Of a stretch of DNA of 64,000 bases, positions 1-64,000 are shown in pieces (position 1 is the first letter of the stretch; the number at the start of each line of letters is the position of its first letter). The position numbers were made by a program, and so were the translations under genes. Source of the stretch: Hymenobacter oligotrophus (GTDB taxonomy: Bacteria > Bacteroidota > Bacteroidia > Cytophagales > Hymenobacteraceae); assembly GCF_003574965.1 (NCBI RefSeq), contig NZ_CP032317.1:2046001-2110000 (forward strand). Reading direction: 5' to 3'. A model generated the notes under the pieces. That model had not been told where the DNA came from, searched no databases, and saw only the letters and a program-made list of their open reading frames with translations.

Positions 1-16
1 CCACAACCTCACCACA

Positions 17-988
17 ATGAACACCGACAATAATTCGAACCTGGGCAACACGCCCGGCACCGGCTCTTCTACCAATCCTGCCAACCAAGGTACCGGCGCT
101 GGCGCCGGCTACGGCAGCACTCAGCATTCGGGCAGCGGCTCGATGGGCTCTTCGGGCCTGAACTCTAGCAGCAACATCTCGAACGCCTCGAACACCGGCT
201 CGGGCACCGACCAGAGCACCGGCGCCAACTACAACTCGGGCTCGTCGATGGGCAACAGCAACATGGGCTCGTCGTCGTCGTACAGCACTCCGCAAAACAG
301 CGGCATTGACCCCGACCAGAAACACCACGATTACAGCGCCACCGAGAAAGGCGGCGCAATGGCTGGCGGCCTAGGTGCTGCCGTAGGTCGCGGCGTTGAT
401 GCCGTGCAAAACACCGCCGGCGATGCTGCCCGTGCCGTAACCGGCAACGACAGCACCTACGGCTCGAGCAACCAGTCGGGCCGCATCCTGACCTCGACGT
501 TCCGCGACCGTGAATCGGCTGAGCGTGCTTACAGCTCGCTTTCGTCGCGCGGTTACACCAAAGACGACGTGAACCTGATGATGTCGGACGAAACGCGCAA
601 GACGCACTTCGGCGACCACACCCCCGACTCTGAGCTGGGCAACAAAGCCATGGAAGGCGCAGGCGTAGGTTCGGCCATCGGCGGTACTGCCGGTGCCGTA
701 ATCGGCGCTATCGCAGCCATCGGTACTTCGGTAGCACTGCCGGGCTTGGGCCTGGTAATTGCCGGCCCGCTGGCCGCAGCACTGGCCGGCGCCGGCGCCG
801 GTGGCCTCACGGGTGGCCTGGTAGGCGCCCTGGTAGGCTCGGGCATTCCGGAGGAGCGCGCTGCCGAGTACGAGCACGACATTAAGAACGGCGGCATCGT
901 AATGGGTGTGCGTCCGCGCAACGACGAAGACGCCCGTCACTTCCAAGATGAGTTCCGCCGCCACAACGGCGACCGTATCTACTACTAG
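17..988 (+). CDS. YflT-like general stress protein with Ser/Gly-rich N-terminus and glycine zipper
   Basis: A 323-residue protein of three parts. Residues 1 to about 110 are low-complexity Ser/Gly/Asn/Thr. Residues about 157-192 (ILTSTFRDRESAERAY onward) resemble the YflT / general stress protein 17M domain. Residues about 210-275 are a Gly/Ala-rich hydrophobic zipper, followed by an acidic C-terminus with PEERAAEYEHDIKNGG. Proteins with this middle and end are usually stress induced, with no known biochemical activity. There is no signal peptide. It is a single gene followed by a strong terminator. The Ser/Gly-rich tract echoes the tail of the YtxH protein at 7481-8191, which suggests a shared surface or stress role, but that link is inference. 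The family call is moderate. Confidence 0.6.
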   Translation: MNTDNNSNLGNTPGTGSSTNPANQGTGAGAGYGSTQHSGSGSMGSSGLNSSSNISNASNTGSGTDQSTGANYNSGSSMGNSNMGSSSSYSTPQNSGIDPDQKHHDYSATEKGGAMAGGLGAAVGRGVDAVQNTAGDAARAVTGNDSTYGSSNQSGRILTSTFRDRESAERAYSSLSSRGYTKDDVNLMMSDETRKTHFGDHTPDSELGNKAMEGAGVGSAIGGTAGAVIGAIAAIGTSVALPGLGLVIAGPLAAALAGAGAGGLTGGLVGALVGSGIPEERAAEYEHDIKNGGIVMGVRPRNDEDARHFQDEFRRHNGDRIYY

Positions 989-1012
989 TCGATAACTTAA
1001 GTCGGCTTGCCA

Positions 1013-1045
1013 AAAGACCCTCCCGCAACCGGGGGGGTCTTTTTT
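1013..1045 (+). terminator. Rho-independent terminator after the stress protein
   Basis: The stem pairs AAGACCCTCCC with GGGGGGGTCTT and is followed by a run of T. It lies 25 bases after the stop codon. Confidence 0.85.
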
Positions 1046-1201
1046 GTTACTATGATAGCGGGCCACGCCCGGCACCTAGGGCCGTATTTGGCACTATTGT
1101 GTAGCTGGCCTCGTTAGCAATGCAGAATGGGCGCGGTTTTCGCCATACCATTCGGTGCGGCTTTACGTACATTTAAGACCACTTTTTTCGCGCTTTTGCC
1201 C

Positions 1202-3340
1202 ATGTCATTTCTTCGCCTGAAAATAGGCCTGTACGCCGCAGTGGTTGCTGCTGTGTTCGTGCTGGCTTCGTACAAGCTATACCGGGGCAACGACGCCCGC
1301 ATCCCGCAAAAAGAAGAAGTTCTGATTAAGGCGATGCTGCAGGGACTAAGCCAGGCCCACTACCAGCCCGAGCAAATCGACGACAATTTCTCGCGCCGCG
1401 TATTCGACCTGTACCTCAAGCGCATCGACTACTCCAAGAAGTTCTTGCTGCAGTCGGACGTAGCCCAGCTGCGTAAGTTCCAAACCGACATCGACGACCA
1501 GGTTAAGCGCGGCTCGCACGAGTTCCTCGACCTAGCTACCCGTTTGGTTGACCAGCGTACCAAAGAGGCCCAGGCGTTGTACCGCGAGCTGCTGAGCAAG
1601 CCCATGGACTTCGCAACGGAGGAATCCTTTCAGACGGACTTCGAGAAAGCGCAGTACCCGGCCGATAAAAATGCCCAGCGCGACGAGTGGCGCCGCTACC
1701 TGAAATACCTGACCATGACGCGTTTGGTAGAAATTCAGGACGAGCAAGCCAAGCGCGACCCCAAAAAAGCTACTGCCCCGGCCTTATCGGCCACGGAGAT
1801 GGAGGCCGAAGCCCGCAAGCGCGTGCTGAAGTACTTCGACGAGCAGTTTAACGACTTGATGCAGAACGACGACAACGACCGGTTGGCGTTGTGGGCCAAT
1901 ACCATTGCCAACACCTACGACCCGCACACCGAGTACTTTGCTCCGAAAGACAAGGAGTCGTTTGACATTGCCATGACGGGCCGTTTCGAAGGCATCGGCG
2001 CGACGCTGCAGGAGAAAGACGGCCAGATTAAAGTAGCCGACATCATTCCGGGTTCTGCCTCGTACCGCCAAGGCCAACTGAAAGCCGGCGACATTATCCA
2101 GCGCGTGGCGCAGGGCGCAGCCGAGCCGATATCGGTTGAAGGCATGCGCCTCGACAAAGCCATTACCTACATCCGCGGCGCCAAAGGCACCGAAGTACGC
2201 CTGACGGTGAAAAAGCCCGACGGCAGCACGCAGGTTATTCCGATTGTGCGCGACGTGGTAATTGTGGAAGAAACCTATGCGCAATCGGCCGTAATCAACG
2301 AGAACGGCAAGAAGATTGGCTACCTGCGCCTGCCTACTTTCTACGCCAACTTCAACGACGAACAAGGCGGGCGCAGCTCGGCCGAAGACGTGAAGAAGGA
2401 GATTGAAAAGTTGAAAACCGAAGGCGTGCAAGGCATCGTGTTCGACCTGCGCAGCAACGGTGGCGGTTCGCTTACCGATGCTGTTGAAATGGCTGGCCTG
2501 TTCATCGACAGCGGCCCTGTGGTGCAGGTGCGTTCGGGCCAAGGCTCGGCGCAGGTGCTGAACGACCGCGACCCGCGCGTGCAGTACAACGGCCCGCTGG
2601 TGGTAATGGTAAACAAGTACAGCGCTTCGGCATCGGAAATTCTGGCCGCCGCCATTCAGGACTACAAGCGCGGCGTGGTAATGGGCTCGACGAGCACCTA
2701 CGGCAAAGGCACCGTTCAGCGCATTTTCAACCTAGACGACGCGCTGCCGGCTGAGTTTAACGCCATTAAGCCGTTTGGCTCGCTGAAGCTGACCACCCAA
2801 AAGTTCTACCGCATCAACGGCGGCTCTACGCAGTTTAAAGGCGTGGTACCCGACATCGTGTTGCCCGACGCGTACAGCTACCTCGACCAAGGCGAGAAAG
2901 ATTCCGAGTACCCGCTGAAGTGGGACGAAATCAGCCCGGCCCGCTACCGCACGTGGCCGCAGCAACCGGCTCTGGATAAACTGAAAGCCGCCTCGAATAC
3001 CCGCGTGGCCAACAGCCCGAGCTTTAAGCTGGTGCAGGAAATTGTGGAGCGCATGCGCAAGCGCAAAGACGACACCAGCGTATCGCTGAAGCTAACGGCT
3101 TACCGTGCCGAGCAAGAGCAGGCCAAGGCCGAGTCGAAGCGCTACGAGGAATTGCAGAAGGCCGCCCAGCCGCTGGCCATTGCCCCGCTTGCCACCGATC
3201 TGCGCGCCGTGCAATCCGATACGGTAAAGCAAAACCGCGCCCGTCGCTTGTCGAAAAACTTAGTGAAGGACATCAACCTGCGCGAGGCCGTGGCCGTGGT
3301 GAAAGATCAGATTGACGCGCCCCAGGTTACCCGCCGCTAG
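1202..3340 (+). CDS. prc: Prc/tail-specific carboxy-terminal processing protease (S41)
   Basis: A 712-residue periplasmic serine protease that degrades or trims proteins from their C-termini. The start at 1202 gives one N-terminal membrane segment (residues about 8-25); an upstream ATG at 1127 would only add a poorly plausible leader. The order is tail-specific N-terminal helical domain, PDZ domain (about 225-310), S41 catalytic domain (about 330-545) and the C-terminal domain of long Prc proteins. The catalytic serine is in SASASEIL (about residue 476) and the lysine in YGKGTVQ (about 502). A terminator follows 37 bases after the stop. A close paralogue lies on the other strand at 19797-21929. 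Substrates cannot be read from the sequence. Confidence 0.93.
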   Translation: MSFLRLKIGLYAAVVAAVFVLASYKLYRGNDARIPQKEEVLIKAMLQGLSQAHYQPEQIDDNFSRRVFDLYLKRIDYSKKFLLQSDVAQLRKFQTDIDDQVKRGSHEFLDLATRLVDQRTKEAQALYRELLSKPMDFATEESFQTDFEKAQYPADKNAQRDEWRRYLKYLTMTRLVEIQDEQAKRDPKKATAPALSATEMEAEARKRVLKYFDEQFNDLMQNDDNDRLALWANTIANTYDPHTEYFAPKDKESFDIAMTGRFEGIGATLQEKDGQIKVADIIPGSASYRQGQLKAGDIIQRVAQGAAEPISVEGMRLDKAITYIRGAKGTEVRLTVKKPDGSTQVIPIVRDVVIVEETYAQSAVINENGKKIGYLRLPTFYANFNDEQGGRSSAEDVKKEIEKLKTEGVQGIVFDLRSNGGGSLTDAVEMAGLFIDSGPVVQVRSGQGSAQVLNDRDPRVQYNGPLVVMVNKYSASASEILAAAIQDYKRGVVMGSTSTYGKGTVQRIFNLDDALPAEFNAIKPFGSLKLTTQKFYRINGGSTQFKGVVPDIVLPDAYSYLDQGEKDSEYPLKWDEISPARYRTWPQQPALDKLKAASNTRVANSPSFKLVQEIVERMRKRKDDTSVSLKLTAYRAEQEQAKAESKRYEELQKAAQPLAIAPLATDLRAVQSDTVKQNRARRLSKNLVKDINLREAVAVVKDQIDAPQVTRR

Positions 3341-3376
3341 GTTTTTTGGCACAGCCTACCTAGGCGGCCTAATACC

Positions 3377-3411
3377 AAAGCCCCCGTGCCAGTGGCACGG
3401 GGGCTTTTTTG
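3377..3411 (+). terminator. Terminator after prc
   Basis: AAGCCCCCGTGCCA pairs with TGGCACGGGGGCTT and is followed by six T. It is a strong, almost perfect stem. Confidence 0.9.
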
Positions 3412-3458
3412 TGTCCATCGGCGGCCGGTAGTTGCCGGTGTTTTCGGCGCTAAATCAC

Positions 3459-3491
3459 TTGGAACAGGCTGATTATCAGCGCCTATTTTTG
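3459..3491 (+). promoter_or_regulatory. Bacteroidota-type promoter of the 3615 gene
   Basis: TTGG at 3459-3462 and TATTTTTG at 3484-3491 (consensus TAnnTTTG) are separated by 21 bases. The surrounding 3460-3580 is distinctly AT-rich. The predicted transcript has a leader of about 120 bases before the ATG. Confidence 0.6.
3469..3479. promoter_or_regulatory. Candidate operator, copy 1 (CTGATTATCAG)
   Basis: An 11-base near-perfect palindrome sits between the -33 and -7 promoter elements, where a bound repressor would block RNA polymerase. The same 11 bases recur at 3527-3537. Confidence 0.5.
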
Positions 3492-3526
3492 TCCCCAAAA
3501 TATTTATCTTATCATCTCATAACACA

Positions 3527-3537
3527 CTGATTATCAG
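3527..3537. promoter_or_regulatory. Candidate operator, copy 2 (CTGATTATCAG)
   Basis: This is an exact repeat of the palindrome at 3469-3479, 58 bases downstream and inside the predicted leader. Two identical sites flanking a promoter suggest cooperative binding or looping. The regulator is not identified. Confidence 0.5.
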
Positions 3538-3614
3538 TACTAATATTTACATTATAAACACCCAATTTTTTTAGCATTTTGGCACTCAATCGGCAGCTAC
3601 TGCGTTGTGCTGAT

Positions 3615-4664
3615 ATGATGACGAACAACGAACAACTGAACGATAACATCCTGCACCTACCGGTTGCCGACGAGGCCCAGCCCCAGCACGATGAGGCATG
3701 GCGCAAGTCCATCCCGGCTCAGGTGTTCTTGAACTACTTCTTCGCGCTCAGCTACCACATCCGCGAGGCCGATGACGCGACGGGGGGCTTGCAGCACCTT
3801 CCTTTCTTCCGGGCACACCAGGCCGAGCTTACCGACGCCGACCGCGCTCAGGTGGAGAAGTACCTGCACAGCTGCTGGAGCACCGAGTACGCTCTGCGTG
3901 CTACCGCCGACCTAGGCGACGAGGACTACCTGCGCAACGCCCTGCACTGGACGTTCCCGCAGGCCTACCACGCCGTGATGGCGGGCTTGCAGGCCTTCTT
4001 GCACACGGCCGGCGTGCGCACTAATAATCCGTCGCTGATTCGCCGCGAGGTGGGCCGCCTGGTAGTGCGCAATGCCTATCCGCGTCCGGTGTCGTTCTAC
4101 GCTGCCGGCTCGTACGGCGACTTCAGCATCCACCGCTTGCCGCTGGCTGGCTACAAGGCCGGGCTGCAGATTGCCAGCAAGGCCATCGACGCACAGGCTC
4201 AGATTGGTCAGTTCCTGCGCACTACCCGCAAGCAGAAGGCAGTAGCCGTGCGTCAGCAGGTGCAGGGCAACCCCACCACGGCTATTCGTAGCCAGAAGAC
4301 CGGGCAGCCGCTCGAGAAGTGGAACGCCCAGCACTGGCAGCAGATTACCTGGCGCCTGGGTTACACCACCATCTTCGACTTGCTGGGCCGCCTGCGCATT
4401 TCGCAGACCAGCCGCGAGATTGAGCGCTACATTGAGTCCGACATCGACTTCGCCTTGTTCCACCACTCGCTGCTCGACATCGTGAGCTACCTCAACGGCG
4501 TTCATGAAACCTACGTGGCCAAAGCCCTAGGTGTGGAGCGCTACCGCGAGCTGGTGGCCAACCTGCCGAAGCACCTGCAGCACGGCTTTGTGGAGGAGCG
4601 CCTACGCACCCGCGTCGAGCCGAACTTCACCGAAACCGATCCGCAGATGGGCATTGCTGCCTAA
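3615..4664 (+). CDS. Unknown, probably all-helical protein; weak HEPN-like segment
   Basis: A 349-residue soluble protein with no signal peptide that I cannot assign. ATG codons at 3615 and 3618 are both possible; a reading from 3579 needs a longer N-terminus without support. The middle (AYHAVMAGLQAFLHTAG followed by about 20 residues with RREVGRLV) resembles the helix pair of HEPN proteins, but no clear R-x4-6-H ribonuclease motif follows, so this is only a suggestion. The sequence is rich in aromatic, His and Arg residues. The gene is monocistronic: its own promoter with twin palindromes lies upstream and a terminator at 4704. That layout suggests regulated expression. Function is unknown. 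Confidence 0.75.
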   Translation: MMTNNEQLNDNILHLPVADEAQPQHDEAWRKSIPAQVFLNYFFALSYHIREADDATGGLQHLPFFRAHQAELTDADRAQVEKYLHSCWSTEYALRATADLGDEDYLRNALHWTFPQAYHAVMAGLQAFLHTAGVRTNNPSLIRREVGRLVVRNAYPRPVSFYAAGSYGDFSIHRLPLAGYKAGLQIASKAIDAQAQIGQFLRTTRKQKAVAVRQQVQGNPTTAIRSQKTGQPLEKWNAQHWQQITWRLGYTTIFDLLGRLRISQTSREIERYIESDIDFALFHHSLLDIVSYLNGVHETYVAKALGVERYRELVANLPKHLQHGFVEERLRTRVEPNFTETDPQMGIAA

Positions 4665-4703
4665 CCTCCGCTCTTCATTAAGTACACCACTGCATATACA
4701 CGT

Positions 4704-4734
4704 AAGCGCTGGCCCCTTGGGCCGGCGCTTTTTG
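4704..4734 (+). terminator. Terminator after the unknown 3615 gene
   Basis: AAGCGCTGGCCC pairs with GGGCCGGCGCTT around a short loop, followed by T-rich sequence. Confidence 0.8.
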
Positions 4735-4760
4735 TTTGCGGTTAATGCAGCCGCTCCTGA

Positions 4761-5128
4761 AGCTGTCATTGCGAGCAAAGCGAAGCATCGGTCCTGAGCA
4801 AGGCACAACCTCTCACCTAGCACCAAGCGAAAACAACCTAGGGCAAGATGTAGCGTGAATTTCAGTTCGCAGCCCCCGGATGGTATTCTCTATTTCCCGA
4901 CCTAGGGCGTCGTGTAGCGTGGGCTTTAGCCCGTGTGTGCCAGAACAAGCGGTTGTGCCCGGTTGTGCGCCAACTACATCATGTACGCAAACGCGGACTA
5001 CAACCGAAGGTCGGCGTAGCCAAAGTCCGCGCTACAGGACGCCCTAGGTCATTTTCGGTTGCTGCTGGGTGGGCGGTGGTGCCCAGCCCAGGACCGATTG
5101 CTTAGTCCTTCGTCCTCGCAATGACAGC
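4761..5128. repeat. Long inverted-repeat element with nested inner inverted repeat
   Basis: The outer arms are 4761-4796 and 5088-5128. Both begin, read inwards, AGCTGTCATTGCGAG and end near ATCGGTCCTG. Inside lies a second inverted repeat at 4899-5050. The 368-base unit has no open reading frame of note. It fills most of the 583-base gap between the 3615 gene and lysS. The architecture is that of a small non-autonomous element or a composite of two intergenic repeat families. Confidence 0.65.
4899..5050. repeat. Inner inverted repeat starting and ending in CCTAGG
   Basis: The left arm starts GACCTAGGGCGTC and continues TGTAGCG. The right arm, reverse complemented, is nearly identical for about 28 bases. 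Both arms carry the over-represented palindrome CCTAGG. The AAAGTCCGCGCTAC part recurs in the hairpin at 6814-6914 and near 36079-36090. Confidence 0.65.
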
Positions 5129-5194
5129 TGCTGGCACAGTCTTATCGGGCACTAAAATCCGCTACATCCGAAAAATCCGTTTCGATCTGTGGTC

Positions 5195-5202
5195 TATCTT
5201 TG
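5195..5202 (+). promoter_or_regulatory. -7 promoter element of lysS
   Basis: TATCTTTG matches TAnnTTTG exactly, 45 bases before the lysS ATG. No convincing -33 TTG is seen at the usual distance. Confidence 0.55.
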
Positions 5203-5247
5203 CGGCTTGACTTTTTCGGCCGTGGCCGATTGATATACCCCTACCCT

Positions 5248-6810
5248 ATGCACCACCTCAGCGAACAGGAGCTGATTCGTCGGCAGAAACTCGACGAACT
5301 CCAAAAGCTCGGCATCGAGCCGTACCCGTCCGAGCTGTTCGACGTGAACTTCTACGCCCAGGAAATTCACGATAACTACCACCCCGAGCTCAACAACTTT
5401 CAGGAAGTGCGCCTGGCGGGCCGCCTGATGTCGGTGCGGGTGAAGGGCAAGGCCTCGTTTGCCGAACTGCAAGACGCCTCGGGCCGCATTCAGCTCTACA
5501 TCAACCGCGACGAGATTTGCCCCGGCGAGGACAAGGAGCTGTACAACACCGTGTTCAAGAAGCTGCTCGACCTAGGCGACTTCATTGCCGTGGAGGGCCA
5601 CGTGTTCAAAACGATGGTGGGCGAAACCTCGGTGCACGTTACTAGCTTCAAGCTGCTCTCGAAAGCCCTGCGCCCGCTGCCGGTAGTAAAAGAGCGCGTA
5701 GACGAGGCAACGGGTGAAAAAATCACCTACGATGCCTTTACCGACCCTGAGCAGCGCTACCGCCAGCGCTACGTTGACTTGGTGGTGAACCCGCACGTGC
5801 GCGACGCCTTCGTGAAGCGTACGCTGCTGGTGCAGGCCATGCGCAACTACCTCAACGACAAAGGCTACCTGGAGGTAGAAACCCCTATTCTGCAGCCGTT
5901 GTACGGCGGGGCCGCGGCGCGTCCTTTCAAAACGCACCACAACACCTTGGACATGACGCTGTACCTGCGCATTGCCAACGAGTTGTACCTGAAGCGTCTG
6001 ATTGTAGGCGGGTTCGATGGCGTGTACGAGTTCTCGAAGGACTTCCGCAACGAGGGCATGTCGCGCTTCCACAACCCCGAGTTCACCCAGATGGAGCTGT
6101 ACGTAGCTTACAAAGACTACTACTGGATGATGGACTTGGTGGAAGAGATGGTGGAGCGCGTAGCGCTGGTCCTGCACGGCCAAACCGAGGTGAAGGTGGG
6201 CGAGAACATCATCAACTTCCAGCGCCCCTGGAAGCGCTTCACCATGGCCGAAGCCATTGAGCACTACACCGGCTTCAACATCGAAGGCAAGAGCGAAGAC
6301 GAACTGCGCGCCGCCGCCAAGGACCTGAAAGTGGGCCTCGATCCCAGCATGGGCAAAGCCAAGATCATCGACGAGATTTTCGGGGAGCACGTGGAGCCCA
6401 AGCTGATTCAGCCCACGTTCATTACCGACTACCCCGTGGAAATGTCGCCGCTGGCGAAAAAGCACCGCTCGAAGCCGGGCTTGGTAGAGCGTTTCGAAGC
6501 CATCTGCAACGGCAAAGAAATCTGCAACGCCTTCTCGGAGCTAAACGACCCCATCGACCAGCGCAAGCGTTTTGAGGACCAACTGGAGCTGGGCAAGCGC
6601 GGCGACACCGAAGCCATGGTGCTCGATGAGGACTTTCTGCGCGCCTTGGAGTACGGCATGCCGCCCACGGCTGGCCTAGGTATCGGCATCGACCGCCTCT
6701 CGATGATCATGACCAACTCGCACTCGATTCAGGACGTGCTCTTCTTCCCGCAGATGAAGCCGGAGAAAGCGGAAACCCTAACGGAAAAATCGGAAAAGCC
6801 GGTAGAGTAA
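5248..6810 (+). CDS. lysS: Lysine--tRNA ligase, class II
   Basis: A cytoplasmic enzyme that charges tRNA-Lys with lysine using ATP. The start at 5248 ([18 protein letters not shown]) matches the family N-terminus and gives 520 residues, close to the usual 500-520. An OB-fold anticodon-binding domain occupies about residues 55-165. The class II core follows with motif 2 ([14 protein letters not shown], about 278) and motif 3 ([12 protein letters not shown], near 490). The C-terminus after residue about 507 is a short Lys/Glu-rich tail. The gene is single, with a TATCTTTG promoter element and a large hairpin directly after its stop. Confidence 0.97.
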
Positions 6811-6813
6811 TAC

Positions 6814-6914
6814 GTAGCGCGGACTTTGTAGTCCGCGTCCGCTGATAGTAATTTTTATCGCTCAGTTGATTAGAAATTGCTATCTGCGGACGCGGACTAC
6901 AAAGTCCGCGCTAC
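6814..6914. repeat. Dimeric palindrome hairpin downstream of lysS
   Basis: Arms at 6814-6848 and 6880-6914 are near-perfect inverted copies. Each arm is itself a palindrome, GCGGACT-ttgt-AGTCCGC. It starts three bases after the lysS stop, so it would fold into a stable structure at the mRNA 3' end. Shorter relatives lie within 4899-5050 and around 36066-36092. Confidence 0.75.
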
Positions 6915-6941
6915 TGTGGTTCTAAACGGCGACAAAACGTC

Positions 6942-6982
6942 GAAAGCCCCTCGTACCTATCACGTACGGGGGGCTTTCTTTT
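6942..6982 (+). terminator. Terminator, first copy of the duplicated unit
   Basis: GAAAGCCCCTCGTACC pairs with GTACGGGGGGCTTTC, followed by T-rich sequence. It would end lysS transcripts and also begins the first unit of the tandem duplication. Confidence 0.8.
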
Positions 6983-7224
6983 GTAAAATCAGTTTACCAA
7001 TCCGGTCGGTATGAAACGAAGAAGCTTGCGATGGACACGTACGATTTTACTACGCAGGTTGTTTGACCAGATCCTGGCAGAAGCTCTACGGTCGGCAATT
7101 TTACTTCGGACATCTATCCGACGTTCACTTTAAACCGATTTCTTTAGTTTAAACGGGCTCTAAATCAAAAGGTTGTTGTTGCTCGGATTATTTTTTGAAC
7201 CGAGCACCTAGGGCCGCTAAAATC

Positions 7225-7266
7225 AGAAGGCCTCGCACCCAGTAACGATGCGAGGCCTTCTTCTTT
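7225..7266 (+). terminator. Terminator, second copy of the duplicated unit
   Basis: AGAAGGCCTCGCA pairs with TGCGAGGCCTTCT, followed by TCTTT. It is the equivalent of the hairpin at 6942 in the second unit. Confidence 0.75.
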
Positions 7267-7480
7267 AGAATCAACTTAACCAGATCAACGAGTCAGCTTA
7301 ATCTGAAGAAGCTTGCGATGGATCGGTACGATTTTGCTAGGCGGATGTTTAACCAGTCCGACTAGAAGCTCTACCGTCGGCAATTTTGCTACAGGGGCTA
7401 AATCAAAGACTATTTAAAGTCGATTTCTAAGTTCTTTAACGCAGCACCCACCGCAAGGTTACGGATGGTGCCGAAAAAAT

Positions 7481-8191
7481 TTAGCGCCCGGCGTTGCCCG
7501 AGCCAGTAGCATTGCCGGCTACACCGCCACCCGTAGAGCTGGAGCTACCCGAGCCGCCCGAAGTAGCGGAAGAGCCGCTGCCGCCACTGCCGCCGGCCGA
7601 ACCGCTGCCGCCACTGCCGCCGGCCGAACCGCTGCCGCTGCTGCCACTACCCGAGGTAGAGGAACCGCTGCGGCTGGCTTCGCTGCCTGCCGAGCTAGCC
7701 GTGCTGCCTGCGCTGCCTGTGCTGCCGCTGCCCGACGAGGACGATGAGCCACCTCCGGATGCGGACCCGCCGCCGGCGGAAGAACCACTGCCCGAAGAGC
7801 TGCCCGAACCCGAACCGCCGCCAGCGGACGAGCCGCCGCCTGCCGATGAGCCGCTCCCTGAAGATCCACTGCCCGACGAAGAGCCTCCGCCCGAACCACC
7901 CGAGCTACCGCCCGAACGGCTGCCGCTGCCACCTTGGCCGCCCATGCCCGCAAGGGCATCTTCGGCGCCGGCCTTGTCGGCGTTGCCGCCTCCCCCACCT
8001 TTCATGGCATCAAGCCGCGAGAGGCCGTCTTGCAGGAGTTTGTTCAGGTCGTCGCCGAACTTACCCAACGACTTGCCCAGGCTTTCGCGTGTAGCAGTGC
8101 CCGCGTCGGGGGCCATTAGCAGACCAGCCACAATACCGGCACTGGCGCCGGCCAACAACGCGAGGAGTACTTTACCGCTGTTGTCTTTCAT
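7481..8191 (-). CDS. YtxH-domain protein with long Gly/Ser-rich tail
   Basis: A 236-residue protein. Residues 1-30 (KVLLALLAGASAGIVAGLLMAP) form the single membrane segment typical of YtxH stress proteins. Residues 30-65 are a short amphipathic region. From about residue 67 the chain is almost pure Gly and Ser to the end. The membrane segment is nearly identical to that of the neighbour at 8342-8776, so the two are paralogues that diverged in their tails. The opposite strand of the repeat encodes a long Pro-rich reading frame, but the YtxH N-terminus shows the minus strand is coding. The family role is envelope stress; the exact function is unknown. Confidence 0.8.
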   Translation of the reverse strand: MKDNSGKVLLALLAGASAGIVAGLLMAPDAGTATRESLGKSLGKFGDDLNKLLQDGLSRLDAMKGGGGGNADKAGAEDALAGMGGQGGSGSRSGGSSGGSGGGSSSGSGSSGSGSSAGGGSSAGGGSGSGSSSGSGSSAGGGSASGGGSSSSSGSGSTGSAGSTASSAGSEASRSGSSTSGSGSSGSGSAGGSGGSGSAGGSGGSGSSATSGGSGSSSSTGGGVAGNATGSGNAGR

Positions 8192-8283
8192 AAATAGCAG
8201 GGTGTTTAGGTTAAGGAGGAGAACAAAGTGCGTGGCCCAACGGCCGGTAGCTTCCTAACGCGGTTGCGCCGGGAAAGTTGTGC

Positions 8284-8322
8284 AAAAAAAGGCCCCGCAC
8301 CTAGGGAGGGCGGGGCCTTTAC
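8284..8322 (-). terminator. Terminator after the YtxH-CsbD gene
   Basis: Read on the minus strand, AGGCCCCGCC pairs with GGCGGGGCCT-type bases around a loop containing CCTAGG, followed by seven T. Confidence 0.8.
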
Positions 8323-8341
8323 AGAGCAGCTAACGCTTGGC

Positions 8342-8776
8342 TTACAAGTCGTTCAGCAACTTCACAATTTCGCGCTTGCTCTTGCCGAGCTTGTCTTGCA
8401 GACGGCCAACGAGGTCGTCGGCGGCGCCTTCGGTGTAGGTCAGGTCGTCGTCGGTCAGCTGAGCGTACTGCTGCTTCAGCTTGCCCTTCGACACGTTCCA
8501 GTCGCCTTTCATGTTCAGGCTGGCGCCGGCGCCGGTTACGCCTAGGTCTTCCAGCTTTTCGGCCAGGCCTTTGAAGGAGGTATCGAGTTGGGTGCCCAGC
8601 TTGGCGAGGGTGTCGTTCAGCTGGTCGCCGTACTTGCCGGCGTAGTTTTTCAAGTTGCCGCGGGTGGCGCTGCCTTTGTCGGGGGCCATCAGCAGGCCGG
8701 CCACGATACCAGCGCTAGCGCCAGCCAGCACGGCCAGCAGGATCTTGCCCGAGTTGTTGTCTTCGTTGTAAGACAT
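8342..8776 (-). CDS. YtxH-CsbD fusion stress protein
   Basis: A 144-residue protein joining two stress families. Residues 9-32 are a YtxH-type membrane segment (ILLAVLAGASAGIVAGLLM). Residues about 85-140 match CsbD: WNVSKGKLKQQYAQLTDDDL, then EGAADDLVGRLQDKLGKSK. CsbD proteins are small, stress-induced and of unknown mechanism. The start at 8776 (MSYNEDNNSG) places the membrane segment at the N-terminus; an upstream ATG at 8839 is less likely. A near-consensus minus-strand promoter lies at 8897-8927. The gene ends in its own terminator, so it is transcribed separately from its paralogue at 7481-8191. Confidence 0.85.
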   Translation of the reverse strand: MSYNEDNNSGKILLAVLAGASAGIVAGLLMAPDKGSATRGNLKNYAGKYGDQLNDTLAKLGTQLDTSFKGLAEKLEDLGVTGAGASLNMKGDWNVSKGKLKQQYAQLTDDDLTYTEGAADDLVGRLQDKLGKSKREIVKLLNDL

Positions 8777-8896
8777 GATTGTAGGAGGGTGTGGGTTGAT
8801 AGAAAGGTTCAGGTAAGAAAATCGGCTGACGAAGCTCATCGGCTGATTTGCCGTGCTATACGCAAGGCCAATCGATGAGTTGTGCGGAGGCCCTAA

Positions 8897-8927
8897 TAAA
8901 AATAGCTTCTTTGCAATATTAGCGCAA
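8897..8927 (-). promoter_or_regulatory. Promoter of the YtxH-CsbD gene
   Basis: On the minus strand, TTG (plus 8925-8927) and TATTTTTA (plus 8897-8904) are 20 bases apart, one mismatch from the Bacteroidota consensus. The leader to the start at 8776 is about 115 bases and carries an inverted CTCATCG/CGATGAG pair (8838-8844, 8873-8879). Confidence 0.5.
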
Positions 8928-9028
8928 TTGATTATTCAACCCTACCCCCTAGGTCCGTAATCGGCTTACTTGGCTGGCAGTGGCGGTTTCAACGTACTTT
9001 TCGGCACCACTACTCTTCCCCTTGCCCC

Positions 9029-9280
9029 ATGCCCACGCGCCTGCTTTTTGCCGCTGCGGTGCTGGCCTCGGCACTTTCGGGTGCCTGCCAGCGTAGCGCT
9101 TCTTCTTCCGCCTCAGTTGCTTGCATCGACGAAAGCAAGATTCGCCGAGACGCCATGTGCACCATGCAGTACGACCCCGTGTGCGGCTGCGACAACAAAA
9201 CCTACTCCAACGCCTGCGTGGCGACCAACGCGGGCGTAACCAAGTTCACGAAGGGCGAATGCCCCGGCACCAACAACTAA
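9029..9280 (+). CDS. Kazal-type protease inhibitor lipoprotein
   Basis: An 83-residue exported protein. It has a lipoprotein signal peptide with lipobox LSGAC (Cys about residue 20), a Ser-rich linker, and one Kazal domain (about residues 32-79) with the pattern C-x-x-Q-Y-D-P-V-C-G-C-D-N-K-T-Y-S-N-A-C. Kazal domains inhibit serine proteases by a substrate-like loop. As a lipoprotein it would sit in the outer or inner membrane facing the periplasm or surface. It ends 7 bases before the cupin gene and is probably co-transcribed with it. The natural target, a self or foreign protease, is unknown. Confidence 0.85.
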   Translation: MPTRLLFAAAVLASALSGACQRSASSSASVACIDESKIRRDAMCTMQYDPVCGCDNKTYSNACVATNAGVTKFTKGECPGTNN

Positions 9281-9287
9281 TTGCTCC

Positions 9288-9659
9288 ATGTCTGAGAAAC
9301 GCTACGTACTAAACCCCGCCCCTTTTGTGGTGCCCACCACCGACGGCAAACTCATTGAAGAGCACGTGGGCTACGCCAGCACCGGCACCGGCCAATACAG
9401 CCTCGCCCACATGGTGGCGCCGCCGCAGTGGAGCGAGCCGCACCAAACCCCCCAGTTCGACGAAATAACCATTGTGGTGCGCGGCCGCAAACGCTTCGAG
9501 ATTGACGGCGACGTGGTGGAGCTGGCTGCCGGGCAGGCGTTGCTCATCAAGGCCGGGGCGCGCATCCGCTACTCCAACCCGTTTGCCGAGGAGTGCGAGT
9601 ACTGGTCGATTTGTATTCCGGCGTTCAGCCCTACTACAGTTAACAGAGAAGCAGAATAG
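9288..9659 (+). CDS. Cupin-domain protein
   Basis: A 123-residue cytoplasmic single-domain cupin (residues about 30-112). The two cupin motifs are recognisable around SEPHQTPQFDEITIVVRGRKRFE and GQALLIKAGARIRYSNP. Possible metal ligands are the His of EPHQ and the nearby Glu. Similar small cupins include ethanolamine-utilisation-like and sugar-binding types, so no substrate can be named. It follows the Kazal gene by 7 bases and precedes a strong terminator, making a likely two-gene operon. Confidence 0.75.
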   Translation: MSEKRYVLNPAPFVVPTTDGKLIEEHVGYASTGTGQYSLAHMVAPPQWSEPHQTPQFDEITIVVRGRKRFEIDGDVVELAAGQALLIKAGARIRYSNPFAEECEYWSICIPAFSPTTVNREAE

Positions 9660-9679
9660 AGTACCCTGTTCCCCCTAGG

Positions 9680-9722
9680 TAAAAAGCGCGGCGGCTCCTT
9701 GCGTGGGCCGCCGCGCTTTTTA
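9680..9722 (+). terminator. Terminator after the Kazal-cupin pair
   Basis: AAAAAGCGCGGCGGC pairs with GCCGCCGCGCTTTTT. The stem is symmetrical and A/T flanked, so it may act in both directions. Confidence 0.85.
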
Positions 9723-9818
9723 CCTAAGGGCGGCTTTACGTGGCGAGCTGCTACGCGCAAAAGGCGCTTCTCCTATTTTCCGTACTTTTTGGCCAAGCCC
9801 ATCTACACTGCCTACCCC

Positions 9819-10679
9819 ATGGACCAACGCATCATCAACCTCTTTGACGAATACACGCACCGGCCGCTCACCCGCAAGAAGTTTATGGAGCGGCTGCTAA
9901 AGCTAACCGGCAGCATGGCCGTTGCCATGTCGGCCCTCTCGGTGCTCGACCCCGGCTATGCAGAAGCCGCCACCGTACCCGAAGATGACAAGGACTTGGT
10001 GAGCGAGGATGCAAGCTGGCCGGGCGAAGGCGGCACCGCCATGAAGGGCTACCTGGTGCGCCCCAAAGGCCGGAAAAAGCGCGGCGCCGTTGTGGTCATT
10101 CATGAAAACCGCGGGCTTACGCCGCACATCAAAGACGTAACGCGCCGCGTGGCCAAAGCCGGCTACCTGGCCCTAGGTGTCGATGCGCTGTCGCCGTTTG
10201 GGGGCACGCCTACCGACGAGGAAAAGGGCCGCGAACTAATAGGAAAGCTCGATGCGCAGCAGAACCTAGGCAACTACCTGCGCGGCCTGGAGTACCTCCG
10301 CTCCCGCCCCGATAGCAACGGCCGCACCGGCTGCGTGGGCTTTTGCTGGGGCGGCGCCATGGCCAACCAACTAGCCGCCAACGACCCCAAGCTGAACGCC
10401 GCCGTGGCCTACTACGGCCGCCAGCCCGACGCCGCTGCCGCCGCCAACATCAAAGCTCGCCTGATGATGCACTACGCCGGCCAGGACGAGCGCGTGAATG
10501 CCGGCATGGCCACTTGGGAGCAAGCCCTGAAAGCCGCTGGCGTAAAATATGAGCAGTACGTGTACGAAGGCGCCCAGCACGCTTTCAACAACGATTCTTC
10601 GCCGGCACGCTACAACGAGGCTGCCGCTAAGCAGGCTTGGGAGCGTACGTTGCGGCTGTTTAAAGAGCAATTGGGGTAG
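9819..10679 (+). CDS. Dienelactone hydrolase family protein with Tat-like leader
   Basis: A 286-residue alpha/beta hydrolase. The start at 9819 (MDQRIINLFDEYTHRPLTRKKF) is the family start; an earlier ATG at 9699 lies within the terminator. Residues about 17-45 look like a Tat-type leader (TRKKFMERLLKLTGS, then an Ala-rich stretch), so it may be exported. The catalytic triad is Cys in GFCWGG (about residue 174), Asp in GQDERV (about 226) and His in GAQHAF (about 257), as in dienelactone hydrolases. Relatives hydrolyse carboxylic esters or lactones; the substrate is unknown. Transcription is probably independent. Confidence 0.88.
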   Translation: MDQRIINLFDEYTHRPLTRKKFMERLLKLTGSMAVAMSALSVLDPGYAEAATVPEDDKDLVSEDASWPGEGGTAMKGYLVRPKGRKKRGAVVVIHENRGLTPHIKDVTRRVAKAGYLALGVDALSPFGGTPTDEEKGRELIGKLDAQQNLGNYLRGLEYLRSRPDSNGRTGCVGFCWGGAMANQLAANDPKLNAAVAYYGRQPDAAAAANIKARLMMHYAGQDERVNAGMATWEQALKAAGVKYEQYVYEGAQHAFNNDSSPARYNEAAAKQAWERTLRLFKEQLG

Positions 10680-10730
10680 GCAGTTCTACGATTACATCAT
10701 CAAACAATACACAGCCACTTTTTGCCTTTT

Positions 10731-11189
10731 ATGCGCTTTCTTTTGACACTGCTCACAGCCACGCTATTCTGGTTTTTTACCACCGCTACCGCTCAGTCTC
10801 TTGATCGAAAGCTATACGAAGCTGTGCTGAAAAATCAACCGGCGAAGGTCAATAAGCTGGTCGATGAAGGTGCCGACGTAAATTATACCTTCAAAATGAA
10901 CAGCGCATTTTATATCAACGTGCTAATGCAAGCGACCATGCAGAATTACACTGACGTAGCCGTCTTGTTGATCAAACGCGGCGCTGATGTCAACGCTACA
11001 GATGGTTTCAAAATGACCCCATTGATGTGGGCTGCACACCACGGCAACTTACCCCTGCCCAAGCTGCTAATCGATAATGGGGCCAAGCCAGATGCAGACG
11101 ACGGATTAGGCAACACCCCCCTCAAAGCAGCAAAGGACCGGAAGCATAAGGAGGTCGTAAGTTATTTAGAATCGCTTGGCGCCAAGTAG
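10731..11189 (+). CDS. Secreted ankyrin-repeat protein
   Basis: A 152-residue protein with a signal peptide (MRFLLTLLTATLFWFFTTATAQ). Three to four ankyrin repeats follow: LYEAVLKNQPAKVNKLVDEGADVN, a degenerate second repeat, VAVLLIKRGADVNATDG, TPLMWAAHHGNLPLPKLLIDNGA and TPLKAAKD. Ankyrin repeats bind proteins, so a periplasmic scaffold or anti-toxin-like partner is possible but unproven. The ATG at 10731 is preferred to an upstream TTG at 10722. The base composition is visibly lower in G+C than the neighbours and there is no CCTAGG, suggesting recent acquisition. A terminator follows at 11204. Confidence 0.82.
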   Translation: MRFLLTLLTATLFWFFTTATAQSLDRKLYEAVLKNQPAKVNKLVDEGADVNYTFKMNSAFYINVLMQATMQNYTDVAVLLIKRGADVNATDGFKMTPLMWAAHHGNLPLPKLLIDNGAKPDADDGLGNTPLKAAKDRKHKEVVSYLESLGAK

Positions 11190-11203
11190 CTTTGGCGTTA
11201 AGC

Positions 11204-11246
11204 AAAAACGCCCCGCTGGGTAAGCACCAGCGGGGCGTTTTCTTAT
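11204..11246. terminator. Bidirectional terminator between convergent genes
   Basis: AAACGCCCCGCTGG pairs with CCAGCGGGGCGTTTT. T-rich tails exist on both strands, serving the ankyrin gene (plus) and the T9SS gene (minus). Confidence 0.85.
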
Positions 11247-11262
11247 TTTCTAGGTAAGCAAA

Positions 11263-11310
11263 TTACGACTTCGGCTGGGGATCTTGCGGCAGAGCTTTGC
11301 GCGGCAGCTT
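11263..11310 (-). pseudogene. Remnant of an M28 peptidase C-terminus
   Basis: Read on the minus strand this encodes GKLPRKALPQDPQPKS and a stop, matching the last 15 residues of the M28 peptidase at 13775-15334 (QKLPRKALPQAPQPKS) with one change. The DNA matches for about 45 bases. The rest of the copy is absent: the T9SS gene ends at 11318, immediately next to it. Confidence 0.8.
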
Positions 11311-11317
11311 TCCGTTA

Positions 11318-13441
11318 TCAGCGCATCACTTCGATGTTGCCTTTGTACTGCTGCTTGGTTACGGGGTTATCCAAGAGGTAGTAATACACTCCGTTGGGTT
11401 GCCCCTCGGCGCGCCAGCTGTTGTCGTAGCTGATTTGCCGGAAAACCTCCCGCCCCCAGCGGTTAAAAATGCGGATGCCGAAGGCTTTGGCGTTGATGCC
11501 GCGCACCACGAACGTTTCGTTCTTGTCGTCGTTGTTGGGCGTAATCACGTTGGGCATGTCAACGGGGCATCGGGCATCGGTCACTTCTATTTCGCCGGTG
11601 CTCACGCAACCATCCACGGTTACCTCAACGGTATACTTTCCGGGGTTCAGTACTTCGTAGGCGGCGTTGGTCGAGCCATCCTGCCAGCGGTAGGTGGCAC
11701 CCGCGCGCTGCGGCCCGGGCTGCAACACCAAGCCCCTGTCCAGGCAAATAGTAGTGTCGCGACCTAGGGAAATGGTGGGCGTGGCTTGGTAACCCACACG
11801 GACAGTATCGGAGCTGACGCAGCCCTGCGGCGAGGTAACCTGCACCCAATACTTGCCGCTTTGGCTGGCCGTAAAAGTGGGCTGCGACGAGCCATCCTGC
11901 CACAAATAACTGGTGCGGTCGGGTTGGGCGCCGGGGCTAAGCGTAATTGGCTGCCCGGGGCATACCAGTTTATCGGGCCCGAGCTGCGCGGTGGGCGGCG
12001 CCGTTACCGCCACCAGTTGCGTGCTGGTGTACTTCGCGCCTGTTGTCAGCACCACCTCCAAGGTTACCTTATAAGTGCCCAAGGCCCGGTACGTGTGGCT
12101 GACGGTGGTACCCGTGGCGGTGTTGCCAGCGCCCGAAGCCGGCTCCCCAAAATCCCAAGTGGCCGATGCAATGCCCAATGCCGGCGTAAGGCTGGCCGCA
12201 AAGTTTGCGGTGTTGCCAATGCAAAACGGGCCGTTGTTGAAGGTAAGGTAGGGCGAACGAGGAAAGGCGTTGGGGAAGTTGGGCAAGCTGCGGGTGCTTT
12301 TGCGCGAGGCCAACGACACCCCGTTAATCTCTAATGCACACGCCAACGCTCCCCTGGCATTGGGGTTCTGAATGACACCTAACCAAGGGCTATCGAAAAA
12401 CGCGACGTACACCCGGCCGTCGGGCCCGGGCAGCAGGGCGCCGGGGCGGCGCGTCGACATGGGAATGCGTTGGGCCGAGGCATAAATTTCAGCTGCCGTA
12501 GGCAACGACACATCCAGCTGAAACAGCGCTACCACCTGCAGCGGCGTGCGCGGCATGTTCGGAAACATCGACACGTAGAGCCGCGAGCCATCGGGCGAAA
12601 AAGCCAGGCCGTAGGTGGGCTTTTTCGGAATTAGCATGGGCAGCTGCGTTACGCCGGTTACCTGCCCGGTAGCCTTGTCGAAATCGAACAAGCAAATGTG
12701 GCCGTTGATGGCGGCGGCGATTTTGGTACCCTGCTTGTTGGCCACCATGTAGCTTGCCTCTTGCAGGTAGCCGGCTCGGCTGCTATCAACGGGGCCAATG
12801 CTGCTGATAATGGGTGCGCTTACGCCCGCCGGCGACACCAACGAGGCGTAAAACCGGGAGTTCAGCAGCCCGTGCGTTACCACCCAGGTGTCGCGGCCGT
12901 CGGCGTGCAAAATACCCGTGAGGCGCTCCGTCATGGGGGCGGTGGGCAGTTGCGCCATCACGTTGCGGCTTACGGCGCCCAGGCCGTTTTGCTGGGCCAT
13001 ATCCACGAGGTAGTAGTAGGGCCCCACGGCACCCGGTTCTTCGCCGATGGTGAACAGAAAATACTGCTTAGCCCGGCCCGGATGCTGAACAATTAGTGCG
13101 CCCTGCGTGGCCGAGGGGTTGCCCAGCAGGCGCTGCCCGTTGAGCATGGGCTGGTGGCGCGCGTTCCAGACGCTGCGGCCATCGGTGTAAAACAACAAGG
13201 CTCCTGTTGAGTCGGACACGATGGCGCAGTTTTCAGAAGCCGCCATTACGCTGGAGCGGATGGAGCTGGGCCCGCCGCCCGTGAAACCGATGCCCGCTTG
13301 CTGCCCAAAAAACCAGTAATTATCGGGGCCGCGTTGGGCGCTGGCCAGCCACGGCCAACACAGCAACAGCCCAAACAGTACCCGCCAATAGTGCCGCCTG
13401 GCGCGGCTACGCAATAACTCGGTTGGTAACGCTACTTGCAT
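11318..13441 (-). CDS. PKD-domain protein exported by type IX secretion (gliding-motility C-terminal domain)
   Basis: A 707-residue surface or secreted protein. The start at 13441 (MQVALPTELLRSRARRHYW) gives a signal peptide ending LASAQ. Residues about 37-390 form a WD-like or NHL-like propeller region (FGQQAGIGF, VWNARHQPMLNG, LAFSPDGSRLYVSMF). A PKD domain follows (WDFGEPASGAG and VSHTYRALGTYKVTL), then two short Ig-like Cys-containing repeats. Residues about 625-707 are the CHU_C type-B sorting domain (PNVITPNNDDKNETF, IFNRWGREVF, NGVYYYLL). This domain marks cargo of the type IX secretion system. The binding target is unknown. The 3' end abuts a fragment of a different gene. Confidence 0.92.
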   Translation of the reverse strand: MQVALPTELLRSRARRHYWRVLFGLLLCWPWLASAQRGPDNYWFFGQQAGIGFTGGGPSSIRSSVMAASENCAIVSDSTGALLFYTDGRSVWNARHQPMLNGQRLLGNPSATQGALIVQHPGRAKQYFLFTIGEEPGAVGPYYYLVDMAQQNGLGAVSRNVMAQLPTAPMTERLTGILHADGRDTWVVTHGLLNSRFYASLVSPAGVSAPIISSIGPVDSSRAGYLQEASYMVANKQGTKIAAAINGHICLFDFDKATGQVTGVTQLPMLIPKKPTYGLAFSPDGSRLYVSMFPNMPRTPLQVVALFQLDVSLPTAAEIYASAQRIPMSTRRPGALLPGPDGRVYVAFFDSPWLGVIQNPNARGALACALEINGVSLASRKSTRSLPNFPNAFPRSPYLTFNNGPFCIGNTANFAASLTPALGIASATWDFGEPASGAGNTATGTTVSHTYRALGTYKVTLEVVLTTGAKYTSTQLVAVTAPPTAQLGPDKLVCPGQPITLSPGAQPDRTSYLWQDGSSQPTFTASQSGKYWVQVTSPQGCVSSDTVRVGYQATPTISLGRDTTICLDRGLVLQPGPQRAGATYRWQDGSTNAAYEVLNPGKYTVEVTVDGCVSTGEIEVTDARCPVDMPNVITPNNDDKNETFVVRGINAKAFGIRIFNRWGREVFRQISYDNSWRAEGQPNGVYYYLLDNPVTKQQYKGNIEVMR

Positions 13442-13715
13442 ACGATACTTGGGTAGGCAGGAATAGGAAATAAAGCTGCGCGGGCGCCGGGCATGCCTTG
13501 CGGGTTTTGGCCAGCACGGGGCTGCCGGCCTTTCCAGCGCCATTTCGGACCTAGGCACCTGGCAAGGGCTGGGCACGGGCGCCACCAAAGCCGCGCGGCG
13601 GCGGGCAAAACCATTGCTGAACACTATGCCCGGGCCCAAAATACGCGGCCGCAACCAAGCCGCCGAACGCACCACATCAATATGTGATGCGGTGCCGTAG
13701 CGGGCCCTAGGTACT

Positions 13716-13753
13716 GCAAAGCCCCGCTCGCGGCAGGGAGCGGGGCTTTGCGG
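13716..13753 (-). terminator. Terminator-like hairpin after the M28 peptidase
   Basis: AAAGCCCCGCTC pairs with GAGCGGGGCTTT. The T tract is short on both strands. Confidence 0.65.
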
Positions 13754-13774
13754 GGGTAGCCCTAGGTGGTTGCC

Positions 13775-15334
13775 CTACGACTTGGGCTGGGGAGCTTGCG
13801 GCAGGGCTTTGCGCGGCAGCTTTTGGTCGCGCATGGCGGTGTTGTACACAAACGTGGCCACGATTATTGAGGCCTGCTTCAGGTCGTCGGGTTGCAGGCG
13901 CTCGTAGGTGTCCTGGTTGGTGTGGTGGGTGCGGGTGTTGTAGTCGAGGCCGTCCTGAATAAACTGGAAGCCGGGCAGGCCCACGGCATCGAAGGCGAGG
14001 TGGTCGGTGCCGCCGGTGTTGCGGGGCGTAACGGTGGTAGCGCCCATGTCGGCGAAGGGCTTCAGCCACTCGGCAAAAATGGGCTGCACCCCCTCGTTGC
14101 CTTGCGCGTAGATGCCGCGGATTTTGCCCGAGCCGTTATCGAGGTTGAAGTAGCCGGCCAGCTTTTCGTGGGCGGGCAGCAGTTTCATGGTAGCGGGGTC
14201 GCCGAAGTTGTTTTTCACGTAGTTGCGCGAGCCGTGCAGGCCCTGCTCCTCTTCGCCCCACAGCGCAATGCGGATGGTACGACGCGGCTTGGCGCCCACG
14301 GCTTTCAGGATGCGTACGGCTTCCATCATCACGGCGCAGCCAGCGGCGTTGTCGGTAGCGCCGGTAGCAGCGTGCCACGAGTCGATGTGGGCGCCGAGCA
14401 TTACCACTTCGTTCTTGAGCTTTTTGTCGGTGCCGGGTATTTCAGCCACCACGTTGTAGCCCTTCAAATCCTGGGTCTGAAACTTGGTTTTGGTGTCCAT
14501 TTCCACCTCCACCGCAATGCCCGCTTCCACCAGGCGAATCAGGCGCAGCTGGTCTTCGGGCGACATCTCGATTTCGGGCAGCACGGGCTTGGCATCGGCG
14601 GCGTAGGGCGCCCCGTTGGAGGTGAAGAACGTGCCGTGCGAACCGCCGCGGGTGCTGAGTACGGCAGCGGCACCTTCTTGCATAAACAGCTCGGCCATTT
14701 TGGTGCGCAGCGCCAGGCGGGCGCGGTAAGCGGCCATGGCCTCGTCGTTGTTTTGGCGGGCGGGGCGGGCTTCGGCCGGAGCGGCCATTTTCTGCAGCTC
14801 CTCGTCGGTGTAGCGCTTGGCGTCGGCGGCGAAGGTGGTTTTCGGCTCCGAGGCTACTTCCGTCAGCACAATTTTATCGCGCAGCTGGCCTTTGTACTTG
14901 TCGAGGTCGGCTTCGGTGGTGGCCTTCACCAGCACAATCTGCTTTTTGATGGCGCCGTTGGTACCGGGCGTCCAGGCTTTGGGCGCGCCAATCATGTTGT
15001 GGTAGTACGGCGCCGTCATGGCCACGTACGATTTCTCAATGTCCCAGCCGCGGCCGAAGTCGCCCCAAGGCTCCACCTTCGCGTTCACGAGGCCCCATTG
15101 GGCCATCTGCTTTTGCGTCCACTCGTTGGCGCGCTTCAGGCCTTCGGAGTTGGCTAGGCGCGGGCCGCACACGTCGGTGAGGTAAAAGGCGGTTTTCATC
15201 ACCTGCGAGCGGTTCAGGCCTTCGTCCTTGATTTTGGCAATCATAGCCTGATCGACCTTTTCGGCTTGCTGGGCCAGCGCCGGCGCGGCCGTGCTGAGGC
15301 CGTAGGCAACGGCCAGGTACACGAGTTTTTGCAT
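13775..15334 (-). CDS. M28 family zinc metallopeptidase, secreted
   Basis: A 519-residue aminopeptidase-type enzyme with a signal peptide (MQKLVYLAVAYGLSTAAPALAQ). A PA-like insert lies around residues 120-270, and the zinc domain around 290-500. Metal ligands are visible: His and Asp of GAHIDSW, Asp of GATDNAAG, Glu pair of WGEEEQG, Asp near NTGGTDH, and His in TRTHHTNQDT. M28 enzymes release N-terminal amino acids or act as carboxypeptidases in the periplasm or outside the cell. It is transcribed alone. A 45-base fragment of a second copy survives at 11263-11310, so a tandem duplicate once existed. Confidence 0.92.
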   Translation of the reverse strand: MQKLVYLAVAYGLSTAAPALAQQAEKVDQAMIAKIKDEGLNRSQVMKTAFYLTDVCGPRLANSEGLKRANEWTQKQMAQWGLVNAKVEPWGDFGRGWDIEKSYVAMTAPYYHNMIGAPKAWTPGTNGAIKKQIVLVKATTEADLDKYKGQLRDKIVLTEVASEPKTTFAADAKRYTDEELQKMAAPAEARPARQNNDEAMAAYRARLALRTKMAELFMQEGAAAVLSTRGGSHGTFFTSNGAPYAADAKPVLPEIEMSPEDQLRLIRLVEAGIAVEVEMDTKTKFQTQDLKGYNVVAEIPGTDKKLKNEVVMLGAHIDSWHAATGATDNAAGCAVMMEAVRILKAVGAKPRRTIRIALWGEEEQGLHGSRNYVKNNFGDPATMKLLPAHEKLAGYFNLDNGSGKIRGIYAQGNEGVQPIFAEWLKPFADMGATTVTPRNTGGTDHLAFDAVGLPGFQFIQDGLDYNTRTHHTNQDTYERLQPDDLKQASIIVATFVYNTAMRDQKLPRKALPQAPQPKS

Positions 15335-15480
15335 CAGTAACAGTGTGAGTGAAGGTTGAGAGGAGACGGGCTAAAGAAACAGGATATCGACGAGGTTTCC
15401 AGCTATCCGTTGCTTAGCCCCGTTGGCTGCCTATCTTTCCTCGGTTTTTCATTCGTGCCCAGCATCCTTAGTACTGTATT

Positions 15481-16452
15481 TTGAAGCACTGCCTAACCCT
15501 GCTCCTGCTGCTGCTTGCCCTGCCCTTTGCCCGGGCGCAAGCCCCCGTTGCCGATAGCAGCTACGCCGCCAAAATGCGCGCCCCGGGCGTGCAAATGGTT
15601 ACCATTGATGGCAAGTACAAAGTTTGGACGCAGCGCGTGGGCCAAGGCAAGATTAAGCTGCTGGTGCTGCACGGCGGCCCCGGCAACACCCACGAGTACT
15701 TCGAGAATTTTCCGGAGCACTTGGCCAACGAAGGGGTAGAGCTGTACTACTACGACCAGCTCAACTCGTACCACTCCGACAAAACCCCGGACAAAGACGT
15801 GTGGCAAATTGCCCGCTTTGTGGAAGAAGTAGAGCAAGTACGCCAAGCCCTAGGTCTGGAAAGCTTTTACCTGCTGGGGCACTCGTGGGGCGGCATGCTG
15901 GCCCTTGAGTACGCCAGCAAATACCCGCAGCACCTCAAAGGCCTGATTACCTCCAACATCGGCTACAAGGCCACGGTATTCAACAAACACCGCTATAGCC
16001 AGTACGCCGACATTATTCGGCGCAACGCGGCCAAAGAGGGCAAAACCATAGCCGGCCTCGATACGATGGGCCTCGTGGCGCTTTCGCCGTACATCACCCC
16101 GGCCGTAACCAAGGAGTTTCGGAGCCTGCACATGATGCGCTTGCCGCAGGAGCCGCCCACGTTTACGCGCAGCCAAGCGCACATCACCCGCACCTATGCC
16201 GGCTACTTTATGCCCTACATGCTGGCCTGGGATTTCAGCCAGCGGCTGGCCAGCATCAAGCCGCCTACGCTTGTCATCGGCTCGAAACACGACTTTGTGC
16301 CGGTGGCCGACATCGAGTTTATGCAGCGGCGCATCCCCAACAGCCAGCGCTACATTTGCCCCGAAGGCTCGCACTACGCCATGTGGGACGACCCCAAGCA
16401 CTACTTCCCGGCCCTGATTAAGTTCTTGCGCAAAACCGAGCGCAAAGGCTAG
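15481..16452 (+). CDS. Secreted alpha/beta hydrolase, proline iminopeptidase type (S33)
   Basis: A 323-residue protein with a signal peptide (KHCLTLLLLLLALPFARAQA). The oxyanion loop HGGPGNTHEY, YYDQLNSYHSD and the nucleophile elbow GHSWGG (Ser about 139) are those of proline iminopeptidases. The acid is in SKHDFVP (about 269) and the His in EGSHYAMWDD. These enzymes remove N-terminal proline from peptides, and the export signal suggests peptide use outside the cytoplasm. The start codon is TTG at 15481, chosen because it places the signal peptide at the N-terminus and there is no nearby in-frame ATG. TATCTTTC at 15431, with TTG at 15409, is a plausible promoter. Confidence 0.88.
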   Translation: MKHCLTLLLLLLALPFARAQAPVADSSYAAKMRAPGVQMVTIDGKYKVWTQRVGQGKIKLLVLHGGPGNTHEYFENFPEHLANEGVELYYYDQLNSYHSDKTPDKDVWQIARFVEEVEQVRQALGLESFYLLGHSWGGMLALEYASKYPQHLKGLITSNIGYKATVFNKHRYSQYADIIRRNAAKEGKTIAGLDTMGLVALSPYITPAVTKEFRSLHMMRLPQEPPTFTRSQAHITRTYAGYFMPYMLAWDFSQRLASIKPPTLVIGSKHDFVPVADIEFMQRRIPNSQRYICPEGSHYAMWDDPKHYFPALIKFLRKTERKG

Positions 16453-16758
16453 CCCGTACGGCCTGGCCCTAGGTGCGCTAGCAGCACCCGCAACCTAGGA
16501 TGCCGACTCAAGCAGTACCCGTTCGCGCACGTGCGGCTCCAACTCAACTGCTTCGCGTGCCCGTCATGACGAGCCCCGTAGAGACATCTCGCGTGCTCCG
16601 CTCGACATGACCGTTATGAGGCGCGACACAACGGGCTCGGTTTACTGCAACGAAAGCGGGAGTTGCTCCGACAAGCAGGCGCCGGATGTGAAGCATGCCG
16701 TGCAAGGGGCAATTGCTGTATTGCCTAATGCTTCTGCCTTTTGATCTAATTAAGCGAC
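16453..16758. other. Intergenic region with CCTAGG pair and a decayed palindrome
   Basis: These 306 bases hold no gene. Two CCTAGG copies lie at 16468 and 16493, and a degenerate intergenic palindrome at 16563-16611. No terminator was found after the hydrolase gene. No other signal was seen. Confidence 0.6.
16563..16611. repeat. Degenerate copy of the GTCAT-CGAGC palindrome family
   Basis: GTCATGACGAGC and GCTCGACATGAC form the ends, with GAGACATCTCGCGTGC between. It is a shortened relative of the elements at 26240, 37185 and 56857. Confidence 0.55.
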
Positions 16759-17769
16759 ATGCGGCACCTCAAACTTTTTGTTTCGCTCATCCTTCTGCAG
16801 CAAGCGGTGTTCACGCACGCCCAAAAAGCACCCGCAAGCATTCAGAAAATAGCGTTGCCTAAAGAAATAGCGGACCGCAACAACCAGTTTTCGGGGCTGC
16901 ATGTGCGGGGCAACCAGCTGCTGCTACTGGCCGAAAGCCGCTTGCAAGAAGGTGCCGAGGCCAAGGTGTACGCCCTCGACCTAGGGAGCATCACGAACCA
17001 AAAAGAGCAGAAAACGCAGGAGCTAGCGTACCGCAAATACACCATCCGCAACCTCGAAACCATACGGGCGCGGATCGACAGCGCCTGCCAAGTGTACGAA
17101 GGCCTGGAGGCCATGACGACGCTGGGCAACGTGGCGTATTTCACCATCGAAACCACCACGCCCTCGGCCTACTGCTACCTCATTAAAGGGCAAGTTGATG
17201 ACGCCGCGGCCACCATCAGCATCGATGCCCGCTACTTGGTGCCCGTGGCCAAGCCAGCGCTTACCAACAACACGCACATTCACAATGCCGGCTTCGAGGC
17301 GTTGGCGACTTACAAGCAAAACCTGCTGCTGCTCTTCGAATACAACTACTTCGGGCACGACAACTATGCTTTTGAGCTGCCCGAAGCCACCGCTGCGGCC
17401 GACGTGCCCCGCTACGTGCCCGTGGCGCGGCTGCCCTTCCGCACAACCGACATGGTACCCCTAGGGCGCAACCGGTTTGCGGCCATCAACTACTTCTACA
17501 ACGGCGACGACGACCGCGTGTACCGCCCCGCCCCCACCGATGCCAACGCCCGCCTGGTACAGCAAGGCAGCGCGTACAAAAACTACTGCCGCCTGATTAC
17601 GCTGCAGTACAAGCGCAAACGACTTACCTGGAAACCCCTGTTCGAGCTGCCCGCCGAATACATGACCTACAACTGGGAAGGCATAGCGGCCTACCGGGGC
17701 GGCTATTTCCTGATGAACGATAAGTACGGCCCCTCCAACCAATCGACGCTGCTGTACCTCCGGCCCTAG
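16759..17769 (+). CDS. Secreted protein, phytase-like esterase domain candidate
   Basis: A 336-residue protein with a signal peptide (MRHLKLFVSLILLQQAVFTHAQ). The chain is rich in beta-strand patterns expected of a propeller. The final 40 residues (YNWEGIAAYRGGYFLMNDKYGPSNQST) resemble the NWEG-ND motif of phytase-like esterase and SdiA-regulated proteins, hence the tentative call. The substrate is not identifiable. The TAG stop lies within a CCTAGG (17765). The methyltransferase gene starts 50 bases later on the same strand and could be co-transcribed, though their roles do not obviously connect. Confidence 0.6.
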   Translation: MRHLKLFVSLILLQQAVFTHAQKAPASIQKIALPKEIADRNNQFSGLHVRGNQLLLLAESRLQEGAEAKVYALDLGSITNQKEQKTQELAYRKYTIRNLETIRARIDSACQVYEGLEAMTTLGNVAYFTIETTTPSAYCYLIKGQVDDAAATISIDARYLVPVAKPALTNNTHIHNAGFEALATYKQNLLLLFEYNYFGHDNYAFELPEATAAADVPRYVPVARLPFRTTDMVPLGRNRFAAINYFYNGDDDRVYRPAPTDANARLVQQGSAYKNYCRLITLQYKRKRLTWKPLFELPAEYMTYNWEGIAAYRGGYFLMNDKYGPSNQSTLLYLRP

Positions 17770-17819
17770 GAGGTGCCGAGAGGTAACAACTGACACGCAA
17801 CAGGTAACACACGCGCCGC

Positions 17820-18464
17820 ATGGATCAGTACGCCTTAACCTTCGATGCCTTCGATAAGATGGCGCAGGCATACCAGGATCGGTACATGGAGCTTGATTTG
17901 TACAACGACTCCTACGATGCGTTTTGCGCCCTGCTGCCCCAGCCCCACGCGCGCATTCTGGAACTGGGTTGCGGCCCCGGCAACATTACGCGCTACCTGC
18001 TGGCCCAGCGGCCCGACTACCGCATTACCGCTACCGATGTGGCGCCGGCCATGGTACAATTGGCTCGGCAAAACAACCCCGCGGCCAGCTGCCAAGTGCT
18101 CGATTGCCGCGCGCTCGACCAATTAACCGAGCAATACGAGGGCATTGTGTGCGGCTTTTGCCTGCCCTACCTCTCGCAAGCCGATTGCGCCAAGCTGCTA
18201 CGCGACTGCGCCGCCCGCCTGACCGACGTGGGCGTGCTGTACCTCAGCGCCATCGAGGGCGACTATGCCCAATCGGGCTTCGAAAGCTCGAGCAACGGGC
18301 AGCACAAGGCCTACGTGTACTACCACCAGGCAGCCTACCTGCAGGAGCAGCTTGCCAGCAACGGGTTTGCCGTGGTGAAGCTGATGCGCAAGCACTTCGG
18401 CAAGCCCGATGGCACGCCCTCGGTGCACCTGATTATGGTTGCCCGGAAAGCCCCCGCGGCCTAG
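17820..18464 (+). CDS. Class I SAM-dependent methyltransferase
   Basis: A 214-residue cytoplasmic enzyme. Motif I ELGCGPGNITRYLL (about residues 43-56) binds S-adenosylmethionine; motif II is ITATDVAPAMVQLARQN, and motif IV CGFCLPYLS (about 112-120). No substrate-specific features are visible. The last four bases overlap the end of a second, unrelated methyltransferase on the opposite strand (18461-19096). The two proteins share the fold but not close sequence, so they are not recent duplicates. Confidence 0.88.
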   Translation: MDQYALTFDAFDKMAQAYQDRYMELDLYNDSYDAFCALLPQPHARILELGCGPGNITRYLLAQRPDYRITATDVAPAMVQLARQNNPAASCQVLDCRALDQLTEQYEGIVCGFCLPYLSQADCAKLLRDCAARLTDVGVLYLSAIEGDYAQSGFESSSNGQHKAYVYYHQAAYLQEQLASNGFAVVKLMRKHFGKPDGTPSVHLIMVARKAPAA

Positions 18465-19096
18465 CCCGCTTTTTCAAACAAAAACGATACAATGCGCGGC
18501 GGCGTGCTGCGGTCGTCGGCATCGAACCACTCTTGCAGGCGCTGGCAGCGCAAACCGTGTTGGCGGGCCGCTTCGGTGAAATCGGAAACGTGGTGCACGT
18601 AGCACTCCAGCTCGAATACCTGGCCCGCGCCGGTATCGAAGCGGGCTTTGCTGCCGGTGTACTGCTTGACGGGGTGCAACTCGCCCACGTAAAACAAGCC
18701 GCCCGGCCGCAGCACGCGCTGCGCCTCGGCAAACACGGGCCCTAGGTCGGCAATGTGCTCCAGGATGAGGCTGCAGCTGATGAGGTCGAAGGCAGCATCG
18801 GCGGCGAAGTGCCAGGGCTCGGTAATGTTGGCCTGCCGAAACGTGATGTGCGGCAGCGGCAGCTTTTGCCGGGCCTGCTGCATCATCTCGGCCGAAAAAT
18901 CGACGGCGGTGAGCTGCTGGGCCACGCCGGCTAGCCACTCGGTGTTTTTGCCGGTGCCGCAGCCCAGCTCCAGCGCATTGGCTACCCGCGCACCGGGCAC
19001 CGTGGCCCGAATGGCGCGGGCTTCTAAGTCGCGGGTTTTGTTTTCGACGGTGTCGTAGCTGCCCGACCAGGCGTTGTAGGCTTGCTGAACGTTCAT
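18461..19096 (-). CDS. Class I SAM-dependent methyltransferase
   Basis: A 211-residue enzyme with motif I ELGCGTGKNTEWL (about 43-55), motif II LTAVDFSAEMMQQA and motif IV ISCSLILEHIADL. The pattern is that of UbiE/COQ5-type or small-molecule O- or C-methyltransferases; the substrate is unknown. It converges on the methyltransferase at 17820-18464, and their stop codons share CTAG at 18461-18464. TTACTTTG lies only 5-12 bases upstream of the ATG, so the mRNA may have almost no leader. Confidence 0.88.
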   Translation of the reverse strand: MNVQQAYNAWSGSYDTVENKTRDLEARAIRATVPGARVANALELGCGTGKNTEWLAGVAQQLTAVDFSAEMMQQARQKLPLPHITFRQANITEPWHFAADAAFDLISCSLILEHIADLGPVFAEAQRVLRPGGLFYVGELHPVKQYTGSKARFDTGAGQVFELECYVHHVSDFTEAARQHGLRCQRLQEWFDADDRSTPPRIVSFLFEKAG

Positions 19097-19109
19097 GCTC
19101 GCAAAGTAA

Positions 19110-19168
19110 GCCGCGCCGCCCTAGGTGCCGAGGCACCCAAGACGGCGCGGCACCTAGGGCGGCGCAGC
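19110..19168. repeat. CCTAGG-paired inverted repeat
   Basis: The left arm 19110-19130 and right arm 19148-19168 are inverted copies matching at 19 of 21 positions. Each contains GCCGCCCTAGGTGCCG or its complement. It lies between the methyltransferase start and the TerB-like gene end. Confidence 0.75.
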
Positions 19169-19177
19169 CAACAGGGG

Positions 19178-19597
19178 TTAGCTTACCGTGGGCGGGTTGC
19201 GCGGGGTAGCAGCCGGCGCGCCGCCGGCCAGTTGGGTTACCATGTCGTCGAGAATGTCCTTGCCGTAGCCGATGCGGTGGGCGTACTCCAGGCACAGGCC
19301 GTACTCGCGCGGGTCGATTTCGCCGTCTTGCAGCATCATCTGCACCAGGGTTTGCAGCTCGAGGGTACGCTGCAGGCCTTCGGAGGCCACAATAAAGCTC
19401 AGCACCCCGAGGTTGTCGGCAATGGGTTTTACATCGTCGGGCTTGAGCCCCAAACGGTTGCCAATCTGTACCAAAAAGTCGCCCTCGCCTTTGTCGAGGC
19501 GGCCGTCGGCGGCGGCTACCAGCACGAGGTTCTGGAAAAAGGCCAGTTTCTTTTGTTGGGTATCGAGCAGTTCTTCAAGCTCTTTCGGATGCTGCAT
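19178..19597 (-). CDS. TerB-like protein
   Basis: A 139-residue cytoplasmic, helical protein. The start at 19597 (MQHPKELEELLD) is preferred to one 45 bases upstream. Acidic helices of the TerB/co-chaperone type are seen: LVLVAAADGRLDKGEGDFL near the N-terminus and MLQDGEIDPREYGLCLEYA near the C-terminus, each with the A-A-D-G-x-x-D/E pattern. TerB proteins bind metal or act in membrane-associated stress complexes, but stand-alone copies are poorly characterised. It lies between two CCTAGG-containing spacers. Confidence 0.7.
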   Translation of the reverse strand: MQHPKELEELLDTQQKKLAFFQNLVLVAAADGRLDKGEGDFLVQIGNRLGLKPDDVKPIADNLGVLSFIVASEGLQRTLELQTLVQMMLQDGEIDPREYGLCLEYAHRIGYGKDILDDMVTQLAGGAPAATPRNPPTVS

Positions 19598-19736
19598 AGC
19601 TCTGGGAAGTGAGGCGTTGTAAGGGAACAGAAGTGTGCGCACCCGTGGCCGGGCGGCTTCTCATTCAACGCGCCCTTACCGCGAAGGTTGGCCCTAGGTG
19701 GCGGCACTCGCGCCGGGGGCCGGCAGCCAAATGAAA

Positions 19737-19770
19737 CAAGCCCGGCCGCACACAAGTACGGCCGGGCTTG
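19737..19770 (-). terminator. Terminator after the second prc
   Basis: On the minus strand, AAGCCCGGCCGTAC pairs with GTGCGGCCGGGCTT and is followed by GTTTCATTT. Confidence 0.8.
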
Positions 19771-19796
19771 GCAGGCGTGGCGCGCTGCTTGGTTGC

Positions 19797-21929
19797 TTAC
19801 ACCTCGTCGCTGAGCACGGCCACGGCTTCGCGCAGGGTCAGATCCTTGCGCAAGGGCTGCACAAAGCGGTTGGTGCGGTTGTTCTGCACGCTATCCGCAG
19901 AGGTGGCAGCACCTAGGGGCGCCACGGCCAGCACGGGGGCTTGCTGCTGCACTTGCTTGTAACGTTCGGTGGCTTCTTGCAAGGCTTTCTGCTCGGCGCG
20001 GTAGGTGGCGAGGTTCAGCGAGGCCAGCGTTACCTTTTCGCGCTTGGCCATGTTTTGCACGGCATCGGTGAGCAGGCCAAAAGCTTGGTTGGAAGCTACG
20101 CGCTGCTTGCTGGCCGCGGCCAGCTTGGCCACGGGCGGCGCCGCCGGCCACGGACGGTAGTTGGCCGGCGCAATTTCATCCCATGGCAGCGGGTAATCGG
20201 TGTCTTGCTCGCCTTCGGCCAGGGTGCTGTAGGCATCGGGTACCACAATGTCGGGCGTTACGCCCTTGAACTGCGTGGAAGCGCCGTTTACGCGGTAGTA
20301 TTTCTGAATGGTCATCTTGAGCGAGCCGAAGGGCTTGAGGGCCGCCAGTTCGGGGTTCATGATGTTATCCAGCTCGAACACGCGCTGCACCGTGCCCTTG
20401 CCGTAGGTGGTGTTGCCGAGCACAATGCCGCGCTTGTAATCCTGAATGGCACCGGCCAGAATTTCCGAGGCCGAGGCGCTGTAGCGGTTTACTAGCACCA
20501 CCAGCGGGCCGCCGTACTGCACTTTTGGGTCGGGGTCGGTTACGACTTCGGGGGTGCGCTGCCGGCCCTTCACCTGCACCATGGGGCCGCTTTCCATAAA
20601 CAAGCCGGCCATTTCGGCGGCGTCGTAGAGCGAGCCGCCGCCGTTGAAGCGCAAATCGAGCACCACGCCCTGCACGTTTTCGGCCTTCAGCTTCAGCAGC
20701 TCCTTTTTCACGTCTTCGGCCGAGTTGCGGCCGCCGCTCTGGTTGAAGTCGGCGTAGAAGCTGGGCAGCAAAATGTAGCCAAACTTCTTACCGCCCTCGT
20801 TGATAACGGCCGATTGCGCGTAGGTTTCCTCAATCACCACCACGTCGCGGATAATCGGAACGACCTTCACGGTAGCGTCGGGCTTTTTCACCGTCAGGCG
20901 CACTTCGGTGCCCTTCTTGCCCCGAATCAGGCCCACCACTTTATCGAAGCGCATGCCATCCACGGCCACGGGCTCGGCGGCGCCTTGGGCCACGCGCTGA
21001 ATCACGTCGCCGGCCTTCAGCTCGCCCTGGCGGTACGCGGCCGAACCGGGCACAATGTAAGCCACCACAATCTGGCCATCACGCTCGCTGAGTTGCGCGC
21101 CGGTGCCCTCGAGGCGGCCCGTTACGGCCAGGTCGAAGTTCGTTTTATCCTGCGGCGCAAAGTACTCGGAGTGCGGGTCGAAGGTGTTGGCCACGGTGTT
21201 GGCAAACTCGGCCAAGCGGTCGGCTTCGTCGGTTTGCAGCAGGTCCTGGAAACGCTCGTCGTAGTACTTGAGCACTTGCTTGCGGGCTTCGGCTTCCATT
21301 TGGGCGGGCGTACGCACCGGCTTCGAGATAACCGCACCGGAGGGCTCTGCTTTGGTAGAGGCCAGCGACTTCGTTTGCTGCCGGTCTTGCTCGTCCATCA
21401 TTTCGGCCACGCGCACCATGGTTTGGTACTTCAGCAGGCGGCGCCACATGTCGCGGCGGGCGGCTTCGTCGGCTGGGTAGCCAAGTTTATCGGAGTCGGT
21501 TTCGAAAGTTTCGTTGGCCGTGAACTCGAAGGGCGTGCTCAGCAGCTCGCGGTACAGCAGCTGCGCCTCGCGGGTGCGCTGATCGATGAGCTTGGTGCTG
21601 AGGTCGAGAAATGCGTGCTTGCCTTGCTTGATTTCGTTGTCGATGAGCTTTTCGTAGGCTTCCAGCTGCTTCACATCGGGCTGCAGCAAAAATTTCTTGC
21701 TGCCGTCGAGGCGCTTGAGGTACAGCGCGTACACCCGCCGCGAGAGTTCGTCGTCGAGCTGCGTGGGCTGCACGTGGGCCAGGGCCAGGCCTTGCACTAC
21801 CGTGCTCAGTAAAATCTCTTTTTTCTGGGGCGGTACATCGCCGGCAAGGCGCTCCGAGCCCGGAGGCATAAAAAACAGAAAGCCCGGCAGCAAAGCCGAG
21901 TACAGACTTAGGGAAGATCGAAACGCCAT
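19797..21929 (-). CDS. prc: Prc/tail-specific protease (S41), second copy
   Basis: A 710-residue paralogue of the protease at 1202-3340, with the same domain order and about the same length. The start at 21929 (MAFRSSLSLYSALLPGFLFF) gives an N-terminal signal or anchor; reading from 22106 adds 59 residues of poor quality. The PDZ segment is IVAYIVPGSAAYRQGELKAGDVI. The catalytic serine lies in RYSASASEIL and the lysine in TTYGKGTVQ. The C-terminal domain ends LREAVAVLSDEV. The two copies are clearly homologous along their length but have diverged, and the gene neighbourhoods differ. No CCTAGG occurs between 19912 and the 5' end. Redundancy or distinct substrates cannot be told apart here. Confidence 0.92.
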   Translation of the reverse strand: MAFRSSLSLYSALLPGFLFFMPPGSERLAGDVPPQKKEILLSTVVQGLALAHVQPTQLDDELSRRVYALYLKRLDGSKKFLLQPDVKQLEAYEKLIDNEIKQGKHAFLDLSTKLIDQRTREAQLLYRELLSTPFEFTANETFETDSDKLGYPADEAARRDMWRRLLKYQTMVRVAEMMDEQDRQQTKSLASTKAEPSGAVISKPVRTPAQMEAEARKQVLKYYDERFQDLLQTDEADRLAEFANTVANTFDPHSEYFAPQDKTNFDLAVTGRLEGTGAQLSERDGQIVVAYIVPGSAAYRQGELKAGDVIQRVAQGAAEPVAVDGMRFDKVVGLIRGKKGTEVRLTVKKPDATVKVVPIIRDVVVIEETYAQSAVINEGGKKFGYILLPSFYADFNQSGGRNSAEDVKKELLKLKAENVQGVVLDLRFNGGGSLYDAAEMAGLFMESGPMVQVKGRQRTPEVVTDPDPKVQYGGPLVVLVNRYSASASEILAGAIQDYKRGIVLGNTTYGKGTVQRVFELDNIMNPELAALKPFGSLKMTIQKYYRVNGASTQFKGVTPDIVVPDAYSTLAEGEQDTDYPLPWDEIAPANYRPWPAAPPVAKLAAASKQRVASNQAFGLLTDAVQNMAKREKVTLASLNLATYRAEQKALQEATERYKQVQQQAPVLAVAPLGAATSADSVQNNRTNRFVQPLRKDLTLREAVAVLSDEV

Positions 21930-22168
21930 GATTGAGAGCGTAGCTAAAGCGTGAGAAAGCAGCCCGGGGTTGCGGCAGCTCGGGGCCGGGCCGCGGCGCA
22001 AGCCATACCTTTGGGCTTTGCCATGAAGAACACGCGTAGCCAACCTGAGTTGCACGCGTGGGCGGCACAATATGCAACCGGCCGCGGTATTGGCCCCCAG
22101 GCGCACGCACTCCTTTTTGGCGGCGGCCCCAGGTGCGCATGGTGCCTGCTGACAATCAACACCTTGCC

Positions 22169-22588
22169 ATGCCCGGCCAAACCAACCTTGCTGAGCTGCT
22201 CCGCACCCTCCGGCCGGCCCTGCAGCCCGGCACCTACGTATTTTGCACCGTGCGCAGCCTCAGCGGCATCAACCCCGACGATGTATTGTGCCTGTTCCGC
22301 GAGCAGGAGGGCCTCACCGTAATTCTGCCGCAAACCGCCGCCGATGCCCTAGGTCTCCCCTACACCTTCGTGGCCCGCTGGATTAGCCTTACTGTGCATT
22401 CGGCGCTCGAGGCCGTAGGCCTTACGGCGGCTTTTGCCACGGCGCTTACGCAAGCCGGCATCAGCTGCAACGTGGTAGCGGCTTATTACCACGACCACCT
22501 GTTTGTGCCCACTGCCGATGCCGAGCGCGCCCTCGATGTGTTGCGGCAGCTATCGGCCGGGGCAGCCCTAGGTGGGCAGCGGCCGTAA
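22169..22588 (+). CDS. ACT-domain protein
   Basis: A 139-residue cytoplasmic protein made of two ACT-type repeats. Residues 1-65 match the ACT_3 pattern (NLAELLRTLRPALQPGTYVFCTV, FREQEGLTVILP), and the C-terminal half is an ACT_7-like repeat (FATALTQAGISCNVVAAYYHDHLFVP). ACT domains bind amino acids and act as sensors or regulators; no catalytic domain is attached. The ATG at 22169 is preferred to that at 22139 because it begins the conserved region. TACCTTTG at 22006-22013 could be its promoter, with a long leader. The 3' end carries one arm of a CCTAGG hairpin. Confidence 0.8.
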   Translation: MPGQTNLAELLRTLRPALQPGTYVFCTVRSLSGINPDDVLCLFREQEGLTVILPQTAADALGLPYTFVARWISLTVHSALEAVGLTAAFATALTQAGISCNVVAAYYHDHLFVPTADAERALDVLRQLSAGAALGGQRP

Positions 22589-22624
22589 GCAACGCCGCAC
22601 CCGCGGCCACCTAGGGCTGCCCGG
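22558..22624. repeat. CCTAGG-paired inverted repeat at the end of the ACT gene
   Basis: GGCAGCCCTAGGTGG (22561 onward) is mirrored by CCACCTAGGGCTGCC (22607 onward). One arm is coding and the other is intergenic. Confidence 0.7.
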
Positions 22625-22721
22625 GCGCGACGTGCTTCGGCAGGGTATTTGGCAGGCGGCACAAGCGCCGCCGGGCACCTGCACCGGGGCGCGTAACTTG
22701 CGGCCTCCATTTCGCTTCTGC

Positions 22722-23657
22722 ATGCACCTGTACGTTTACACCCTGCTCGACGACACGCTTCGCTCCCGCCTTCGGGCGCAGCTTCCCGCCGACGTGCAGG
22801 TATTCTTCCGCAACGAGCTACCCGACGAGCAGCAGTTGCCCAGCTTTCAGTCGGCCAACGTAATCTTGGGCAACCCGCCGGCCGCTTGGTTTGCCGATGC
22901 TCCCCCGCCCGCGCTGCAGTTCTGGCAAATTGATTCGTCGGGCTTCGAGCAGTACACCGGCTTGCAGCTGCCCGTGCCCGTGGCCAACATGGGCGACTAC
23001 TTTGCCTGGCCTTGCGCCGAAAGCATAGTGGCCGGCATTATGGCGCTGTACCGCAACCTGCCGCAACTGGCGCTGCTGCAGGCCGAAAAGCGTTGGGTGG
23101 GCCCGCCCGTACGCGCCAACATGCAGCTCATGCGCCACAAGCGCGTGGTTGTGCTAGGTGCCGGCTACATCGGCCTGGCGGTGCGGCAACAGCTGTCGGG
23201 CTTTGGCTGCCACACGCAGCTGTTGGCCCGCACCAGCCCCGAGGCCCAGCTCCGCTCGCCCAAAGAGTTAAAAGCCGTGTTGCCCGACATTGATTTAGTT
23301 ATCAACTGCCTACCCGGCACTGCCGAAGGCTTTTATTCCGCCGAGCTAATTGCGGCCATGCAGCCCGGCAGCGTGTACGCCAGCGTAGGCCGCGGCAACA
23401 CCACCGACGAGCCCGCCCTTATTGCCGCCTTGCAGACTGGCCACCTAGGCGGCGCCGTGCTAGATGTAACCGCCGTGGAGCCCCTGCCCGTGGACAACCC
23501 GCTCTGGAGCATGCCCAACGTCATCCTTACCCAGCACTCCGCCGGCGGCCAACCCGATGAGGATGGTGGCAAGGTGGATATGATTCTGCTGAACCTAGGG
23601 CGCTTCCGAAATGGCGAGCCGCTGGAGAGTTTGGTGGATGTGGCGCGGGGGTATTAA
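22722..23657 (+). CDS. D-2-hydroxyacid dehydrogenase family protein
   Basis: A 311-residue NAD(P)-dependent oxidoreductase. The start at 22722 (MHLYVYTLLDDTL) fits; an ORF extension upstream overlaps the ACT gene and is rejected. The Rossmann motif GAGYIGLAVRQQL is at about residue 144. The catalytic residues are Arg in VGRGNTTDE (about 227), Glu in VEPLPVDNP (about 257) and His in TQHSAGG (about 275). It is in the same family as glyoxylate/hydroxypyruvate reductases, and the substrate is not predictable. It is followed at 23658 by the AT-rich region. Confidence 0.87.
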   Translation: MHLYVYTLLDDTLRSRLRAQLPADVQVFFRNELPDEQQLPSFQSANVILGNPPAAWFADAPPPALQFWQIDSSGFEQYTGLQLPVPVANMGDYFAWPCAESIVAGIMALYRNLPQLALLQAEKRWVGPPVRANMQLMRHKRVVVLGAGYIGLAVRQQLSGFGCHTQLLARTSPEAQLRSPKELKAVLPDIDLVINCLPGTAEGFYSAELIAAMQPGSVYASVGRGNTTDEPALIAALQTGHLGGAVLDVTAVEPLPVDNPLWSMPNVILTQHSAGGQPDEDGGKVDMILLNLGRFRNGEPLESLVDVARGY

Positions 23658-23686
23658 ATAATATTACCCCGATGAGTCTAAGTTGA

Positions 23687-24541
23687 TCAGACAGGAGAAT
23701 AAAATTTATTAACTCCGTAAACGTAATCATCAATATGCCCTATCCCTGATTTTTGACAGGTTATCTCAAATCCATTATTTATTAAGAAATCAGATATATA
23801 TTCTTTGGTTTTATAGAATTCATTGCCATCAACTCGATACCTAAAGTCATGACACGAAATAGCCACTCTTTTAATCTTCTTGAGATTGTCTTTTGAAATT
23901 GAATCGACAACAAATCTCTCTGCTCCTTCAATATTTGACTTCAACAAATCAATTTTGTTAATATCACGTTCTTTAAAGAACGTATCTACTCGTTTGCCTT
24001 GCACTATATAGCCATTATTTCCATTATTTTGCTGAATTGACCCCGCCAAGTACGAATCAGCATCATCAATCAGGCTAATATCTTCATCAGCTGAACTAAT
24101 GGCGATATTATGCAACTCAACGTTATTTAAACAATTTTTCTTGACTATCGTCTGCAAAACATTATACACTTTGGGGTTAGCTTCGATTGCATATATTTTG
24201 CCAGTTTGCCCCACTCTGTTTGAAAGAACCAGTATCTCTTCACCCATACCCGCGCCTATATCCAGTACAAAATCACCCTCTTTTACCTCGTACCCGTAGA
24301 GCGCAGTTGAGTCACACCAATCTTCAAAACCTTTATATGTAATTGGCCAGTGCAATGCCTGTGAAGGAAGAAATTTATCATTTACTTTATAAACAAAGAA
24401 TCTATCATTAAATAAACTAGTAAATCCATGTAAGTTCTGATGATTAAGCTTAAATAATGGCTTCAATACTATGTACCTATAGTAATCCCATTTAATCAGC
24501 TTCATCGACTGCATCAATAGTTTTAGTATGACCTTTTTCAT
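23687..24541 (-). CDS. FkbM-family methyltransferase, AT-rich
   Basis: A 284-residue protein. Residues about 86-120 show the SAM-binding DIGAGMGEEILVLSNRVGQ, then IYAIEANPKVY, and near residue 200 DLLKSNIEGAER, the FkbM pattern (E-A-N and K-x-N-I-E-G-A-E). FkbM enzymes O-methylate sugars or polyketides, often in surface polysaccharide clusters. The DNA is strikingly AT-rich, with codons AAA, ATT and TTA, against high-GC neighbours. No CCTAGG occurs between 23594 and 25597. Both signs point to recent transfer. There are no other cluster genes nearby, so it is an isolated insertion. Confidence 0.88.
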   Translation of the reverse strand: MKKVILKLLMQSMKLIKWDYYRYIVLKPLFKLNHQNLHGFTSLFNDRFFVYKVNDKFLPSQALHWPITYKGFEDWCDSTALYGYEVKEGDFVLDIGAGMGEEILVLSNRVGQTGKIYAIEANPKVYNVLQTIVKKNCLNNVELHNIAISSADEDISLIDDADSYLAGSIQQNNGNNGYIVQGKRVDTFFKERDINKIDLLKSNIEGAERFVVDSISKDNLKKIKRVAISCHDFRYRVDGNEFYKTKEYISDFLINNGFEITCQKSGIGHIDDYVYGVNKFYSPV

Positions 24542-25259
24542 GGATTTTAAAATGAGGAAAGATTATGTTCGCTAGAAAGAAACTAGAAACGCTTTAGTGG
24601 CCTAAGGTAACGAAGTAACGTAATAATATACACTACATCATATATTAAGTATTATTCTTTGCAATCTGTATTACCAGTTTTGATAGTGGCGCAACCTATG
24701 GATTAGCCGTACTAACGGGCATGAAAGCCCTTTTCTACTGTGGCGCACCCAAGTTGCGAAAACGCGGCCTGCTCCGAAATTACAAGCTACACCATTGCTT
24801 TTTTGTAACCGGCGTACGAATCGGCCCATTCCAGGCACTTACCAATGCATACGACGAGGCGCGCAGGTTTGCTTACTATCAGGTTACGCGCTGTGGCCGG
24901 GCGAACCGCAACGCGTGCGTCCTCAGGTACAGCAGTGGTACCCTGCTCTACGTTCCGGGCCAGTGGGTTCTTTTCCTCTAAGAGTGGTGGCGCCGCAGTC
25001 GGAACAAGTTACCATCTACTGCTTACGCAAGTCAGCGCGGTTGAACCACTCACGAGATTCGATGTATACCATTAAGGTTTTGCTACCTATAATCGGAATT
25101 AAATGTAACTGATCATTAGGACAACATGTTTAAGTAGCCAGTGTATTACTGTGAAAATCAAAGTAATGCAATATGGTTTTTACACTATCGAAAATTAGAA
25201 ACACGAATAGCAATTGATTGCCTCTATACTACGCCGCAATTCTTGTTTGTAAAGGCACA
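24542..25259. other. Long intergenic region without a supported gene
   Basis: About 720 bases: AT-rich at the two ends and higher in G+C around 24720-25060. Several reading frames of 60-105 codons overlap in different frames on the plus strand, but none has a recognisable domain, codon bias or start context. It may be decayed coding sequence beside the acquired FkbM gene. No RNA gene was seen. Confidence 0.5.
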
Positions 25260-25297
25260 GAAAAGCCCGACCTCACCGGCCGGGCTTTTGTTTTTAA
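25260..25297 (-). terminator. Terminator after fabI
   Basis: On the minus strand, AAAAGCCCGGCCGG pairs with CGGGCTTTT-type bases and ends in T-rich sequence. Confidence 0.75.
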
Positions 25298-25312
25298 CTA
25301 AGGGTAAGAAGA

Positions 25313-26140
25313 TTAAGCTTCCTTGGTAGCGTGGGTAATGGCCTCCACCATGGCCTCCGAAATACCTGTGGTGCTGAAGCCACCGTCATGCATCAGGTTT
25401 TGCATGGTTACGTAACGGGTCAGGTCCGAGAACAGCGATACGCAGTAATCGGCGCAAGCCTCGGCCGGGGCGTTGCCCAGCGGCGAGAGGCGGTCGGCGT
25501 ACTCGTAAAAAGCGTCGAAGCCGCTAATGCCGGTGCCGGCCGTGGTTTTGGTGGGCGACTGCGAGATGGTGTTTACGCGCACCTTCTTTTGGGTACCTAG
25601 GCGCTGGCCGTAGCTACGGGCAATACTCTCGAGCACGGCCTTGGCCTGCGACATATCGGTGTAGTCGAGGAAAGCGCGCTGGGCCGCGATGTACGACAGG
25701 GCTACTACCGAGCCCCACTCGTTCAGGGCGTCCTGCTTCTCGGCCACGTGCAGCATCTTGTGGAACGACAGCGCCGAGATGTCGAGCGTCTTCTGGAACC
25801 AGTCGTAGTTCAGCTCTCCGTAATGCTTGCCTTTGCGGATGTTCGGGCTCATGCCGATGGAGTGCAGCACGAAGTCGATTTTGCCGCCCAGTTGCTCCAC
25901 CGCGCCGCTGAATACTTTCTCTAGGTCTTCAACAATAGTGGCATCGGCCGCAATGATCGGAGCATTGCACTGCTCGGCCAGCTTGTTGATTTCGCCCATG
26001 CGCATGGCGAGGGGCGCGTTGCTGAGCACAAACGTAGCGCCTTCTTCGTGGCAGCGCTGGGCTACCTTCCAGGCAATAGATTGTTCGTTGAGCGCACCGA
26101 AGATGATGCCGCGCTTGCCGGCAAGTAGGTTGTTGGCCAT
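25313..26140 (-). CDS. fabI: Enoyl-[acyl-carrier-protein] reductase (FabI)
   Basis: A 275-residue cytoplasmic enzyme that reduces trans-2-enoyl-ACP with NAD(P)H in the last step of each fatty acid elongation cycle. The start at 26140 (MANNLLAGKRGIIFGALNEQS) is the family start. The NAD-binding turn GALNEQSIAW is at about 14-23, and the catalytic Tyr-x6-Lys is in LDYTDMSQAKAVLE (about residues 157-164). The C-terminus has NLMHDGGFSTTG, typical of FabI. The length matches the usual 260-280. TATTTTTG on the minus strand (26183-26190) is the likely promoter, with a 40-base leader. Confidence 0.95.
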   Translation of the reverse strand: MANNLLAGKRGIIFGALNEQSIAWKVAQRCHEEGATFVLSNAPLAMRMGEINKLAEQCNAPIIAADATIVEDLEKVFSGAVEQLGGKIDFVLHSIGMSPNIRKGKHYGELNYDWFQKTLDISALSFHKMLHVAEKQDALNEWGSVVALSYIAAQRAFLDYTDMSQAKAVLESIARSYGQRLGTQKKVRVNTISQSPTKTTAGTGISGFDAFYEYADRLSPLGNAPAEACADYCVSLFSDLTRYVTMQNLMHDGGFSTTGISEAMVEAITHATKEA

Positions 26141-26182
26141 AAAAACGGTTGAGTCGAGTCGGAGGAAGGAATATGGAATGGG

Positions 26183-26190
26183 CAAAAATA
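26183..26190 (-). promoter_or_regulatory. -7 promoter element of fabI
   Basis: CAAAAATA on the plus strand is TATTTTTG on the minus strand, an exact TAnnTTTG match 43 bases before the fabI start. Confidence 0.5.
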
Positions 26191-26239
26191 GGGTTTCGGC
26201 CCGAACGTGATGTTTCGCTCTGCTCGCGAAATAAAAAGA

Positions 26240-26343
26240 ACGTCATTCCGAGCGCAGCCGAGGAATCTCGCGTGCTGACGTCGGATAGCAATCTACTATC
26301 TGACCAAACATGCAAAACTCCTCGACTGCGCTCGGAATGACGT
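26240..26343. repeat. Intergenic palindrome, GTCATTCCGAGC family
   Basis: The left arm 26240-26264 (ACGTCATTCCGAGCGCAG) and right arm 26319-26343 are inverted copies with one mismatch in about 25. The centre carries GGAATCTCGCGTGC. It lies between the fabI promoter and the recN end. Confidence 0.8.
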
Positions 26344-26358
26344 TCAGTAGAACAGGGT

Positions 26359-28038
26359 TTACGCCGCTACCAACTCGCTTTCGCCGCGCATTGAGAGCAG
26401 TTCGCGGGCGCTTTGCACGGCGTTTTCGGTAACGCGGGCCCCCGAAATCATCTGCGCGATTTCGCGGATGCGCTCCTCTTCCGTCAGGCGCCGGATGCGG
26501 CTAACCGTGCGGTCGGCGCGGTCTTCTTTGTACACGAAGAAGTGCGCATCGCCGGCAGCAGCCATTTGCGGCAGGTGCGAAATGGTGATGAGCTGGTGCT
26601 TCTTGGCCATTTGCTGCATCATGCGGCCCACTTTCACGGCAATTTCGCCCGAAATACCCGTGTCGATTTCGTCGAACACGATGGTGGGCAGGGCCGTTTT
26701 GTCGGCGAGCAGGTACTTCACGCACAGCATCAGGCGCGAGAACTCGCCGCCCGAGGCCGCTTTGCTCAGGGTTTGCGGCTGGGCGCCTTTGTTGGCCGTG
26801 AAGAGCAGGCTAATAACATCGGTGCCGCTGGCGGTTGGCTGGCCGGCGCTGTGCTGTACCACCAAGCGGGCGTTGGGCATCCCTAGGTCGAAGAGCAGCT
26901 CGGCAAGCTCGCGCTCGAACTGCGGGAAGGCCTTGCGCCGCTGCTCCGACAGGTGGGCGGCACGCTTGTTTACGGTAGCCAGGGCGCCCTCCGCATCCTT
27001 GCGCAAGCGCCCAATTTCTTTGTCGAGGTTCAGCACCGAGCCTACTTTTTGCTGCAGCTCGTCGCGCACGGCTAGCAGGCTTTGTAGGTCGCGCACTTGG
27101 TGCTTGCGCTGCAGGTTGTAAAGCACTGTCAGGCGGGCCTGCAGTTCCTCCAGGCGGCGCGGGTCGGCTTCGGTGCGCTGCTCGGCCAGCTCAGTTTCGT
27201 CGGCAATGTCGCGCAGCTCAATCAAACACGACTCGAGCCGCTCCTTTAGCTGACGTGCCGACTCAGAGTAGCCCGCAATGTGCCCCAGCATAATGCTGGC
27301 CTCCTTTAGCGACGAGGTAGCACAGTACTCCCCTTCCGACAGGCTTTGCAGCGCGTACGTGAGTTTTTGCTTGATTTCTTCGGCGTGCTCCAGCTCTTTC
27401 AGCTCCTGCTCTAAGGCTTCTTGGTTGTCGCCATCGAGGCGAGCCTCTTCCAGTTCGTTGAGCAAAAAGCTGTGGTAGTCGAGCTCTTTGTTGGCTTGGG
27501 CTACCTGGTCTTCGAGGTGTTTAAGGTCGGCGGCGAGCTTGCGGTACTGCCGGTAGGCGCTGCTGTACTGCGTGCGGGTGGGCACCAGGCCGGCGTATAA
27601 GTCAATCAGGTTCAGCTGAAAAACCGCGTCGCCGAGCAGCAGCGTATCGTGCTGCGAGTGGATGTCCATCAGGTTGGCGCCCACTTTTCGCAGCGTTTCC
27701 ACCGTCACGGGGGTATCGTTCACGAACGCGCGCGACTTGCCGTTGGGGCTGATTTCGCGGCGCAAAATGCACTGCGCGTCGTAATCGATGTCTTCGGCCT
27801 CAAAAATGTCCTGCAGGTGGTAGCCCGAAATGTCGAACTGGCCCTCAATCACGCATTTTTTGGCGGTGTTGAAGAGCAGCTTCGAGTCGGCCCGGTTGCC
27901 CAAAAGCAAACCAATAGCGCCGAGCATAATGGACTTGCCGGCGCCGGTTTCGCCCGTGATAATGCTCAGCAGCGACGAGGGCCGCAGTTCCAGCGACTCG
28001 ATGAGGGCGTAGTTCTGTATGCGGAGGTCAACCAGCAT
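26359..28038 (-). CDS. recN: DNA repair protein RecN
   Basis: A 559-residue SMC-like ATPase that holds DNA ends during double-strand break repair. The start at 28038 (MLVDLRIQNYALIESL) is the family start. Walker A is GETGAGKSIMLGA (about residues 32-44). A long coiled-coil (about 150-380) is Gln/Glu-rich. The ABC signature is LSKAASGGEFSRLML (about 430), and Walker B is TIVFDEIDTGISGE (about 463). It is the last gene of the bamD to recN block, but a terminator-like hairpin at 28212 separates it from porD. It is probably transcribed from its own promoter in 28040-28210, which is AT-rich. Confidence 0.95.
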   Translation of the reverse strand: MLVDLRIQNYALIESLELRPSSLLSIITGETGAGKSIMLGAIGLLLGNRADSKLLFNTAKKCVIEGQFDISGYHLQDIFEAEDIDYDAQCILRREISPNGKSRAFVNDTPVTVETLRKVGANLMDIHSQHDTLLLGDAVFQLNLIDLYAGLVPTRTQYSSAYRQYRKLAADLKHLEDQVAQANKELDYHSFLLNELEEARLDGDNQEALEQELKELEHAEEIKQKLTYALQSLSEGEYCATSSLKEASIMLGHIAGYSESARQLKERLESCLIELRDIADETELAEQRTEADPRRLEELQARLTVLYNLQRKHQVRDLQSLLAVRDELQQKVGSVLNLDKEIGRLRKDAEGALATVNKRAAHLSEQRRKAFPQFERELAELLFDLGMPNARLVVQHSAGQPTASGTDVISLLFTANKGAQPQTLSKAASGGEFSRLMLCVKYLLADKTALPTIVFDEIDTGISGEIAVKVGRMMQQMAKKHQLITISHLPQMAAAGDAHFFVYKEDRADRTVSRIRRLTEEERIREIAQMISGARVTENAVQSARELLSMRGESELVAA

Positions 28039-28211
28039 AAGGTTGATGGTTGCGTGGATAGATGAGGACAAGCGCCACCTAGGCGAGGCGGCAGCCAAGT
28101 GGATACTCACAAACTTACTAAAACGTTTAGCCCATCCGCAAGCACCATTTCTAACTCACTTAGCAAATAATAACAAAAAGTGGCTTGGCAAGCAATCTGA
28201 CGCAGATAAAA

Positions 28212-28255
28212 AAATTAGCAGCGGCAAACCTTGTTCGGCTTGCTGCTGCTAACGT
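28212..28255 (-). terminator. Terminator after porD
   Basis: On the minus strand, TTAGCAGCAGCAAG pairs with TTTGCCGCTGCTAA and is followed by a run of seven T. Confidence 0.8.
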
Positions 28256-28283
28256 GTGGTAACTCAACCGCCTAGGTCGCAGG

Positions 28284-29216
28284 TCAGCGTTGTTGCAAAA
28301 TGGCTTGGTACTTGGCCGAGTTGGTGGGGTCAACTTCCTGCAGCAGCGCTACCACGCCCTGTTTCTGGTCGGCCGACTGGCTGCTGCGGTAGATGTTGGC
28401 AATTTCATCGGCCTTGGTTTCGAAGAATGCACGGATAAGCGTGGAGCCCGGCCGCCGCTGGTTGGCCTGCTGAATGCCCTGCAACGCTGCGAAAATGCTG
28501 CTGCGGGCGTCGTCGGGTTTCTGAATAAACACATCGAGCCCTTGGCGGTAATAGGCGTATACGGCCGAGCGCAAGGCTTCGAGCTGCGGGTCTTGCATGC
28601 CGTTGAGCAGCCAGTAGCGGCTGCGCTGGTCGCGCTTGCCGTTGTCCTTCCAGCCGTCGTCGCCGTCGGTGCTCTGGCCGGCTGCCACCTGCAAAATGTT
28701 GCGGGCGCGGTCGAAGTAGCGCGAACCACCTAGGGGCGAGAAGCTGTCCTGATCCATGCCGATAATCATGTAGGCGTAAAAGCCCAGTATCGACGACAGG
28801 TTGTTGACGTAGGAATTCTCCGAAAAATCGAGCGGCTGGCCGGGCAGGTAAGTAAACTGCCACGACTCCGCGTAGCTCATCAGGTTGGTTTCGTAGGCGG
28901 TGCCGTACACCGGCCGCGAGCTGAAAATGCGCGCCGTGGTTTGGTAAGTGCCGTTTTGCGGAATGGCGTTGATGCCGATGAAAATGCGGCACCGAATGCG
29001 CTCTTCCGGCTTGTACACGTCGTTCGTCCAACGCCGGTTGTTCAAGAAATCGGCAATTTCCTTCTGCATCCGGCTAATCAGTTGCGGGTCGGTAATGGCC
29101 ACGTTTTGGGCCGTTACTTCCACTTCGGCCAGCAGCTCCTGCGCCTGTACGGGCCGGGTGCCGGCCAGCACGAGCAGCAGCAGACCTAGGCAGAAATATA
29201 TACCGTTACGCAACAT
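28284..29216 (-). CDS. porD: PorD/DUF4835 family, type IX secretion-associated
   Basis: A 310-residue protein with a signal peptide (LRNGIYFCLGLLLLVLAGTRPVQAQ). It matches DUF4835: VTAQNVAITDPQLISRMQKEIADFLNNRRWTND near the N-terminus, IFIGINAIPQNGTYQT, SSILGFYAYMIIGMDQDSF at the centre, and EVDPTNSAKYQAIL at the end. The family is named PorD in gliding and T9SS work, and its exact role is unclear. Its start overlaps the coaB stop by 11 bases, so the two are translationally linked. It belongs to the bamD operon. Confidence 0.9.
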   Translation of the reverse strand: MLRNGIYFCLGLLLLVLAGTRPVQAQELLAEVEVTAQNVAITDPQLISRMQKEIADFLNNRRWTNDVYKPEERIRCRIFIGINAIPQNGTYQTTARIFSSRPVYGTAYETNLMSYAESWQFTYLPGQPLDFSENSYVNNLSSILGFYAYMIIGMDQDSFSPLGGSRYFDRARNILQVAAGQSTDGDDGWKDNGKRDQRSRYWLLNGMQDPQLEALRSAVYAYYRQGLDVFIQKPDDARSSIFAALQGIQQANQRRPGSTLIRAFFETKADEIANIYRSSQSADQKQGVVALLQEVDPTNSAKYQAILQQR

Positions 29217-29937
29217 GGGGCTGAAGGCGGGCAACAATGGCGGAAACAATATCGTGGGCAACGGCGGCTTTGGGTTTTAGCTCGAAAGCCGTGGCGCCGT
29301 TGGCATCCACGAGGGTGATTTTGTTGGTATCGTGGCGAAAACCTGCGCCGGCATCGCGGAGCGAGTTCAGCACCACCAGATCGAAGTTCTTGCGCCGCAG
29401 CTTATCCTGGGCGTGGCGCAGCTCGTCCTGCGTCTCCAACGCAAAACCCACCGAAAATTGTTCGGGCCGTTTGGTTTGGCCGAGCGTGGCGGCAATGTCG
29501 ATGTTCTTCACCAGTTCCAGCACCAGGGTTTCATCCGAGCCGTCGTCGCGCTTTTTTATCTTCTCGGTGGCAACGGTGCCGGGCCGGTAATCGGCCACAG
29601 CCGCCGCAAAAACCCAGATATCGGCCTGCGAAGCCACGGCCGCAGCGGCTTCGTACATTTCCTGCGCTGTTTGCACCCGCACTACCTGCACGGCTGGGTG
29701 CTCAATGCTTAGGTTGGTAGGCCCGCTCACCAACGTCACCTCAAACCCAGCATCGGCAAACTCCTGCGCCAGGGCATAGCCCATTTTGCCGGTGGAGTGG
29801 TTGCCGATAAACCGCACCGGATCGATGGGCTCGTAAGTGGGGCCAGCCGTGAGCAAAACACGCTGGGGCGAATTCTGAATTCTGAATGTTGAATTCTGAC
29901 TTGAGTTGGTAGTGTCGCTAGCGAATCCAGAATTCAT
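29206..29937 (-). CDS. coaB: CoaB half: phosphopantothenate--cysteine ligase, separate ORF
   Basis: A 243-residue protein equal to the C-terminal half of the usual fused CoaBC. It joins 4'-phosphopantothenate to cysteine using CTP or ATP in coenzyme A synthesis. Its domain starts at about residue 26 (RVLLTAGPTYEPIDPVRFIGNHS). The lysine motif EKIKKRDDG is near residue 126. The first 25 residues (MNSGFASDTTNSSQNSTFRI) have no family match and are encoded by repeat-like DNA rich in GAATTC. The ATG overlaps the CoaC stop as ATGA. In most bacteria the two halves are one protein of about 400 residues, so this is a split or a recent break at the linker. Confidence 0.9.
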   Translation of the reverse strand: MNSGFASDTTNSSQNSTFRIQNSPQRVLLTAGPTYEPIDPVRFIGNHSTGKMGYALAQEFADAGFEVTLVSGPTNLSIEHPAVQVVRVQTAQEMYEAAAAVASQADIWVFAAAVADYRPGTVATEKIKKRDDGSDETLVLELVKNIDIAATLGQTKRPEQFSVGFALETQDELRHAQDKLRRKNFDLVVLNSLRDAGAGFRHDTNKITLVDANGATAFELKPKAAVAHDIVSAIVARLQPHVA

Positions 29938-29955
29938 AATTCATCATTTAGAATT
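29866..29955. repeat. AT-rich GAATTC-type repeat at the coaC/coaB junction
   Basis: GAATTCTGAATTCTGAATG followed by several more AATTC words occurs here, with few codon constraints, unlike the high-GC genes on both sides. Similar short-word AT-rich tracts lie at 56771-56812, near 54220 and around 46100-46205. Confidence 0.65.
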
Positions 29956-30479
29956 CTAATGATTTCCTCCGGCTCCTGCATACGGCCGGGGCCGCTGAGG
30001 CCGCTGGCTAGCTCGCCGGCCGGCGACTCCAGCACCTGTACACCATCCTGCCGCAGGCGCTCCAGGTTGCGCTGCGTAGCCGGATGCTGGTACATATCCA
30101 GGTCCATGGCTGGGGCTACCATGGTGGGGCAGCGCGCCGAAAGGTACACGGCCGTGAGCAAGTTGGGGCACAGGCCGTTGGCCAAAGCACCTAGGGTATT
30201 GGCGCTGGCAGGGGCAATCAGCAGCAGATCGGCCCACAGCCCTAGGTCGACGTGGTTGTGCCACACACCCGACTGCTCGTCCTTGATAAAGCCTTGCAGC
30301 ACGGGCCGCTTCGAGAGCGTGGCAAGGGTAATGGGCGTAACAAAAGCCGAAGCCGAGGGCGTCAGGATTACCTGCACCTCGGCTCCGGCTTTTATCAGCA
30401 GCCGCACCAATGCGGCCGATTTGTAAGCGGCAATGCTGCCACTCACGCCCAGCAATATGCGGCGGCCTGCCAGCATCAC
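29934..30479 (-). CDS. coaC: CoaC half: phosphopantothenoylcysteine decarboxylase, separate ORF
   Basis: A 181-residue flavoprotein. The start is RRILLGVSGSIAAYKSAALV (FMN fold). The active-site His is in VWHNHVDLGLWAD (about residue 76), and the FMN and substrate loop is LLIAPASANTLGALANG. The usual PxMNxxMW motif appears as APAMDLDMYQHP (Asp in place of Asn); I recall this variant in other Bacteroidota but could not check. It decarboxylates 4'-phosphopantothenoylcysteine. The ORF ends with NDEL at an ATGA overlap with coaB. The fused form is normal, so this gene is either a genuine split or the product of an insertion in the linker. Confidence 0.9.
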   Translation of the reverse strand: MMLAGRRILLGVSGSIAAYKSAALVRLLIKAGAEVQVILTPSASAFVTPITLATLSKRPVLQGFIKDEQSGVWHNHVDLGLWADLLLIAPASANTLGALANGLCPNLLTAVYLSARCPTMVAPAMDLDMYQHPATQRNLERLRQDGVQVLESPAGELASGLSGPGRMQEPEEIIRILNDEL

Positions 30480-30497
30480 AGCCTAGGCTTTGCTAAC

Positions 30498-30839
30498 CTA
30501 CTCGGCTTTCTCGGCCGTGGGCTCCTCCGGCTCGGGCATCCGGAAGGTTACTTTGCCTTCCAGGAACTCCTCGATTGCCAGGTTGGTGGGCTTGGGCAGA
30601 CGCTCGTAGTGCTTCGAAATCTCGATTTGCTCGCGGTTTTCGAACACCTCCTCGAGGTTGTCAACGGTGGTGGCAAATTCGGCCAGCTTGCTGTTCAGCT
30701 CTTCCTTGAGCTTCACCGAAATCTGGTTGGCGCGCTTCGAGATGATAGCAATCGACTCGTACACGTTGCCGGTTTCGTTCACGAAGTCCGACAGGTTGCG
30801 GGTAACGATGGAAGCAGGAACGTTGCTAGGTACTTTCAT
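30498..30839 (-). CDS. rpoZ: RNA polymerase omega subunit
   Basis: A 113-residue protein of the Bacteroidota omega type. The start at 30839 (MKVPSNVPASIVTRNLSDF) fits. The core, ETGNVYESIAIISKRANQI, then a charged helix with LEEVFENREQIEIS and FEGKVTF-like end, matches the family, and the C-terminus is acidic (PEPEEPTAEKAE). Omega stabilises RNA polymerase assembly. It lies between bamD and coaC with short gaps of about 18-55 bases, consistent with one operon. The length is as usual for the phylum. Confidence 0.9.
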   Translation of the reverse strand: MKVPSNVPASIVTRNLSDFVNETGNVYESIAIISKRANQISVKLKEELNSKLAEFATTVDNLEEVFENREQIEISKHYERLPKPTNLAIEEFLEGKVTFRMPEPEEPTAEKAE

Positions 30840-30893
30840 AACCAAGTGATGGTTGAGGAATCTGGACAAATATGGCCAAACGCGGCGGTTTGG

Positions 30894-31742
30894 TTACTGC
30901 GCCTTGGGCGTGGTGGCGGTGGCACCCTCGCTGGCCGGCTGGTTTTCTTTCAGGAATTTTTGAGCGGAGTCGTACAGCTGCTCGGCATCTTTCAGGTTTT
31001 TGCTTTGCGGGAAGGCATCGACAAAGGCCTGGTAATACGCCACGGCTTCGGCGTAACGCTCGCGCTGCTTGTTTTCCACGCTTTCGCGGGCTAGCTCGTA
31101 CTGCGATACGAACTTGAGGTATGCTACCTGCTCGCCGTAGGGCGAAGAAGGATATTGCTGCTGGAACCCATTTAAGGCTACCACGGCCGACTGAAAGTAG
31201 CGCAGCGAGTAGTAGAGTTTAGCCGATTCAAAGGCTTTCACGTCCAGCTTTTTCTGCAGCTCGTTCGACATGCCCTCGGCCTCGGAGCGGAACTTGCTTT
31301 CGGGGCGGCGGTTCAGGAACTCCTGAATGGACTCGAGCGCCGCGAAGGTGTTGGTTTGATCGAGCTCAAATTCGGGCGAATCCTTGAACAGCGACTTGGC
31401 GTGCATGAACTCGGCCTCTTCGGCAAACGGCGAAGCGGGGTACGTAGCCGCAAACTGATCGAAGTAGTACGCGCTCAGCGTATAGTTGCGCTGGCGGTAG
31501 TTGGTGTTGGCAAAGTAAAACTCGGCCTTTTCGGCTTCGGGGCGGCCTTTCAGCAGCGGAATCAGCGGCTCCAGCAAGGTGCCGGCCTTGTAGTAGTCGT
31601 GCTTGTTTTCGTAGTAGTCGATGGCCGCCGTGTACTTCTTGTTCACGTCGGTGCTTTTCAGCAGCTTCTGGTAAGAGCTGCAGGCACCGAGCAGCAAGGT
31701 GCTCATCAGCAAGGCGACGACGCGAAGGCGGAATACGGACAT
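30894..31742 (-). CDS. bamD: Outer membrane assembly factor BamD
   Basis: A 282-residue lipoprotein of the BAM complex that inserts beta-barrel proteins into the outer membrane. The start at 31742 gives the signal peptide MSVFRLRVVALLMSTLLLGA with lipobox LLGAC. TPR repeats fill residues about 40-250: AEFYFANTNYRQRNYTLSAYYFDQF and the later copies VAYLKFVSQYELA and AVAYYQAFVDAFPQSKN. The tail is Ala/Thr-rich. It heads the bamD-rpoZ-coaC-coaB-porD block. Its promoter, TTG-N19-TACCTTTG (31751-31780), ends about 8 bases from the ATG, so the transcript may be leaderless. Confidence 0.92.
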   Translation of the reverse strand: MSVFRLRVVALLMSTLLLGACSSYQKLLKSTDVNKKYTAAIDYYENKHDYYKAGTLLEPLIPLLKGRPEAEKAEFYFANTNYRQRNYTLSAYYFDQFAATYPASPFAEEAEFMHAKSLFKDSPEFELDQTNTFAALESIQEFLNRRPESKFRSEAEGMSNELQKKLDVKAFESAKLYYSLRYFQSAVVALNGFQQQYPSSPYGEQVAYLKFVSQYELARESVENKQRERYAEAVAYYQAFVDAFPQSKNLKDAEQLYDSAQKFLKENQPASEGATATTPKAQ

Positions 31743-31750
31743 AAGGGGGA

Positions 31751-31780
31751 CAAAGGTAAGGGTTTGGCGGCCCAACGCAA
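31751..31780 (-). promoter_or_regulatory. Consensus promoter of the bamD operon, almost leaderless
   Basis: On the minus strand, TTG (plus 31778-31780), 19 bases and TACCTTTG (plus 31751-31758) match the Bacteroidota consensus perfectly. Only eight bases (TCCCCCTT) separate it from the ATG at 31742. Confidence 0.75.
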
Positions 31781-31843
31781 AAGCCGCTCAGCCACAGGAG
31801 CCCAGCACCGGTGCAAAGGTTGCGCTGGTGCAAGCCCTAACAC

Positions 31844-33592
31844 TTATCGTTTGGGTTTGGTGCTGCCCAAGGTAGCAGGCTTTTGGGTAGGAGCTGGTTT
31901 AGCAGCCGGAGCGGCCTTAGCCGGCCGGGCTGCGGGCTTGGGCGCAGCGGGTTTGGCGGCCGGCTTGGCAGCGGCCTTGCCCTTGGCAGGCGTTTTTTTT
32001 GCGGCCACCTTCTTGGCCGGTTTGCCTTTGGGCTTGGCAGCGGGCGCAAAATGCTTGCCCAACACGGCACGGCGGGTGGGCTTTTGGGCTATCAACCACT
32101 GAAACCCTTTCAGCTGTTTGTCGTCTTCCTTGAGCTCGTGCGGCGGTATAAAGCTCGCATCGGGGTTGGTGAGGAAGGTGATGGTTTGCAGTTTGTTATC
32201 GGCAAAGCGCAGGGCCATGTTGGCCGATACGGCTTTGTTCAGGCCCGTGGTAGCGGTGTCGTTTTCGAGGGCGTGGTACAAGCTCTCGGCGTTGCCCAGC
32301 ACATCAACCTTGCGCAGCTTGCTGTTGCTAAAGTGGGCCACCATGTTGCGGCCTTTCACCTGATTAAAGTTCAGGAGTGTATCCTGGCCGACGATAAACG
32401 AGTTGGCGTACAGCCGCATCTGGTCAATCTTCTGCCGCCGCAGTCGGATTTCCATCGAGTCGGCCGTGAGCTGGTTTTTCTGATTCCAGAGCACCGGCTT
32501 GGTGTTCAGGTAAATCACCGAGTCGCGGCGGTTGTAGGTAAGCGAGTCGCAGCGGCCTTGCAGCTCGCCGCGGTAAATTTTGACGCGCCGGTAAGCGTAA
32601 ATAATGCCGGGGTCGTTGGCTACACGGCGCTCCACGCTCATCAGCGTATCGGCGGCGAGGTACAGCGTGTCGCGGTCGGCAATGCTGCGCATCACCGGCG
32701 AGCCGTACACCTTGGCCCGACCTAGGGTACGCCAGTAACGGCCCACGTCGCCGCGAATCACCACGTTGTCCTTTTTGGCCGTCATCGACACGTTGCCGCG
32801 GGCCACGCCGTACTGCCGGGCCTCGTCGTAAATCAGCTGGTCGCCACCTAGCAGGTAGTTTGGCGTCTCGATTTTGGCGTTGCGCTGGAAATCCGACACC
32901 CGCGTGCGGGTGTTGTAGGTGCCTTTTTCGGCGTAGAGGTTGCCCTGCTGCCCCGTAATGCGCGTGGGCCCGAAGAAGTACGCCACCTTGGTTTGGGTGT
33001 TGAACTGCAGCGTGTCGTTGGTGATGGTGTAATCCTTGCTCACCAGCTTTACGTTGCCCCGGAAGCTGAACACCTGCGTTTCGGTGTTGTAGTAGCCGCG
33101 CTGCGAATCGAGCGTGTTCTCGGAGTCGACGATGTGGCCGCCGTCGCGGTAAAAAGCGATGCGACGGTTCAGGTCGTAATCAAGAGCGGGCGTAGTAAGC
33201 GTGATGCGCGGGTCGCGCAGCGTTACGTTGCCGGTCATGCGGGCCAGGCGGGCGTCGCCGTCGTAAAACCCACGGTCGCCGGTTATGGTAACCGTGTCGT
33301 TCTGCACCACACGCACGTTGCTAAAGGCCTCAATGGCGTTGCGGTCGGCGTACTGGTAGGCCGAGTCGCAGTACAGGTACGTATCGCCCTGCCGAAAACT
33401 CACGTTGCCGATCAGCTTCCGGATTTGGCGGCCGTTGAACACGCCGCCCACCAATTCGCCAGCGCCCGGCAGCAGCTCAATGCGTTGGCCTTTTTGGGGC
33501 GGAGCCGTTTGGGCGGGGCGGCGCTGCGCCCACACCAGCGGCACCGACGCAAGCAGCAACAAAAAGCAGAGGAAGAAGAAACGAAGGCGCAT
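31844..33592 (-). CDS. OstA-like LPS transport protein with histone-H1-like tail
   Basis: A 582-residue protein with a signal peptide (RLRFFFLCFLLLLASVPLVWAQ). The OstA/LptA beta-jellyroll repeats run from about residue 50 to 500: LIGNVSFRQGDTYLYCDSAYQY, MTGNVTLRDPRITLTTP and similar. LptA-type proteins bridge the periplasm to carry LPS. From about residue 515 the C-terminus changes to a Lys/Ala/Pro repeat (KPKGKPAKKVAAKKTPAKG and on), resembling histone H1. This is unusual for a periplasmic protein and may bind anionic polymers. TACTTTTG lies five bases before the ATG (33598-33605). A 102-base gap separates it from bamD. Confidence 0.88.
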   Translation of the reverse strand: MRLRFFFLCFLLLLASVPLVWAQRRPAQTAPPQKGQRIELLPGAGELVGGVFNGRQIRKLIGNVSFRQGDTYLYCDSAYQYADRNAIEAFSNVRVVQNDTVTITGDRGFYDGDARLARMTGNVTLRDPRITLTTPALDYDLNRRIAFYRDGGHIVDSENTLDSQRGYYNTETQVFSFRGNVKLVSKDYTITNDTLQFNTQTKVAYFFGPTRITGQQGNLYAEKGTYNTRTRVSDFQRNAKIETPNYLLGGDQLIYDEARQYGVARGNVSMTAKKDNVVIRGDVGRYWRTLGRAKVYGSPVMRSIADRDTLYLAADTLMSVERRVANDPGIIYAYRRVKIYRGELQGRCDSLTYNRRDSVIYLNTKPVLWNQKNQLTADSMEIRLRRQKIDQMRLYANSFIVGQDTLLNFNQVKGRNMVAHFSNSKLRKVDVLGNAESLYHALENDTATTGLNKAVSANMALRFADNKLQTITFLTNPDASFIPPHELKEDDKQLKGFQWLIAQKPTRRAVLGKHFAPAAKPKGKPAKKVAAKKTPAKGKAAAKPAAKPAAPKPAARPAKAAPAAKPAPTQKPATLGSTKPKR

Positions 33593-33597
33593 CGGCG

Positions 33598-33605
33598 CAA
33601 AAGTA
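33598..33605 (-). promoter_or_regulatory. -7 element of the OstA-like gene, almost leaderless
   Basis: CAAAAGTA is TACTTTTG on the minus strand, exact for TAnnTTTG, five bases before the ATG at 33592. No clear -33 is visible. Confidence 0.5.
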
Positions 33606-33618
33606 CAGAACCCCAGCC

Positions 33619-34587
33619 CTAACGCACACGCGTCAGGTTTGGTGCATTTGCCGGGTTGGTGCGGGGACTACGGTTGCGGCCCAGCTGCTTCAGCATCTGC
33701 GGCACGTTGTCTACCTCAATGGCATCGGGCTGCAGGGCCAGTAAGCGCCTGATGGATTTGCCCGAACGCCCGCCAAACAGCACTACTTGCAAGCCCGCCG
33801 ACCGCACCTGCGCCACGTGCTCGGGCGTGGCCAAGCGCTTGGGCAGCACCACCGCCCGCACGCCCTCTACGGCCGCTAGCGGCAACCGCTCATTAAACCG
33901 ATCGGTAATTTCCAGACCTAGGGCCACGCCGGGCAGCTCGGTTTTAAATTGCCGAAGCGTGGGCACGTGCTCCGTCACAATTAGCACCCGCTCGGGTGGC
34001 ACCTGGTATTGCCGCAGCAACCGACCTAGGGCGCGCACCAACCTGGGCGAACGAGCATGGGGCTGCTGGGGCTGGCAGGCATCGTTTTCGTGCAAATCAA
34101 GGTGCAGGTACGGAAACGCTGGCCGTTTGCTTAGCTCCTGCAGCAGTTGCTCGAGCGTGGCAATGCGCTGCTGCTGAAACCAATCGTAAGGCGGGCCGCC
34201 GCGGTAACTCAGCTGCTGCAAGGCGGCGGCGCGGTGCTGGCTTACGCAGCCGTGGCCGGTGGTCATGCTTTGCAGCTCGGCGTCGTGGTAGAGCACCGGT
34301 ACGCTGTCTTGGCTGAGTTGCACGTCCACCTCTACCCCATCGGCGCCGGCACCTAGGGCCTTGGCTACCCCGGCCAGGCTGCTTGGCGGCAACGGGTTAA
34401 ACGGATTTATGGGCGTGAAGAACCCCGAACCCGCGTGCCCAATTACCCGCACCGGCGCGTGGCCCGGGCCGACGGTGGTGCTGCCGCTGCCCGCGTGGCG
34501 GCTGCAGCCGGCCAACACACCTCCAAGCACACAAACCAGCCAATTGGCGCGGCGCGCCAGCACGGTAACGGCGTAACGTTTGAGCAT
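33619..34587 (-). CDS. Glycerophosphodiester phosphodiesterase lipoprotein
   Basis: A 322-residue enzyme of the GDPD fold. The start at 34587 (MLKRYAVTVLARRANWL) gives a lipobox LAGCS; longer readings give no signal peptide. Residues about 45-55 have the VIGHAGSGFF start of the catalytic barrel (usually HRG; here His-Ala-Gly). Then GADGVEVDVQLSQDSVPVLYHD holds the Glu-x-Asp pair and His, typical of the active site. Later LHLDLHENDA is the usual E/D strand. It would hydrolyse glycerophosphodiesters to alcohols and glycerol 3-phosphate at the membrane surface. The HRG to HAG change deserves notice. Confidence 0.82.
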   Translation of the reverse strand: MLKRYAVTVLARRANWLVCVLGGVLAGCSRHAGSGSTTVGPGHAPVRVIGHAGSGFFTPINPFNPLPPSSLAGVAKALGAGADGVEVDVQLSQDSVPVLYHDAELQSMTTGHGCVSQHRAAALQQLSYRGGPPYDWFQQQRIATLEQLLQELSKRPAFPYLHLDLHENDACQPQQPHARSPRLVRALGRLLRQYQVPPERVLIVTEHVPTLRQFKTELPGVALGLEITDRFNERLPLAAVEGVRAVVLPKRLATPEHVAQVRSAGLQVVLFGGRSGKSIRRLLALQPDAIEVDNVPQMLKQLGRNRSPRTNPANAPNLTRVR

Positions 34588-34620
34588 AGTAGATCGGCTA
34601 TACTTTACACTCGATCTACT
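34588..34620. promoter_or_regulatory. Perfect inverted repeat between divergent GDPD and tilS
   Basis: AGTAGATCG (34588-34596) and CGATCTACT (34612-34620) are exact inverted copies separated by 15 bases, directly before the GDPD start codon. Either an operator or a leader hairpin is possible. Confidence 0.5.
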
Positions 34621-34679
34621 GATTGGCAGCCGCTTAGGTTTAGCCACCCAGGCGGTTTCGCGGCGGGGCGAGCAGGCGC

Positions 34680-34687
34680 TACCTTTG
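34680..34687 (+). promoter_or_regulatory. -7 promoter element of tilS
   Basis: TACCTTTG, an exact consensus match, is 24 bases before the tilS ATG. Confidence 0.6.
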
Positions 34688-34711
34688 CGCCTCCCCTTGT
34701 ACTGTGCTTGT

Positions 34712-36055
34712 ATGCTCGACCGCGTTCGTGAGTTTATTGCCGAAAACAACCTGTTCAACCCCGAAACCGACCAGCTGCTGGTGGCCGTGAGCGGCGGCAT
34801 GGATTCGGTGGTGCTGCTCGATGTGCTGCACCGCCTGGGTGTGGGCGTGGCGGTGGCGCACTGCCACTTCGGCTTGCGCGGCGAGGAGGCCGATGCCGAC
34901 GAGGAGTTTGTGCGCAAGCTGGCCAAGAAGTACGACGCCCCTTACTTCGCCGAGTTCTTCGACACGAAGGGTTTTGCCGAGCAAGAAGGTTTGTCAACCC
35001 AAATGGCTGCCCGTGTGCTGCGCTACCAGTGGTTCGAGCAGGTGCGGCGCACCCAACAGCTGGGTTACATAGCCACCGCGCACCACCGCCGCGACGCCGC
35101 CGAAACCATGCTCCTGAACCTGACGCACGGCACCGGGCTGCGCGGCCTGCACGGCATACCTGCCCGGCAAGGCCACGTGGTACGCCCGCTGCTGGGCATC
35201 GGCAAGGAGGATATGTTTGACTACGTGGTGGAGCGCCGCCTGGTGTGGCGCGAAGACTCCTCGAACGAAAGCACCGCTTACCAGCGCAACAAGCTGCGCC
35301 ACGAGGTGCTGCCCACCCTGCGCGAGCTAAACCCCAACCTCGACGAAACCCTGCAACACACCGCCGAGCGCGTGCAGGGCGCCGAGTTGCTGGTGCAGCA
35401 CATGGTGGAGCAAGCCACCCAGCAAGCCCGCCGCGACGAAGATCAGGCCGTGTACATCAACATTGGGGTGCTGCAGGCCACGCCCGCCACGGCCGTGGTA
35501 TTGCAGGAAATGCTGCGGCCCTTTCATTTTTCGTGGCTAGTGGTCAAGGACATTGTGGCCTCGTTCCGGGCCACGTCGGGGCGGCAGTTCGAGTCGCCCA
35601 CGCACTTGCTCGTGAAAGACCGCGACCAACTCGTCATCACGCCCAAAAACCTAGGTGGCTTCGGTACCTTTCAGCTACAGGCAGGCCAAGCCGAGCTAGT
35701 AGCCGAGGGCCTGCGCCTAACGGTAACCGAGCGCCCGGCCGAGGGCTACAAAATCCCTAGGTCGCGCGAGGTGGCCGCCTTCGATGCCGACAAGCTGAAG
35801 TTTCCGCTGACGCTACGCAAGTGGCGCGAGGGCGACTGGTTTATGCCCATCGGCCTGAAGGGCAAAAAGAAGCTCAGCGACTTTCTCATCGACGAAAAAG
35901 TACCCCTGAACCTGAAGCCGCAAGTGCCGTTGCTCGTTACGCCCGATGGCAAAGTAACCTGGGTAGTTGGCTACCGCCCCGACGACCGGTTTAAAGTGAC
36001 GGAGGAAACGCAGCGGGTGCTGGAGGTGCGCTTGCAACGCCAACCGACGAAGTAA
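34712..36055 (+). CDS. tilS: tRNA(Ile)-lysidine synthase
   Basis: A 447-residue ATP-dependent enzyme that converts cytidine 34 of a minor tRNA-Ile to lysidine, allowing AUA decoding. The start at 34712 (MLDRVREFIAENN) is chosen for its position after the promoter. The PP-loop SGGMDSVVL lies at residues 27-35. AHCHFGLRG and the ATAHHRRDAAETML helix complete the N-terminal domain. The substrate-binding domain follows about residues 220-320, and the C-terminal TilS domain (about 370-440) has KWREGDWFMPIGLKGKKKLSDF. Length and order are normal. Confidence 0.95.
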   Translation: MLDRVREFIAENNLFNPETDQLLVAVSGGMDSVVLLDVLHRLGVGVAVAHCHFGLRGEEADADEEFVRKLAKKYDAPYFAEFFDTKGFAEQEGLSTQMAARVLRYQWFEQVRRTQQLGYIATAHHRRDAAETMLLNLTHGTGLRGLHGIPARQGHVVRPLLGIGKEDMFDYVVERRLVWREDSSNESTAYQRNKLRHEVLPTLRELNPNLDETLQHTAERVQGAELLVQHMVEQATQQARRDEDQAVYINIGVLQATPATAVVLQEMLRPFHFSWLVVKDIVASFRATSGRQFESPTHLLVKDRDQLVITPKNLGGFGTFQLQAGQAELVAEGLRLTVTERPAEGYKIPRSREVAAFDADKLKFPLTLRKWREGDWFMPIGLKGKKKLSDFLIDEKVPLNLKPQVPLLVTPDGKVTWVVGYRPDDRFKVTEETQRVLEVRLQRQPTK

Positions 36056-36174
36056 AACCTAGGCAGCGCGGGCCATAAAGTCCGCGCTACTTCGCTGTCG
36101 GGGGTGCTACTTCGCGCCACTCTTTCTACCTTGCAAGCGCGTAACCCCATCTTTCAATTCCCATTCCGTACCCC

Positions 36175-37119
36175 ATGAAAGTAACCGTTGTAGGGGCAGG
36201 TAACGTGGGCGCTACCTGCGCCGACGTACTCGCTACCCGCGAAATCGCCAACGAAATTGTTCTCGTCGACATCAAGGAAGGCATTGCCGAAGGCAAGGCT
36301 CTGGACATTTGGCAGAAGGCTCCCATCATCGGTTACGACTCGCGTACCATCGGCGTAACCAACGATTACAGCCGCACCGCTGATTCGGACGTGGTGGTAA
36401 TTACCTCGGGCCTGCCCCGCAAGCCCGGCATGAGCCGCGACGACCTTATTTCGGTTAACGCCGGCATCGTGAAGTCGGTAACGGAGCAAGTGGTGAAGTA
36501 CTCGCCCAACGCCATCATCATCGTGGTATCAAACCCGCTCGACGTGATGACCTACCAAGCGCACCTCACCTCGGGCCTCGACCGCACCAAGGTATTTGGC
36601 ATGGCTGGCATCCTCGATACCGCTCGCTACCGTGCATTCTTGGCTGAGGCCCTGAATGTAAGTCCCAAAGACATTCAGGCAGTACTGATGGGTGGCCACG
36701 GCGACACCATGGTGCCCCTGCCCCGCTACACCACCGTGGGCGGCATTCCGGTAACCGAGCTGATCGGCAAAGAGCAACTCGACGCCATTGTGCAGCGCAC
36801 CGCTGTTGGCGGCGGCGAGCTGGTGAAACTGATGGGTACCTCGGCTTGGTACGCTCCGGGTGCCGCCGCCGCGCAAATGGTTGAGGCCATCGTGCGCGAC
36901 CAGCGCCGCGTGTTCCCGGTGTGCGTAGAGCTGAAAGGCGAGTACGGCATCGACGGCGTGTACCTGGGTGCTCCGGTTATCCTCGGCAAAAACGGCATCG
37001 AGCGCATCATCGAGCTGCAGCTGAACGACGACGAGAAGGCCCTGCTCGAAACCTCGCGCGGCCACGTGAAAGAGGTAATGGATGCGCTGGACAAAATGGG
37101 CCAGCCCGCCAACGCGTAA
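36175..37119 (+). CDS. mdh: Malate dehydrogenase
   Basis: A 314-residue NAD-dependent enzyme of the LDH-like MDH group, interconverting malate and oxaloacetate in the TCA cycle. The Rossmann loop VVGAGNVGATCADVL is at residues 5-19. GLPRKPGMSRDDL holds the substrate-binding arginines (Arg at about 82 and 88). VVSNPLDVMT, GMAGILDTARYR and the catalytic His in GGHGDTMVPLPR (about residue 176) follow. The end, LLETSRGHVKEVMDALD, is typical. The ATG at 36175 has TACCTTGC about 40 bases upstream. A terminator lies at 37145. Confidence 0.96.
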   Translation: MKVTVVGAGNVGATCADVLATREIANEIVLVDIKEGIAEGKALDIWQKAPIIGYDSRTIGVTNDYSRTADSDVVVITSGLPRKPGMSRDDLISVNAGIVKSVTEQVVKYSPNAIIIVVSNPLDVMTYQAHLTSGLDRTKVFGMAGILDTARYRAFLAEALNVSPKDIQAVLMGGHGDTMVPLPRYTTVGGIPVTELIGKEQLDAIVQRTAVGGGELVKLMGTSAWYAPGAAAAQMVEAIVRDQRRVFPVCVELKGEYGIDGVYLGAPVILGKNGIERIIELQLNDDEKALLETSRGHVKEVMDALDKMGQPANA

Positions 37120-37144
37120 CTCGGCTTAACGGCCGGAACTGCGC

Positions 37145-37183
37145 GAGCCGCTATGCCTTCGGGCGTAGCGGCTCGTTTGTTTT
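37145..37183 (+). terminator. Terminator after mdh
   Basis: GAGCCGCTA pairs with TAGCGGCTC around a GC-rich loop, followed by GTTTGTTTT. Confidence 0.85.
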
Positions 37184-37184
37184 C

Positions 37185-37321
37185 TGTCATTCCGAGCCAA
37201 GCGAGGAATCTGGTGGAGTCTTGCCCTGCCCAAAATCACGACGCGCGCAAGTGTGGCGCTACTGGTTCGGGCCTAACCGCCGTCTGCTTTCCCCAAATTC
37301 CTCGCTTGGCTCGGAATGACA
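37185..37321. repeat. Intergenic palindrome, GTCATTCCGAGC family
   Basis: Left arm TGTCATTCCGAGCCAAGCG (37185 on) and right arm 37295-37321 match inversely over 25 of 27 bases, with GAGGAATC just inside each arm. It lies between mdh and the first rhomboid end. Confidence 0.85.
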
Positions 37322-37322
37322 A

Positions 37323-37372
37323 AAAGCAGCGGCCCCACCCAGGAGTTACCGAGCGGGGCCGCTGCATAGCGC
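37323..37372 (-). terminator. Terminator after the first rhomboid
   Basis: On the minus strand, GCAGCGGCCCC pairs with GGGGCCGCTGC and is followed by TTTTTG. Confidence 0.8.
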
Positions 37373-37384
37373 AATCAGTGCAAA

Positions 37385-38275
37385 CTATTTCTGGCTGGCC
37401 CGAAACAGCTTCTGCTTTTCGTCCTTGGAAAGGCTTTCGTAGCCGGAGCGCGAAATCTTGTCCAGAATAAGGTCGATTTCTTCTTGCGGCGGTTGGGCCA
37501 AACCGCCGCGCTTGCTACCGGCCGCATTGGCTTGCGGGCTGCGGTGCGTTACGCGCAAGCGCGGCCGCCCGTGCAACAACCCGTTAATCCATTCGCCTAC
37601 GGCAATAACCGGCCGGCCCAAATCGCGGCCGCGCTGCAGTTGGTTGATGTACACGAAGCCCAGCACGGCGCCGCCTAGGTGGGCAATTTGCCCGCCGGGG
37701 TTGGTACCGTTAATGCCGGCAATCGAAATCAGCACCACCGCCGCAGCAATGTACTTGATGCGCACGGGGCCAATCAGCAGCAAACTAAAAGTGTAATCGG
37801 GCAAGAGCGTGGCCGCCGCTACTATTACAGCCGTAACGGCGCCCGAGGCACCCAACATGGGCACGCCCAAACCCGGCCGCAGCACCGGCACCAAATTGTA
37901 GCTCAGCACAAAAAACAACGCCCCTACCAAGGCCCCCAGAATGTAGAGGCTCACCAGGCGTCGGTCGCCTAGGTACTCGCGCACCAGCATGCCAAACCAG
38001 TACAGGTTTAGCATGTTGAACAGAATGTGAAAAAAGCCGTCGTGGGTAAAGGCATAGGTGAGTACCGTCCAGGGGTGCCGAATCAGGTTCGGCAGGTCGG
38101 AGGGCATGGCCAGCTGGCGCAGCACTACTTCGTAGGCGTCGCCAACGCTGCTCAGGTGCAACACCGCGCGCATCACCACCAGCAACGCAAACACCAGCAC
38201 GTTGATGACCAACAGCTGATTCAGCGCGTTGTCGCGGCGGGTGAAGGTCTGCTGAATATCGGCGAAGATGCTCAT
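37385..38275 (-). CDS. Rhomboid-family intramembrane serine protease
   Basis: A 296-residue protein with six likely membrane segments in residues about 20-220. The catalytic serine lies in GASGAVTAV (about residue 145) and the histidine in AHLGGAVLG (about 199). The HxxxN region TYAFTHDGFFHILFNMLNLYWFG is in the first core helices. A soluble C-terminal tail of about 70 residues ends in Lys/Glu-rich sequence. Rhomboids cut transmembrane substrates. A second rhomboid follows in the same orientation with a 13-base gap, so the two are likely co-transcribed. Confidence 0.9.
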   Translation of the reverse strand: MSIFADIQQTFTRRDNALNQLLVINVLVFALLVVMRAVLHLSSVGDAYEVVLRQLAMPSDLPNLIRHPWTVLTYAFTHDGFFHILFNMLNLYWFGMLVREYLGDRRLVSLYILGALVGALFFVLSYNLVPVLRPGLGVPMLGASGAVTAVIVAAATLLPDYTFSLLLIGPVRIKYIAAAVVLISIAGINGTNPGGQIAHLGGAVLGFVYINQLQRGRDLGRPVIAVGEWINGLLHGRPRLRVTHRSPQANAAGSKRGGLAQPPQEEIDLILDKISRSGYESLSKDEKQKLFRASQK

Positions 38276-38288
38276 GGCAAAAGGTGGG

Positions 38289-39077
38289 TTAGTAGAAGCG
38301 CGAGTGGTGCCGTTCCCAGTATTTCAACAGCAGGAAACCGAACAACATTCCGCCCAGGTGGGCGAAGTGGGCCACGTTGTCGCCGGGGTTGCGCTCCACG
38401 CCGGCGTAGAGCTCGTACAGCCCGTACAGCGCCACGAAATACTTGGCCTTGATGGGAAACGGAAAAAACAGGAGCATCAGCTCCGTATTGGGGAAAAGAT
38501 AGGCAAAAGCCAGCAGAATGCCGAAGAGGGCCCCGGAGGCGCCCACCATCGGGCCATTAAGCGCGCGCTCGTAAATCGTATCGACGCTCTCGATTGCGCC
38601 CCTGATATTATTTTGATTGCCGGGGTTTAGCTGAATGTCGCGGGCCACCATCTCGTAGCCTTGGCCCTGCGGGTAGTAGTCGCGGTAAAAGTCGCTGAAG
38701 CCCACGGCGCTCGGCGACTCCACAAAGGCGTTGCGCGCGTCGCGCATTTGCGCCAACTCATATTCCCGAATACCGGAATAAAGCACCCCCGCTCCTACCC
38801 CGCAAATCAGCCAGAAAGCCAGGAACCGCTGCGGGCCCCAGCGCATTTCCAGCATCGGCCCGAAGGAAAACAGGCCAAACATGTTGGACAGCAAATGCAC
38901 CCAACCCGCGTGCATAAACATGTACGTGAGGTGCTGGAAGGGCTGAAACAGGTCGGAAGTCCAGGGGTAAAGGGCCAACAAAAGCGGCACTACCCCAAGC
39001 GCACCCATGCCTTCGAGTAGCAACAGCCCTACGTTAATTAGGAGCAGGTTGCGCACCATGGGGGTGACATTGAGCAT
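38289..39077 (-). CDS. Rhomboid-family intramembrane serine protease
   Basis: A 262-residue rhomboid with six membrane segments. The catalytic serine is in GASGALFGI (about 181), the histidine in AHLGGMLFG (about 246), and HAGWVHLLSNMFGLFSFG is the HxxxN loop. Unlike its neighbour it has no long C-terminal tail. A soluble loop between segments around residues 110-160 is distinct. It is the first gene of the pair; its start codon overlaps nothing, and a promoter was not identified. Confidence 0.9.
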   Translation of the reverse strand: MLNVTPMVRNLLLINVGLLLLEGMGALGVVPLLLALYPWTSDLFQPFQHLTYMFMHAGWVHLLSNMFGLFSFGPMLEMRWGPQRFLAFWLICGVGAGVLYSGIREYELAQMRDARNAFVESPSAVGFSDFYRDYYPQGQGYEMVARDIQLNPGNQNNIRGAIESVDTIYERALNGPMVGASGALFGILLAFAYLFPNTELMLLFFPFPIKAKYFVALYGLYELYAGVERNPGDNVAHFAHLGGMLFGFLLLKYWERHHSRFY

Positions 39078-39294
39078 ACGCAGAGCAGATTAGGCTAATA
39101 ACTGAATGGGAGCCGGCGCCGAAAGCGCACCCGGTGCCCGGCAACAAACCTGCTTACGCAAAACAAGCAGGCACAGCGGTACCGCCACCCGGCCGCCGCT
39201 CGGGGCGAAGGTATAACCGCCGCGCAAACTGCACGGTTTAAGCTTCTCCCGGTTTGGCCGCTGGGCCGGCCAGGCCACCGCCCCAACCTAGGAG

Positions 39295-41322
39295 TTAGCT
39301 CCGGAAAAATGCTTGCAGCTGATCGAGCTCCAGCATTACGAGGGTGCGCTGGCCATCGGGCGTGTAGCCGGGCGTTTGGCAGGCAAACAGCTTATCGATA
39401 AGGGCCGTCATCTCCACTTCGCTCAGGCGAGTTGCGGCCGAAGCGGCCACGCGGCGGGCCAGACTGCGGGCCAATTGCTCGCGGCGGTCGAGGCGGGCGC
39501 GCACGCCCGGCATCCGAAATTGCTCGAGCAGGCCCTCGAGCAATTCTTTCTCGTTGGCGCGGCTGGGTACGTCGGAGGGCAGGCCTTCCACCACAATGGT
39601 GTTGGGCCCAAACTCCGAAAACCGAAACCCTAGGTCGTGCAGCTCGGTGGTTACCTCGCGCAGCACGGCAAAGTCGCCGGGCGAAAATGCCACCGTACGC
39701 GGAAAGAGCAGCGTTTGCGAGGCGCTGCTTTCCTCGGCAATCTGCTGCTGGTACTGCTCGTACAAAATTCGCTCGCGGGCCGCAACGTGGTCAATCATCA
39801 TCAGCCCCGATTTTACAGGCACCAGCACGTACTGCTGCACCTGCACCACCCGGCGGCTGGGCATGGCGCCCGGCGCCGCGGCGCCGCCCTCGGCTGCGCC
39901 GGTGCTGGGGCCGTGCGTAAGCGGCAGCTCGGGCGAGGCCGGTGCCGCGGGGGCCGCTTGCACGGCGGGCACCGGCGGCAGCACCGGAATGGCGGGCAGT
40001 GGCTCGGGTTTGGCATCGGGCGCTTCGGCCTCAATGTCGTCGAGGGCGCCGGGTTGGCTTAGGGTTTTGTAGAAGTCTTCCAGGGCCTTACGGGCTTGTT
40101 CGGTGGGGCGCGGCGTCAGGGGTTTTTCGTCGGTCCAGCGGGCGGCTTCGCGCGTGGGCCGGGCCGGTGCGGCAGCGGCGGCCATGGCGGCGGCCAAAGC
40201 CCCGCCTTCGTGCCCTAGGTCGCGGTGGTGCGCGGCATCGTCGGCATCGGCAAAGTCTGAAATCGAGCCCGTGCGCAAGCCCGCCAGCGGAGCAAAGTTC
40301 ACATTGCTTTCGAAGTCCAACGACGGTGCCATGTTGTGCAGACCTAGGGCCTGCTTAACGGCGGCGCGCACAATGGCGTAAACGGTTTTCTCGTCCTCGA
40401 ACTTGATTTCCGTTTTCGTTGGGTGCACGTTGATGTCGATGGTCTTGGGGTCGAGCTCCAAAAACAGCACGTAAAACGGGTGCGTCTCTTTGGGCAGCAG
40501 GCCCTCGTAAGCCGCCAACACGGCGTGGTTGAGGTAGGCCGAACGGATAAAGCGCCCGTTTACGAAGAAAAACTGGTCGCCGCGGCTTTTCTTGGCCGAT
40601 TCGGGCTTGCCGATGTAGCCTTTTACCGAAATAAACGGCGTAACCTCCTCAACTAAAGCCAACTGCTCTTTGTAGCTATTGCCTAGCAAGGCCACCACGC
40701 GCTGGCTTAGCTTGCCGGCGGGCAGGTTAAACACCTCCAGGTCGTTTTGGTACAGCGAAAAGCTGATGCTCGACTTCGACAAGGCCACGTGCTGAAACTC
40801 GTCGAGGATGTGGCGCATTTCCACCGCATTGCTCTTCAGAAAGTTGCGACGCGCCGGCACGTTAAAAAACAGGTTTTTCACGGCGATGCTGGTGCCATCG
40901 GGGCAGGCCGTGGGCTGCTGGCTTACCACCTGCGAGCCTTCTACCAGCAGCTGCGTACCGGTATCCTGGACCTGCAGCTTCGATTTGATTTCTACCTGCG
41001 CCACGGCCGCAATCGAGGCTAAGGCCTCGCCCCGGAAACCTAGGGTACGAATCCGAAACAGATCCTCAGTGGTGCGGATTTTACTTGTGGCGTGCCGCTC
41101 CAGGCTCATGCGCGCATCCGTCGCCGACATACCCGAGCCGTTATCAACCACTTGCACCAGCTGCTTGCCGGCCTCCTTTACAATGAGCTGAATTTGGGTG
41201 GCGCCGGCATCCACGGCGTTTTCCAGCAGCTCTTTCACCACCGAGGCCGGGCGCTGCACCACCTCGCCGGCGGCAATCTGGTTGGCTAGGTACTCGGGCA
41301 GCAGTTGAATGATATCGGACAT
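39295..41322 (-). CDS. mutL: DNA mismatch repair protein MutL
   Basis: A 675-residue GHKL ATPase. The start at 41322 (MSDIIQLLPEYLANQIAAGEV) is unambiguous. Motifs: VVKELLENAVDAGAT (I), DNGSGM (II), TLGFRGEALASIAAV (III). The N-terminal ATPase domain ends around residue 335. A low-complexity Ala/Pro/Glu linker (about 350-470) is longer than usual, and the C-terminal dimer domain (about 480-675) includes QYVLVPVKSGLMMIDHVAARERILYE. The C-terminal metal motif DQHAAHERI appears as DHVAARERI, so endonuclease activity is doubtful. TACCTTTG on the minus strand at 41369-41376 is a good promoter element. Confidence 0.95.
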   Translation of the reverse strand: MSDIIQLLPEYLANQIAAGEVVQRPASVVKELLENAVDAGATQIQLIVKEAGKQLVQVVDNGSGMSATDARMSLERHATSKIRTTEDLFRIRTLGFRGEALASIAAVAQVEIKSKLQVQDTGTQLLVEGSQVVSQQPTACPDGTSIAVKNLFFNVPARRNFLKSNAVEMRHILDEFQHVALSKSSISFSLYQNDLEVFNLPAGKLSQRVVALLGNSYKEQLALVEEVTPFISVKGYIGKPESAKKSRGDQFFFVNGRFIRSAYLNHAVLAAYEGLLPKETHPFYVLFLELDPKTIDINVHPTKTEIKFEDEKTVYAIVRAAVKQALGLHNMAPSLDFESNVNFAPLAGLRTGSISDFADADDAAHHRDLGHEGGALAAAMAAAAAPARPTREAARWTDEKPLTPRPTEQARKALEDFYKTLSQPGALDDIEAEAPDAKPEPLPAIPVLPPVPAVQAAPAAPASPELPLTHGPSTGAAEGGAAAPGAMPSRRVVQVQQYVLVPVKSGLMMIDHVAARERILYEQYQQQIAEESSASQTLLFPRTVAFSPGDFAVLREVTTELHDLGFRFSEFGPNTIVVEGLPSDVPSRANEKELLEGLLEQFRMPGVRARLDRREQLARSLARRVAASAATRLSEVEMTALIDKLFACQTPGYTPDGQRTLVMLELDQLQAFFRS

Positions 41323-41368
41323 GGCAATACGAACCTCGACGGGACTTGCGTTTGTTCGGGTAGAAAGG

Positions 41369-41376
41369 CAAAGGTA
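41369..41376 (-). promoter_or_regulatory. -7 promoter element of mutL
   Basis: CAAAGGTA is TACCTTTG on the minus strand, 47 bases before the mutL ATG. Confidence 0.55.
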
Positions 41377-41727
41377 CGTCACTCCCCGACGGCTTGCGCC
41401 ACCGCTCTGAGTCGGCCGGACCCAGCATGGGATTTTACCCCCACCCGCGTCGTAACATTCCTTGAAAATGAACGGCTTGCCGGTTGCGGGTGTAATTGGT
41501 CCCAAATTAGCACTCATCCGCCACGGGAAATAATGCGTAAGTTTGTGGCCAGCTTTTGCTTGCGGGCTTGCTCGTAAGTGGGTCGGCCATCGTCTTACGG
41601 GCTTCGGCCGGTTATTTCCGCACCGCTTGGTTGGCGCCCTTCTGCGCAGGCTTCGGCCTCCGGCGAAGGGCGCAGACGCAGGCGGCCGACTTAGCCATTT
41701 CATTTACGCGACACGACACAGAGGCCA
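41377..41727. other. Divergent intergenic region with leader hairpin
   Basis: About 350 bases between mutL and the GH3 gene. TAAGTTTG at 41538-41545 could be the GH3 promoter, leaving a leader of about 180 bases. In that leader GCGCCCTTC (41634-41642) and GAAGGGCGC (41665-41673) form a hairpin. No other gene or RNA was identified. Confidence 0.45.
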
Positions 41728-44706
<2,979 letters not shown>

Positions 44707-44779
44707 AAACGTGGCAGCGCCACGGGTTGACTTGAGGGGAAGCCTTTCTATGTGGTGTGGAACAAGCAACCCCTTGACC

Positions 44780-44816
44780 GACGCGTCGTCCCTGACCAGG
44801 ACGGCGCGTTCTTTTT
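44780..44816 (+). terminator. Terminator after the GH3 fusion gene
   Basis: ACGCGTCGTCC pairs with GGACGGCGCGT (one G-T pair) and is followed by TCTTTTTT. Confidence 0.8.
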
Positions 44817-44952
44817 TGGCGTATACTACCCTTGAAGCCTGCCGCTACCTAGGTCAGCGCGTATAATTCTGCGGGTTTTCTCAACTTGCCGCCGCTTGCC
44901 TTGTTAGGCAGCAAAATCACTCCTGCTTCGGCCCCCGCTGCACACACCTCCT

Positions 44953-46089
44953 ATGAATATTGGCATTGTTTGTTACCCCACCTTCGGCGGCTCGGGCGTA
45001 GTGGCCACCGAATTGGGCAAAGCCCTGGCGCTGAAAGGCCACCGTGTGCATTTCATCACCTACAGCCAACCGGTACGACTCGATTTCTTCAACGAAAACC
45101 TGTTCTACCACGAGGTTTTTATTCCGCCTTACCCGCTGTTTCAGTTTCCGCCGTACGAACTGGCCTTGGCCAGCAAAATGGTCGACATCGTACAGAACGA
45201 GAAGCTCGATGTACTGCACGTGCATTATGCCATTCCGCACGCTTCGGCGGCGTACATGGCCAAGCAAATTTTGCGCACCAAGGGCATTCAGATTCCGGTG
45301 ATTACCACGCTGCACGGAACCGACATTACCCTGGTGGGGAAAGATGCCTCCTATGAGCCGGTGGTCACGTTCAGCATCAACCAGTCCGACGCGGTTACTT
45401 CTGTTTCGGCCGATTTGAAGGACGAAACCTACCGCTATTTTGCCATTGAGAAGGACATCGAGGTTATTCCGAACTTCATCAACCTGGAGCGTTTTAAAAA
45501 GCAACGCAAGGAGCATTTTAGGGCTGCTATCGCGCCCGAGGGCGAAAAGTTACTGATCCATACTTCCAACTTCCGCTCGGTAAAACGCGTGGACGACGTG
45601 GTACACATATTTGCCGGCGTGCGCGAGCAAATGCCCGTGAAGCTGCTGCTCGTAGGCGACGGTCCCGACCGCCCTCGTATCGAGAAGTTGTGCCGCGAGT
45701 TGGGTCACTGCCAGGATGTGCGCTTCCTGGGCAAAATGGAGGCCGTGGAAGAAGTGCTGAGCATTTCTGACTTGTTCCTGATGCCCTCCGAGAAAGAAAG
45801 CTTCGGCTTAGCCGCACTTGAGGCTATGGCTTGCGAAGTGCCCGTCATCAGCACCAACGCCGGTGGCATTCCGGAGCTGAACGTGCACGGACTTACCGGC
45901 ATGGTCAGCAACATCGGCGACGTGGCCGACATGGTGAAAAATGCCCTCTACGTGCTCCGCGACGACAATTTGCCGCGCTTTAAAGCCGCTGCCCGCACCC
46001 ACGCCGAGGAATTTGCCGTGGAGAAGATTGTGCCGCGTTACGAAGCCTGCTACCAACGCGCCATCGATGCGGTGCTGGCCGGGGTGTAG
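44953..46089 (+). CDS. bshA: N-acetyl-alpha-D-glucosaminyl L-malate synthase (BshA)
   Basis: A 378-residue GT4 glycosyltransferase, the first step of bacillithiol synthesis, joining UDP-GlcNAc to L-malate. Start MNIGIVCYPTFGGSGVVATELG is characteristic. VLHVHYAIPHASAAYMAK and TTLHGTDITLVG (about residues 76-121), then IPNFINLERF and the C-terminal donor site MPSEKESFGLAALEAMACEVPVIS (about 279-302; Glu-x7-Glu) follow. The length matches. It is alone here: bshB and bshC are not in the window. Bacillithiol is the main low-molecular-weight thiol of many Firmicutes and Bacteroidota. Confidence 0.95.
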   Translation: MNIGIVCYPTFGGSGVVATELGKALALKGHRVHFITYSQPVRLDFFNENLFYHEVFIPPYPLFQFPPYELALASKMVDIVQNEKLDVLHVHYAIPHASAAYMAKQILRTKGIQIPVITTLHGTDITLVGKDASYEPVVTFSINQSDAVTSVSADLKDETYRYFAIEKDIEVIPNFINLERFKKQRKEHFRAAIAPEGEKLLIHTSNFRSVKRVDDVVHIFAGVREQMPVKLLLVGDGPDRPRIEKLCRELGHCQDVRFLGKMEAVEEVLSISDLFLMPSEKESFGLAALEAMACEVPVISTNAGGIPELNVHGLTGMVSNIGDVADMVKNALYVLRDDNLPRFKAAARTHAEEFAVEKIVPRYEACYQRAIDAVLAGV

Positions 46090-46097
46090 TGGGTTGT

Positions 46098-46205
46098 TTT
46101 GGCTATTGGTTATTGGTTTTTTGTTAGGGCTGTTTAACGCTCGAAACCCCTTCTGCCACGCGGCGGAAGGGGTTTTTATTTCTCAAAAACCAATAACCAA
46201 AGGCC
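46098..46205. repeat. Inverted repeat of GGTTATTGG words flanking a terminator
   Basis: GGCTATTGGTTATTGGTTTTT (46100 on) is mirrored by AAAACCAATAACCAAAGGCC (about 46184-46204). A terminator lies between the arms. Confidence 0.6.
46142..46178 (+). terminator. Terminator after bshA
   Basis: GAAACCCCTTC pairs with GAAGGGGTTT-type bases and ends TTTTTATTTC. Confidence 0.85.
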
Positions 46206-46251
46206 AAGAACCATCAACCAAAAACCACGAACCAACACCCAAAAGCCAACC

Positions 46252-46785
46252 CTAGAACAAGCCGGCGGCCTCGCGCTTAACGGCGTTAAGGGCGGGTGTC
46301 GTTGGGTCGATTTCGTCGGCTATCAGCGTTTCGAGCACGCGCTTGGCCAACTCGGTGCCGCGGGCCTGTTGCTGGTTGGGCAAGGTTTGGTAGGCCTTGT
46401 TAATCATCGTGAGCACGTTTTCCTTGGCTTGGCGCACCTGCGTCCAGGCCTCGGGGCTCATGTAGAGCTGCTGCGACAAATTGTGCTCGTACTCGGCCCG
46501 AATTTCCTGCACCAACAGGCGGTGGTACTCGGTGGCGGTTTGGCCGGCCGAGCTCAGACGCACCAACAGGTTGTTGGGCGTGATGCGCTCGAGCAGCAAC
46601 GTAATGCGCTCGTAGGCCTGCAGCCGAATGGGCAGCACCGTTTTGGCATTCTCCAAACGCAGCTCGATCAGGCGGCGCTGCTGGTCTTTTTCGAGGTATT
46701 GCTGGATGAGGTAGTACACGGTACCCGCCACGATAAGCGCGGGGAAGGTAATCTTGAGCAGGTCGATGATCAGGGCAGTATCCAT
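46252..46785 (-). CDS. Membrane-anchored protein of unknown function (DUF7935-like)
   Basis: A 177-residue protein. The start at 46785 (MDTALIIDLLKITFPAL) gives one N-terminal membrane segment (about residues 7-27), and the rest is helical and charged: LEKDQQRRLIELRLENAKTV, LQAYERITLLLERITPNNL. I recall small proteins like this throughout Bacteroidota as a DUF (7935), but no function is known. The orientation places it convergent to bshA. It shares an upstream region with the Fe-S carrier gene, which runs the other way. Confidence 0.7.
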   Translation of the reverse strand: MDTALIIDLLKITFPALIVAGTVYYLIQQYLEKDQQRRLIELRLENAKTVLPIRLQAYERITLLLERITPNNLLVRLSSAGQTATEYHRLLVQEIRAEYEHNLSQQLYMSPEAWTQVRQAKENVLTMINKAYQTLPNQQQARGTELAKRVLETLIADEIDPTTPALNAVKREAAGLF

Positions 46786-46942
46786 GCGAAACGAAACACG
46801 CCGCACTTGCGGCACATGTGGAGTGGAACAACTGTGGCCCAAAACCGGCACCAAAGTACCTAGGGCTGGCAAATATAGTACGGTGAACCTGCCGCCTACG
46901 GCCGCTGTTATGGTATCGTTACGGCTTATGCCACTTGGGCTG

Positions 46943-46950
46943 TATCTTTG
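46943..46950 (+). promoter_or_regulatory. -7 promoter element of the Fe-S carrier gene
   Basis: TATCTTTG, exact consensus, about 55 bases before the ATG at 47006. Confidence 0.55.
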
Positions 46951-47005
46951 TGGCCTGGGGCGGCAAGCCCTTCCAACCGAAGATTCTACGCAACAACTTC
47001 TGACT

Positions 47006-47362
47006 ATGGCAACTGCCACGGCTTCCACCAAAATCGCTCCTATCACGCTCACGTCGCGCGCGCTAGAAGAGGTGAAAAACATTCTCCGCGAGAAGAACGT
47101 CCCGGCCGAGTACGGCTTGCGCGTAGGCGTGCAGGGCGGCGGCTGCTCGGGCCTGAGCTACTTGCTCGGCTTCGACAAAGCCAAGGACCAGGACGAAACT
47201 TTCGACGTGGACGGCGTAAAGCTGATCATGGACAAGAAGCACGCGATGTACGTGCTGGGCATGGAAGTCGACTTCCAGGACGGCCTGAACGCCCGCGGCT
47301 TCACGTTCAGCAACCCGCAAGCCAAGAGCACCTGCGGCTGCGGCTCGTCGTTCTCGGCGTAA
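47006..47362 (+). CDS. A-type iron-sulfur carrier (IscA/ErpA/HesB family)
   Basis: A 118-residue cytoplasmic protein. The start at 47006 (MATATASTKIAPITLTSRALEE) is chosen over an upstream frame that begins at 46754. The three Fe-S cysteines lie in GGCSGLSY (about residue 47) and the C-terminal CGCGSSF (about 112-114), the signature of A-type carriers. The final GSSFSA is family typical. It delivers Fe-S clusters to apo-proteins. It is a single gene with a bidirectional terminator after it. Confidence 0.93.
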   Translation: MATATASTKIAPITLTSRALEEVKNILREKNVPAEYGLRVGVQGGGCSGLSYLLGFDKAKDQDETFDVDGVKLIMDKKHAMYVLGMEVDFQDGLNARGFTFSNPQAKSTCGCGSSFSA

Positions 47363-47388
47363 GCCCTAGGTCGTTCTCGTCATCAGCA

Positions 47389-47431
47389 CCAAGCCCCAGC
47401 AACTACGCAGTTGCCGGGGCTTGTTGTTTTA
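47389..47431. terminator. Bidirectional terminator between convergent genes
   Basis: AAGCCCCAGCAACT pairs with AGTTGCCGGGGCTT-type bases, with T-rich ends. It separates the Fe-S carrier gene from the 47429 gene. Confidence 0.8.
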
Positions 47432-48064
47432 GCTGAAATTGTATGGGTAACCGATTTCCTGCAGATCGGCTTCCAGTTGCGGCCAATCCTCCAGCTCTTC
47501 CATAATGCTGTGCACTACCGCTTTGGTAAGCACTTCCCCGCGGTAAATGTGCGCCACGGCACCTAGGGCCAAGGGCTTCCGGTCGGTTTCTGCGATGAAG
47601 TACTCGTTGGCCCATTCGGTGTACGTTTCGGGCTTGCCGTCGAAGATGTACAGCAGCTCCTCCGAGCCATCTTCGCCGTGGCCCGGCACGCCGGTTTGCC
47701 AACCTGCCTCGGGCGTGTACCACAAGCAAAACGTGGTGCCGATAGAGTTTACCGGCTCCCTGTATATGAACTCCTTGAAAACCTCGGGCAGTCCACGGGT
47801 CAGCTCATTCTTATCGGCCTGATCGTAGCCCTCCAAGTAGCCGTTAATGCAGCATCCCTCCTTCCGGAACAACACCAGCATCTGGTCGCCCTCGCCGTCG
47901 TTCATCTCAAACAGCTCTTCGCCTATGCCCCAAGCGGGGTCATAGGTGTGGTAGCGGTACTCCCATTCTTGCGAATTAATAGCATCGAGCACCGCCAACG
48001 CTTTGCATAGGCGTTGCAGGGTTGGAGCGTCGGGCAGGGCGGCGTAGTTGCGGGTTGATATCAT
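47429..48064 (-). CDS. Conserved hypothetical protein
   Basis: A 211-residue cytoplasmic protein without signal or membrane segments. Its centre has WEYRYHTYDPAWGIGEELFEMNDGEGD and MLVLFRKEGCCINGYLEGYD. I have a vague recollection of similar sequences in other Bacteroidota, sometimes near immunity-like genes, but I cannot name a domain. It is acidic (Glu/Asp-rich) overall. The 142-base upstream gap (48065-48206) contains no clear promoter. An immunity role would be a guess. Confidence 0.65.
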   Translation of the reverse strand: MISTRNYAALPDAPTLQRLCKALAVLDAINSQEWEYRYHTYDPAWGIGEELFEMNDGEGDQMLVLFRKEGCCINGYLEGYDQADKNELTRGLPEVFKEFIYREPVNSIGTTFCLWYTPEAGWQTGVPGHGEDGSEELLYIFDGKPETYTEWANEYFIAETDRKPLALGAVAHIYRGEVLTKAVVHSIMEELEDWPQLEADLQEIGYPYNFS

Positions 48065-48206
48065 TAAAAATGGTGTTTAGAACATCATGCGGATTTTGCC
48101 GAAGCACCTCTGCTGCTTCGTTGAGATTGGTATCCGGCGAAGCGGTATAGGTGCTTCGGCAAGCGGACGCCAGATGGGCACGACCGTTTTGGTTTTACCC
48201 ATTTAG

Positions 48207-49100
48207 CTAATACGTCTTCGTCATATCGGCCGGCACCACAAGCACGTAGTCAGCTTTTTTCAGGTGCTCTTTATCGAGCTTACCCAGCTGCTCCTGCGTT
48301 ACGGTGCTGATGGTAAGAATGCGTAGTTGCGGCTCGGCCTGGCGCAGGTACCACACAATGCCGTCGTGGTTATCGGAGTGGTACGAGCCGTTTACGTGCA
48401 GCAGCAATTGGCCCGGCTGGCGGCTTTGGCGAATAAAATGCGCCATGGTGGCGTCTTTGAGGGCTTGCGCCTGCACGATGTTTTGCACGCCTGCGGCGTG
48501 GGCCGCATCGCCGCCGAACATCTTAAACATGTTCTGATAGCCGGGCAGGTTGTAGTCGACTTTGATGGGCAGAGGCGCCACCCACTGCTTTTCGTCGGCA
48601 CCTAGGACATCAAGGGCCGTGAGGCTGCCTTTGGCAACCTGCTGGGCGAAGCGGCGGGGCACGTTGGTGCCCACCACGCGCAGCTTCTGCTGCCGGGCCA
48701 GCAGCAGCAGGGGTTTGTAGTCGGTAGGGTAATTGGGCCAGGGGCGGCTTCGCTCTTCAAAGGCTTTGTCGTCCAGCTCGCCCACGTTGTACTGCTCCAC
48801 CAGCGGCTGCACGTCGCGCTCGAACATTTCCAGACCTAGGACCACCTGCCCGGCCTTGCGCTGCGCCAGCTCTTTGGCTACTTGCAGCTCCAGCCAATGG
48901 GCCATGGGGTCGTTGTGCTGTTCGCCGAAGAGCACCACATCGGCCCCGGCCAGCTCCTTGGCCATCTTGCCGAAAGACACCGGCTTGCCATCGGCGGCGA
49001 AGAGCCGGTACGCGGGCCGGTCGTCGTCCTTGTCCGGGGCATGGCCGGCCAACAAAGCAGTGGCTACTAGCATAAGCAGCGAGGTAAGTAGTAGGCGCAT
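48207..49100 (-). CDS. ChaN-like haem-binding/ haem-uptake family protein
   Basis: A 297-residue exported protein. The start at 49100 (MRLLLTSLLMLVATALLAGHA) gives a signal peptide ending at about residue 19. DUF399/ChaN motifs include GADVVLFGEQHNDPMAHWLE (about residue 49), VVLGLEMFERDVQPLVEQY, YKPLLLLARQQKLRVVGTNVPRR, and GSYHSDNHDGIVWYL near the end. ChaN-type proteins bind haem or are metal-dependent proteases of the Tiki group; activity here is uncertain. TTACTTTG, one base off the consensus, lies 5-12 bases before the ATG. A terminator at 49148 separates it from the upstream ABC gene. Confidence 0.85.
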   Translation of the reverse strand: MRLLLTSLLMLVATALLAGHAPDKDDDRPAYRLFAADGKPVSFGKMAKELAGADVVLFGEQHNDPMAHWLELQVAKELAQRKAGQVVLGLEMFERDVQPLVEQYNVGELDDKAFEERSRPWPNYPTDYKPLLLLARQQKLRVVGTNVPRRFAQQVAKGSLTALDVLGADEKQWVAPLPIKVDYNLPGYQNMFKMFGGDAAHAAGVQNIVQAQALKDATMAHFIRQSRQPGQLLLHVNGSYHSDNHDGIVWYLRQAEPQLRILTISTVTQEQLGKLDKEHLKKADYVLVVPADMTKTY

Positions 49101-49147
49101 GCGGCAAAGTAATAAGTACTGAACTGACAACGTAGGCCTACAACAAA

Positions 49148-49180
49148 CCGGCCCCGCAACTTGGTTGCGGGGCCGGTAGT
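49148..49180 (-). terminator. Terminator after the ABC permease
   Basis: ACCGGCCCCGCAAC pairs with GTTGCGGGGCCGGT. The stem is strong, but the T tract is short. Confidence 0.7.
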
Positions 49181-49201
49181 CAAGTACATAAGTTGCCTAG
49201 G

Positions 49202-50563
49202 TTAGCCTTTGTAAAACAGCCACTTCGACAGCTCGCCGTAGGTTACTTTCTTGCCGTACATCAGAATGCCTACGCGGTAGATGCGGCCGGCCAGCCAAAT
49301 GGTGCCCATGAAGCCGGCAATAAGCAGCGCCATCGACAGGCCAATTTGCCACGCCGGCACCCCGCCGAAGGGCAGGCGCATCATCATGGCGATGGGCGAA
49401 GTAAACGGAATCATCGACATCCAGAACGCCACCGAGCCGTTGGGATTGGTCGTCAGGATGGCCTGCGACACCACAAAGGTGAGCACCAGCGGCATCGTTA
49501 CGGGCATCATGAACTGCTGCGTGTCGGTTTCGCTGTCCACGGCCGAGCCGATGGCCCCGAACAAAGCGCCGTAGAACAGGTACCCACCCAGGAAATAGAA
49601 CAGGAAGCAAGCCAGCAGCAGCGGCATGTTCAGGTCGGCGTTATCCAGCGCCTGAAAGGCCTTTGCGGTGAAGTTGCTCTTCTTGGCGGCCTCGTCGGCG
49701 GGGGTATCCGGGCGGGCAATGGCCGTAACATCAGCATCGGCCGTGCTGGCCGATACGCTGGCGGCTTGGCTAACCACGGCCTTGCTGGGGCTGATGAAGG
49801 TGGAGGCCACCGAGCTGATTCCCATAGAGAGCAGCACCCACAGGGCCAGCTGCGTAAAGCCCACGCCGGCAATGCCCAGCACTTTGCCCATCATCAGCTG
49901 GAAGGGCTTCACGGAGGAAATAACCACCTCCACAATGCGGTTGGTTTTCTCCTCCATCACGCCGCGCATAATTTGCACACCGTACAGGAAGATGAAAATG
50001 TAAATCAGGAAGCCGAAGAAATACGCTACGCCGGTGCTGATGCCCGTGCTGGAGCTTTTTTCGCCGGCCTCGCTCAGGCTTACGGTTTGCAGGTCTACTT
50101 CGGCCTTCAGGTTATCGAGCACCGAGCGGTCGATACCGGCTTGCTGCAGGCGGCGGTTCTCAATGGCCTTATTAGCAGCCCGCCGAATATCGTTTTCGAG
50201 GGTTAGGCTAAGGCCTTTGCGCGAGAACACCTGAAAACCCGTGGGGTTGCCGATGTCCATCTTGGGTACGTACAGCAGCGCGTCGTACTTCGCCTTCTGA
50301 AACTCTTGCTTGGCCGCCGCCAAGTCGGGCGACACCCGCGTAAAGCTGATATCGTCTTTGCTTTCGGGCAGTTTATCGGCAAATAGGCCGCCCGCATCGG
50401 CAATGGCCACTACTTTGCCGCTGTCCGACATTTTCGCAATCAGCACGGGCACGGCAAACAAGGCTACCGTAAGCAACGGGCCAATCAGCGACATTATCAG
50501 AAAGCTTTTTTTGCGCACGCGGGTGAGGTACTCACGCTGCGCGATAAGCCAGATTTTGGACAT
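49202..50563 (-). CDS. ABC-2 type transporter permease (NatB/YhaP-like)
   Basis: A 453-residue inner membrane protein. The N-terminus MSKIWLIAQREYLTRVRKKSFL and the first membrane segment (residues about 22-42) are typical of ABC-2 exporters. A large exported loop spans about 45-185, then five or six membrane segments (GVAYFFGFLIYIFIFLYGVQ to the end). The partner ATPase at 50700-51653 is the preceding gene on the same strand. NatAB transporters export Na+ or small toxic compounds. The substrate is unknown. The 136-base gap between the two genes contains a CCTAGG hairpin. Confidence 0.88.
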   Translation of the reverse strand: MSKIWLIAQREYLTRVRKKSFLIMSLIGPLLTVALFAVPVLIAKMSDSGKVVAIADAGGLFADKLPESKDDISFTRVSPDLAAAKQEFQKAKYDALLYVPKMDIGNPTGFQVFSRKGLSLTLENDIRRAANKAIENRRLQQAGIDRSVLDNLKAEVDLQTVSLSEAGEKSSSTGISTGVAYFFGFLIYIFIFLYGVQIMRGVMEEKTNRIVEVVISSVKPFQLMMGKVLGIAGVGFTQLALWVLLSMGISSVASTFISPSKAVVSQAASVSASTADADVTAIARPDTPADEAAKKSNFTAKAFQALDNADLNMPLLLACFLFYFLGGYLFYGALFGAIGSAVDSETDTQQFMMPVTMPLVLTFVVSQAILTTNPNGSVAFWMSMIPFTSPIAMMMRLPFGGVPAWQIGLSMALLIAGFMGTIWLAGRIYRVGILMYGKKVTYGELSKWLFYKG

Positions 50564-50630
50564 GGTTGTAAGATGTTTTGAGAAAGGGATAGTGCCCGCC
50601 TTGTAAGGCAGGAGGTATAAGCACTTGGGC

Positions 50631-50675
50631 GTGCTGCCTAGGTGCCCATGCCCCGCGGAGCCACGGCACCTAGGG
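50631..50675. repeat. CCTAGG-paired inverted repeat
   Basis: TGCCTAGGTGCC (about 50635 on) is mirrored by GGCACCTAGGGCA (50663-50675) around a GC-rich loop. It lies between the ABC ATPase end and the permease start. Confidence 0.7.
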
Positions 50676-50699
50676 CACCGCAGTGCGGGGCTGCCTGCA

Positions 50700-51653
50700 T
50701 TAAGCCGTTACCGAGTCGGTTTCGGGCACGTAGTCGGGCTGCGTTTCGCGCACGCGCCGGATAAAGATTTCGTTGATGCTCGGGATACGCTCGCGGAAGG
50801 CATGTACCTCCACCCCGCTGGGCCCAATGAGGTAGCGCAGCAAGTCGTTGGGCGTGAGGCCGTGCAAAATGCGGATGCGGGCGTAGAAATGGTCGTTTTC
50901 GCGCTTCTTCTGCTCCAGCACCTCGAAATCGGGGTGCACTACCATCAGCTGGCCGCGGCCTTCTACCTCGTAAGTTTGGGTGCGGTAGGCGTTGCGCACG
51001 TCGCGCACTTGGCCATCGAGCACCTTCTGCGAGCGGTTAATTAGGGCGATGTGGTCGCAGAGTTCCTCCACCGACTCCATGCGGTGCGTGGAGAAGATGA
51101 TGGTGGTGCCCTGCTCGCGCAAAGCCAGAATTTCGTCCTTCAGCAGGTTGGCGTTGATGGGGTCGAAGCCTGAGAACGGTTCGTCGAGGATGAGCAGGGC
51201 GGGGTCGTGCACCACGGTAGCCACAAACTGCACTTTCTGCTGCATGCCTTTGGAGAGGTCCTCCACGTTTTTGCTGGCCCAGGTCTTGATGTCGAACCGG
51301 TCGAGCCAGTACTTAATCTTCTGCTGGGCTTCGGCCTTCGACAAGCCTTTAAGCTGGGCCAAGTACATCAGCTGCTCCCCTACTTTCATTTTTTTGTAGA
51401 GGCCGCGCTCCTCGGGCAGGTAACCGATCTGGCCAATGTGCGCGGGGTTCAGCCGCTCGCCCCGAAACCTGATTTCGCCGCCGTCGGGGCCGGTAATCTG
51501 GGTGATGATGCGAATGAGCGAGGTTTTGCCGGCGCCGTTGGGGCCGAGCAAGCCAAAAATGGAGCCTTCAGGCACCTCGAGACTCACGCCGTCGAGGGCG
51601 GTGTGGTTGGCGTAGTGCTTGCGTACGTCAATCGCCTGTAAAATTGGTTTCAC
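50700..51653 (-). CDS. ABC transporter ATP-binding protein (NatA-like)
   Basis: A 317-residue ATPase. Walker A GPNGAGKTSLIRI is at residues 37-49, Q-loop GYLPEERGLY follows, the signature is LSKGMQQKV (about 138-146), and Walker B is LLILDEPFSGFDP (about 158-170). The His switch is in IIFSTHRMESVEELCD. The C-terminal 90 residues form an accessory domain seen in NatA-type exporters. It pairs with the permease downstream. It starts 140 bases after the membrane protein at 51793-52419, so it could belong to the sigma factor operon. Confidence 0.93.
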   Translation of the reverse strand: MKPILQAIDVRKHYANHTALDGVSLEVPEGSIFGLLGPNGAGKTSLIRIITQITGPDGGEIRFRGERLNPAHIGQIGYLPEERGLYKKMKVGEQLMYLAQLKGLSKAEAQQKIKYWLDRFDIKTWASKNVEDLSKGMQQKVQFVATVVHDPALLILDEPFSGFDPINANLLKDEILALREQGTTIIFSTHRMESVEELCDHIALINRSQKVLDGQVRDVRNAYRTQTYEVEGRGQLMVVHPDFEVLEQKKRENDHFYARIRILHGLTPNDLLRYLIGPSGVEVHAFRERIPSINEIFIRRVRETQPDYVPETDSVTA

Positions 51654-51792
51654 GGCCGTTGAGAAATGGTTGTGGATAGCAAGGTAGAAACTTCGGGCGC
51701 ACGGCGGCTTATGTGCGCAGCGAATCTTAAACGAACGGTCGGATCATCGCCCTGAACTGGCAAAAAGCCGCCCCAAACCGGCAACGCGAAAC

Positions 51793-52419
51793 CTACTCGG
51801 TGGCTTGCAGGTCGTGCAGGTAGCCGTCGAGCCGATCGAGGTGCTGGCCGTAAAGCCGTTGCAAATACCAGCGGGTAAATTGCTGCAGCGCCCGGTATGC
51901 TACCCACCCAATAATCAGGTAAGCCACCACCAGCACACCGATCATCAGCGCCAGCTTCTGGCCGTGTTGGGTGCGGCCGAATTGCAGCACCTGCATCACG
52001 AAACCAATGCCGAACGAGCCAAACAACGTGAGCATGGTGGCGCGGTAGTAGAGCTGCACCAAGTGACGGAGGCTTTTGGCTTGTTGTTCGAGTTGCTGCC
52101 GCAGCGCGCCGGCCCTGGGTTGCAACCCATCGAGCACCTGAAACTTCCGGTAGAGGTAAACCAAAGAACCCGCACAAATCAGGGCTAGCCACCCGGCCAT
52201 GATGCGCGGATATGCCTCCTGCGCCAACACCATTACCCCTAGGGCTACGGGAATAACGAGGAGGGCAATGGCTACTTCGAACCACGCATTACGCCGAATG
52301 CGCAGGATGGGGCTGCTTGATGGTTGGCTGAGGATAGCTTGCATGGCTTCGGGGGTTAGGGGTGCGGCCGATTCGGTGGGTTGCTGGCGCCAGCGCTGGC
52401 GCATCTCGTCGAGTTCCAT
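51793..52419 (-). CDS. Membrane protein, probable anti-sigma-type partner
   Basis: A 208-residue protein. The N-terminus (MELDEMRQRWRQQPTE) is short, cytoplasmic and charged. Four membrane segments (about 43-65, 75-93, 125-145, 155-175) follow. Two bases separate it from the upstream ECF sigma gene, which in this phylum often means an anti-sigma partner, but the sequence lacks the common zinc-binding anti-sigma motif. It is therefore unassigned by sequence and inferred from neighbourhood. Confidence 0.65.
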   Translation of the reverse strand: MELDEMRQRWRQQPTESAAPLTPEAMQAILSQPSSSPILRIRRNAWFEVAIALLVIPVALGVMVLAQEAYPRIMAGWLALICAGSLVYLYRKFQVLDGLQPRAGALRQQLEQQAKSLRHLVQLYYRATMLTLFGSFGIGFVMQVLQFGRTQHGQKLALMIGVLVVAYLIIGWVAYRALQQFTRWYLQRLYGQHLDRLDGYLHDLQATE

Positions 52420-52421
52420 GG

Positions 52422-52922
52422 CTAGGCGTGGGCAAACAGGGTGCGGAGTTTCTCTTGCACGCGGTGCATTCTCACGCGCACGTTGTTTTGGGTGATGCCG
52501 AGGATGTCGGCCATTTCTTCGTAGCTACGCTCCTCGAGGTACAGCAGCACAAAGGCTTTTTCTACCTCCGAGAGCCGCTCAATGGCGCGGTACAGCTGGG
52601 CGAGGTCGTCGCCTAGGTCGTCGGGGGGCGGCGCGGCATAGGGGGCCTCGGGCTCCAGCACTGAGGTGCTGGGCTGGCGCGTACGGCGCCGCAAGTCGGA
52701 TATGGCCACGTTCAGGGCTACGCGGTAGAGCCACGTGCTGAGTTTAGCTGCCCCGGGCTGGTAGCGGGGCCAGGCTTGCCACAATTGCAGCACAATTTCT
52801 TGGTACAAATCCTGCCGGTCGGTGGCGTCGGGGCAGTACATGCGGCACACGCGCCATAGCAACGGCTGGTACTCGGCAATGCGAGCGGTAAATTCGGCAG
52901 ATGCGGGGGCGGCAGGGCTCAT
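52422..52922 (-). CDS. ECF-type RNA polymerase sigma factor
   Basis: A 166-residue sigma-70 family protein. Region 2 spans about residues 18-85 (LLWRVCRMYCPDATDRQDLYQEIVLQLWQAW, LSTWLYRVALNVA). Region 4 spans about 108-160 (LSEVEKAFVLLYLEERSYEEMADILGITQNNVRVRMHRV). It should direct transcription of its own operon and other promoters in response to a membrane signal through its partner. The 2-base gap to the downstream gene suggests strong coupling. The inducing signal is unknown. Confidence 0.92.
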   Translation of the reverse strand: MSPAAPASAEFTARIAEYQPLLWRVCRMYCPDATDRQDLYQEIVLQLWQAWPRYQPGAAKLSTWLYRVALNVAISDLRRRTRQPSTSVLEPEAPYAAPPPDDLGDDLAQLYRAIERLSEVEKAFVLLYLEERSYEEMADILGITQNNVRVRMHRVQEKLRTLFAHA

Positions 52923-53011
52923 GAGCAGCTAAGTCAGTGAATTAATCGCCGCGCCTGCACGTGCATTACAGTTGGCCCGAAATATTTTTTTGGCACTACC
53001 ACCGTACCCAC

Positions 53012-53047
53012 AAAAAAAGCCCGGCCTGCTGGGCAGGCCGGGCTTGC
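53012..53047 (-). terminator. Terminator after dnaJ
   Basis: On the minus strand, AAGCCCGGCCTGCC pairs with GGCAGGCCGGGCTT and is followed by seven T. Confidence 0.85.
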
Positions 53048-53063
53048 AAAGCACCTAGGGCGC

Positions 53064-54209
53064 TTACTGGAAGTACTCTTTCACCTTCTCGAAGAAACCT
53101 TTCTCGTTTTTGCCGGGGCTGGGCGTGAAGTTGGGCGAAGAGCGCAGCTTTTCGAGCAAGGCACGTTCGTCGTTGGTCACGCTCTTGGGCGTCCACACGT
53201 TGATGTGGATCAGCTGGTCGCCTTTGCCGTAGCCGTTCAGGTCGGGAATGCCCTTGCCGCGCAGGCGCAAAATTTTGCCGGCTTGCGTGCCCGGGTCGAT
53301 CTTCACCTTCACCTTGCCCTCAATAGTAGGCACCTCTACGCTGGCACCTAGGGCCGCGTCGATGATGGAGATGTACTGATCGAGCACCACGTTGTTGCCG
53401 TCGCGCTTCAGCAGCTCGTGCGGCTCTTCCTCAATCTGAATGAGCAAGTCGCCGGGTACGCCGCCGCGCTCGGGGTAGTTGCCCTTGCCGCTCATGCTCA
53501 GCTGCATGCCCTCGGCCACGCCAGCCGGAATGTTAATCGGAATGATTTCCTCCTGCAGCTGACGGCCTTCGCCGTGGCATACGTCGCACTTGCTTGTTAC
53601 TACTTTGCCCTCGCCGTGGCAAGTGGGGCAGGTGCTGCTGCTCACCATTTGCCCGAGCATGGTTTGCACCACGCGCTTTACCTGGCCCTGGCCGTGGCAA
53701 GTGCCGCAATCCTGCTGCTCGGTGCCGTTTTTGGCGCCCGTGCCCGAGCAGGTGTTGCAAGCGGTATAGCGCTTCACCTTAATCTTCTTCTCAACGCCGT
53801 TGGCTACTTCCTCCAGGTCAAGCTTCAGCTTGATGCGCAGGTTGGATCCTTTGCGCACGCGCCGGCCTTGGCTGCGCGCCCCGCCCCCGAAGAAGCCCTC
53901 GAAGCCGCCGCCCCCGAAGATGTCGCCGAACTGCGAGAAGATGTCCTCCATGCTTGGGCCGTGGCCGTTGCCGCCGGCTCCGCCTACGCCCTGGTGGCCA
54001 AACCGGTCGTAACGGGCGCGTTTCTGGTCGTCGGACAAAACCTCGTAGGCCTCGGCGGCTTCCTTAAACTTGTCTTCGGCCGTGGGGTCGTCGGGGTTTT
54101 TATCGGGATGAAACTTGATGGCCACCTTGCGGTACGCCTTCTTGATTTCATCGCCCGACGCATTTTTGGCTACGCCCAGTATTTCGTAATAATCTCGCTT
54201 CGTCGACAT
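53064..54209 (-). CDS. dnaJ: Chaperone protein DnaJ
   Basis: A 381-residue Hsp40 that stimulates DnaK. J-domain residues 1-72 carry the HPD motif (KFHPDKN). A Gly/Phe region follows (about 76-130), then four C-x-x-C-x-G-x-G zinc repeats ([24 protein letters not shown] and CDVCHGEG, about 150-215), then the C-terminal substrate domains. Length and order are normal. It follows grpE with a 94-base gap holding a short repeat. dnaK is not in the window. Confidence 0.96.
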
Positions 54210-54300
54210 GAGTGTGTCGGTATTAGGTATTCGGTATCAGGTATTAAGATGGTGTTGGCTCCAGGTCCTACTACCAACTACCCAATACCTACCACCAAAA
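54210..54300. repeat. Short-word inverted repeat between grpE and dnaJ
   Basis: GGTATTAGGTATTCGGTATC and a downstream CCCAATACCTACC are imperfect inverted words. The tract resembles other intergenic word repeats in this window. Confidence 0.5.
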
Positions 54301-54303
54301 AAA

Positions 54304-54882
54304 TTACTGTCCTAGCACCACCTTGGCGTGGCGGATTACCTTATCGCCGAGGTAGTAGCCTTTTTCTACTTCATCAACCACTTTGCCCTTCAGGTCTTCC
54401 GACGGGGCCGGAATCTGGGTAATGGCTTCGTGCAGTTCGGGGTCGAACGCCCCGCCCTTGGTTTCCATCGTCTGCAGACCTTTTTGCTGCAGGGCTTTGG
54501 TAAGCTTGCCGTAAATGATGTCGATGCTTTCGCGCACCATGTTGGCGTCGTCGGTGGTTTGGGTGTGCTGGCGGGCGCGCTCAAAGTCGTCGAGCACGGG
54601 CAGCAGCACCATCATCAACTCCTGGTTGGCCGATTTAAACAAGTCGGCGCGCTCCTTGGTGGTGCGGCGCTTGTAATTTTCAAACTCGGCTGCCAGGCGC
54701 AAGTACTTGTCTTTCAAATCGGCGAGTTCTTGGTCGGCACGCGAAGCATCGGCGGTGCCGTTTTCGGCAGCCTCTTGCGTGGTTTGCTCCTCAAACATTT
54801 CGCCGGCTACGTGGTCGGCATTGTGGGTCGCACCGTTGGGTTGCTGCGACTCTTCGGCGTGCGTGTGTTGTGCGTCAGCCAT
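54304..54882 (-). CDS. grpE: Nucleotide exchange factor GrpE
   Basis: A 192-residue DnaK co-chaperone. The N-terminal 50 residues are disordered, rich in Glu and Gln. A long coiled-coil helix (about 55-100, LADLKDKYLRLAAEFENYKRR) is followed by the four-helix and beta domain (VLPVLDDFERARQ, then FDPELHEAITQIP and DEVEKGYYLGDKVIRHAKVVLG). The C-terminal motif is family typical. It is the first gene of the grpE-dnaJ pair. Confidence 0.95.
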   Translation of the reverse strand: MADAQHTHAEESQQPNGATHNADHVAGEMFEEQTTQEAAENGTADASRADQELADLKDKYLRLAAEFENYKRRTTKERADLFKSANQELMMVLLPVLDDFERARQHTQTTDDANMVRESIDIIYGKLTKALQQKGLQTMETKGGAFDPELHEAITQIPAPSEDLKGKVVDEVEKGYYLGDKVIRHAKVVLGQ

Positions 54883-55187
54883 TCCTTACAACGTCTATTT
54901 CAGGGGATGGGTGTTCAGATTAAGCAACTGCCCCAACTCAAGGAGCCTGCCAAAGGCCGCCGTGGTGACATAGTGGCACAGAAACCTCAGCCCTAGGTGG
55001 TTTAGTTCAGACAAAGTAACGGAGCCTGGCGCACTTGCCTAGCCATAGAGCGCGGCGCACGGGCTGCCGTGCTTCCGGCAGCGGCTCCGGTCCATTTCGT
55101 CCTCCGGATATTTATAATGGCTTGGCTGCGCTGCGTATCTTTGTGCCGCACTGCCCGCCCACTTCGCACCTAGCTCACATACGCACC
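54883..55187. other. Divergent intergenic region between grpE and the GAF gene
   Basis: About 300 bases with one CCTAGG (54993). TATCTTTG at 55136-55143 is the plus-strand promoter element for the GAF gene. A minus-strand promoter for grpE was not identified. No RNA gene or terminator seen. Confidence 0.5.
55136..55143 (+). promoter_or_regulatory. -7 promoter element of the GAF gene
   Basis: TATCTTTG, an exact match to TAnnTTTG, 44 bases before the ATG at 55188. Confidence 0.55.
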
Positions 55188-55670
55188 ATGTCCAGCCACC
55201 CCCACGATCCAACCATGCAGCTGGAGGTAAGCGAATTTGCCGAGGTGCTGCGCCAGCGGGGCCTGCATGCCGCCCTTGAGTACCTCAACAACCGCACGCC
55301 GCACCGCTACACGGGCATTTTTCGCTTCGATGGGGCAACACTCCGCAACGAGGCCCTGTTCGACCGCTACAACCCGACCCTGCAAAAGGGCGGCGATGCC
55401 CCCATGGAGGCCACCTACTGCTCGTTGGTAGGCCAGCAGCAGCAACCCCTCGAAATCAACGATGCCTCCACCGACGTGCGCGTGAAAGGCATCGTTGAAA
55501 CTCCGGTCGTGTCGTATTGCGGTGTACTGATTCGCGATGCGCAGGGGCAACCCTACGGCACGCTTTGCCACTACGATATGCAGCGCTGCCAGGAGCGCAG
55601 CACCGATGTGCCGCTGCTCGAGGCAGCGGCCCGGCTGTTCTACGCCTACCTCGGGGCAGCTACCACCTAG
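55188..55670 (+). CDS. GAF-domain protein
   Basis: A 160-residue cytoplasmic protein that is a single GAF sensor domain (about 20-155). Motifs include HRYTGIFRFDGATLRNEALFD, EATYCSLVGQQQQPLEI, a conserved CGVLIRDAQGQPYGTLCHYD and a C-terminal helix. Free-standing GAF domains bind small ligands or chromophores. The start at 55188 (MSSHPHDPTMQLEV) is preferred to an earlier frame from 55035. The TAG stop is part of a CCTAGG (55666-55671). It converges with obgE with a 4-base gap. Confidence 0.82.
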   Translation: MSSHPHDPTMQLEVSEFAEVLRQRGLHAALEYLNNRTPHRYTGIFRFDGATLRNEALFDRYNPTLQKGGDAPMEATYCSLVGQQQQPLEINDASTDVRVKGIVETPVVSYCGVLIRDAQGQPYGTLCHYDMQRCQERSTDVPLLEAAARLFYAYLGAATT

Positions 55671-55674
55671 GCCA

Positions 55675-56766
55675 TTAGTCGAACTGGTCTTCGGACAGGT
55701 CTTCGAACTCGTCCCCGTCGGCGCGCTTTTCCTTCCAGATGCTGTGGCGCAGGGGCTTCGGCTCGTCGAGGCGGGCGGCCTGAATTTGCTGCCAAAGCAA
55801 GTCCTTCAGCTTCTGAATGTTTTTCTGCGTGATGCTGGAAATGAACACGTGCGGCATATCCGGGGGCAGCGTAGCCGTAATTTCGGCCTCCAGCTCCTCG
55901 TCCAGCATGTCGGATTTGGTAATGGCCAACACGCGGCGCTTTTCGAGCAAATCGGGGTTAAACTGCTCCAACTCGCTGAGCAGCACTTGGTACTCGTGGG
56001 CAATATCGGGCGAGTCGGCGGCTATCATGAACAGCAGCGTAGCGTTGCGCTCGATGTGCTTGAGGAAGCGCAAACCCAACCCGCGGCCTTCGGCTGCACC
56101 CTCGATAATGCCCGGAATGTCGGCCATTACAAACGATTTGTAGTCGCGGTAGGCCACTACGCCTAGGTTTGGCACCAGGGTGGTAAAGGCGTAATCGGCA
56201 ATTTTGGGCGTGGCCGCCGAAACCACCGACAGCAGCGTGCTTTTGCCCGCGTTCGGGAAGCCCACGAGGCCCACATCGGCAAGCAGCTTCAGCTCCAATA
56301 CGTTCCAAACCTCTTGCCCCGGCTCACCGGGCTGCGCATACGTAGGCGCTTGGTTGGTAGCCGATTTGAAGTGGTCGTTGCCGAGGCCGCCGCGGCCGCC
56401 TGGCGTCAGGATAATTTGCTGCCCGTCTTCGGTAATCTCGGCGCGGATTTCGCCTGTTTCGGCGTCGCGCGCAATGGTACCCAGGGGCACTTCCAGAATC
56501 ACGTCTTCGCCCTGAGCGCCGGTGCGCAGGTTTTCGCCGCCGCCCTCGCCGTGGCCGGCAATTACGTGCTTTTTGTATTGCAAGTGCAGCAGCGTCCAGA
56601 GCTGCTTGTTGCCCTTAAGGATGATGTGGCCGCCGCGGCCGCCGTCGCCGCCGTCGGGGCCACCTAGGGGTTTGCCTTTCGCCCGAAACATGTGGCGCGA
56701 ACCGGCCCCGCCCCTACCCGAACGGCAGCAAATTTTTACGTAATCGATGAAATTGTTGGAAGCCAC
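55675..56766 (-). CDS. obgE: GTPase ObgE/CgtA, GTG start
   Basis: A 363-residue ribosome-associated GTPase. The Obg fold begins [22 protein letters not shown], then glycine-rich [12 protein letters not shown]. The G domain (about 155-330) has G1 [12 protein letters not shown]3 DIPGIIEG and G4 ITKSDML. The natural start is GTG at 56766, giving MASNNF, the family N-terminus; a TTG three codons upstream (56775) is less likely. The C-terminal acidic tail ([11 protein letters not shown]) is typical. It is separated from adk by an intergenic palindrome. Confidence 0.95.
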
Positions 56767-56856
56767 TGTCTTCAATTAAAAATTAAGAATTAGGAATTAG
56801 AAATTGAGGGGACTCAGCTCTTCCTGATTCTTAAGTTGGCGTGTCGTGAAAAAACC

Positions 56857-56952
56857 GTCATCCTGAGCAAAGCGAAGGACCTTGTCAGGTCGGAACGAGT
56901 TGGGTAAACACCGTTCCAGCGTGATAAGGTCCTTCGCTTTGCTCAGGATGAC
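56857..56952. repeat. Intergenic palindrome, GTCATCCTGAGC family
   Basis: Left arm 56857-56895 (GTCATCCTGAGCAAAGCGAA on) and right arm 56913-56952 are inverted copies with few mismatches over about 39 bases, forming a long hairpin. It belongs to the same class as 26240 and 37185, with a variant core. Confidence 0.85.
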
Positions 56953-56999
56953 AGATGGTGTCAGCAGTTGGGGCGCCGCGGCAGCCCAACCCCGCAAAG

Positions 57000-57623
57000 T
57001 TACGCTTTTACCTCGTCGGCAGCTTGGCCGCCGTCAACCACCGTAGCGGGCTGGTGCGAGTCGATGAGGTGGCAGAGTTGCTGGAAGATGCCATCGATGG
57101 CCCCAATGCCGTTTACGGCGTGGAACTTGTCCTGCTCGGCGTAGTACGAGGCCACCTGGGCGGTTTTGGTGTTGTACTCCACCACGCGGCGGCGGATCAG
57201 CTCTTCGTTCTGGTCGTCGGGGCGGCCCGAGGTTTTGCCGCGCTCCAGCAGGCGCTTCACCAGCTCGTCTTCGGTTACCTCCAGGGCAATCATGCACGAA
57301 ATACCCGTGTCGTAGCGCTGCATCAGCTCGTCGAGGGCCACGGCCTGCGGAATAGTGCGCGGGAAACCGTCGAAAATAAAGCCGCCGGCGGTGCGGTTGC
57401 TGGCCAACTGCGTCTCGATCATGCCAATTACCACCGCGTCGGGCACCAGTTCGCCGGCATCCATGAGTTTCTTGGCCGTAAGGCCAAGCTCGGTGCCTTG
57501 GGAAATTTGCGAGCGGAGCAAGTCGCCGGTGGAGAGGTGTACCAGGCCGTAACGCTTGATGAGGTTTTGGCTCTGCGTTCCTTTACCAGCCCCGGGAGGG
57601 CCAAACAACACAATATTAAGCAT
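57000..57623 (-). CDS. adk: Adenylate kinase
   Basis: A 207-residue enzyme converting ATP and AMP to 2 ADP. Walker A GPPGAGKGTQSQ is at residues 8-19. DGFPRT (about 85-90) binds AMP, and the short LID loop LERGKTSGRPDD lacks the zinc cysteines, as in many Bacteroidota. The C-terminal end is Ala-rich and slightly longer than usual. It lies 79 bases downstream of hpt on the same strand and may be co-transcribed. Confidence 0.95.
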   Translation of the reverse strand: MLNIVLFGPPGAGKGTQSQNLIKRYGLVHLSTGDLLRSQISQGTELGLTAKKLMDAGELVPDAVVIGMIETQLASNRTAGGFIFDGFPRTIPQAVALDELMQRYDTGISCMIALEVTEDELVKRLLERGKTSGRPDDQNEELIRRRVVEYNTKTAQVASYYAEQDKFHAVNGIGAIDGIFQQLCHLIDSHQPATVVDGGQAADEVKA

Positions 57624-57701
57624 GACGCGAGGAAGCGGGAGGGATTGTGAGAAAAACGGGGGCGAGTGTAATATAAGAAAGATTAGCCAAGTCTGGGCGC
57701 T

Positions 57702-58241
57702 CTACACAGCGCGGTACAGGTCGCGGTAATTGCGGCCGAGGCCGTCGTAGTCGAGCCCGTAGCCCACCACAAAGTCGTTCGGAATGGCTAAACCTTGGTA
57801 CTTGATGTCGAGCTGATGCTGGAGGCATTCGGGCTTGATGAGCAACGTGGCCACCTCAACCGAAGCCGGCTGCTTGGCCTGCAATTGCGCGAGCAGGGCC
57901 TTCATGGTATGGCCCGTATCTACAATGTCTTCCAGCACCACGAGGTGTCGGCCTTCTACGGCTTCCTGCAGACCTAGGATTTCCTTTATCTCGCCGGTGC
58001 TGCTGGTACCTTGGTACGAGGCCACCCGGATGAAGCTAATCTCGCAGTCGATGGTCAACTCCTTCATCAGGTCCGAAGCGAACATAAACGAACCGTTGAG
58101 CACAGCCAGCAGCAAAGGTTTTTTGCCGGCGTAGTCGCGGTTGAGCTGCTGGGCTACTGCGCGCACCGCGGCAATTAGCTGAGCTTCGGACAGATAAGGA
58201 GCAAACGCTTTGTTATGCAGCGAGATAGTGGCCTGAGGCAT
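57702..58241 (-). CDS. hpt: Hypoxanthine phosphoribosyltransferase
   Basis: A 179-residue purine salvage enzyme making IMP or GMP from hypoxanthine or guanine and PRPP. The PRPP loop VVLEDIVDTGHTM is at about residues 95-107, the catalytic loop region holds FIRVASYQGTSSTGE, and the base-binding FVVGYGLDYDGLGRNY is near the C-terminus. The length is normal. TACCTTCG, one base off the consensus, lies around 30 bases before the start. Confidence 0.93.
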   Translation of the reverse strand: MPQATISLHNKAFAPYLSEAQLIAAVRAVAQQLNRDYAGKKPLLLAVLNGSFMFASDLMKELTIDCEISFIRVASYQGTSSTGEIKEILGLQEAVEGRHLVVLEDIVDTGHTMKALLAQLQAKQPASVEVATLLIKPECLQHQLDIKYQGLAIPNDFVVGYGLDYDGLGRNYRDLYRAV

Positions 58242-58289
58242 GCCAGGGGCAGATTGGCGTAGGGGCGAAAGTGCCGCGAAGGTACGAGA

Positions 58290-58330
58290 AAAAAGAGCAG
58301 CCCTCCCGGTTGGCAGGAAGGCTGCTCGGC
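58290..58330 (-). terminator. Terminator after the membrane pyrophosphatase
   Basis: GAGCAGCC pairs with GGCTGCTC across a GC-rich loop and, on the minus strand, is followed by TTTTTTC. Confidence 0.75.
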
Positions 58331-58349
58331 AAACACGGGCGCTGAGAGG

Positions 58350-60611
58350 CTATTCGGCTCGGTTCAGCAACGAGGTCAGTACAATGCGTGTGGCTTTGGT
58401 GCCTAGGTCGGCGTAGCGCACCTGAGGCTTGGCAGCGGGCAGCACATGCTCGGTGGCGGGGCGCAACGGCGCAGGGGCCACGCCGCGCTCGGCAGGCACG
58501 CCGCCCTCCTTGGCAATGTGCGGCGCAATCACCAGCGACACGATGCTCATGAGCTTAATGAGGATGTTCATCGAAGGCCCTGAGGTATCCTTGAATGGGT
58601 CGCCCACGGTGTCGCCGGTTACGGAGGCTTTGTGCGCCTCGGAGCCTTTGTACTCCATTTTACCGTTCACCATCACGCCTTTTTCAAACGACTTTTTGGC
58701 GTTGTCCCAGGCTCCGCCGGCGTTGCTCTGGAACATGGCCATCAGCACCCCCGAAACCGTTACACCGGCCAGCGTACCGCCCAGCACCTCGGGCCCGAAG
58801 GCGTAGCCGATGATGATGGGCGAGATAAGGGCAATGGCGCCCGGCAGCAGCATCTCGCGAATGGCGGCCTGCGTCGAAATGGCCACGCACTTCTCGTACT
58901 CGGGACGGCCGGTGCCTTCCATAATCCCCGGAATTTCGCGGAACTGCCGGCGCACTTCTTGCACCATCGCCATGGCCGCCCGGCCCACGGCCGCAATGGC
59001 CAGCGCCGAGAAAATGAACGGTATCATGGCTCCGATAAACAAACCCGCCAGCACGCGGGCGTTGCTGATGTCGATGCTGTTGATATTGGCCGTGCCCATG
59101 AAAGCGGCAAACAGCGCCAACGAGGTAAGGGCAGCCGAGGCAATGGCAAACCCTTTGCCTGTAGCGGCCGTGGTGTTGCCCACCGCATCGAGGATATCGG
59201 TACGCTCGCGCACTTCTTTGGGCAACTCGGCCATTTCGGCAATACCGCCGGCGTTGTCGGCAATCGGCCCGAAGGCATCAATGGCCAGCTGCATAGCGGT
59301 GGTGGCCATCATGCCGGCCGCCGCTATAGCTACGCCGTACAGGCCCGCAAACTCATACGACAGCACAATACCGGCCGCCAGCACAATAATCGGCAGCACC
59401 GTCGACTCCATGCCTACCGCCAAACCGCCAATCACGGTGGTGGCGTGGCCCGTGCTGCTCTGGCGCACAATGCTGAGCACCGGGCGCTTGCCCATGGCGG
59501 TGTAGTATTCGGTAATCATGCTCATCAGGGCGCCTACCACTAGGCCCACGGCCACGGCCCAAAACACGTCGGTAGCCGTGAAGGGCGCCGACCCTAGGCG
59601 GTTCATGCCTAACGTGCCGCTGGGCAGGATGTAGTGGATGATAAACCACGAGGCTACGCCGGTAAGCACAATCGAAATCCAGTTGCCCATGTTCAGGGCG
59701 CCTTGCACGTTGCCGCCTTCCTTCACCCGCACGAACAGAATGCCGATCAGCGAAAACACAATGCCCAACCCGGCAATTACCATGGGCAGCAGAATGGGCG
59801 ACAAACCGTTGAAGTTGTCACCGGCCGCTACTACTTCGCGCCCCAGCACCATGGTGGCCAAAATGGTGGCCACGTACGAGCCGAACAAGTCGGCACCCAT
59901 ACCGGCTACGTCGCCCACGTTGTCGCCTACGTTGTCGGCAATGGTGGCGGGGTTGCGCGGGTCGTCCTCCGGAATACCGGCCTCAACCTTGCCCACCAGG
60001 TCGGCCCCTACGTCGGCGGCTTTGGTGTAGATACCCCCTCCTACCCGGGCAAACAGCGCAATGCTTTCGGCACCTAGGGAGAAACCGGTAAGCACCTCTA
60101 GCGCACGCTCCATCTCGGGGCCGTTGGCGCTGGCGTTGCCCACAAACAGGTAATAAAAGGCAATAAACAATCCACCTAGGCCAAGCACCGCCAAACCGGC
60201 AACGCCCATCCCCATTACCGAGCCCCCTGCAAACGACACGTTAAGGGCCTGCGACAGGCTGGTGCGGGCGGCCTGCGCCGTGCGCACGTTGGCCTTGGTG
60301 GCAATCTTCATCCCGATGTAGCCGGCCGCAGCCGAAAACACAGCCCCCAGCAAAAAGGCCCCGATGATAAGCGGGTGCGAGCGTTCGTTGCCGAAGCTCA
60401 AGAAACCCAGGAAAGCGCAAGCAATCAGCGCAAACAAGGCTAATACTCGGTATTCGGCGCGCAGAAAGGCAATGGCGCCGTCGGCGATGTAGCCGGCAAT
60501 GGTGCGCATGCGTTCGTCGCCGGCGTCTTGCCGGGCAACCCAGCCCGAGCGCAGCGCTGTGTACAGCAGCGCCAGCAGCCCGAGTGCGGGTGCGAGGTAG
60601 AGAATGATCAT
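58350..60611 (-). CDS. hppA: Membrane-bound pyrophosphatase, K+-dependent type
   Basis: A 753-residue ion pump driven by pyrophosphate hydrolysis, with about 16 membrane segments. GGGIYTKAADVGADLVGKVE and PDDPRNPATIADNVGDNVGD (with Glu for the first residue here) are the pyrophosphate site near residue 190-225. GNTTAATGKG (about residue 480) has Ala where K+-independent forms have Lys, so this is the K+-dependent class, pumping H+ or Na+. The C-terminus has an extra stretch (AAKPQVRYADLGTKAT) compared with the usual length of about 720. The promoter was not identified. Confidence 0.94.
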   Translation of the reverse strand: MIILYLAPALGLLALLYTALRSGWVARQDAGDERMRTIAGYIADGAIAFLRAEYRVLALFALIACAFLGFLSFGNERSHPLIIGAFLLGAVFSAAAGYIGMKIATKANVRTAQAARTSLSQALNVSFAGGSVMGMGVAGLAVLGLGGLFIAFYYLFVGNASANGPEMERALEVLTGFSLGAESIALFARVGGGIYTKAADVGADLVGKVEAGIPEDDPRNPATIADNVGDNVGDVAGMGADLFGSYVATILATMVLGREVVAAGDNFNGLSPILLPMVIAGLGIVFSLIGILFVRVKEGGNVQGALNMGNWISIVLTGVASWFIIHYILPSGTLGMNRLGSAPFTATDVFWAVAVGLVVGALMSMITEYYTAMGKRPVLSIVRQSSTGHATTVIGGLAVGMESTVLPIIVLAAGIVLSYEFAGLYGVAIAAAGMMATTAMQLAIDAFGPIADNAGGIAEMAELPKEVRERTDILDAVGNTTAATGKGFAIASAALTSLALFAAFMGTANINSIDISNARVLAGLFIGAMIPFIFSALAIAAVGRAAMAMVQEVRRQFREIPGIMEGTGRPEYEKCVAISTQAAIREMLLPGAIALISPIIIGYAFGPEVLGGTLAGVTVSGVLMAMFQSNAGGAWDNAKKSFEKGVMVNGKMEYKGSEAHKASVTGDTVGDPFKDTSGPSMNILIKLMSIVSLVIAPHIAKEGGVPAERGVAPAPLRPATEHVLPAAKPQVRYADLGTKATRIVLTSLLNRAE

Positions 60612-60721
60612 AAAGCGGTGTTGGGGTTGAGGAAGAAGGAAAAAAACAGAATAGCACAGGTTGGCGCTTGAAAAATAGGCTTTTTAGCCACAAGCCCAAC
60701 TATTTCCTTTTTAGGTACAGC

Positions 60722-61636
60722 TTACAACTCCCGCATCAACACCTGATAAAGCCGCAACATGCTGTCTATGTCGGCTTTATGAACAATTTCATCCGGGGTG
60801 TGCACGTTGTCTTCGGGAGCCCCCACAAAGCACCAGTCCCAGGGTTGCGCGCCGTGCTGCAACTCCTTGGCATCGGAACCGCCGCTGCCCTCCACCTCCA
60901 GCTGGTGCGGTATGCCTGATGCCCTAGCAATCTGGCGGATACGCTCAACGTACGAGCGCCGCGGAATCAGCGAGTCGCGCAGCGAGATAACGCAGCCCTG
61001 GCCGGCATGCACGCCTTCGGTTACCCAAGTAATGTCGCACACCAGCGCCTGGCGCACTCCATACTTTTTGTAGATGTAGTCGGCCAGGTAAGCCACCGAT
61101 CCGCCGCCGTGCTCTTCCCAGCAACTAAACGCCACAATGCCGTGCTCCAGGGTCTCGCACAGGCGTAGCGCGGCCCAAACACCTAGGCGGTTGTCGAGGT
61201 AGCAGCTCTGCACGCTTTCGTCAGTCTCGCGGAAGTCGCAACGGAAAGTAAGCTCGGTGCCGCGCTCAATTTCGCGGCTGAACTCATAACCCAAGGCCCC
61301 GGTTTTTTCGTCTACCGTAAGCGTACAATCTATTTCGCCTTGCTCGTCGCGGCCCACCAATCGGTAGCCCGTTTCAACATCGGGCCCGCCAATTCGCACG
61401 AGTTGTTTGCCGTACCGCACCGTGAAACCAATCGAATCAAGATGCGCAAAAACCGCTGTGCGGGGTTTCCCGAAGACCAGAATAATACAATCCTGAAACT
61501 CTCCACCGGCCAGCACTGTTGGCTGAACTCGCCAGCTTGGCGCCTGCTCCGCAACGTAGCGCAACACAAATTCGGTGAGCGGCGCTTCGTGGCCAGAGGG
61601 TGCCGGTATGCGGCATAATGTATGCAGTAGTTCCAT
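60722..61636 (-). CDS. M42-like metallopeptidase
   Basis: A 304-residue cytoplasmic zinc peptidase. The start at 61636 is ATG; a TTG two codons upstream is unlikely. Metal ligands follow the M42/M20 pattern: AHLDSIGF (His, Asp, about residue 67), [13 protein letters not shown] (Asp, about 150), WEEHGGGS (Glu pair), CDITWVTEG (Asp), and EDNVHTPDE (His, about 280). [15 protein letters not shown] is a typical M42 segment. Enzymes of this fold are aminopeptidases for oligopeptides, often as tetrahedral assemblies. It is divergent from the 61748 gene. Confidence 0.82.
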
Positions 61637-61692
61637 GAGCAACGGGTATTTCGTCCAAATTCTAACCTAAATAGCGTATTTTAGCTGTTCCG

Positions 61693-61722
61693 TTTGGTAG
61701 CGGAGCGCTGGCTATACTTTCG
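61693..61722 (+). promoter_or_regulatory. Promoter of the 61748 gene
   Basis: TTTG (61693-61696) and TACTTTCG (61715-61722) are separated by 18 bases, close to the Bacteroidota consensus (one mismatch). Confidence 0.55.
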
Positions 61723-61747
61723 CCTTCTGTTCCCTTTAGTTGAATCC

Positions 61748-63019
61748 ATGAGTTTTCATCTGCGTTTTATCCTGTCGCTGCTCGTGGCACTTGGCTTGCG
61801 GCTGGCCTTGCCTAGCTTGGCAGCCGCCCAAAAGGCCGACACGACGAAGCGCAACGCGCCCATTCGCAACATTCAGCTCGAAAACGTTGATGTGGCTCCT
61901 GGTGCTGTGGATACTAAGGGCTGGTTGCTGCTCGACAAAGACATTCAGTTGGAGCTCGACGGGGCCGTGCGCAACCTCTACAACTTCAAGTACGACAAGG
62001 CCGAAAAGCAATTTCGTTCGCTGCGCCGCCGCTACCCCAACCACCCCATGCCCTACTTCCTCCTCGGCCTCAGCCAGTGGTGGAAGATCATGCCCACTAA
62101 CATCCAGACTACGCTTCACGACCGGCCGTTTTTCGCCTACATGGACACGGCCATCGTGAAGGCCGAAAAACTTTACGAGCAGGACAACCGCAATTACGAG
62201 GCTTGCTTTTTCCTGGCGGCCTCTTACGGATTCGATGCCCGCCTGAACGCCGAGCGCGCCAACTGGCGCAAGGCCACGGTATCCAGTAAACGCTCCTTGA
62301 AGTATCTCGAACTAAGCAAGGAAGCCAACGGCCTGAGCCCTGAGTTTCTATTCGGTCAGGCCTTGTTTAACTATTACGCCGTCTGGATTCCGGATAATTA
62401 CCCGCTGCTCAAACCCGTGCTGCTGCTTTTTCCGAAAGGCAACAAGCAGCTGGGCCTGCAACAGCTCCGCAACGTGGCCGACAACGGCGTGTACGTGGGC
62501 CCGGAGGCCAAAGTGTTTCTGATGCGCATCCTCAACAACGAGGAGAACAACCCCACGGCCGCCATGCCGATTGCGCGCTCGTTGGCCTCCAATTACCCTG
62601 ACAACGGGTATTTTCAGCGCTTCTACGCCTTGCTGTGCTTCAACGAAGGCGAGTTCAGGGAATGCGAACGAGTTAGCCGCGAAATCCTCGACAAAATCAA
62701 TCGGGGGTTTCCGGGGTATGAGGGCATCAGCGGCCGCTATGCCACCTACTTCCTAGGTTGGCTGATGCAGAACAAGTACAAGGACATCAACAAGGCCAAA
62801 GAGTACTACCAACGCTGCATCGTATTTGCCGAAAGCACCAACGAAACCAGCGGCGGATTTTACCTCTACGCCAACCTTAACCTTGCCCGCATCGCCGATA
62901 AGGCAAAGGAAGTAAAAGCGGCCCTGCGGTACTACGCCGTAGTTCGCGACAAAGCCGACCGCAAAAGCGAGCAGTACCGCGAGGCCAAGGCTTACCTGAA
63001 GAAGTACAAGAAGGGCTGA
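61748..63019 (+). CDS. Secreted TPR-like protein of unknown function
   Basis: A 423-residue protein with a signal peptide (LVALGLRLALPSLAAAQ). The rest is helical with TPR-like repeats: YKFDKAEKQFRSLRRRYPNHPMP (with natural variants), FLAASYGFDARLN, KYKDINKAKEYYQRCIVFA and AALRYYAVVRDKAD. Charged Lys/Tyr-rich helices fill the C-terminus. No catalytic motif was seen. The start at 61748 gives the signal peptide; the ORF from 61694 adds none. The next gene starts 25 bases after the stop, so the two may form an operon, for instance for surface polysaccharide or gliding functions, but that is inference. Confidence 0.72.
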   Translation: MSFHLRFILSLLVALGLRLALPSLAAAQKADTTKRNAPIRNIQLENVDVAPGAVDTKGWLLLDKDIQLELDGAVRNLYNFKYDKAEKQFRSLRRRYPNHPMPYFLLGLSQWWKIMPTNIQTTLHDRPFFAYMDTAIVKAEKLYEQDNRNYEACFFLAASYGFDARLNAERANWRKATVSSKRSLKYLELSKEANGLSPEFLFGQALFNYYAVWIPDNYPLLKPVLLLFPKGNKQLGLQQLRNVADNGVYVGPEAKVFLMRILNNEENNPTAAMPIARSLASNYPDNGYFQRFYALLCFNEGEFRECERVSREILDKINRGFPGYEGISGRYATYFLGWLMQNKYKDINKAKEYYQRCIVFAESTNETSGGFYLYANLNLARIADKAKEVKAALRYYAVVRDKADRKSEQYREAKAYLKKYKKG

Positions 63020-63044
63020 TTGCCGGCCGCTCACCTAGGGAACC

Positions 63045-64000
63045 ATGGAGCTGAAAGACCTTTTTTTGACGCCGCTGTACCTAGGCATTTTGTACGGCAT
63101 TGCTTTCGCTCTTCGCAAGCGTTACACCAACGCACTTACACGCCGCTACTTTATTCCGGCCCTAACGGTCAAGTTTATCGGCGCCATCGGCCTGGGCCTA
63201 ATTTACCAATTTTACTACGGCGGCGGCGACACCTTCAACTACTTTTCGCACGTGAAGGTGGTGCACGAAGCCTTTGGCAATTCATTCGGTACCGGGCTTA
63301 AGCTCTTGATGGCTCAAACCCCACCCGATGGCGACATGCTGCGCTACACTATGCGCATGTACTGGTATGAAGCTCCTACCGAGTACTTCATTGTACAGAT
63401 AGCCTCGGTATTTTCGTTGCTGTGCTTTAATAGCTATGCCGTTATCGCGCTTTGCTTTGCCTTCGTAAGCTTTTGCGGCATGTGGGCGATGTACGTTACC
63501 TTCCTGAGAATTTATCCGCTAGCTTACAAAAAGCTAGCTATTGCCGTGTTCTTCTTGCCGTCCGTGTTCTTCTGGGGTTCGGGCCTCATGAAAGATTCGC
63601 TGTGTATCGGCGCTCTAGGCTGGACGTTCTACGGATTCTACCACTTCTTTATTGCCAAGAAGAATCTAACCACGGCAGCTCTGCTCGGCGCCCTAGGTGC
63701 ATACATCCTTATCTCTGTTAAGGTGTATATCCTGCTGTCTTTTCTGCCGGCGGCCCTTATTTGGGTGTTCACCGAAAACAACCGGCGTATTAAGTCTGCT
63801 GCATTGCGCACGTTGCTTAAACCGCTGTTTTTGGGGCTAGGCGTGGCCGCGGGTTATTTTGGGGCTACCAACCTTACCGCCGGCGATGAAAAATACGACG
63901 TAGACAAGTTAGGTGAAAGGGCTAAAATCACCCGTGATTACTTAACCACGTACGTAGCCAGCGGCTCGGTTTATAACATTGGTGAGTTCGATGGCTCGTT
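63045..64000 (+). CDS. Multi-pass membrane protein, cut by the window end
   Basis: At least 318 residues are visible, open to the last base with no stop. Start MELKDLFLTPLYLGILYGIAF at 63045. At least eight hydrophobic segments alternate with short loops, including FFLPSVFFWGSGLMKDSL (a motif I associate with some polymerase- or glycosyltransferase-like membrane proteins), LLGALGAYILISVKVYILLSF and FLGLGVAAGYFGA. This arrangement suggests a polysaccharide polymerase or similar transmembrane enzyme, but I cannot name the family. It lies 25 bases after the TPR-like gene and is probably co-transcribed. Confidence 0.7.
   Translation, partial: MELKDLFLTPLYLGILYGIAFALRKRYTNALTRRYFIPALTVKFIGAIGLGLIYQFYYGGGDTFNYFSHVKVVHEAFGNSFGTGLKLLMAQTPPDGDMLRYTMRMYWYEAPTEYFIVQIASVFSLLCFNSYAVIALCFAFVSFCGMWAMYVTFLRIYPLAYKKLAIAVFFLPSVFFWGSGLMKDSLCIGALGWTFYGFYHFFIAKKNLTTAALLGALGAYILISVKVYILLSFLPAALIWVFTENNRRIKSAALRTLLKPLFLGLGVAAGYFGATNLTAGDEKYDVDKLGERAKITRDYLTTYVASGSVYNIGEFDGS

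What the first reader, a model, noticed from the sequence alone, without database searches (positions are those of the whole stretch)
1..64000. CCTAGG is a highly iterated palindrome in this genome
A hand count gives about 90 copies of CCTAGG. At this base composition about 20 are expected in 64 kb. CTAG-containing words are usually depleted in bacteria, so the excess is in the opposite direction. The copies are spread along the whole window except inside the AT-rich FkbM region (none between 23594 and 25597) and within 19912-22349. About half carry one longer form, ACCTAGGG or its complement CCCTAGGT. The closest known analogue is HIP1 in cyanobacteria. Possible roles are methylation, chromosome organisation or mismatch repair bias, all untested.
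Basis: partly seen in the sequence, partly recalled or inferred. Interest (0 to 1): 0.78.

Follow-up and report, generated by a model that had tools for sequence, protein, structure and literature searches.

The report
HIP-like CCTAGG word in Hymenobacter chromosome
This bacterium's chromosome carries thousands of copies of one short DNA word, written into most of the gene positions where it fits easily without changing the protein; close relatives lack it or carry differently flanked versions, and no DNA-methylating enzyme found here explains it.

Summary
Confirmed and sharpened. CCTAGG occurs 89 times in the window (order-3 Markov 16.6) and 5678 times in the genome; the other 295 genomes of a phylum sample have at most 734. 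The unit is asymmetric: 81 of 89 window sites have A on exactly one side, ACCTAGGV. In genes it sits mainly in x-Leu-Gly and takes 183 of 229 [YHND]-Leu-Gly positions; intergenic density is 2.8 times coding density. It is nearly absent from plasmid-like contigs and strain-specific segments.

Nine of 204 family genomes exceed 300 ACCTAGGG, next 90; flanks differ between lineages round a constant CTAG. In coding context the word is gained about 9 times faster and lost about 8 times slower than the same codon elsewhere; intergenic losses are barely slowed. Of four DNA-methyltransferase families none is common to all high genomes; PF02384 comes nearest but misses G025 and is in 13 of 15 low genomes. 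No type IV pilus platform gene was found. It resembles cyanobacterial HIP1 as an asymmetric, dialect-forming variant with unknown reader.

The parts
1..64000 (.). 89 CCTAGG sites (start positions): 370 1075 3359 3911 4526 4837 4901 5043 5571 6675 7207 8300 8541 8948 9674 10172 10265 11763 13550 13706 13761 15849 16468 16494 16980 17460 17765 18741 19120 19153 19693 19912 22348 22567 22610 23444 23594 25596 26882 28078 28271 28729 29185 30190 30241 30482 32721 33917 34025 34352 35650 35756 36058 37674 37968 39287 39629 40214 40343 41039 41889 42207 44848 46859 47365 47562 48601 48835 49196 50637 50669 52238 52612 53054 53347 54992 55666 56162 56663 57973 58402 59593 60073 60175 61182 62752 63034 63080 63692
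   Evidence: 46 read ACCTAGGV on +, 35 on -, 8 have A/T on neither or both sides
23661..25260 (.). AT-rich (GC 0.388) segment without a site; aligned to neither G004 nor G025
19918..22347 (.). 2.4 kb stretch without a site; about 3 gaps of this size would be expected from an exponential with mean 720 bp (my arithmetic), so not remarkable
16468..16499 (.). head-to-head pair of sites 26 bp apart
19120..19158 (.). head-to-head pair 33 bp apart, CCTAGGTGCC ... GGCACCTAGG; predicted RNA hairpin -46.1 kcal/mol with flanks
50637..50674 (.). head-to-head pair 32 bp apart, CCTAGGTGCC ... GGCACCTAGG
4355..4360 (.). example of turnover: G000 and G004 read CCTGGG, G025 reads CCTAGG
6675..6680 (.). example of turnover: CCTAGG in G000 and G025, CCTGGG in G004

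Best explanation
ACCTAGGV is a HIP-like genome-wide word kept at high copy by a bias that acts on the nearly complete double-stranded word on the chromosome, wherever protein coding leaves room. Shown: enrichment, asymmetry, high occupancy of synonymous positions, near-confinement to the chromosome, sporadic distribution, CTAG-core dialects, faster gain and slower loss in coding context. Inferred: the bias is a fixation bias (each site has a tiny, roughly equal advantage, scaled size about 4), exerted through an unidentified sequence-specific DNA reader of recombination, repair or chromosome handling whose flank preference differs between lineages; DNA methylation is not needed.
For: Whole-genome excess. 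Synonymous rewriting: Leu codon CTA 4.7% when not before Gly, 64% before Gly when the previous codon ends in C; [YHND]-L-G 183 of 229, other C-endable-L-G 234 of 825, K/E/Q/M/W-L-G 0 of 194, P-R 30 of 367 against 0.3 expected. DNA level, not RNA: 184 sense, 209 antisense, 57 neither of 450 genic sites; 1493 forward and 1487 reverse octamers in the genome. Occupancy shows no trend with codon optimality and is lowest within 100 bp of another site (about 19 of 29 [YHND]-L-G, 28 of 156 other). Three-genome comparison: two-state fit gain x9.4 (6.0-15.4), loss x0.118 (0.074-0.183) relative to CTA elsewhere, ln ratio 4.38 (counts). No chemistry preference at equilibrium: CTA odds in full context up x50 against CTG, x68 against CTC, x50 against CTT, x112 against TTG, x27 against TTA; only x4.1 (against CTG) when the core context lacks exactly one A/T flank. 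Flank T protected where all three genomes have CCTAGG: GGT after xC-CTA-GG lost 0.018 per lineage against 0.34 elsewhere. Plasmid-like contigs: CTA in context 3 of 60, elsewhere 0.060; segments aligned to neither relative: 1 site in 13.0 kb. No methyltransferase family common to the high genomes.
Against: Aligned intergenic sites show 25 changes against 31.9 expected (0.78), first and second codon positions 21 against 26.4 (0.80), third positions 79 against 157.5 (0.50): far from the near-immunity that a bias of size 4 predicts. In the strict event count all 8 gains were third-position transitions (8 of 19 opportunities, 1.57 expected) and 0 of 71 third-position transversion opportunities gave the word (2.17 expected), which would suit a transition-specific repair bias; the 71 include non-synonymous changes. 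Fitted gain and loss are both about twice what the standard fixation formula gives for one S (my arithmetic). Occupancy is somewhat lower near gene ends ([YHND]-L-G 11 of 17 in the first tenth) and in the 700-1000 bp bin (10 of 15). G004 loses more than it gains (37 against 16). No reader protein was found. Plasmids and islands may simply be too young.
Confidence: 0.48

Rival explanations
1. Uptake or recombination drive: the word marks self DNA for transformation and spreads because fragments carrying it are taken up or recombined more often (works like DUS/USS, through non-pilus machinery).
For: Asymmetric word at DUS-like density; dialects sharing a core, as Neisseriaceae DUS dialects share CTG (PMC3630211, abstract and passages); intergenic excess; some inverted pairs; near absence from plasmid-like contigs; a competent Flavobacteriaceae species, Riemerella columbina, is reported to prefer its own DNA (PMC7965970, passages).
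Against: T2SSF (type II secretion / type IV pilus platform) gene in 0 of 24 genomes although the control rang in 13 of 14. One-mismatch forms are not over-represented at positions 1-7 beyond 2.7-fold, whereas DUES one-mismatch forms are about 10-fold (PMC1939737, passages). Competence of this organism is unknown.
Confidence: 0.2
2. Orphan methyltransferase plus methyl-directed mismatch repair, as proposed for cyanobacterial HIPs (Elhai 2015).
For: In cyanobacteria genomes with highly over-represented words have a putative methyltransferase able to act on them (PMC4390886, section 2.5.3), though that paper also notes HIP1-rich genomes without the CGATCG enzyme (section 3.4 part 1).
Against: PF00145 in 2 of 9 high genomes, PF01555 in 4 of 9, PF02086 in 0 of 9, PF02384 in 8 of 9 but also 13 of 15 low and not in G025. 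The one such MTase found in G000 matches Type I models and is followed by a specificity subunit, in a motif-poor block (L285, 7 sites in 20 kb); that of G025 matches Type II models beside a Type II restriction enzyme, that of G184 Type IIG models. MT-A70 search inconclusive; other MTase folds untested; different high genomes could use different enzymes.
Confidence: 0.12
3. A mutation or repair bias that converts transition neighbours (CCTGGG/CCCAGG) to CCTAGG.
For: All 8 strict gains are transitions; at 14 of the 19 single-genome sites of the window at least one of the other two genomes reads CCTGGG or CCCAGG; intergenic loss hardly reduced.
Against: CTG is not drained relative to CTC in context (odds ratio 1.36, p 0.10); loss is slowed in codons; the bias is about 12 times weaker without exactly one A/T flank (x4.1 against x50); plasmid-like contigs of the same cell are untouched.
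Confidence: 0.14
4. Codon usage, RNA-level signal, dispersed repeat element or chance.
For: None beyond the excess itself.
Against: Two reading frames, both orientations and intergenic DNA are all enriched; flanks beyond the octamer carry little information; the second sample replicates.
Confidence: 0.02

Closest known systems
HIP1 (GCGATCGC) and alternate HIPs of cyanobacteria
   Same: Short word with palindromic core at very high copy (HIP1 one per 1131 bp in Synechocystis 6803, passage in PMC6604393; here one per 738 bp), in coding and non-coding DNA, with lineage-specific replacement words; HIP1 reported there as maintained by selection, citing Xu 2018 (not held).
   Different: Bacteroidota host; unit asymmetric while the listed HIP1 extensions keep the palindrome (Oscillatoria PCC 10802, cACCGGCa, is not a HIP1 extension and is asymmetric); [quoted passage not shown] no cognate methyltransferase found.
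DNA uptake sequences (DUS, Neisseriaceae; USS, Pasteurellaceae)
   Same: Asymmetric, thousands of copies, dialects with constant core, both strands, intergenic excess, some inverted pairs.
   Different: No pilus platform gene; no halo of one-mismatch forms at positions 1-7; near-palindromic core; distribution sporadic within genera, while DUS dialects follow phylogeny (PMC3630211 abstract).
Chi and KOPS (definitions recalled)
   Same: Asymmetric short word, genome-wide.
   Different: No strand polarity: 1493 against 1487; correlation of orientation with GC skew -0.28 over 20 samples.
Type II restriction site CCTAGG (AvrII, XmaJI)
   Same: Same core word (enzymes named in PMC1939737, passage).
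   Different: Restriction sites tend to be avoided; this one is over-represented, and no enzyme of this specificity was identified.

Membership tests
HIP (highly iterated palindrome) | Word far above Markov expectation, about once per kb genome-wide | tested here: met
   5678 copies, 1 per 738 bp; 699 against 87-147 expected in 464 kb
HIP (highly iterated palindrome) | Unit and its extension palindromic | tested here: not met
   A..T flanks 18 of 699, A..V 627 of 699; other dialects (ACCTAGGT, CCCTAGGG) are palindromic
HIP (highly iterated palindrome) | Cognate methyltransferase in genomes with the word | tested here: not met
   No family of four is in all 9 high genomes; PF02384 in 8 of 9 high and 13 of 15 low; MT-A70 inconclusive; specificities and other MTase folds not tested
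HIP (highly iterated palindrome) | Cyanobacterial genome | tested here: not met
   Nearest named relatives of the window's recN locus are Hymenobacter species
DUS/USS | Asymmetric word with dialects round a fixed core | tested here: met
   in other dialects the word is palindromic
DUS/USS | Type IV pilus-type uptake machinery | tested here: not met
   PF00482 in 0 of 24 genomes, control in 13 of 14
DUS/USS | One-mismatch forms over-represented | tested here: not met
   Neighbours of ACCTAGGG at positions 1-7 are 0.27-2.66 times order-2 expectation; position 8 4-12 times
DUS/USS | Word enhances DNA uptake | not testable with these tools
   needs a transformation assay
Chi / KOPS | Orientation follows replication | tested here: not met
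Dispersed repeat or mobile element | Conserved sequence beyond the word | tested here: not met
   81 oriented window sites: outside the ACCTAGG core and the next base no column exceeds 0.16 bit

The most novel reading that the evidence does not exclude
Hymenobacteraceae carry a chromosome-wide CTAG-core code in lineage-specific dialects (ACCTAGGV, ACCTAGST, CCCTAGGG, possibly GGCTAGCC), written by a fixation bias and read by an unknown, fast-evolving, methylation-independent DNA-binding system that tells chromosome from plasmid or foreign DNA or guides recombination.
Probability: 0.3. Interest if true: 0.88.

Novelty: new variant of a known kind. Interest (0 to 1): 0.72.

Why it matters
HIP1 was described in 1995 (Robinson et al., seen only in a reference list) and its function is still open. 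Here relatives at 88-90% nucleotide identity among high genomes, and about 81% in alignable DNA to low ones, differ from about 3000 octamers to about 10, so gain, loss and the gene behind the word can be mapped. It also separates the iterated-word phenomenon from the methyltransferase families tested, the leading explanation, and reverses the usual avoidance of CTAG.

Tried and rejected
Methyltransferase as driver: four Pfam families over 24 genomes, none in all nine high genomes; MT-A70 found nothing, but its control rang nowhere, so it says nothing. Pilus-based uptake: no T2SSF gene in 24 genomes. Replication polarity: none seen. Alternative iterated words in low genomes: samples of 20-60 kb each of G035, G152, G030, G020, G010 showed none of comparable strength. 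Regular spacing: under-dispersed in the first sample (variance/mean 0.79 at 1 kb, 0.36 at 20 kb), again at 1-5 kb in the second (0.80-0.84) but not at 20 kb (1.90, with the motif-poor block L285) and not in L129-L135 (0.99-1.68 at 1-10 kb); I do not claim regular spacing beyond a deficit of close neighbours. Density saturation (Elhai): occupancy of free positions does not fall steadily with nearby sites beyond 100 bp. All-or-none recognition: dropped, since the core context without exactly one A/T flank still shows x4.1. Coding statistics rest on my own ORF calls, not curated genes. Two papers listed for CCTAGG with methylation motif hold the word only in a reference title on phage lambda recombination (Korba and Hays 1982); they bear no report of this genome.

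Full report
WHAT IS THERE. CCTAGG occurs 89 times in the window against 16.6 by an order-3 Markov model and is the most over-represented hexamer by that model. The genome (G000, 4,188,814 bp in 4 contigs) has 5678 CCTAGG (reversed word 67) and 2980 ACCTAGGG (1493 forward, 1487 reverse; reversed control 0 and 1). In 464 kb of chromosome CCTAGG, ACCTAGG, ACCTAGGG and ACCTAGGGC head the order-3 lists of all 6-, 7-, 8- and 9-mers. A second, non-overlapping 400 kb sample gave 559 with the same flanks.

THE UNIT. The core is palindromic, the unit is not. Of 699 sites 645 carry A on at least one side (366 A..G, 216 A..C, 45 A..A, 18 A..T). Left A and right T almost exclude each other. ACCTAGGT looks disfavoured in context: gain of T after ACCTAGG 1 of 88 per lineage against about 0.08 elsewhere (few events). 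One-mismatch forms of ACCTAGGG stay at 0.27-2.66 times expectation except at the last base. The core context without exactly one A/T flank still favours CTA about fourfold (91 CTA of 455 Leu codons; x4.1 against CTG), the full context fiftyfold (814 of 1037).

WHERE IT SITS. By my ORF of 699 sites are intergenic (32.4 per 10 kb) and 450 genic (11.6 per 10 kb); 420 of 450 read NNC-CTA-GGN, x-Leu-Gly, 30 read CCT-AGG. CTA is 4.7% of 12,930 Leu codons not before Gly but 64% of 649 before Gly after a codon ending in C; [YHND]-L-G is the word in 183 of 229, other C-endable-L-G in 234 of 825, P-R in 30 of 367 against 0.3 expected. Where the left base is not A the Gly codon shifts to GGT: 86% of 528 against 20% of 1453 (three genomes pooled). 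Intergenic spaces between convergent genes hold 44.9 per 10 kb, co-directional 29.1, divergent 23.1. Occupancy shows no trend with codon optimality; it drops within 100 bp of another site, and is somewhat lower near gene ends.

WHERE IT IS NEARLY ABSENT. The three small contigs of G000 have 3 sites in 84.9 kb, and the sampled 60 kb of two small contigs of G004 have 6; on the former CTA in context is 3 of 60, the background value. Segments of G000 aligned to neither G004 nor G025 have 1 site in 13.0 kb, those aligned to both 14.2 per 10 kb. The Type I restriction locus of G000 lies in a block with 7 sites in 20 kb. Either new DNA lacks the word because accumulation is slow, or only the chromosome is subject to it; the data do not separate these.

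WHO HAS IT. Of 204 family genomes (G000 to G203; 150, 120, 66 in both) nine have more than 300 ACCTAGGG: in the window's genus G000 2980, G004 3106, G025 2808 of 8 genomes, the other five 8 to 20; in the larger sister genus G184 2746, G137 2643, G156 988, G195 979, G079 896, G058 337 of 120; next is G149 with 90. In a phylum sample of 296 genomes only G000 exceeds 1000 CCTAGG; next 734 (of the nine high genomes this sample holds G000 alone). Of 80 named loci of 3 to 22 kb round recN (best 80 of 566 kept; own and nearest records left out by the tool) H. setariae has 15.2 CCTAGG per 10 kb, H. crusticola 9.2, H. fodinae 4.6, the rest at most 2.8. H. setariae and H. crusticola may be the same genomes as some G handles.

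DIALECTS. Against an order-1 expectation: G000 ACCTAGGG 316 (8.1) and ACCTAGGC 191 (12.1); G184 and G137 the same plus CCCTAGGC; G195 ACCTAGGT 32 (0.8) and ACCTAGCT 45 (2.6), as in G156 and H. crusticola; G058 CCCTAGGG 39 (1.9); Hymenobacter sp. CA2-7 GGCTAGCC 12 (0.9), in 21.7 kb only. CTAG overall is 0.21-0.42 of expectation in three low genomes and 0.65-1.45 in the strong ones. G079 was sampled by one 13.6 kb contig only and its dialect is unclear. The constant element is CTAG.

HOW IT EVOLVES. 204 kb of G000 was aligned with G004 and G025, 143,281 three-way hexamer positions; in the window's three-way part identities are 88 to 90%. CCTAGG is in all three at 101 places, missing from one at 20, 37 and 24, present in one at 23, 16 and 45 (G000, G004, G025). 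In low relatives the aligned word is kept in 1 of 42 (G010), 0 of 44 (G030), 0 of 27 (G035), 0 of 18 (G015) places. For Leu codons in the full context the triples are 66 all CTA, 24 two, 11 one, 7 none; elsewhere 12, 58, 376, 3398. A two-state reversible fit gives gain x9.4 (6.0-15.4), loss x0.118 (0.074-0.183), ln ratio 4.38. At equilibrium CTA is favoured alike against its transition neighbour CTG (x50) and transversion neighbours CTC (x68) and CTT (x50). This fits a bias on the finished word. Against it: the strict event count found only transitions (8 gains, 1.57 expected; 0 of 71 transversion opportunities, 2.17 expected), and changes at aligned sites were 0.78 of background in intergenic DNA, 0.80 at first and second and 0.50 at third codon positions. 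Numbers are small, and I keep a repair-bias rival at 0.14.

WHAT DRIVES IT. The 12 genome-search runs were five patterns (two in the own genome, three surveys), one DNA alignment search and six families. PF00145, PF01555, PF02384 and PF02086 over 24 genomes (9 high or medium, 15 low): G000 has only PF02384, matching Type I models, with a specificity subunit next to it; G025 only PF01555, a Type II-like MTase beside a restriction enzyme; G184 only a Type IIG-like PF02384 (types by PADLOC models). A driver inherited by the whole G000-G004-G025 clade does not belong to any of these four families, unless the search missed it. PF00482 gave 0 of 24. MT-A70 is inconclusive.

KNOWN WORK. HIP1 and alternates: PMC4390886, abstract and sections 2.4, 2.5.3, 2.6, 3.3 and 3.4 part 1 read; its main text does not hold CCTAGG or Bacteroid. 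Paper searches that found no report of this word in Hymenobacter: CCTAGG with Hymenobacter 0 papers; Hymenobacter with palindrom and oligonucleotide 3, by their titles not on this; CCTAGG with overrepresented, genome and palindrom 4, of which PMC1939737 (passages) gives GCCTAGGC as under-represented in E. coli and the other three were seen as listing only; CCTAGG with methylation motif 2, the word only in a reference title; 'highly iterated palindrome' 10, nine of them on cyanobacteria by title or abstract. [quoted passage not shown] The library lacks most subscription papers.

VERDICT. Real and strong; chance, codon usage and repeats do not explain it. It works like HIP1; it fails two of HIP's tested features (palindromic unit, cognate methyltransferase among the families tested), hence a new variant.

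Noticed in passing
window 19120-19158, 50637-50674; also L010 4513, L011 6967, L013 9253 and 17688, L014 11025, L131 9948 (G000) and L071 13400 (G004): Head-to-head pairs CCTAGGTGCC-N-GGCACCTAGG cluster at 33 bp (6 of the 20 head-to-head pairs up to 80 bp in 584 kb of G000, plus one each at 32 and 34) and at 26 bp (4); spacers look unrelated. Perhaps hairpins or phased dimer sites.
   Followed up: partly
window about 26233-26345: A roughly 110-bp repeat, matching itself on both strands, with dozens of dispersed matches in several genus genomes.
   Followed up: no
window 39295-41322 (-), 26359-28038 (-): mutL and a recN-like gene lie in the window (names from Pfam domains); no link to the word shown.
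   Followed up: no
G000:C1 about 2116099-2127675 (L129): 11.6 kb segment aligned to neither G004 nor G025, GC 0.457, one CCTAGG.
   Followed up: no
L239 (Hymenobacter sp. CA2-7): GGCTAGCC 12 against 0.9 expected in 21.7 kb with no CCTAGG: a possible further dialect.
   Followed up: no
G000 sample, 464 kb: GATC (424 against 1055) and the palindromes ACTAGT (7 against 30) and TCTAGA (3 against 11) are strongly avoided.
   Followed up: no
window 41728-44706 (+): One reading frame joins a glycoside hydrolase family 3 domain and a beta-lactamase-family domain.
   Followed up: no
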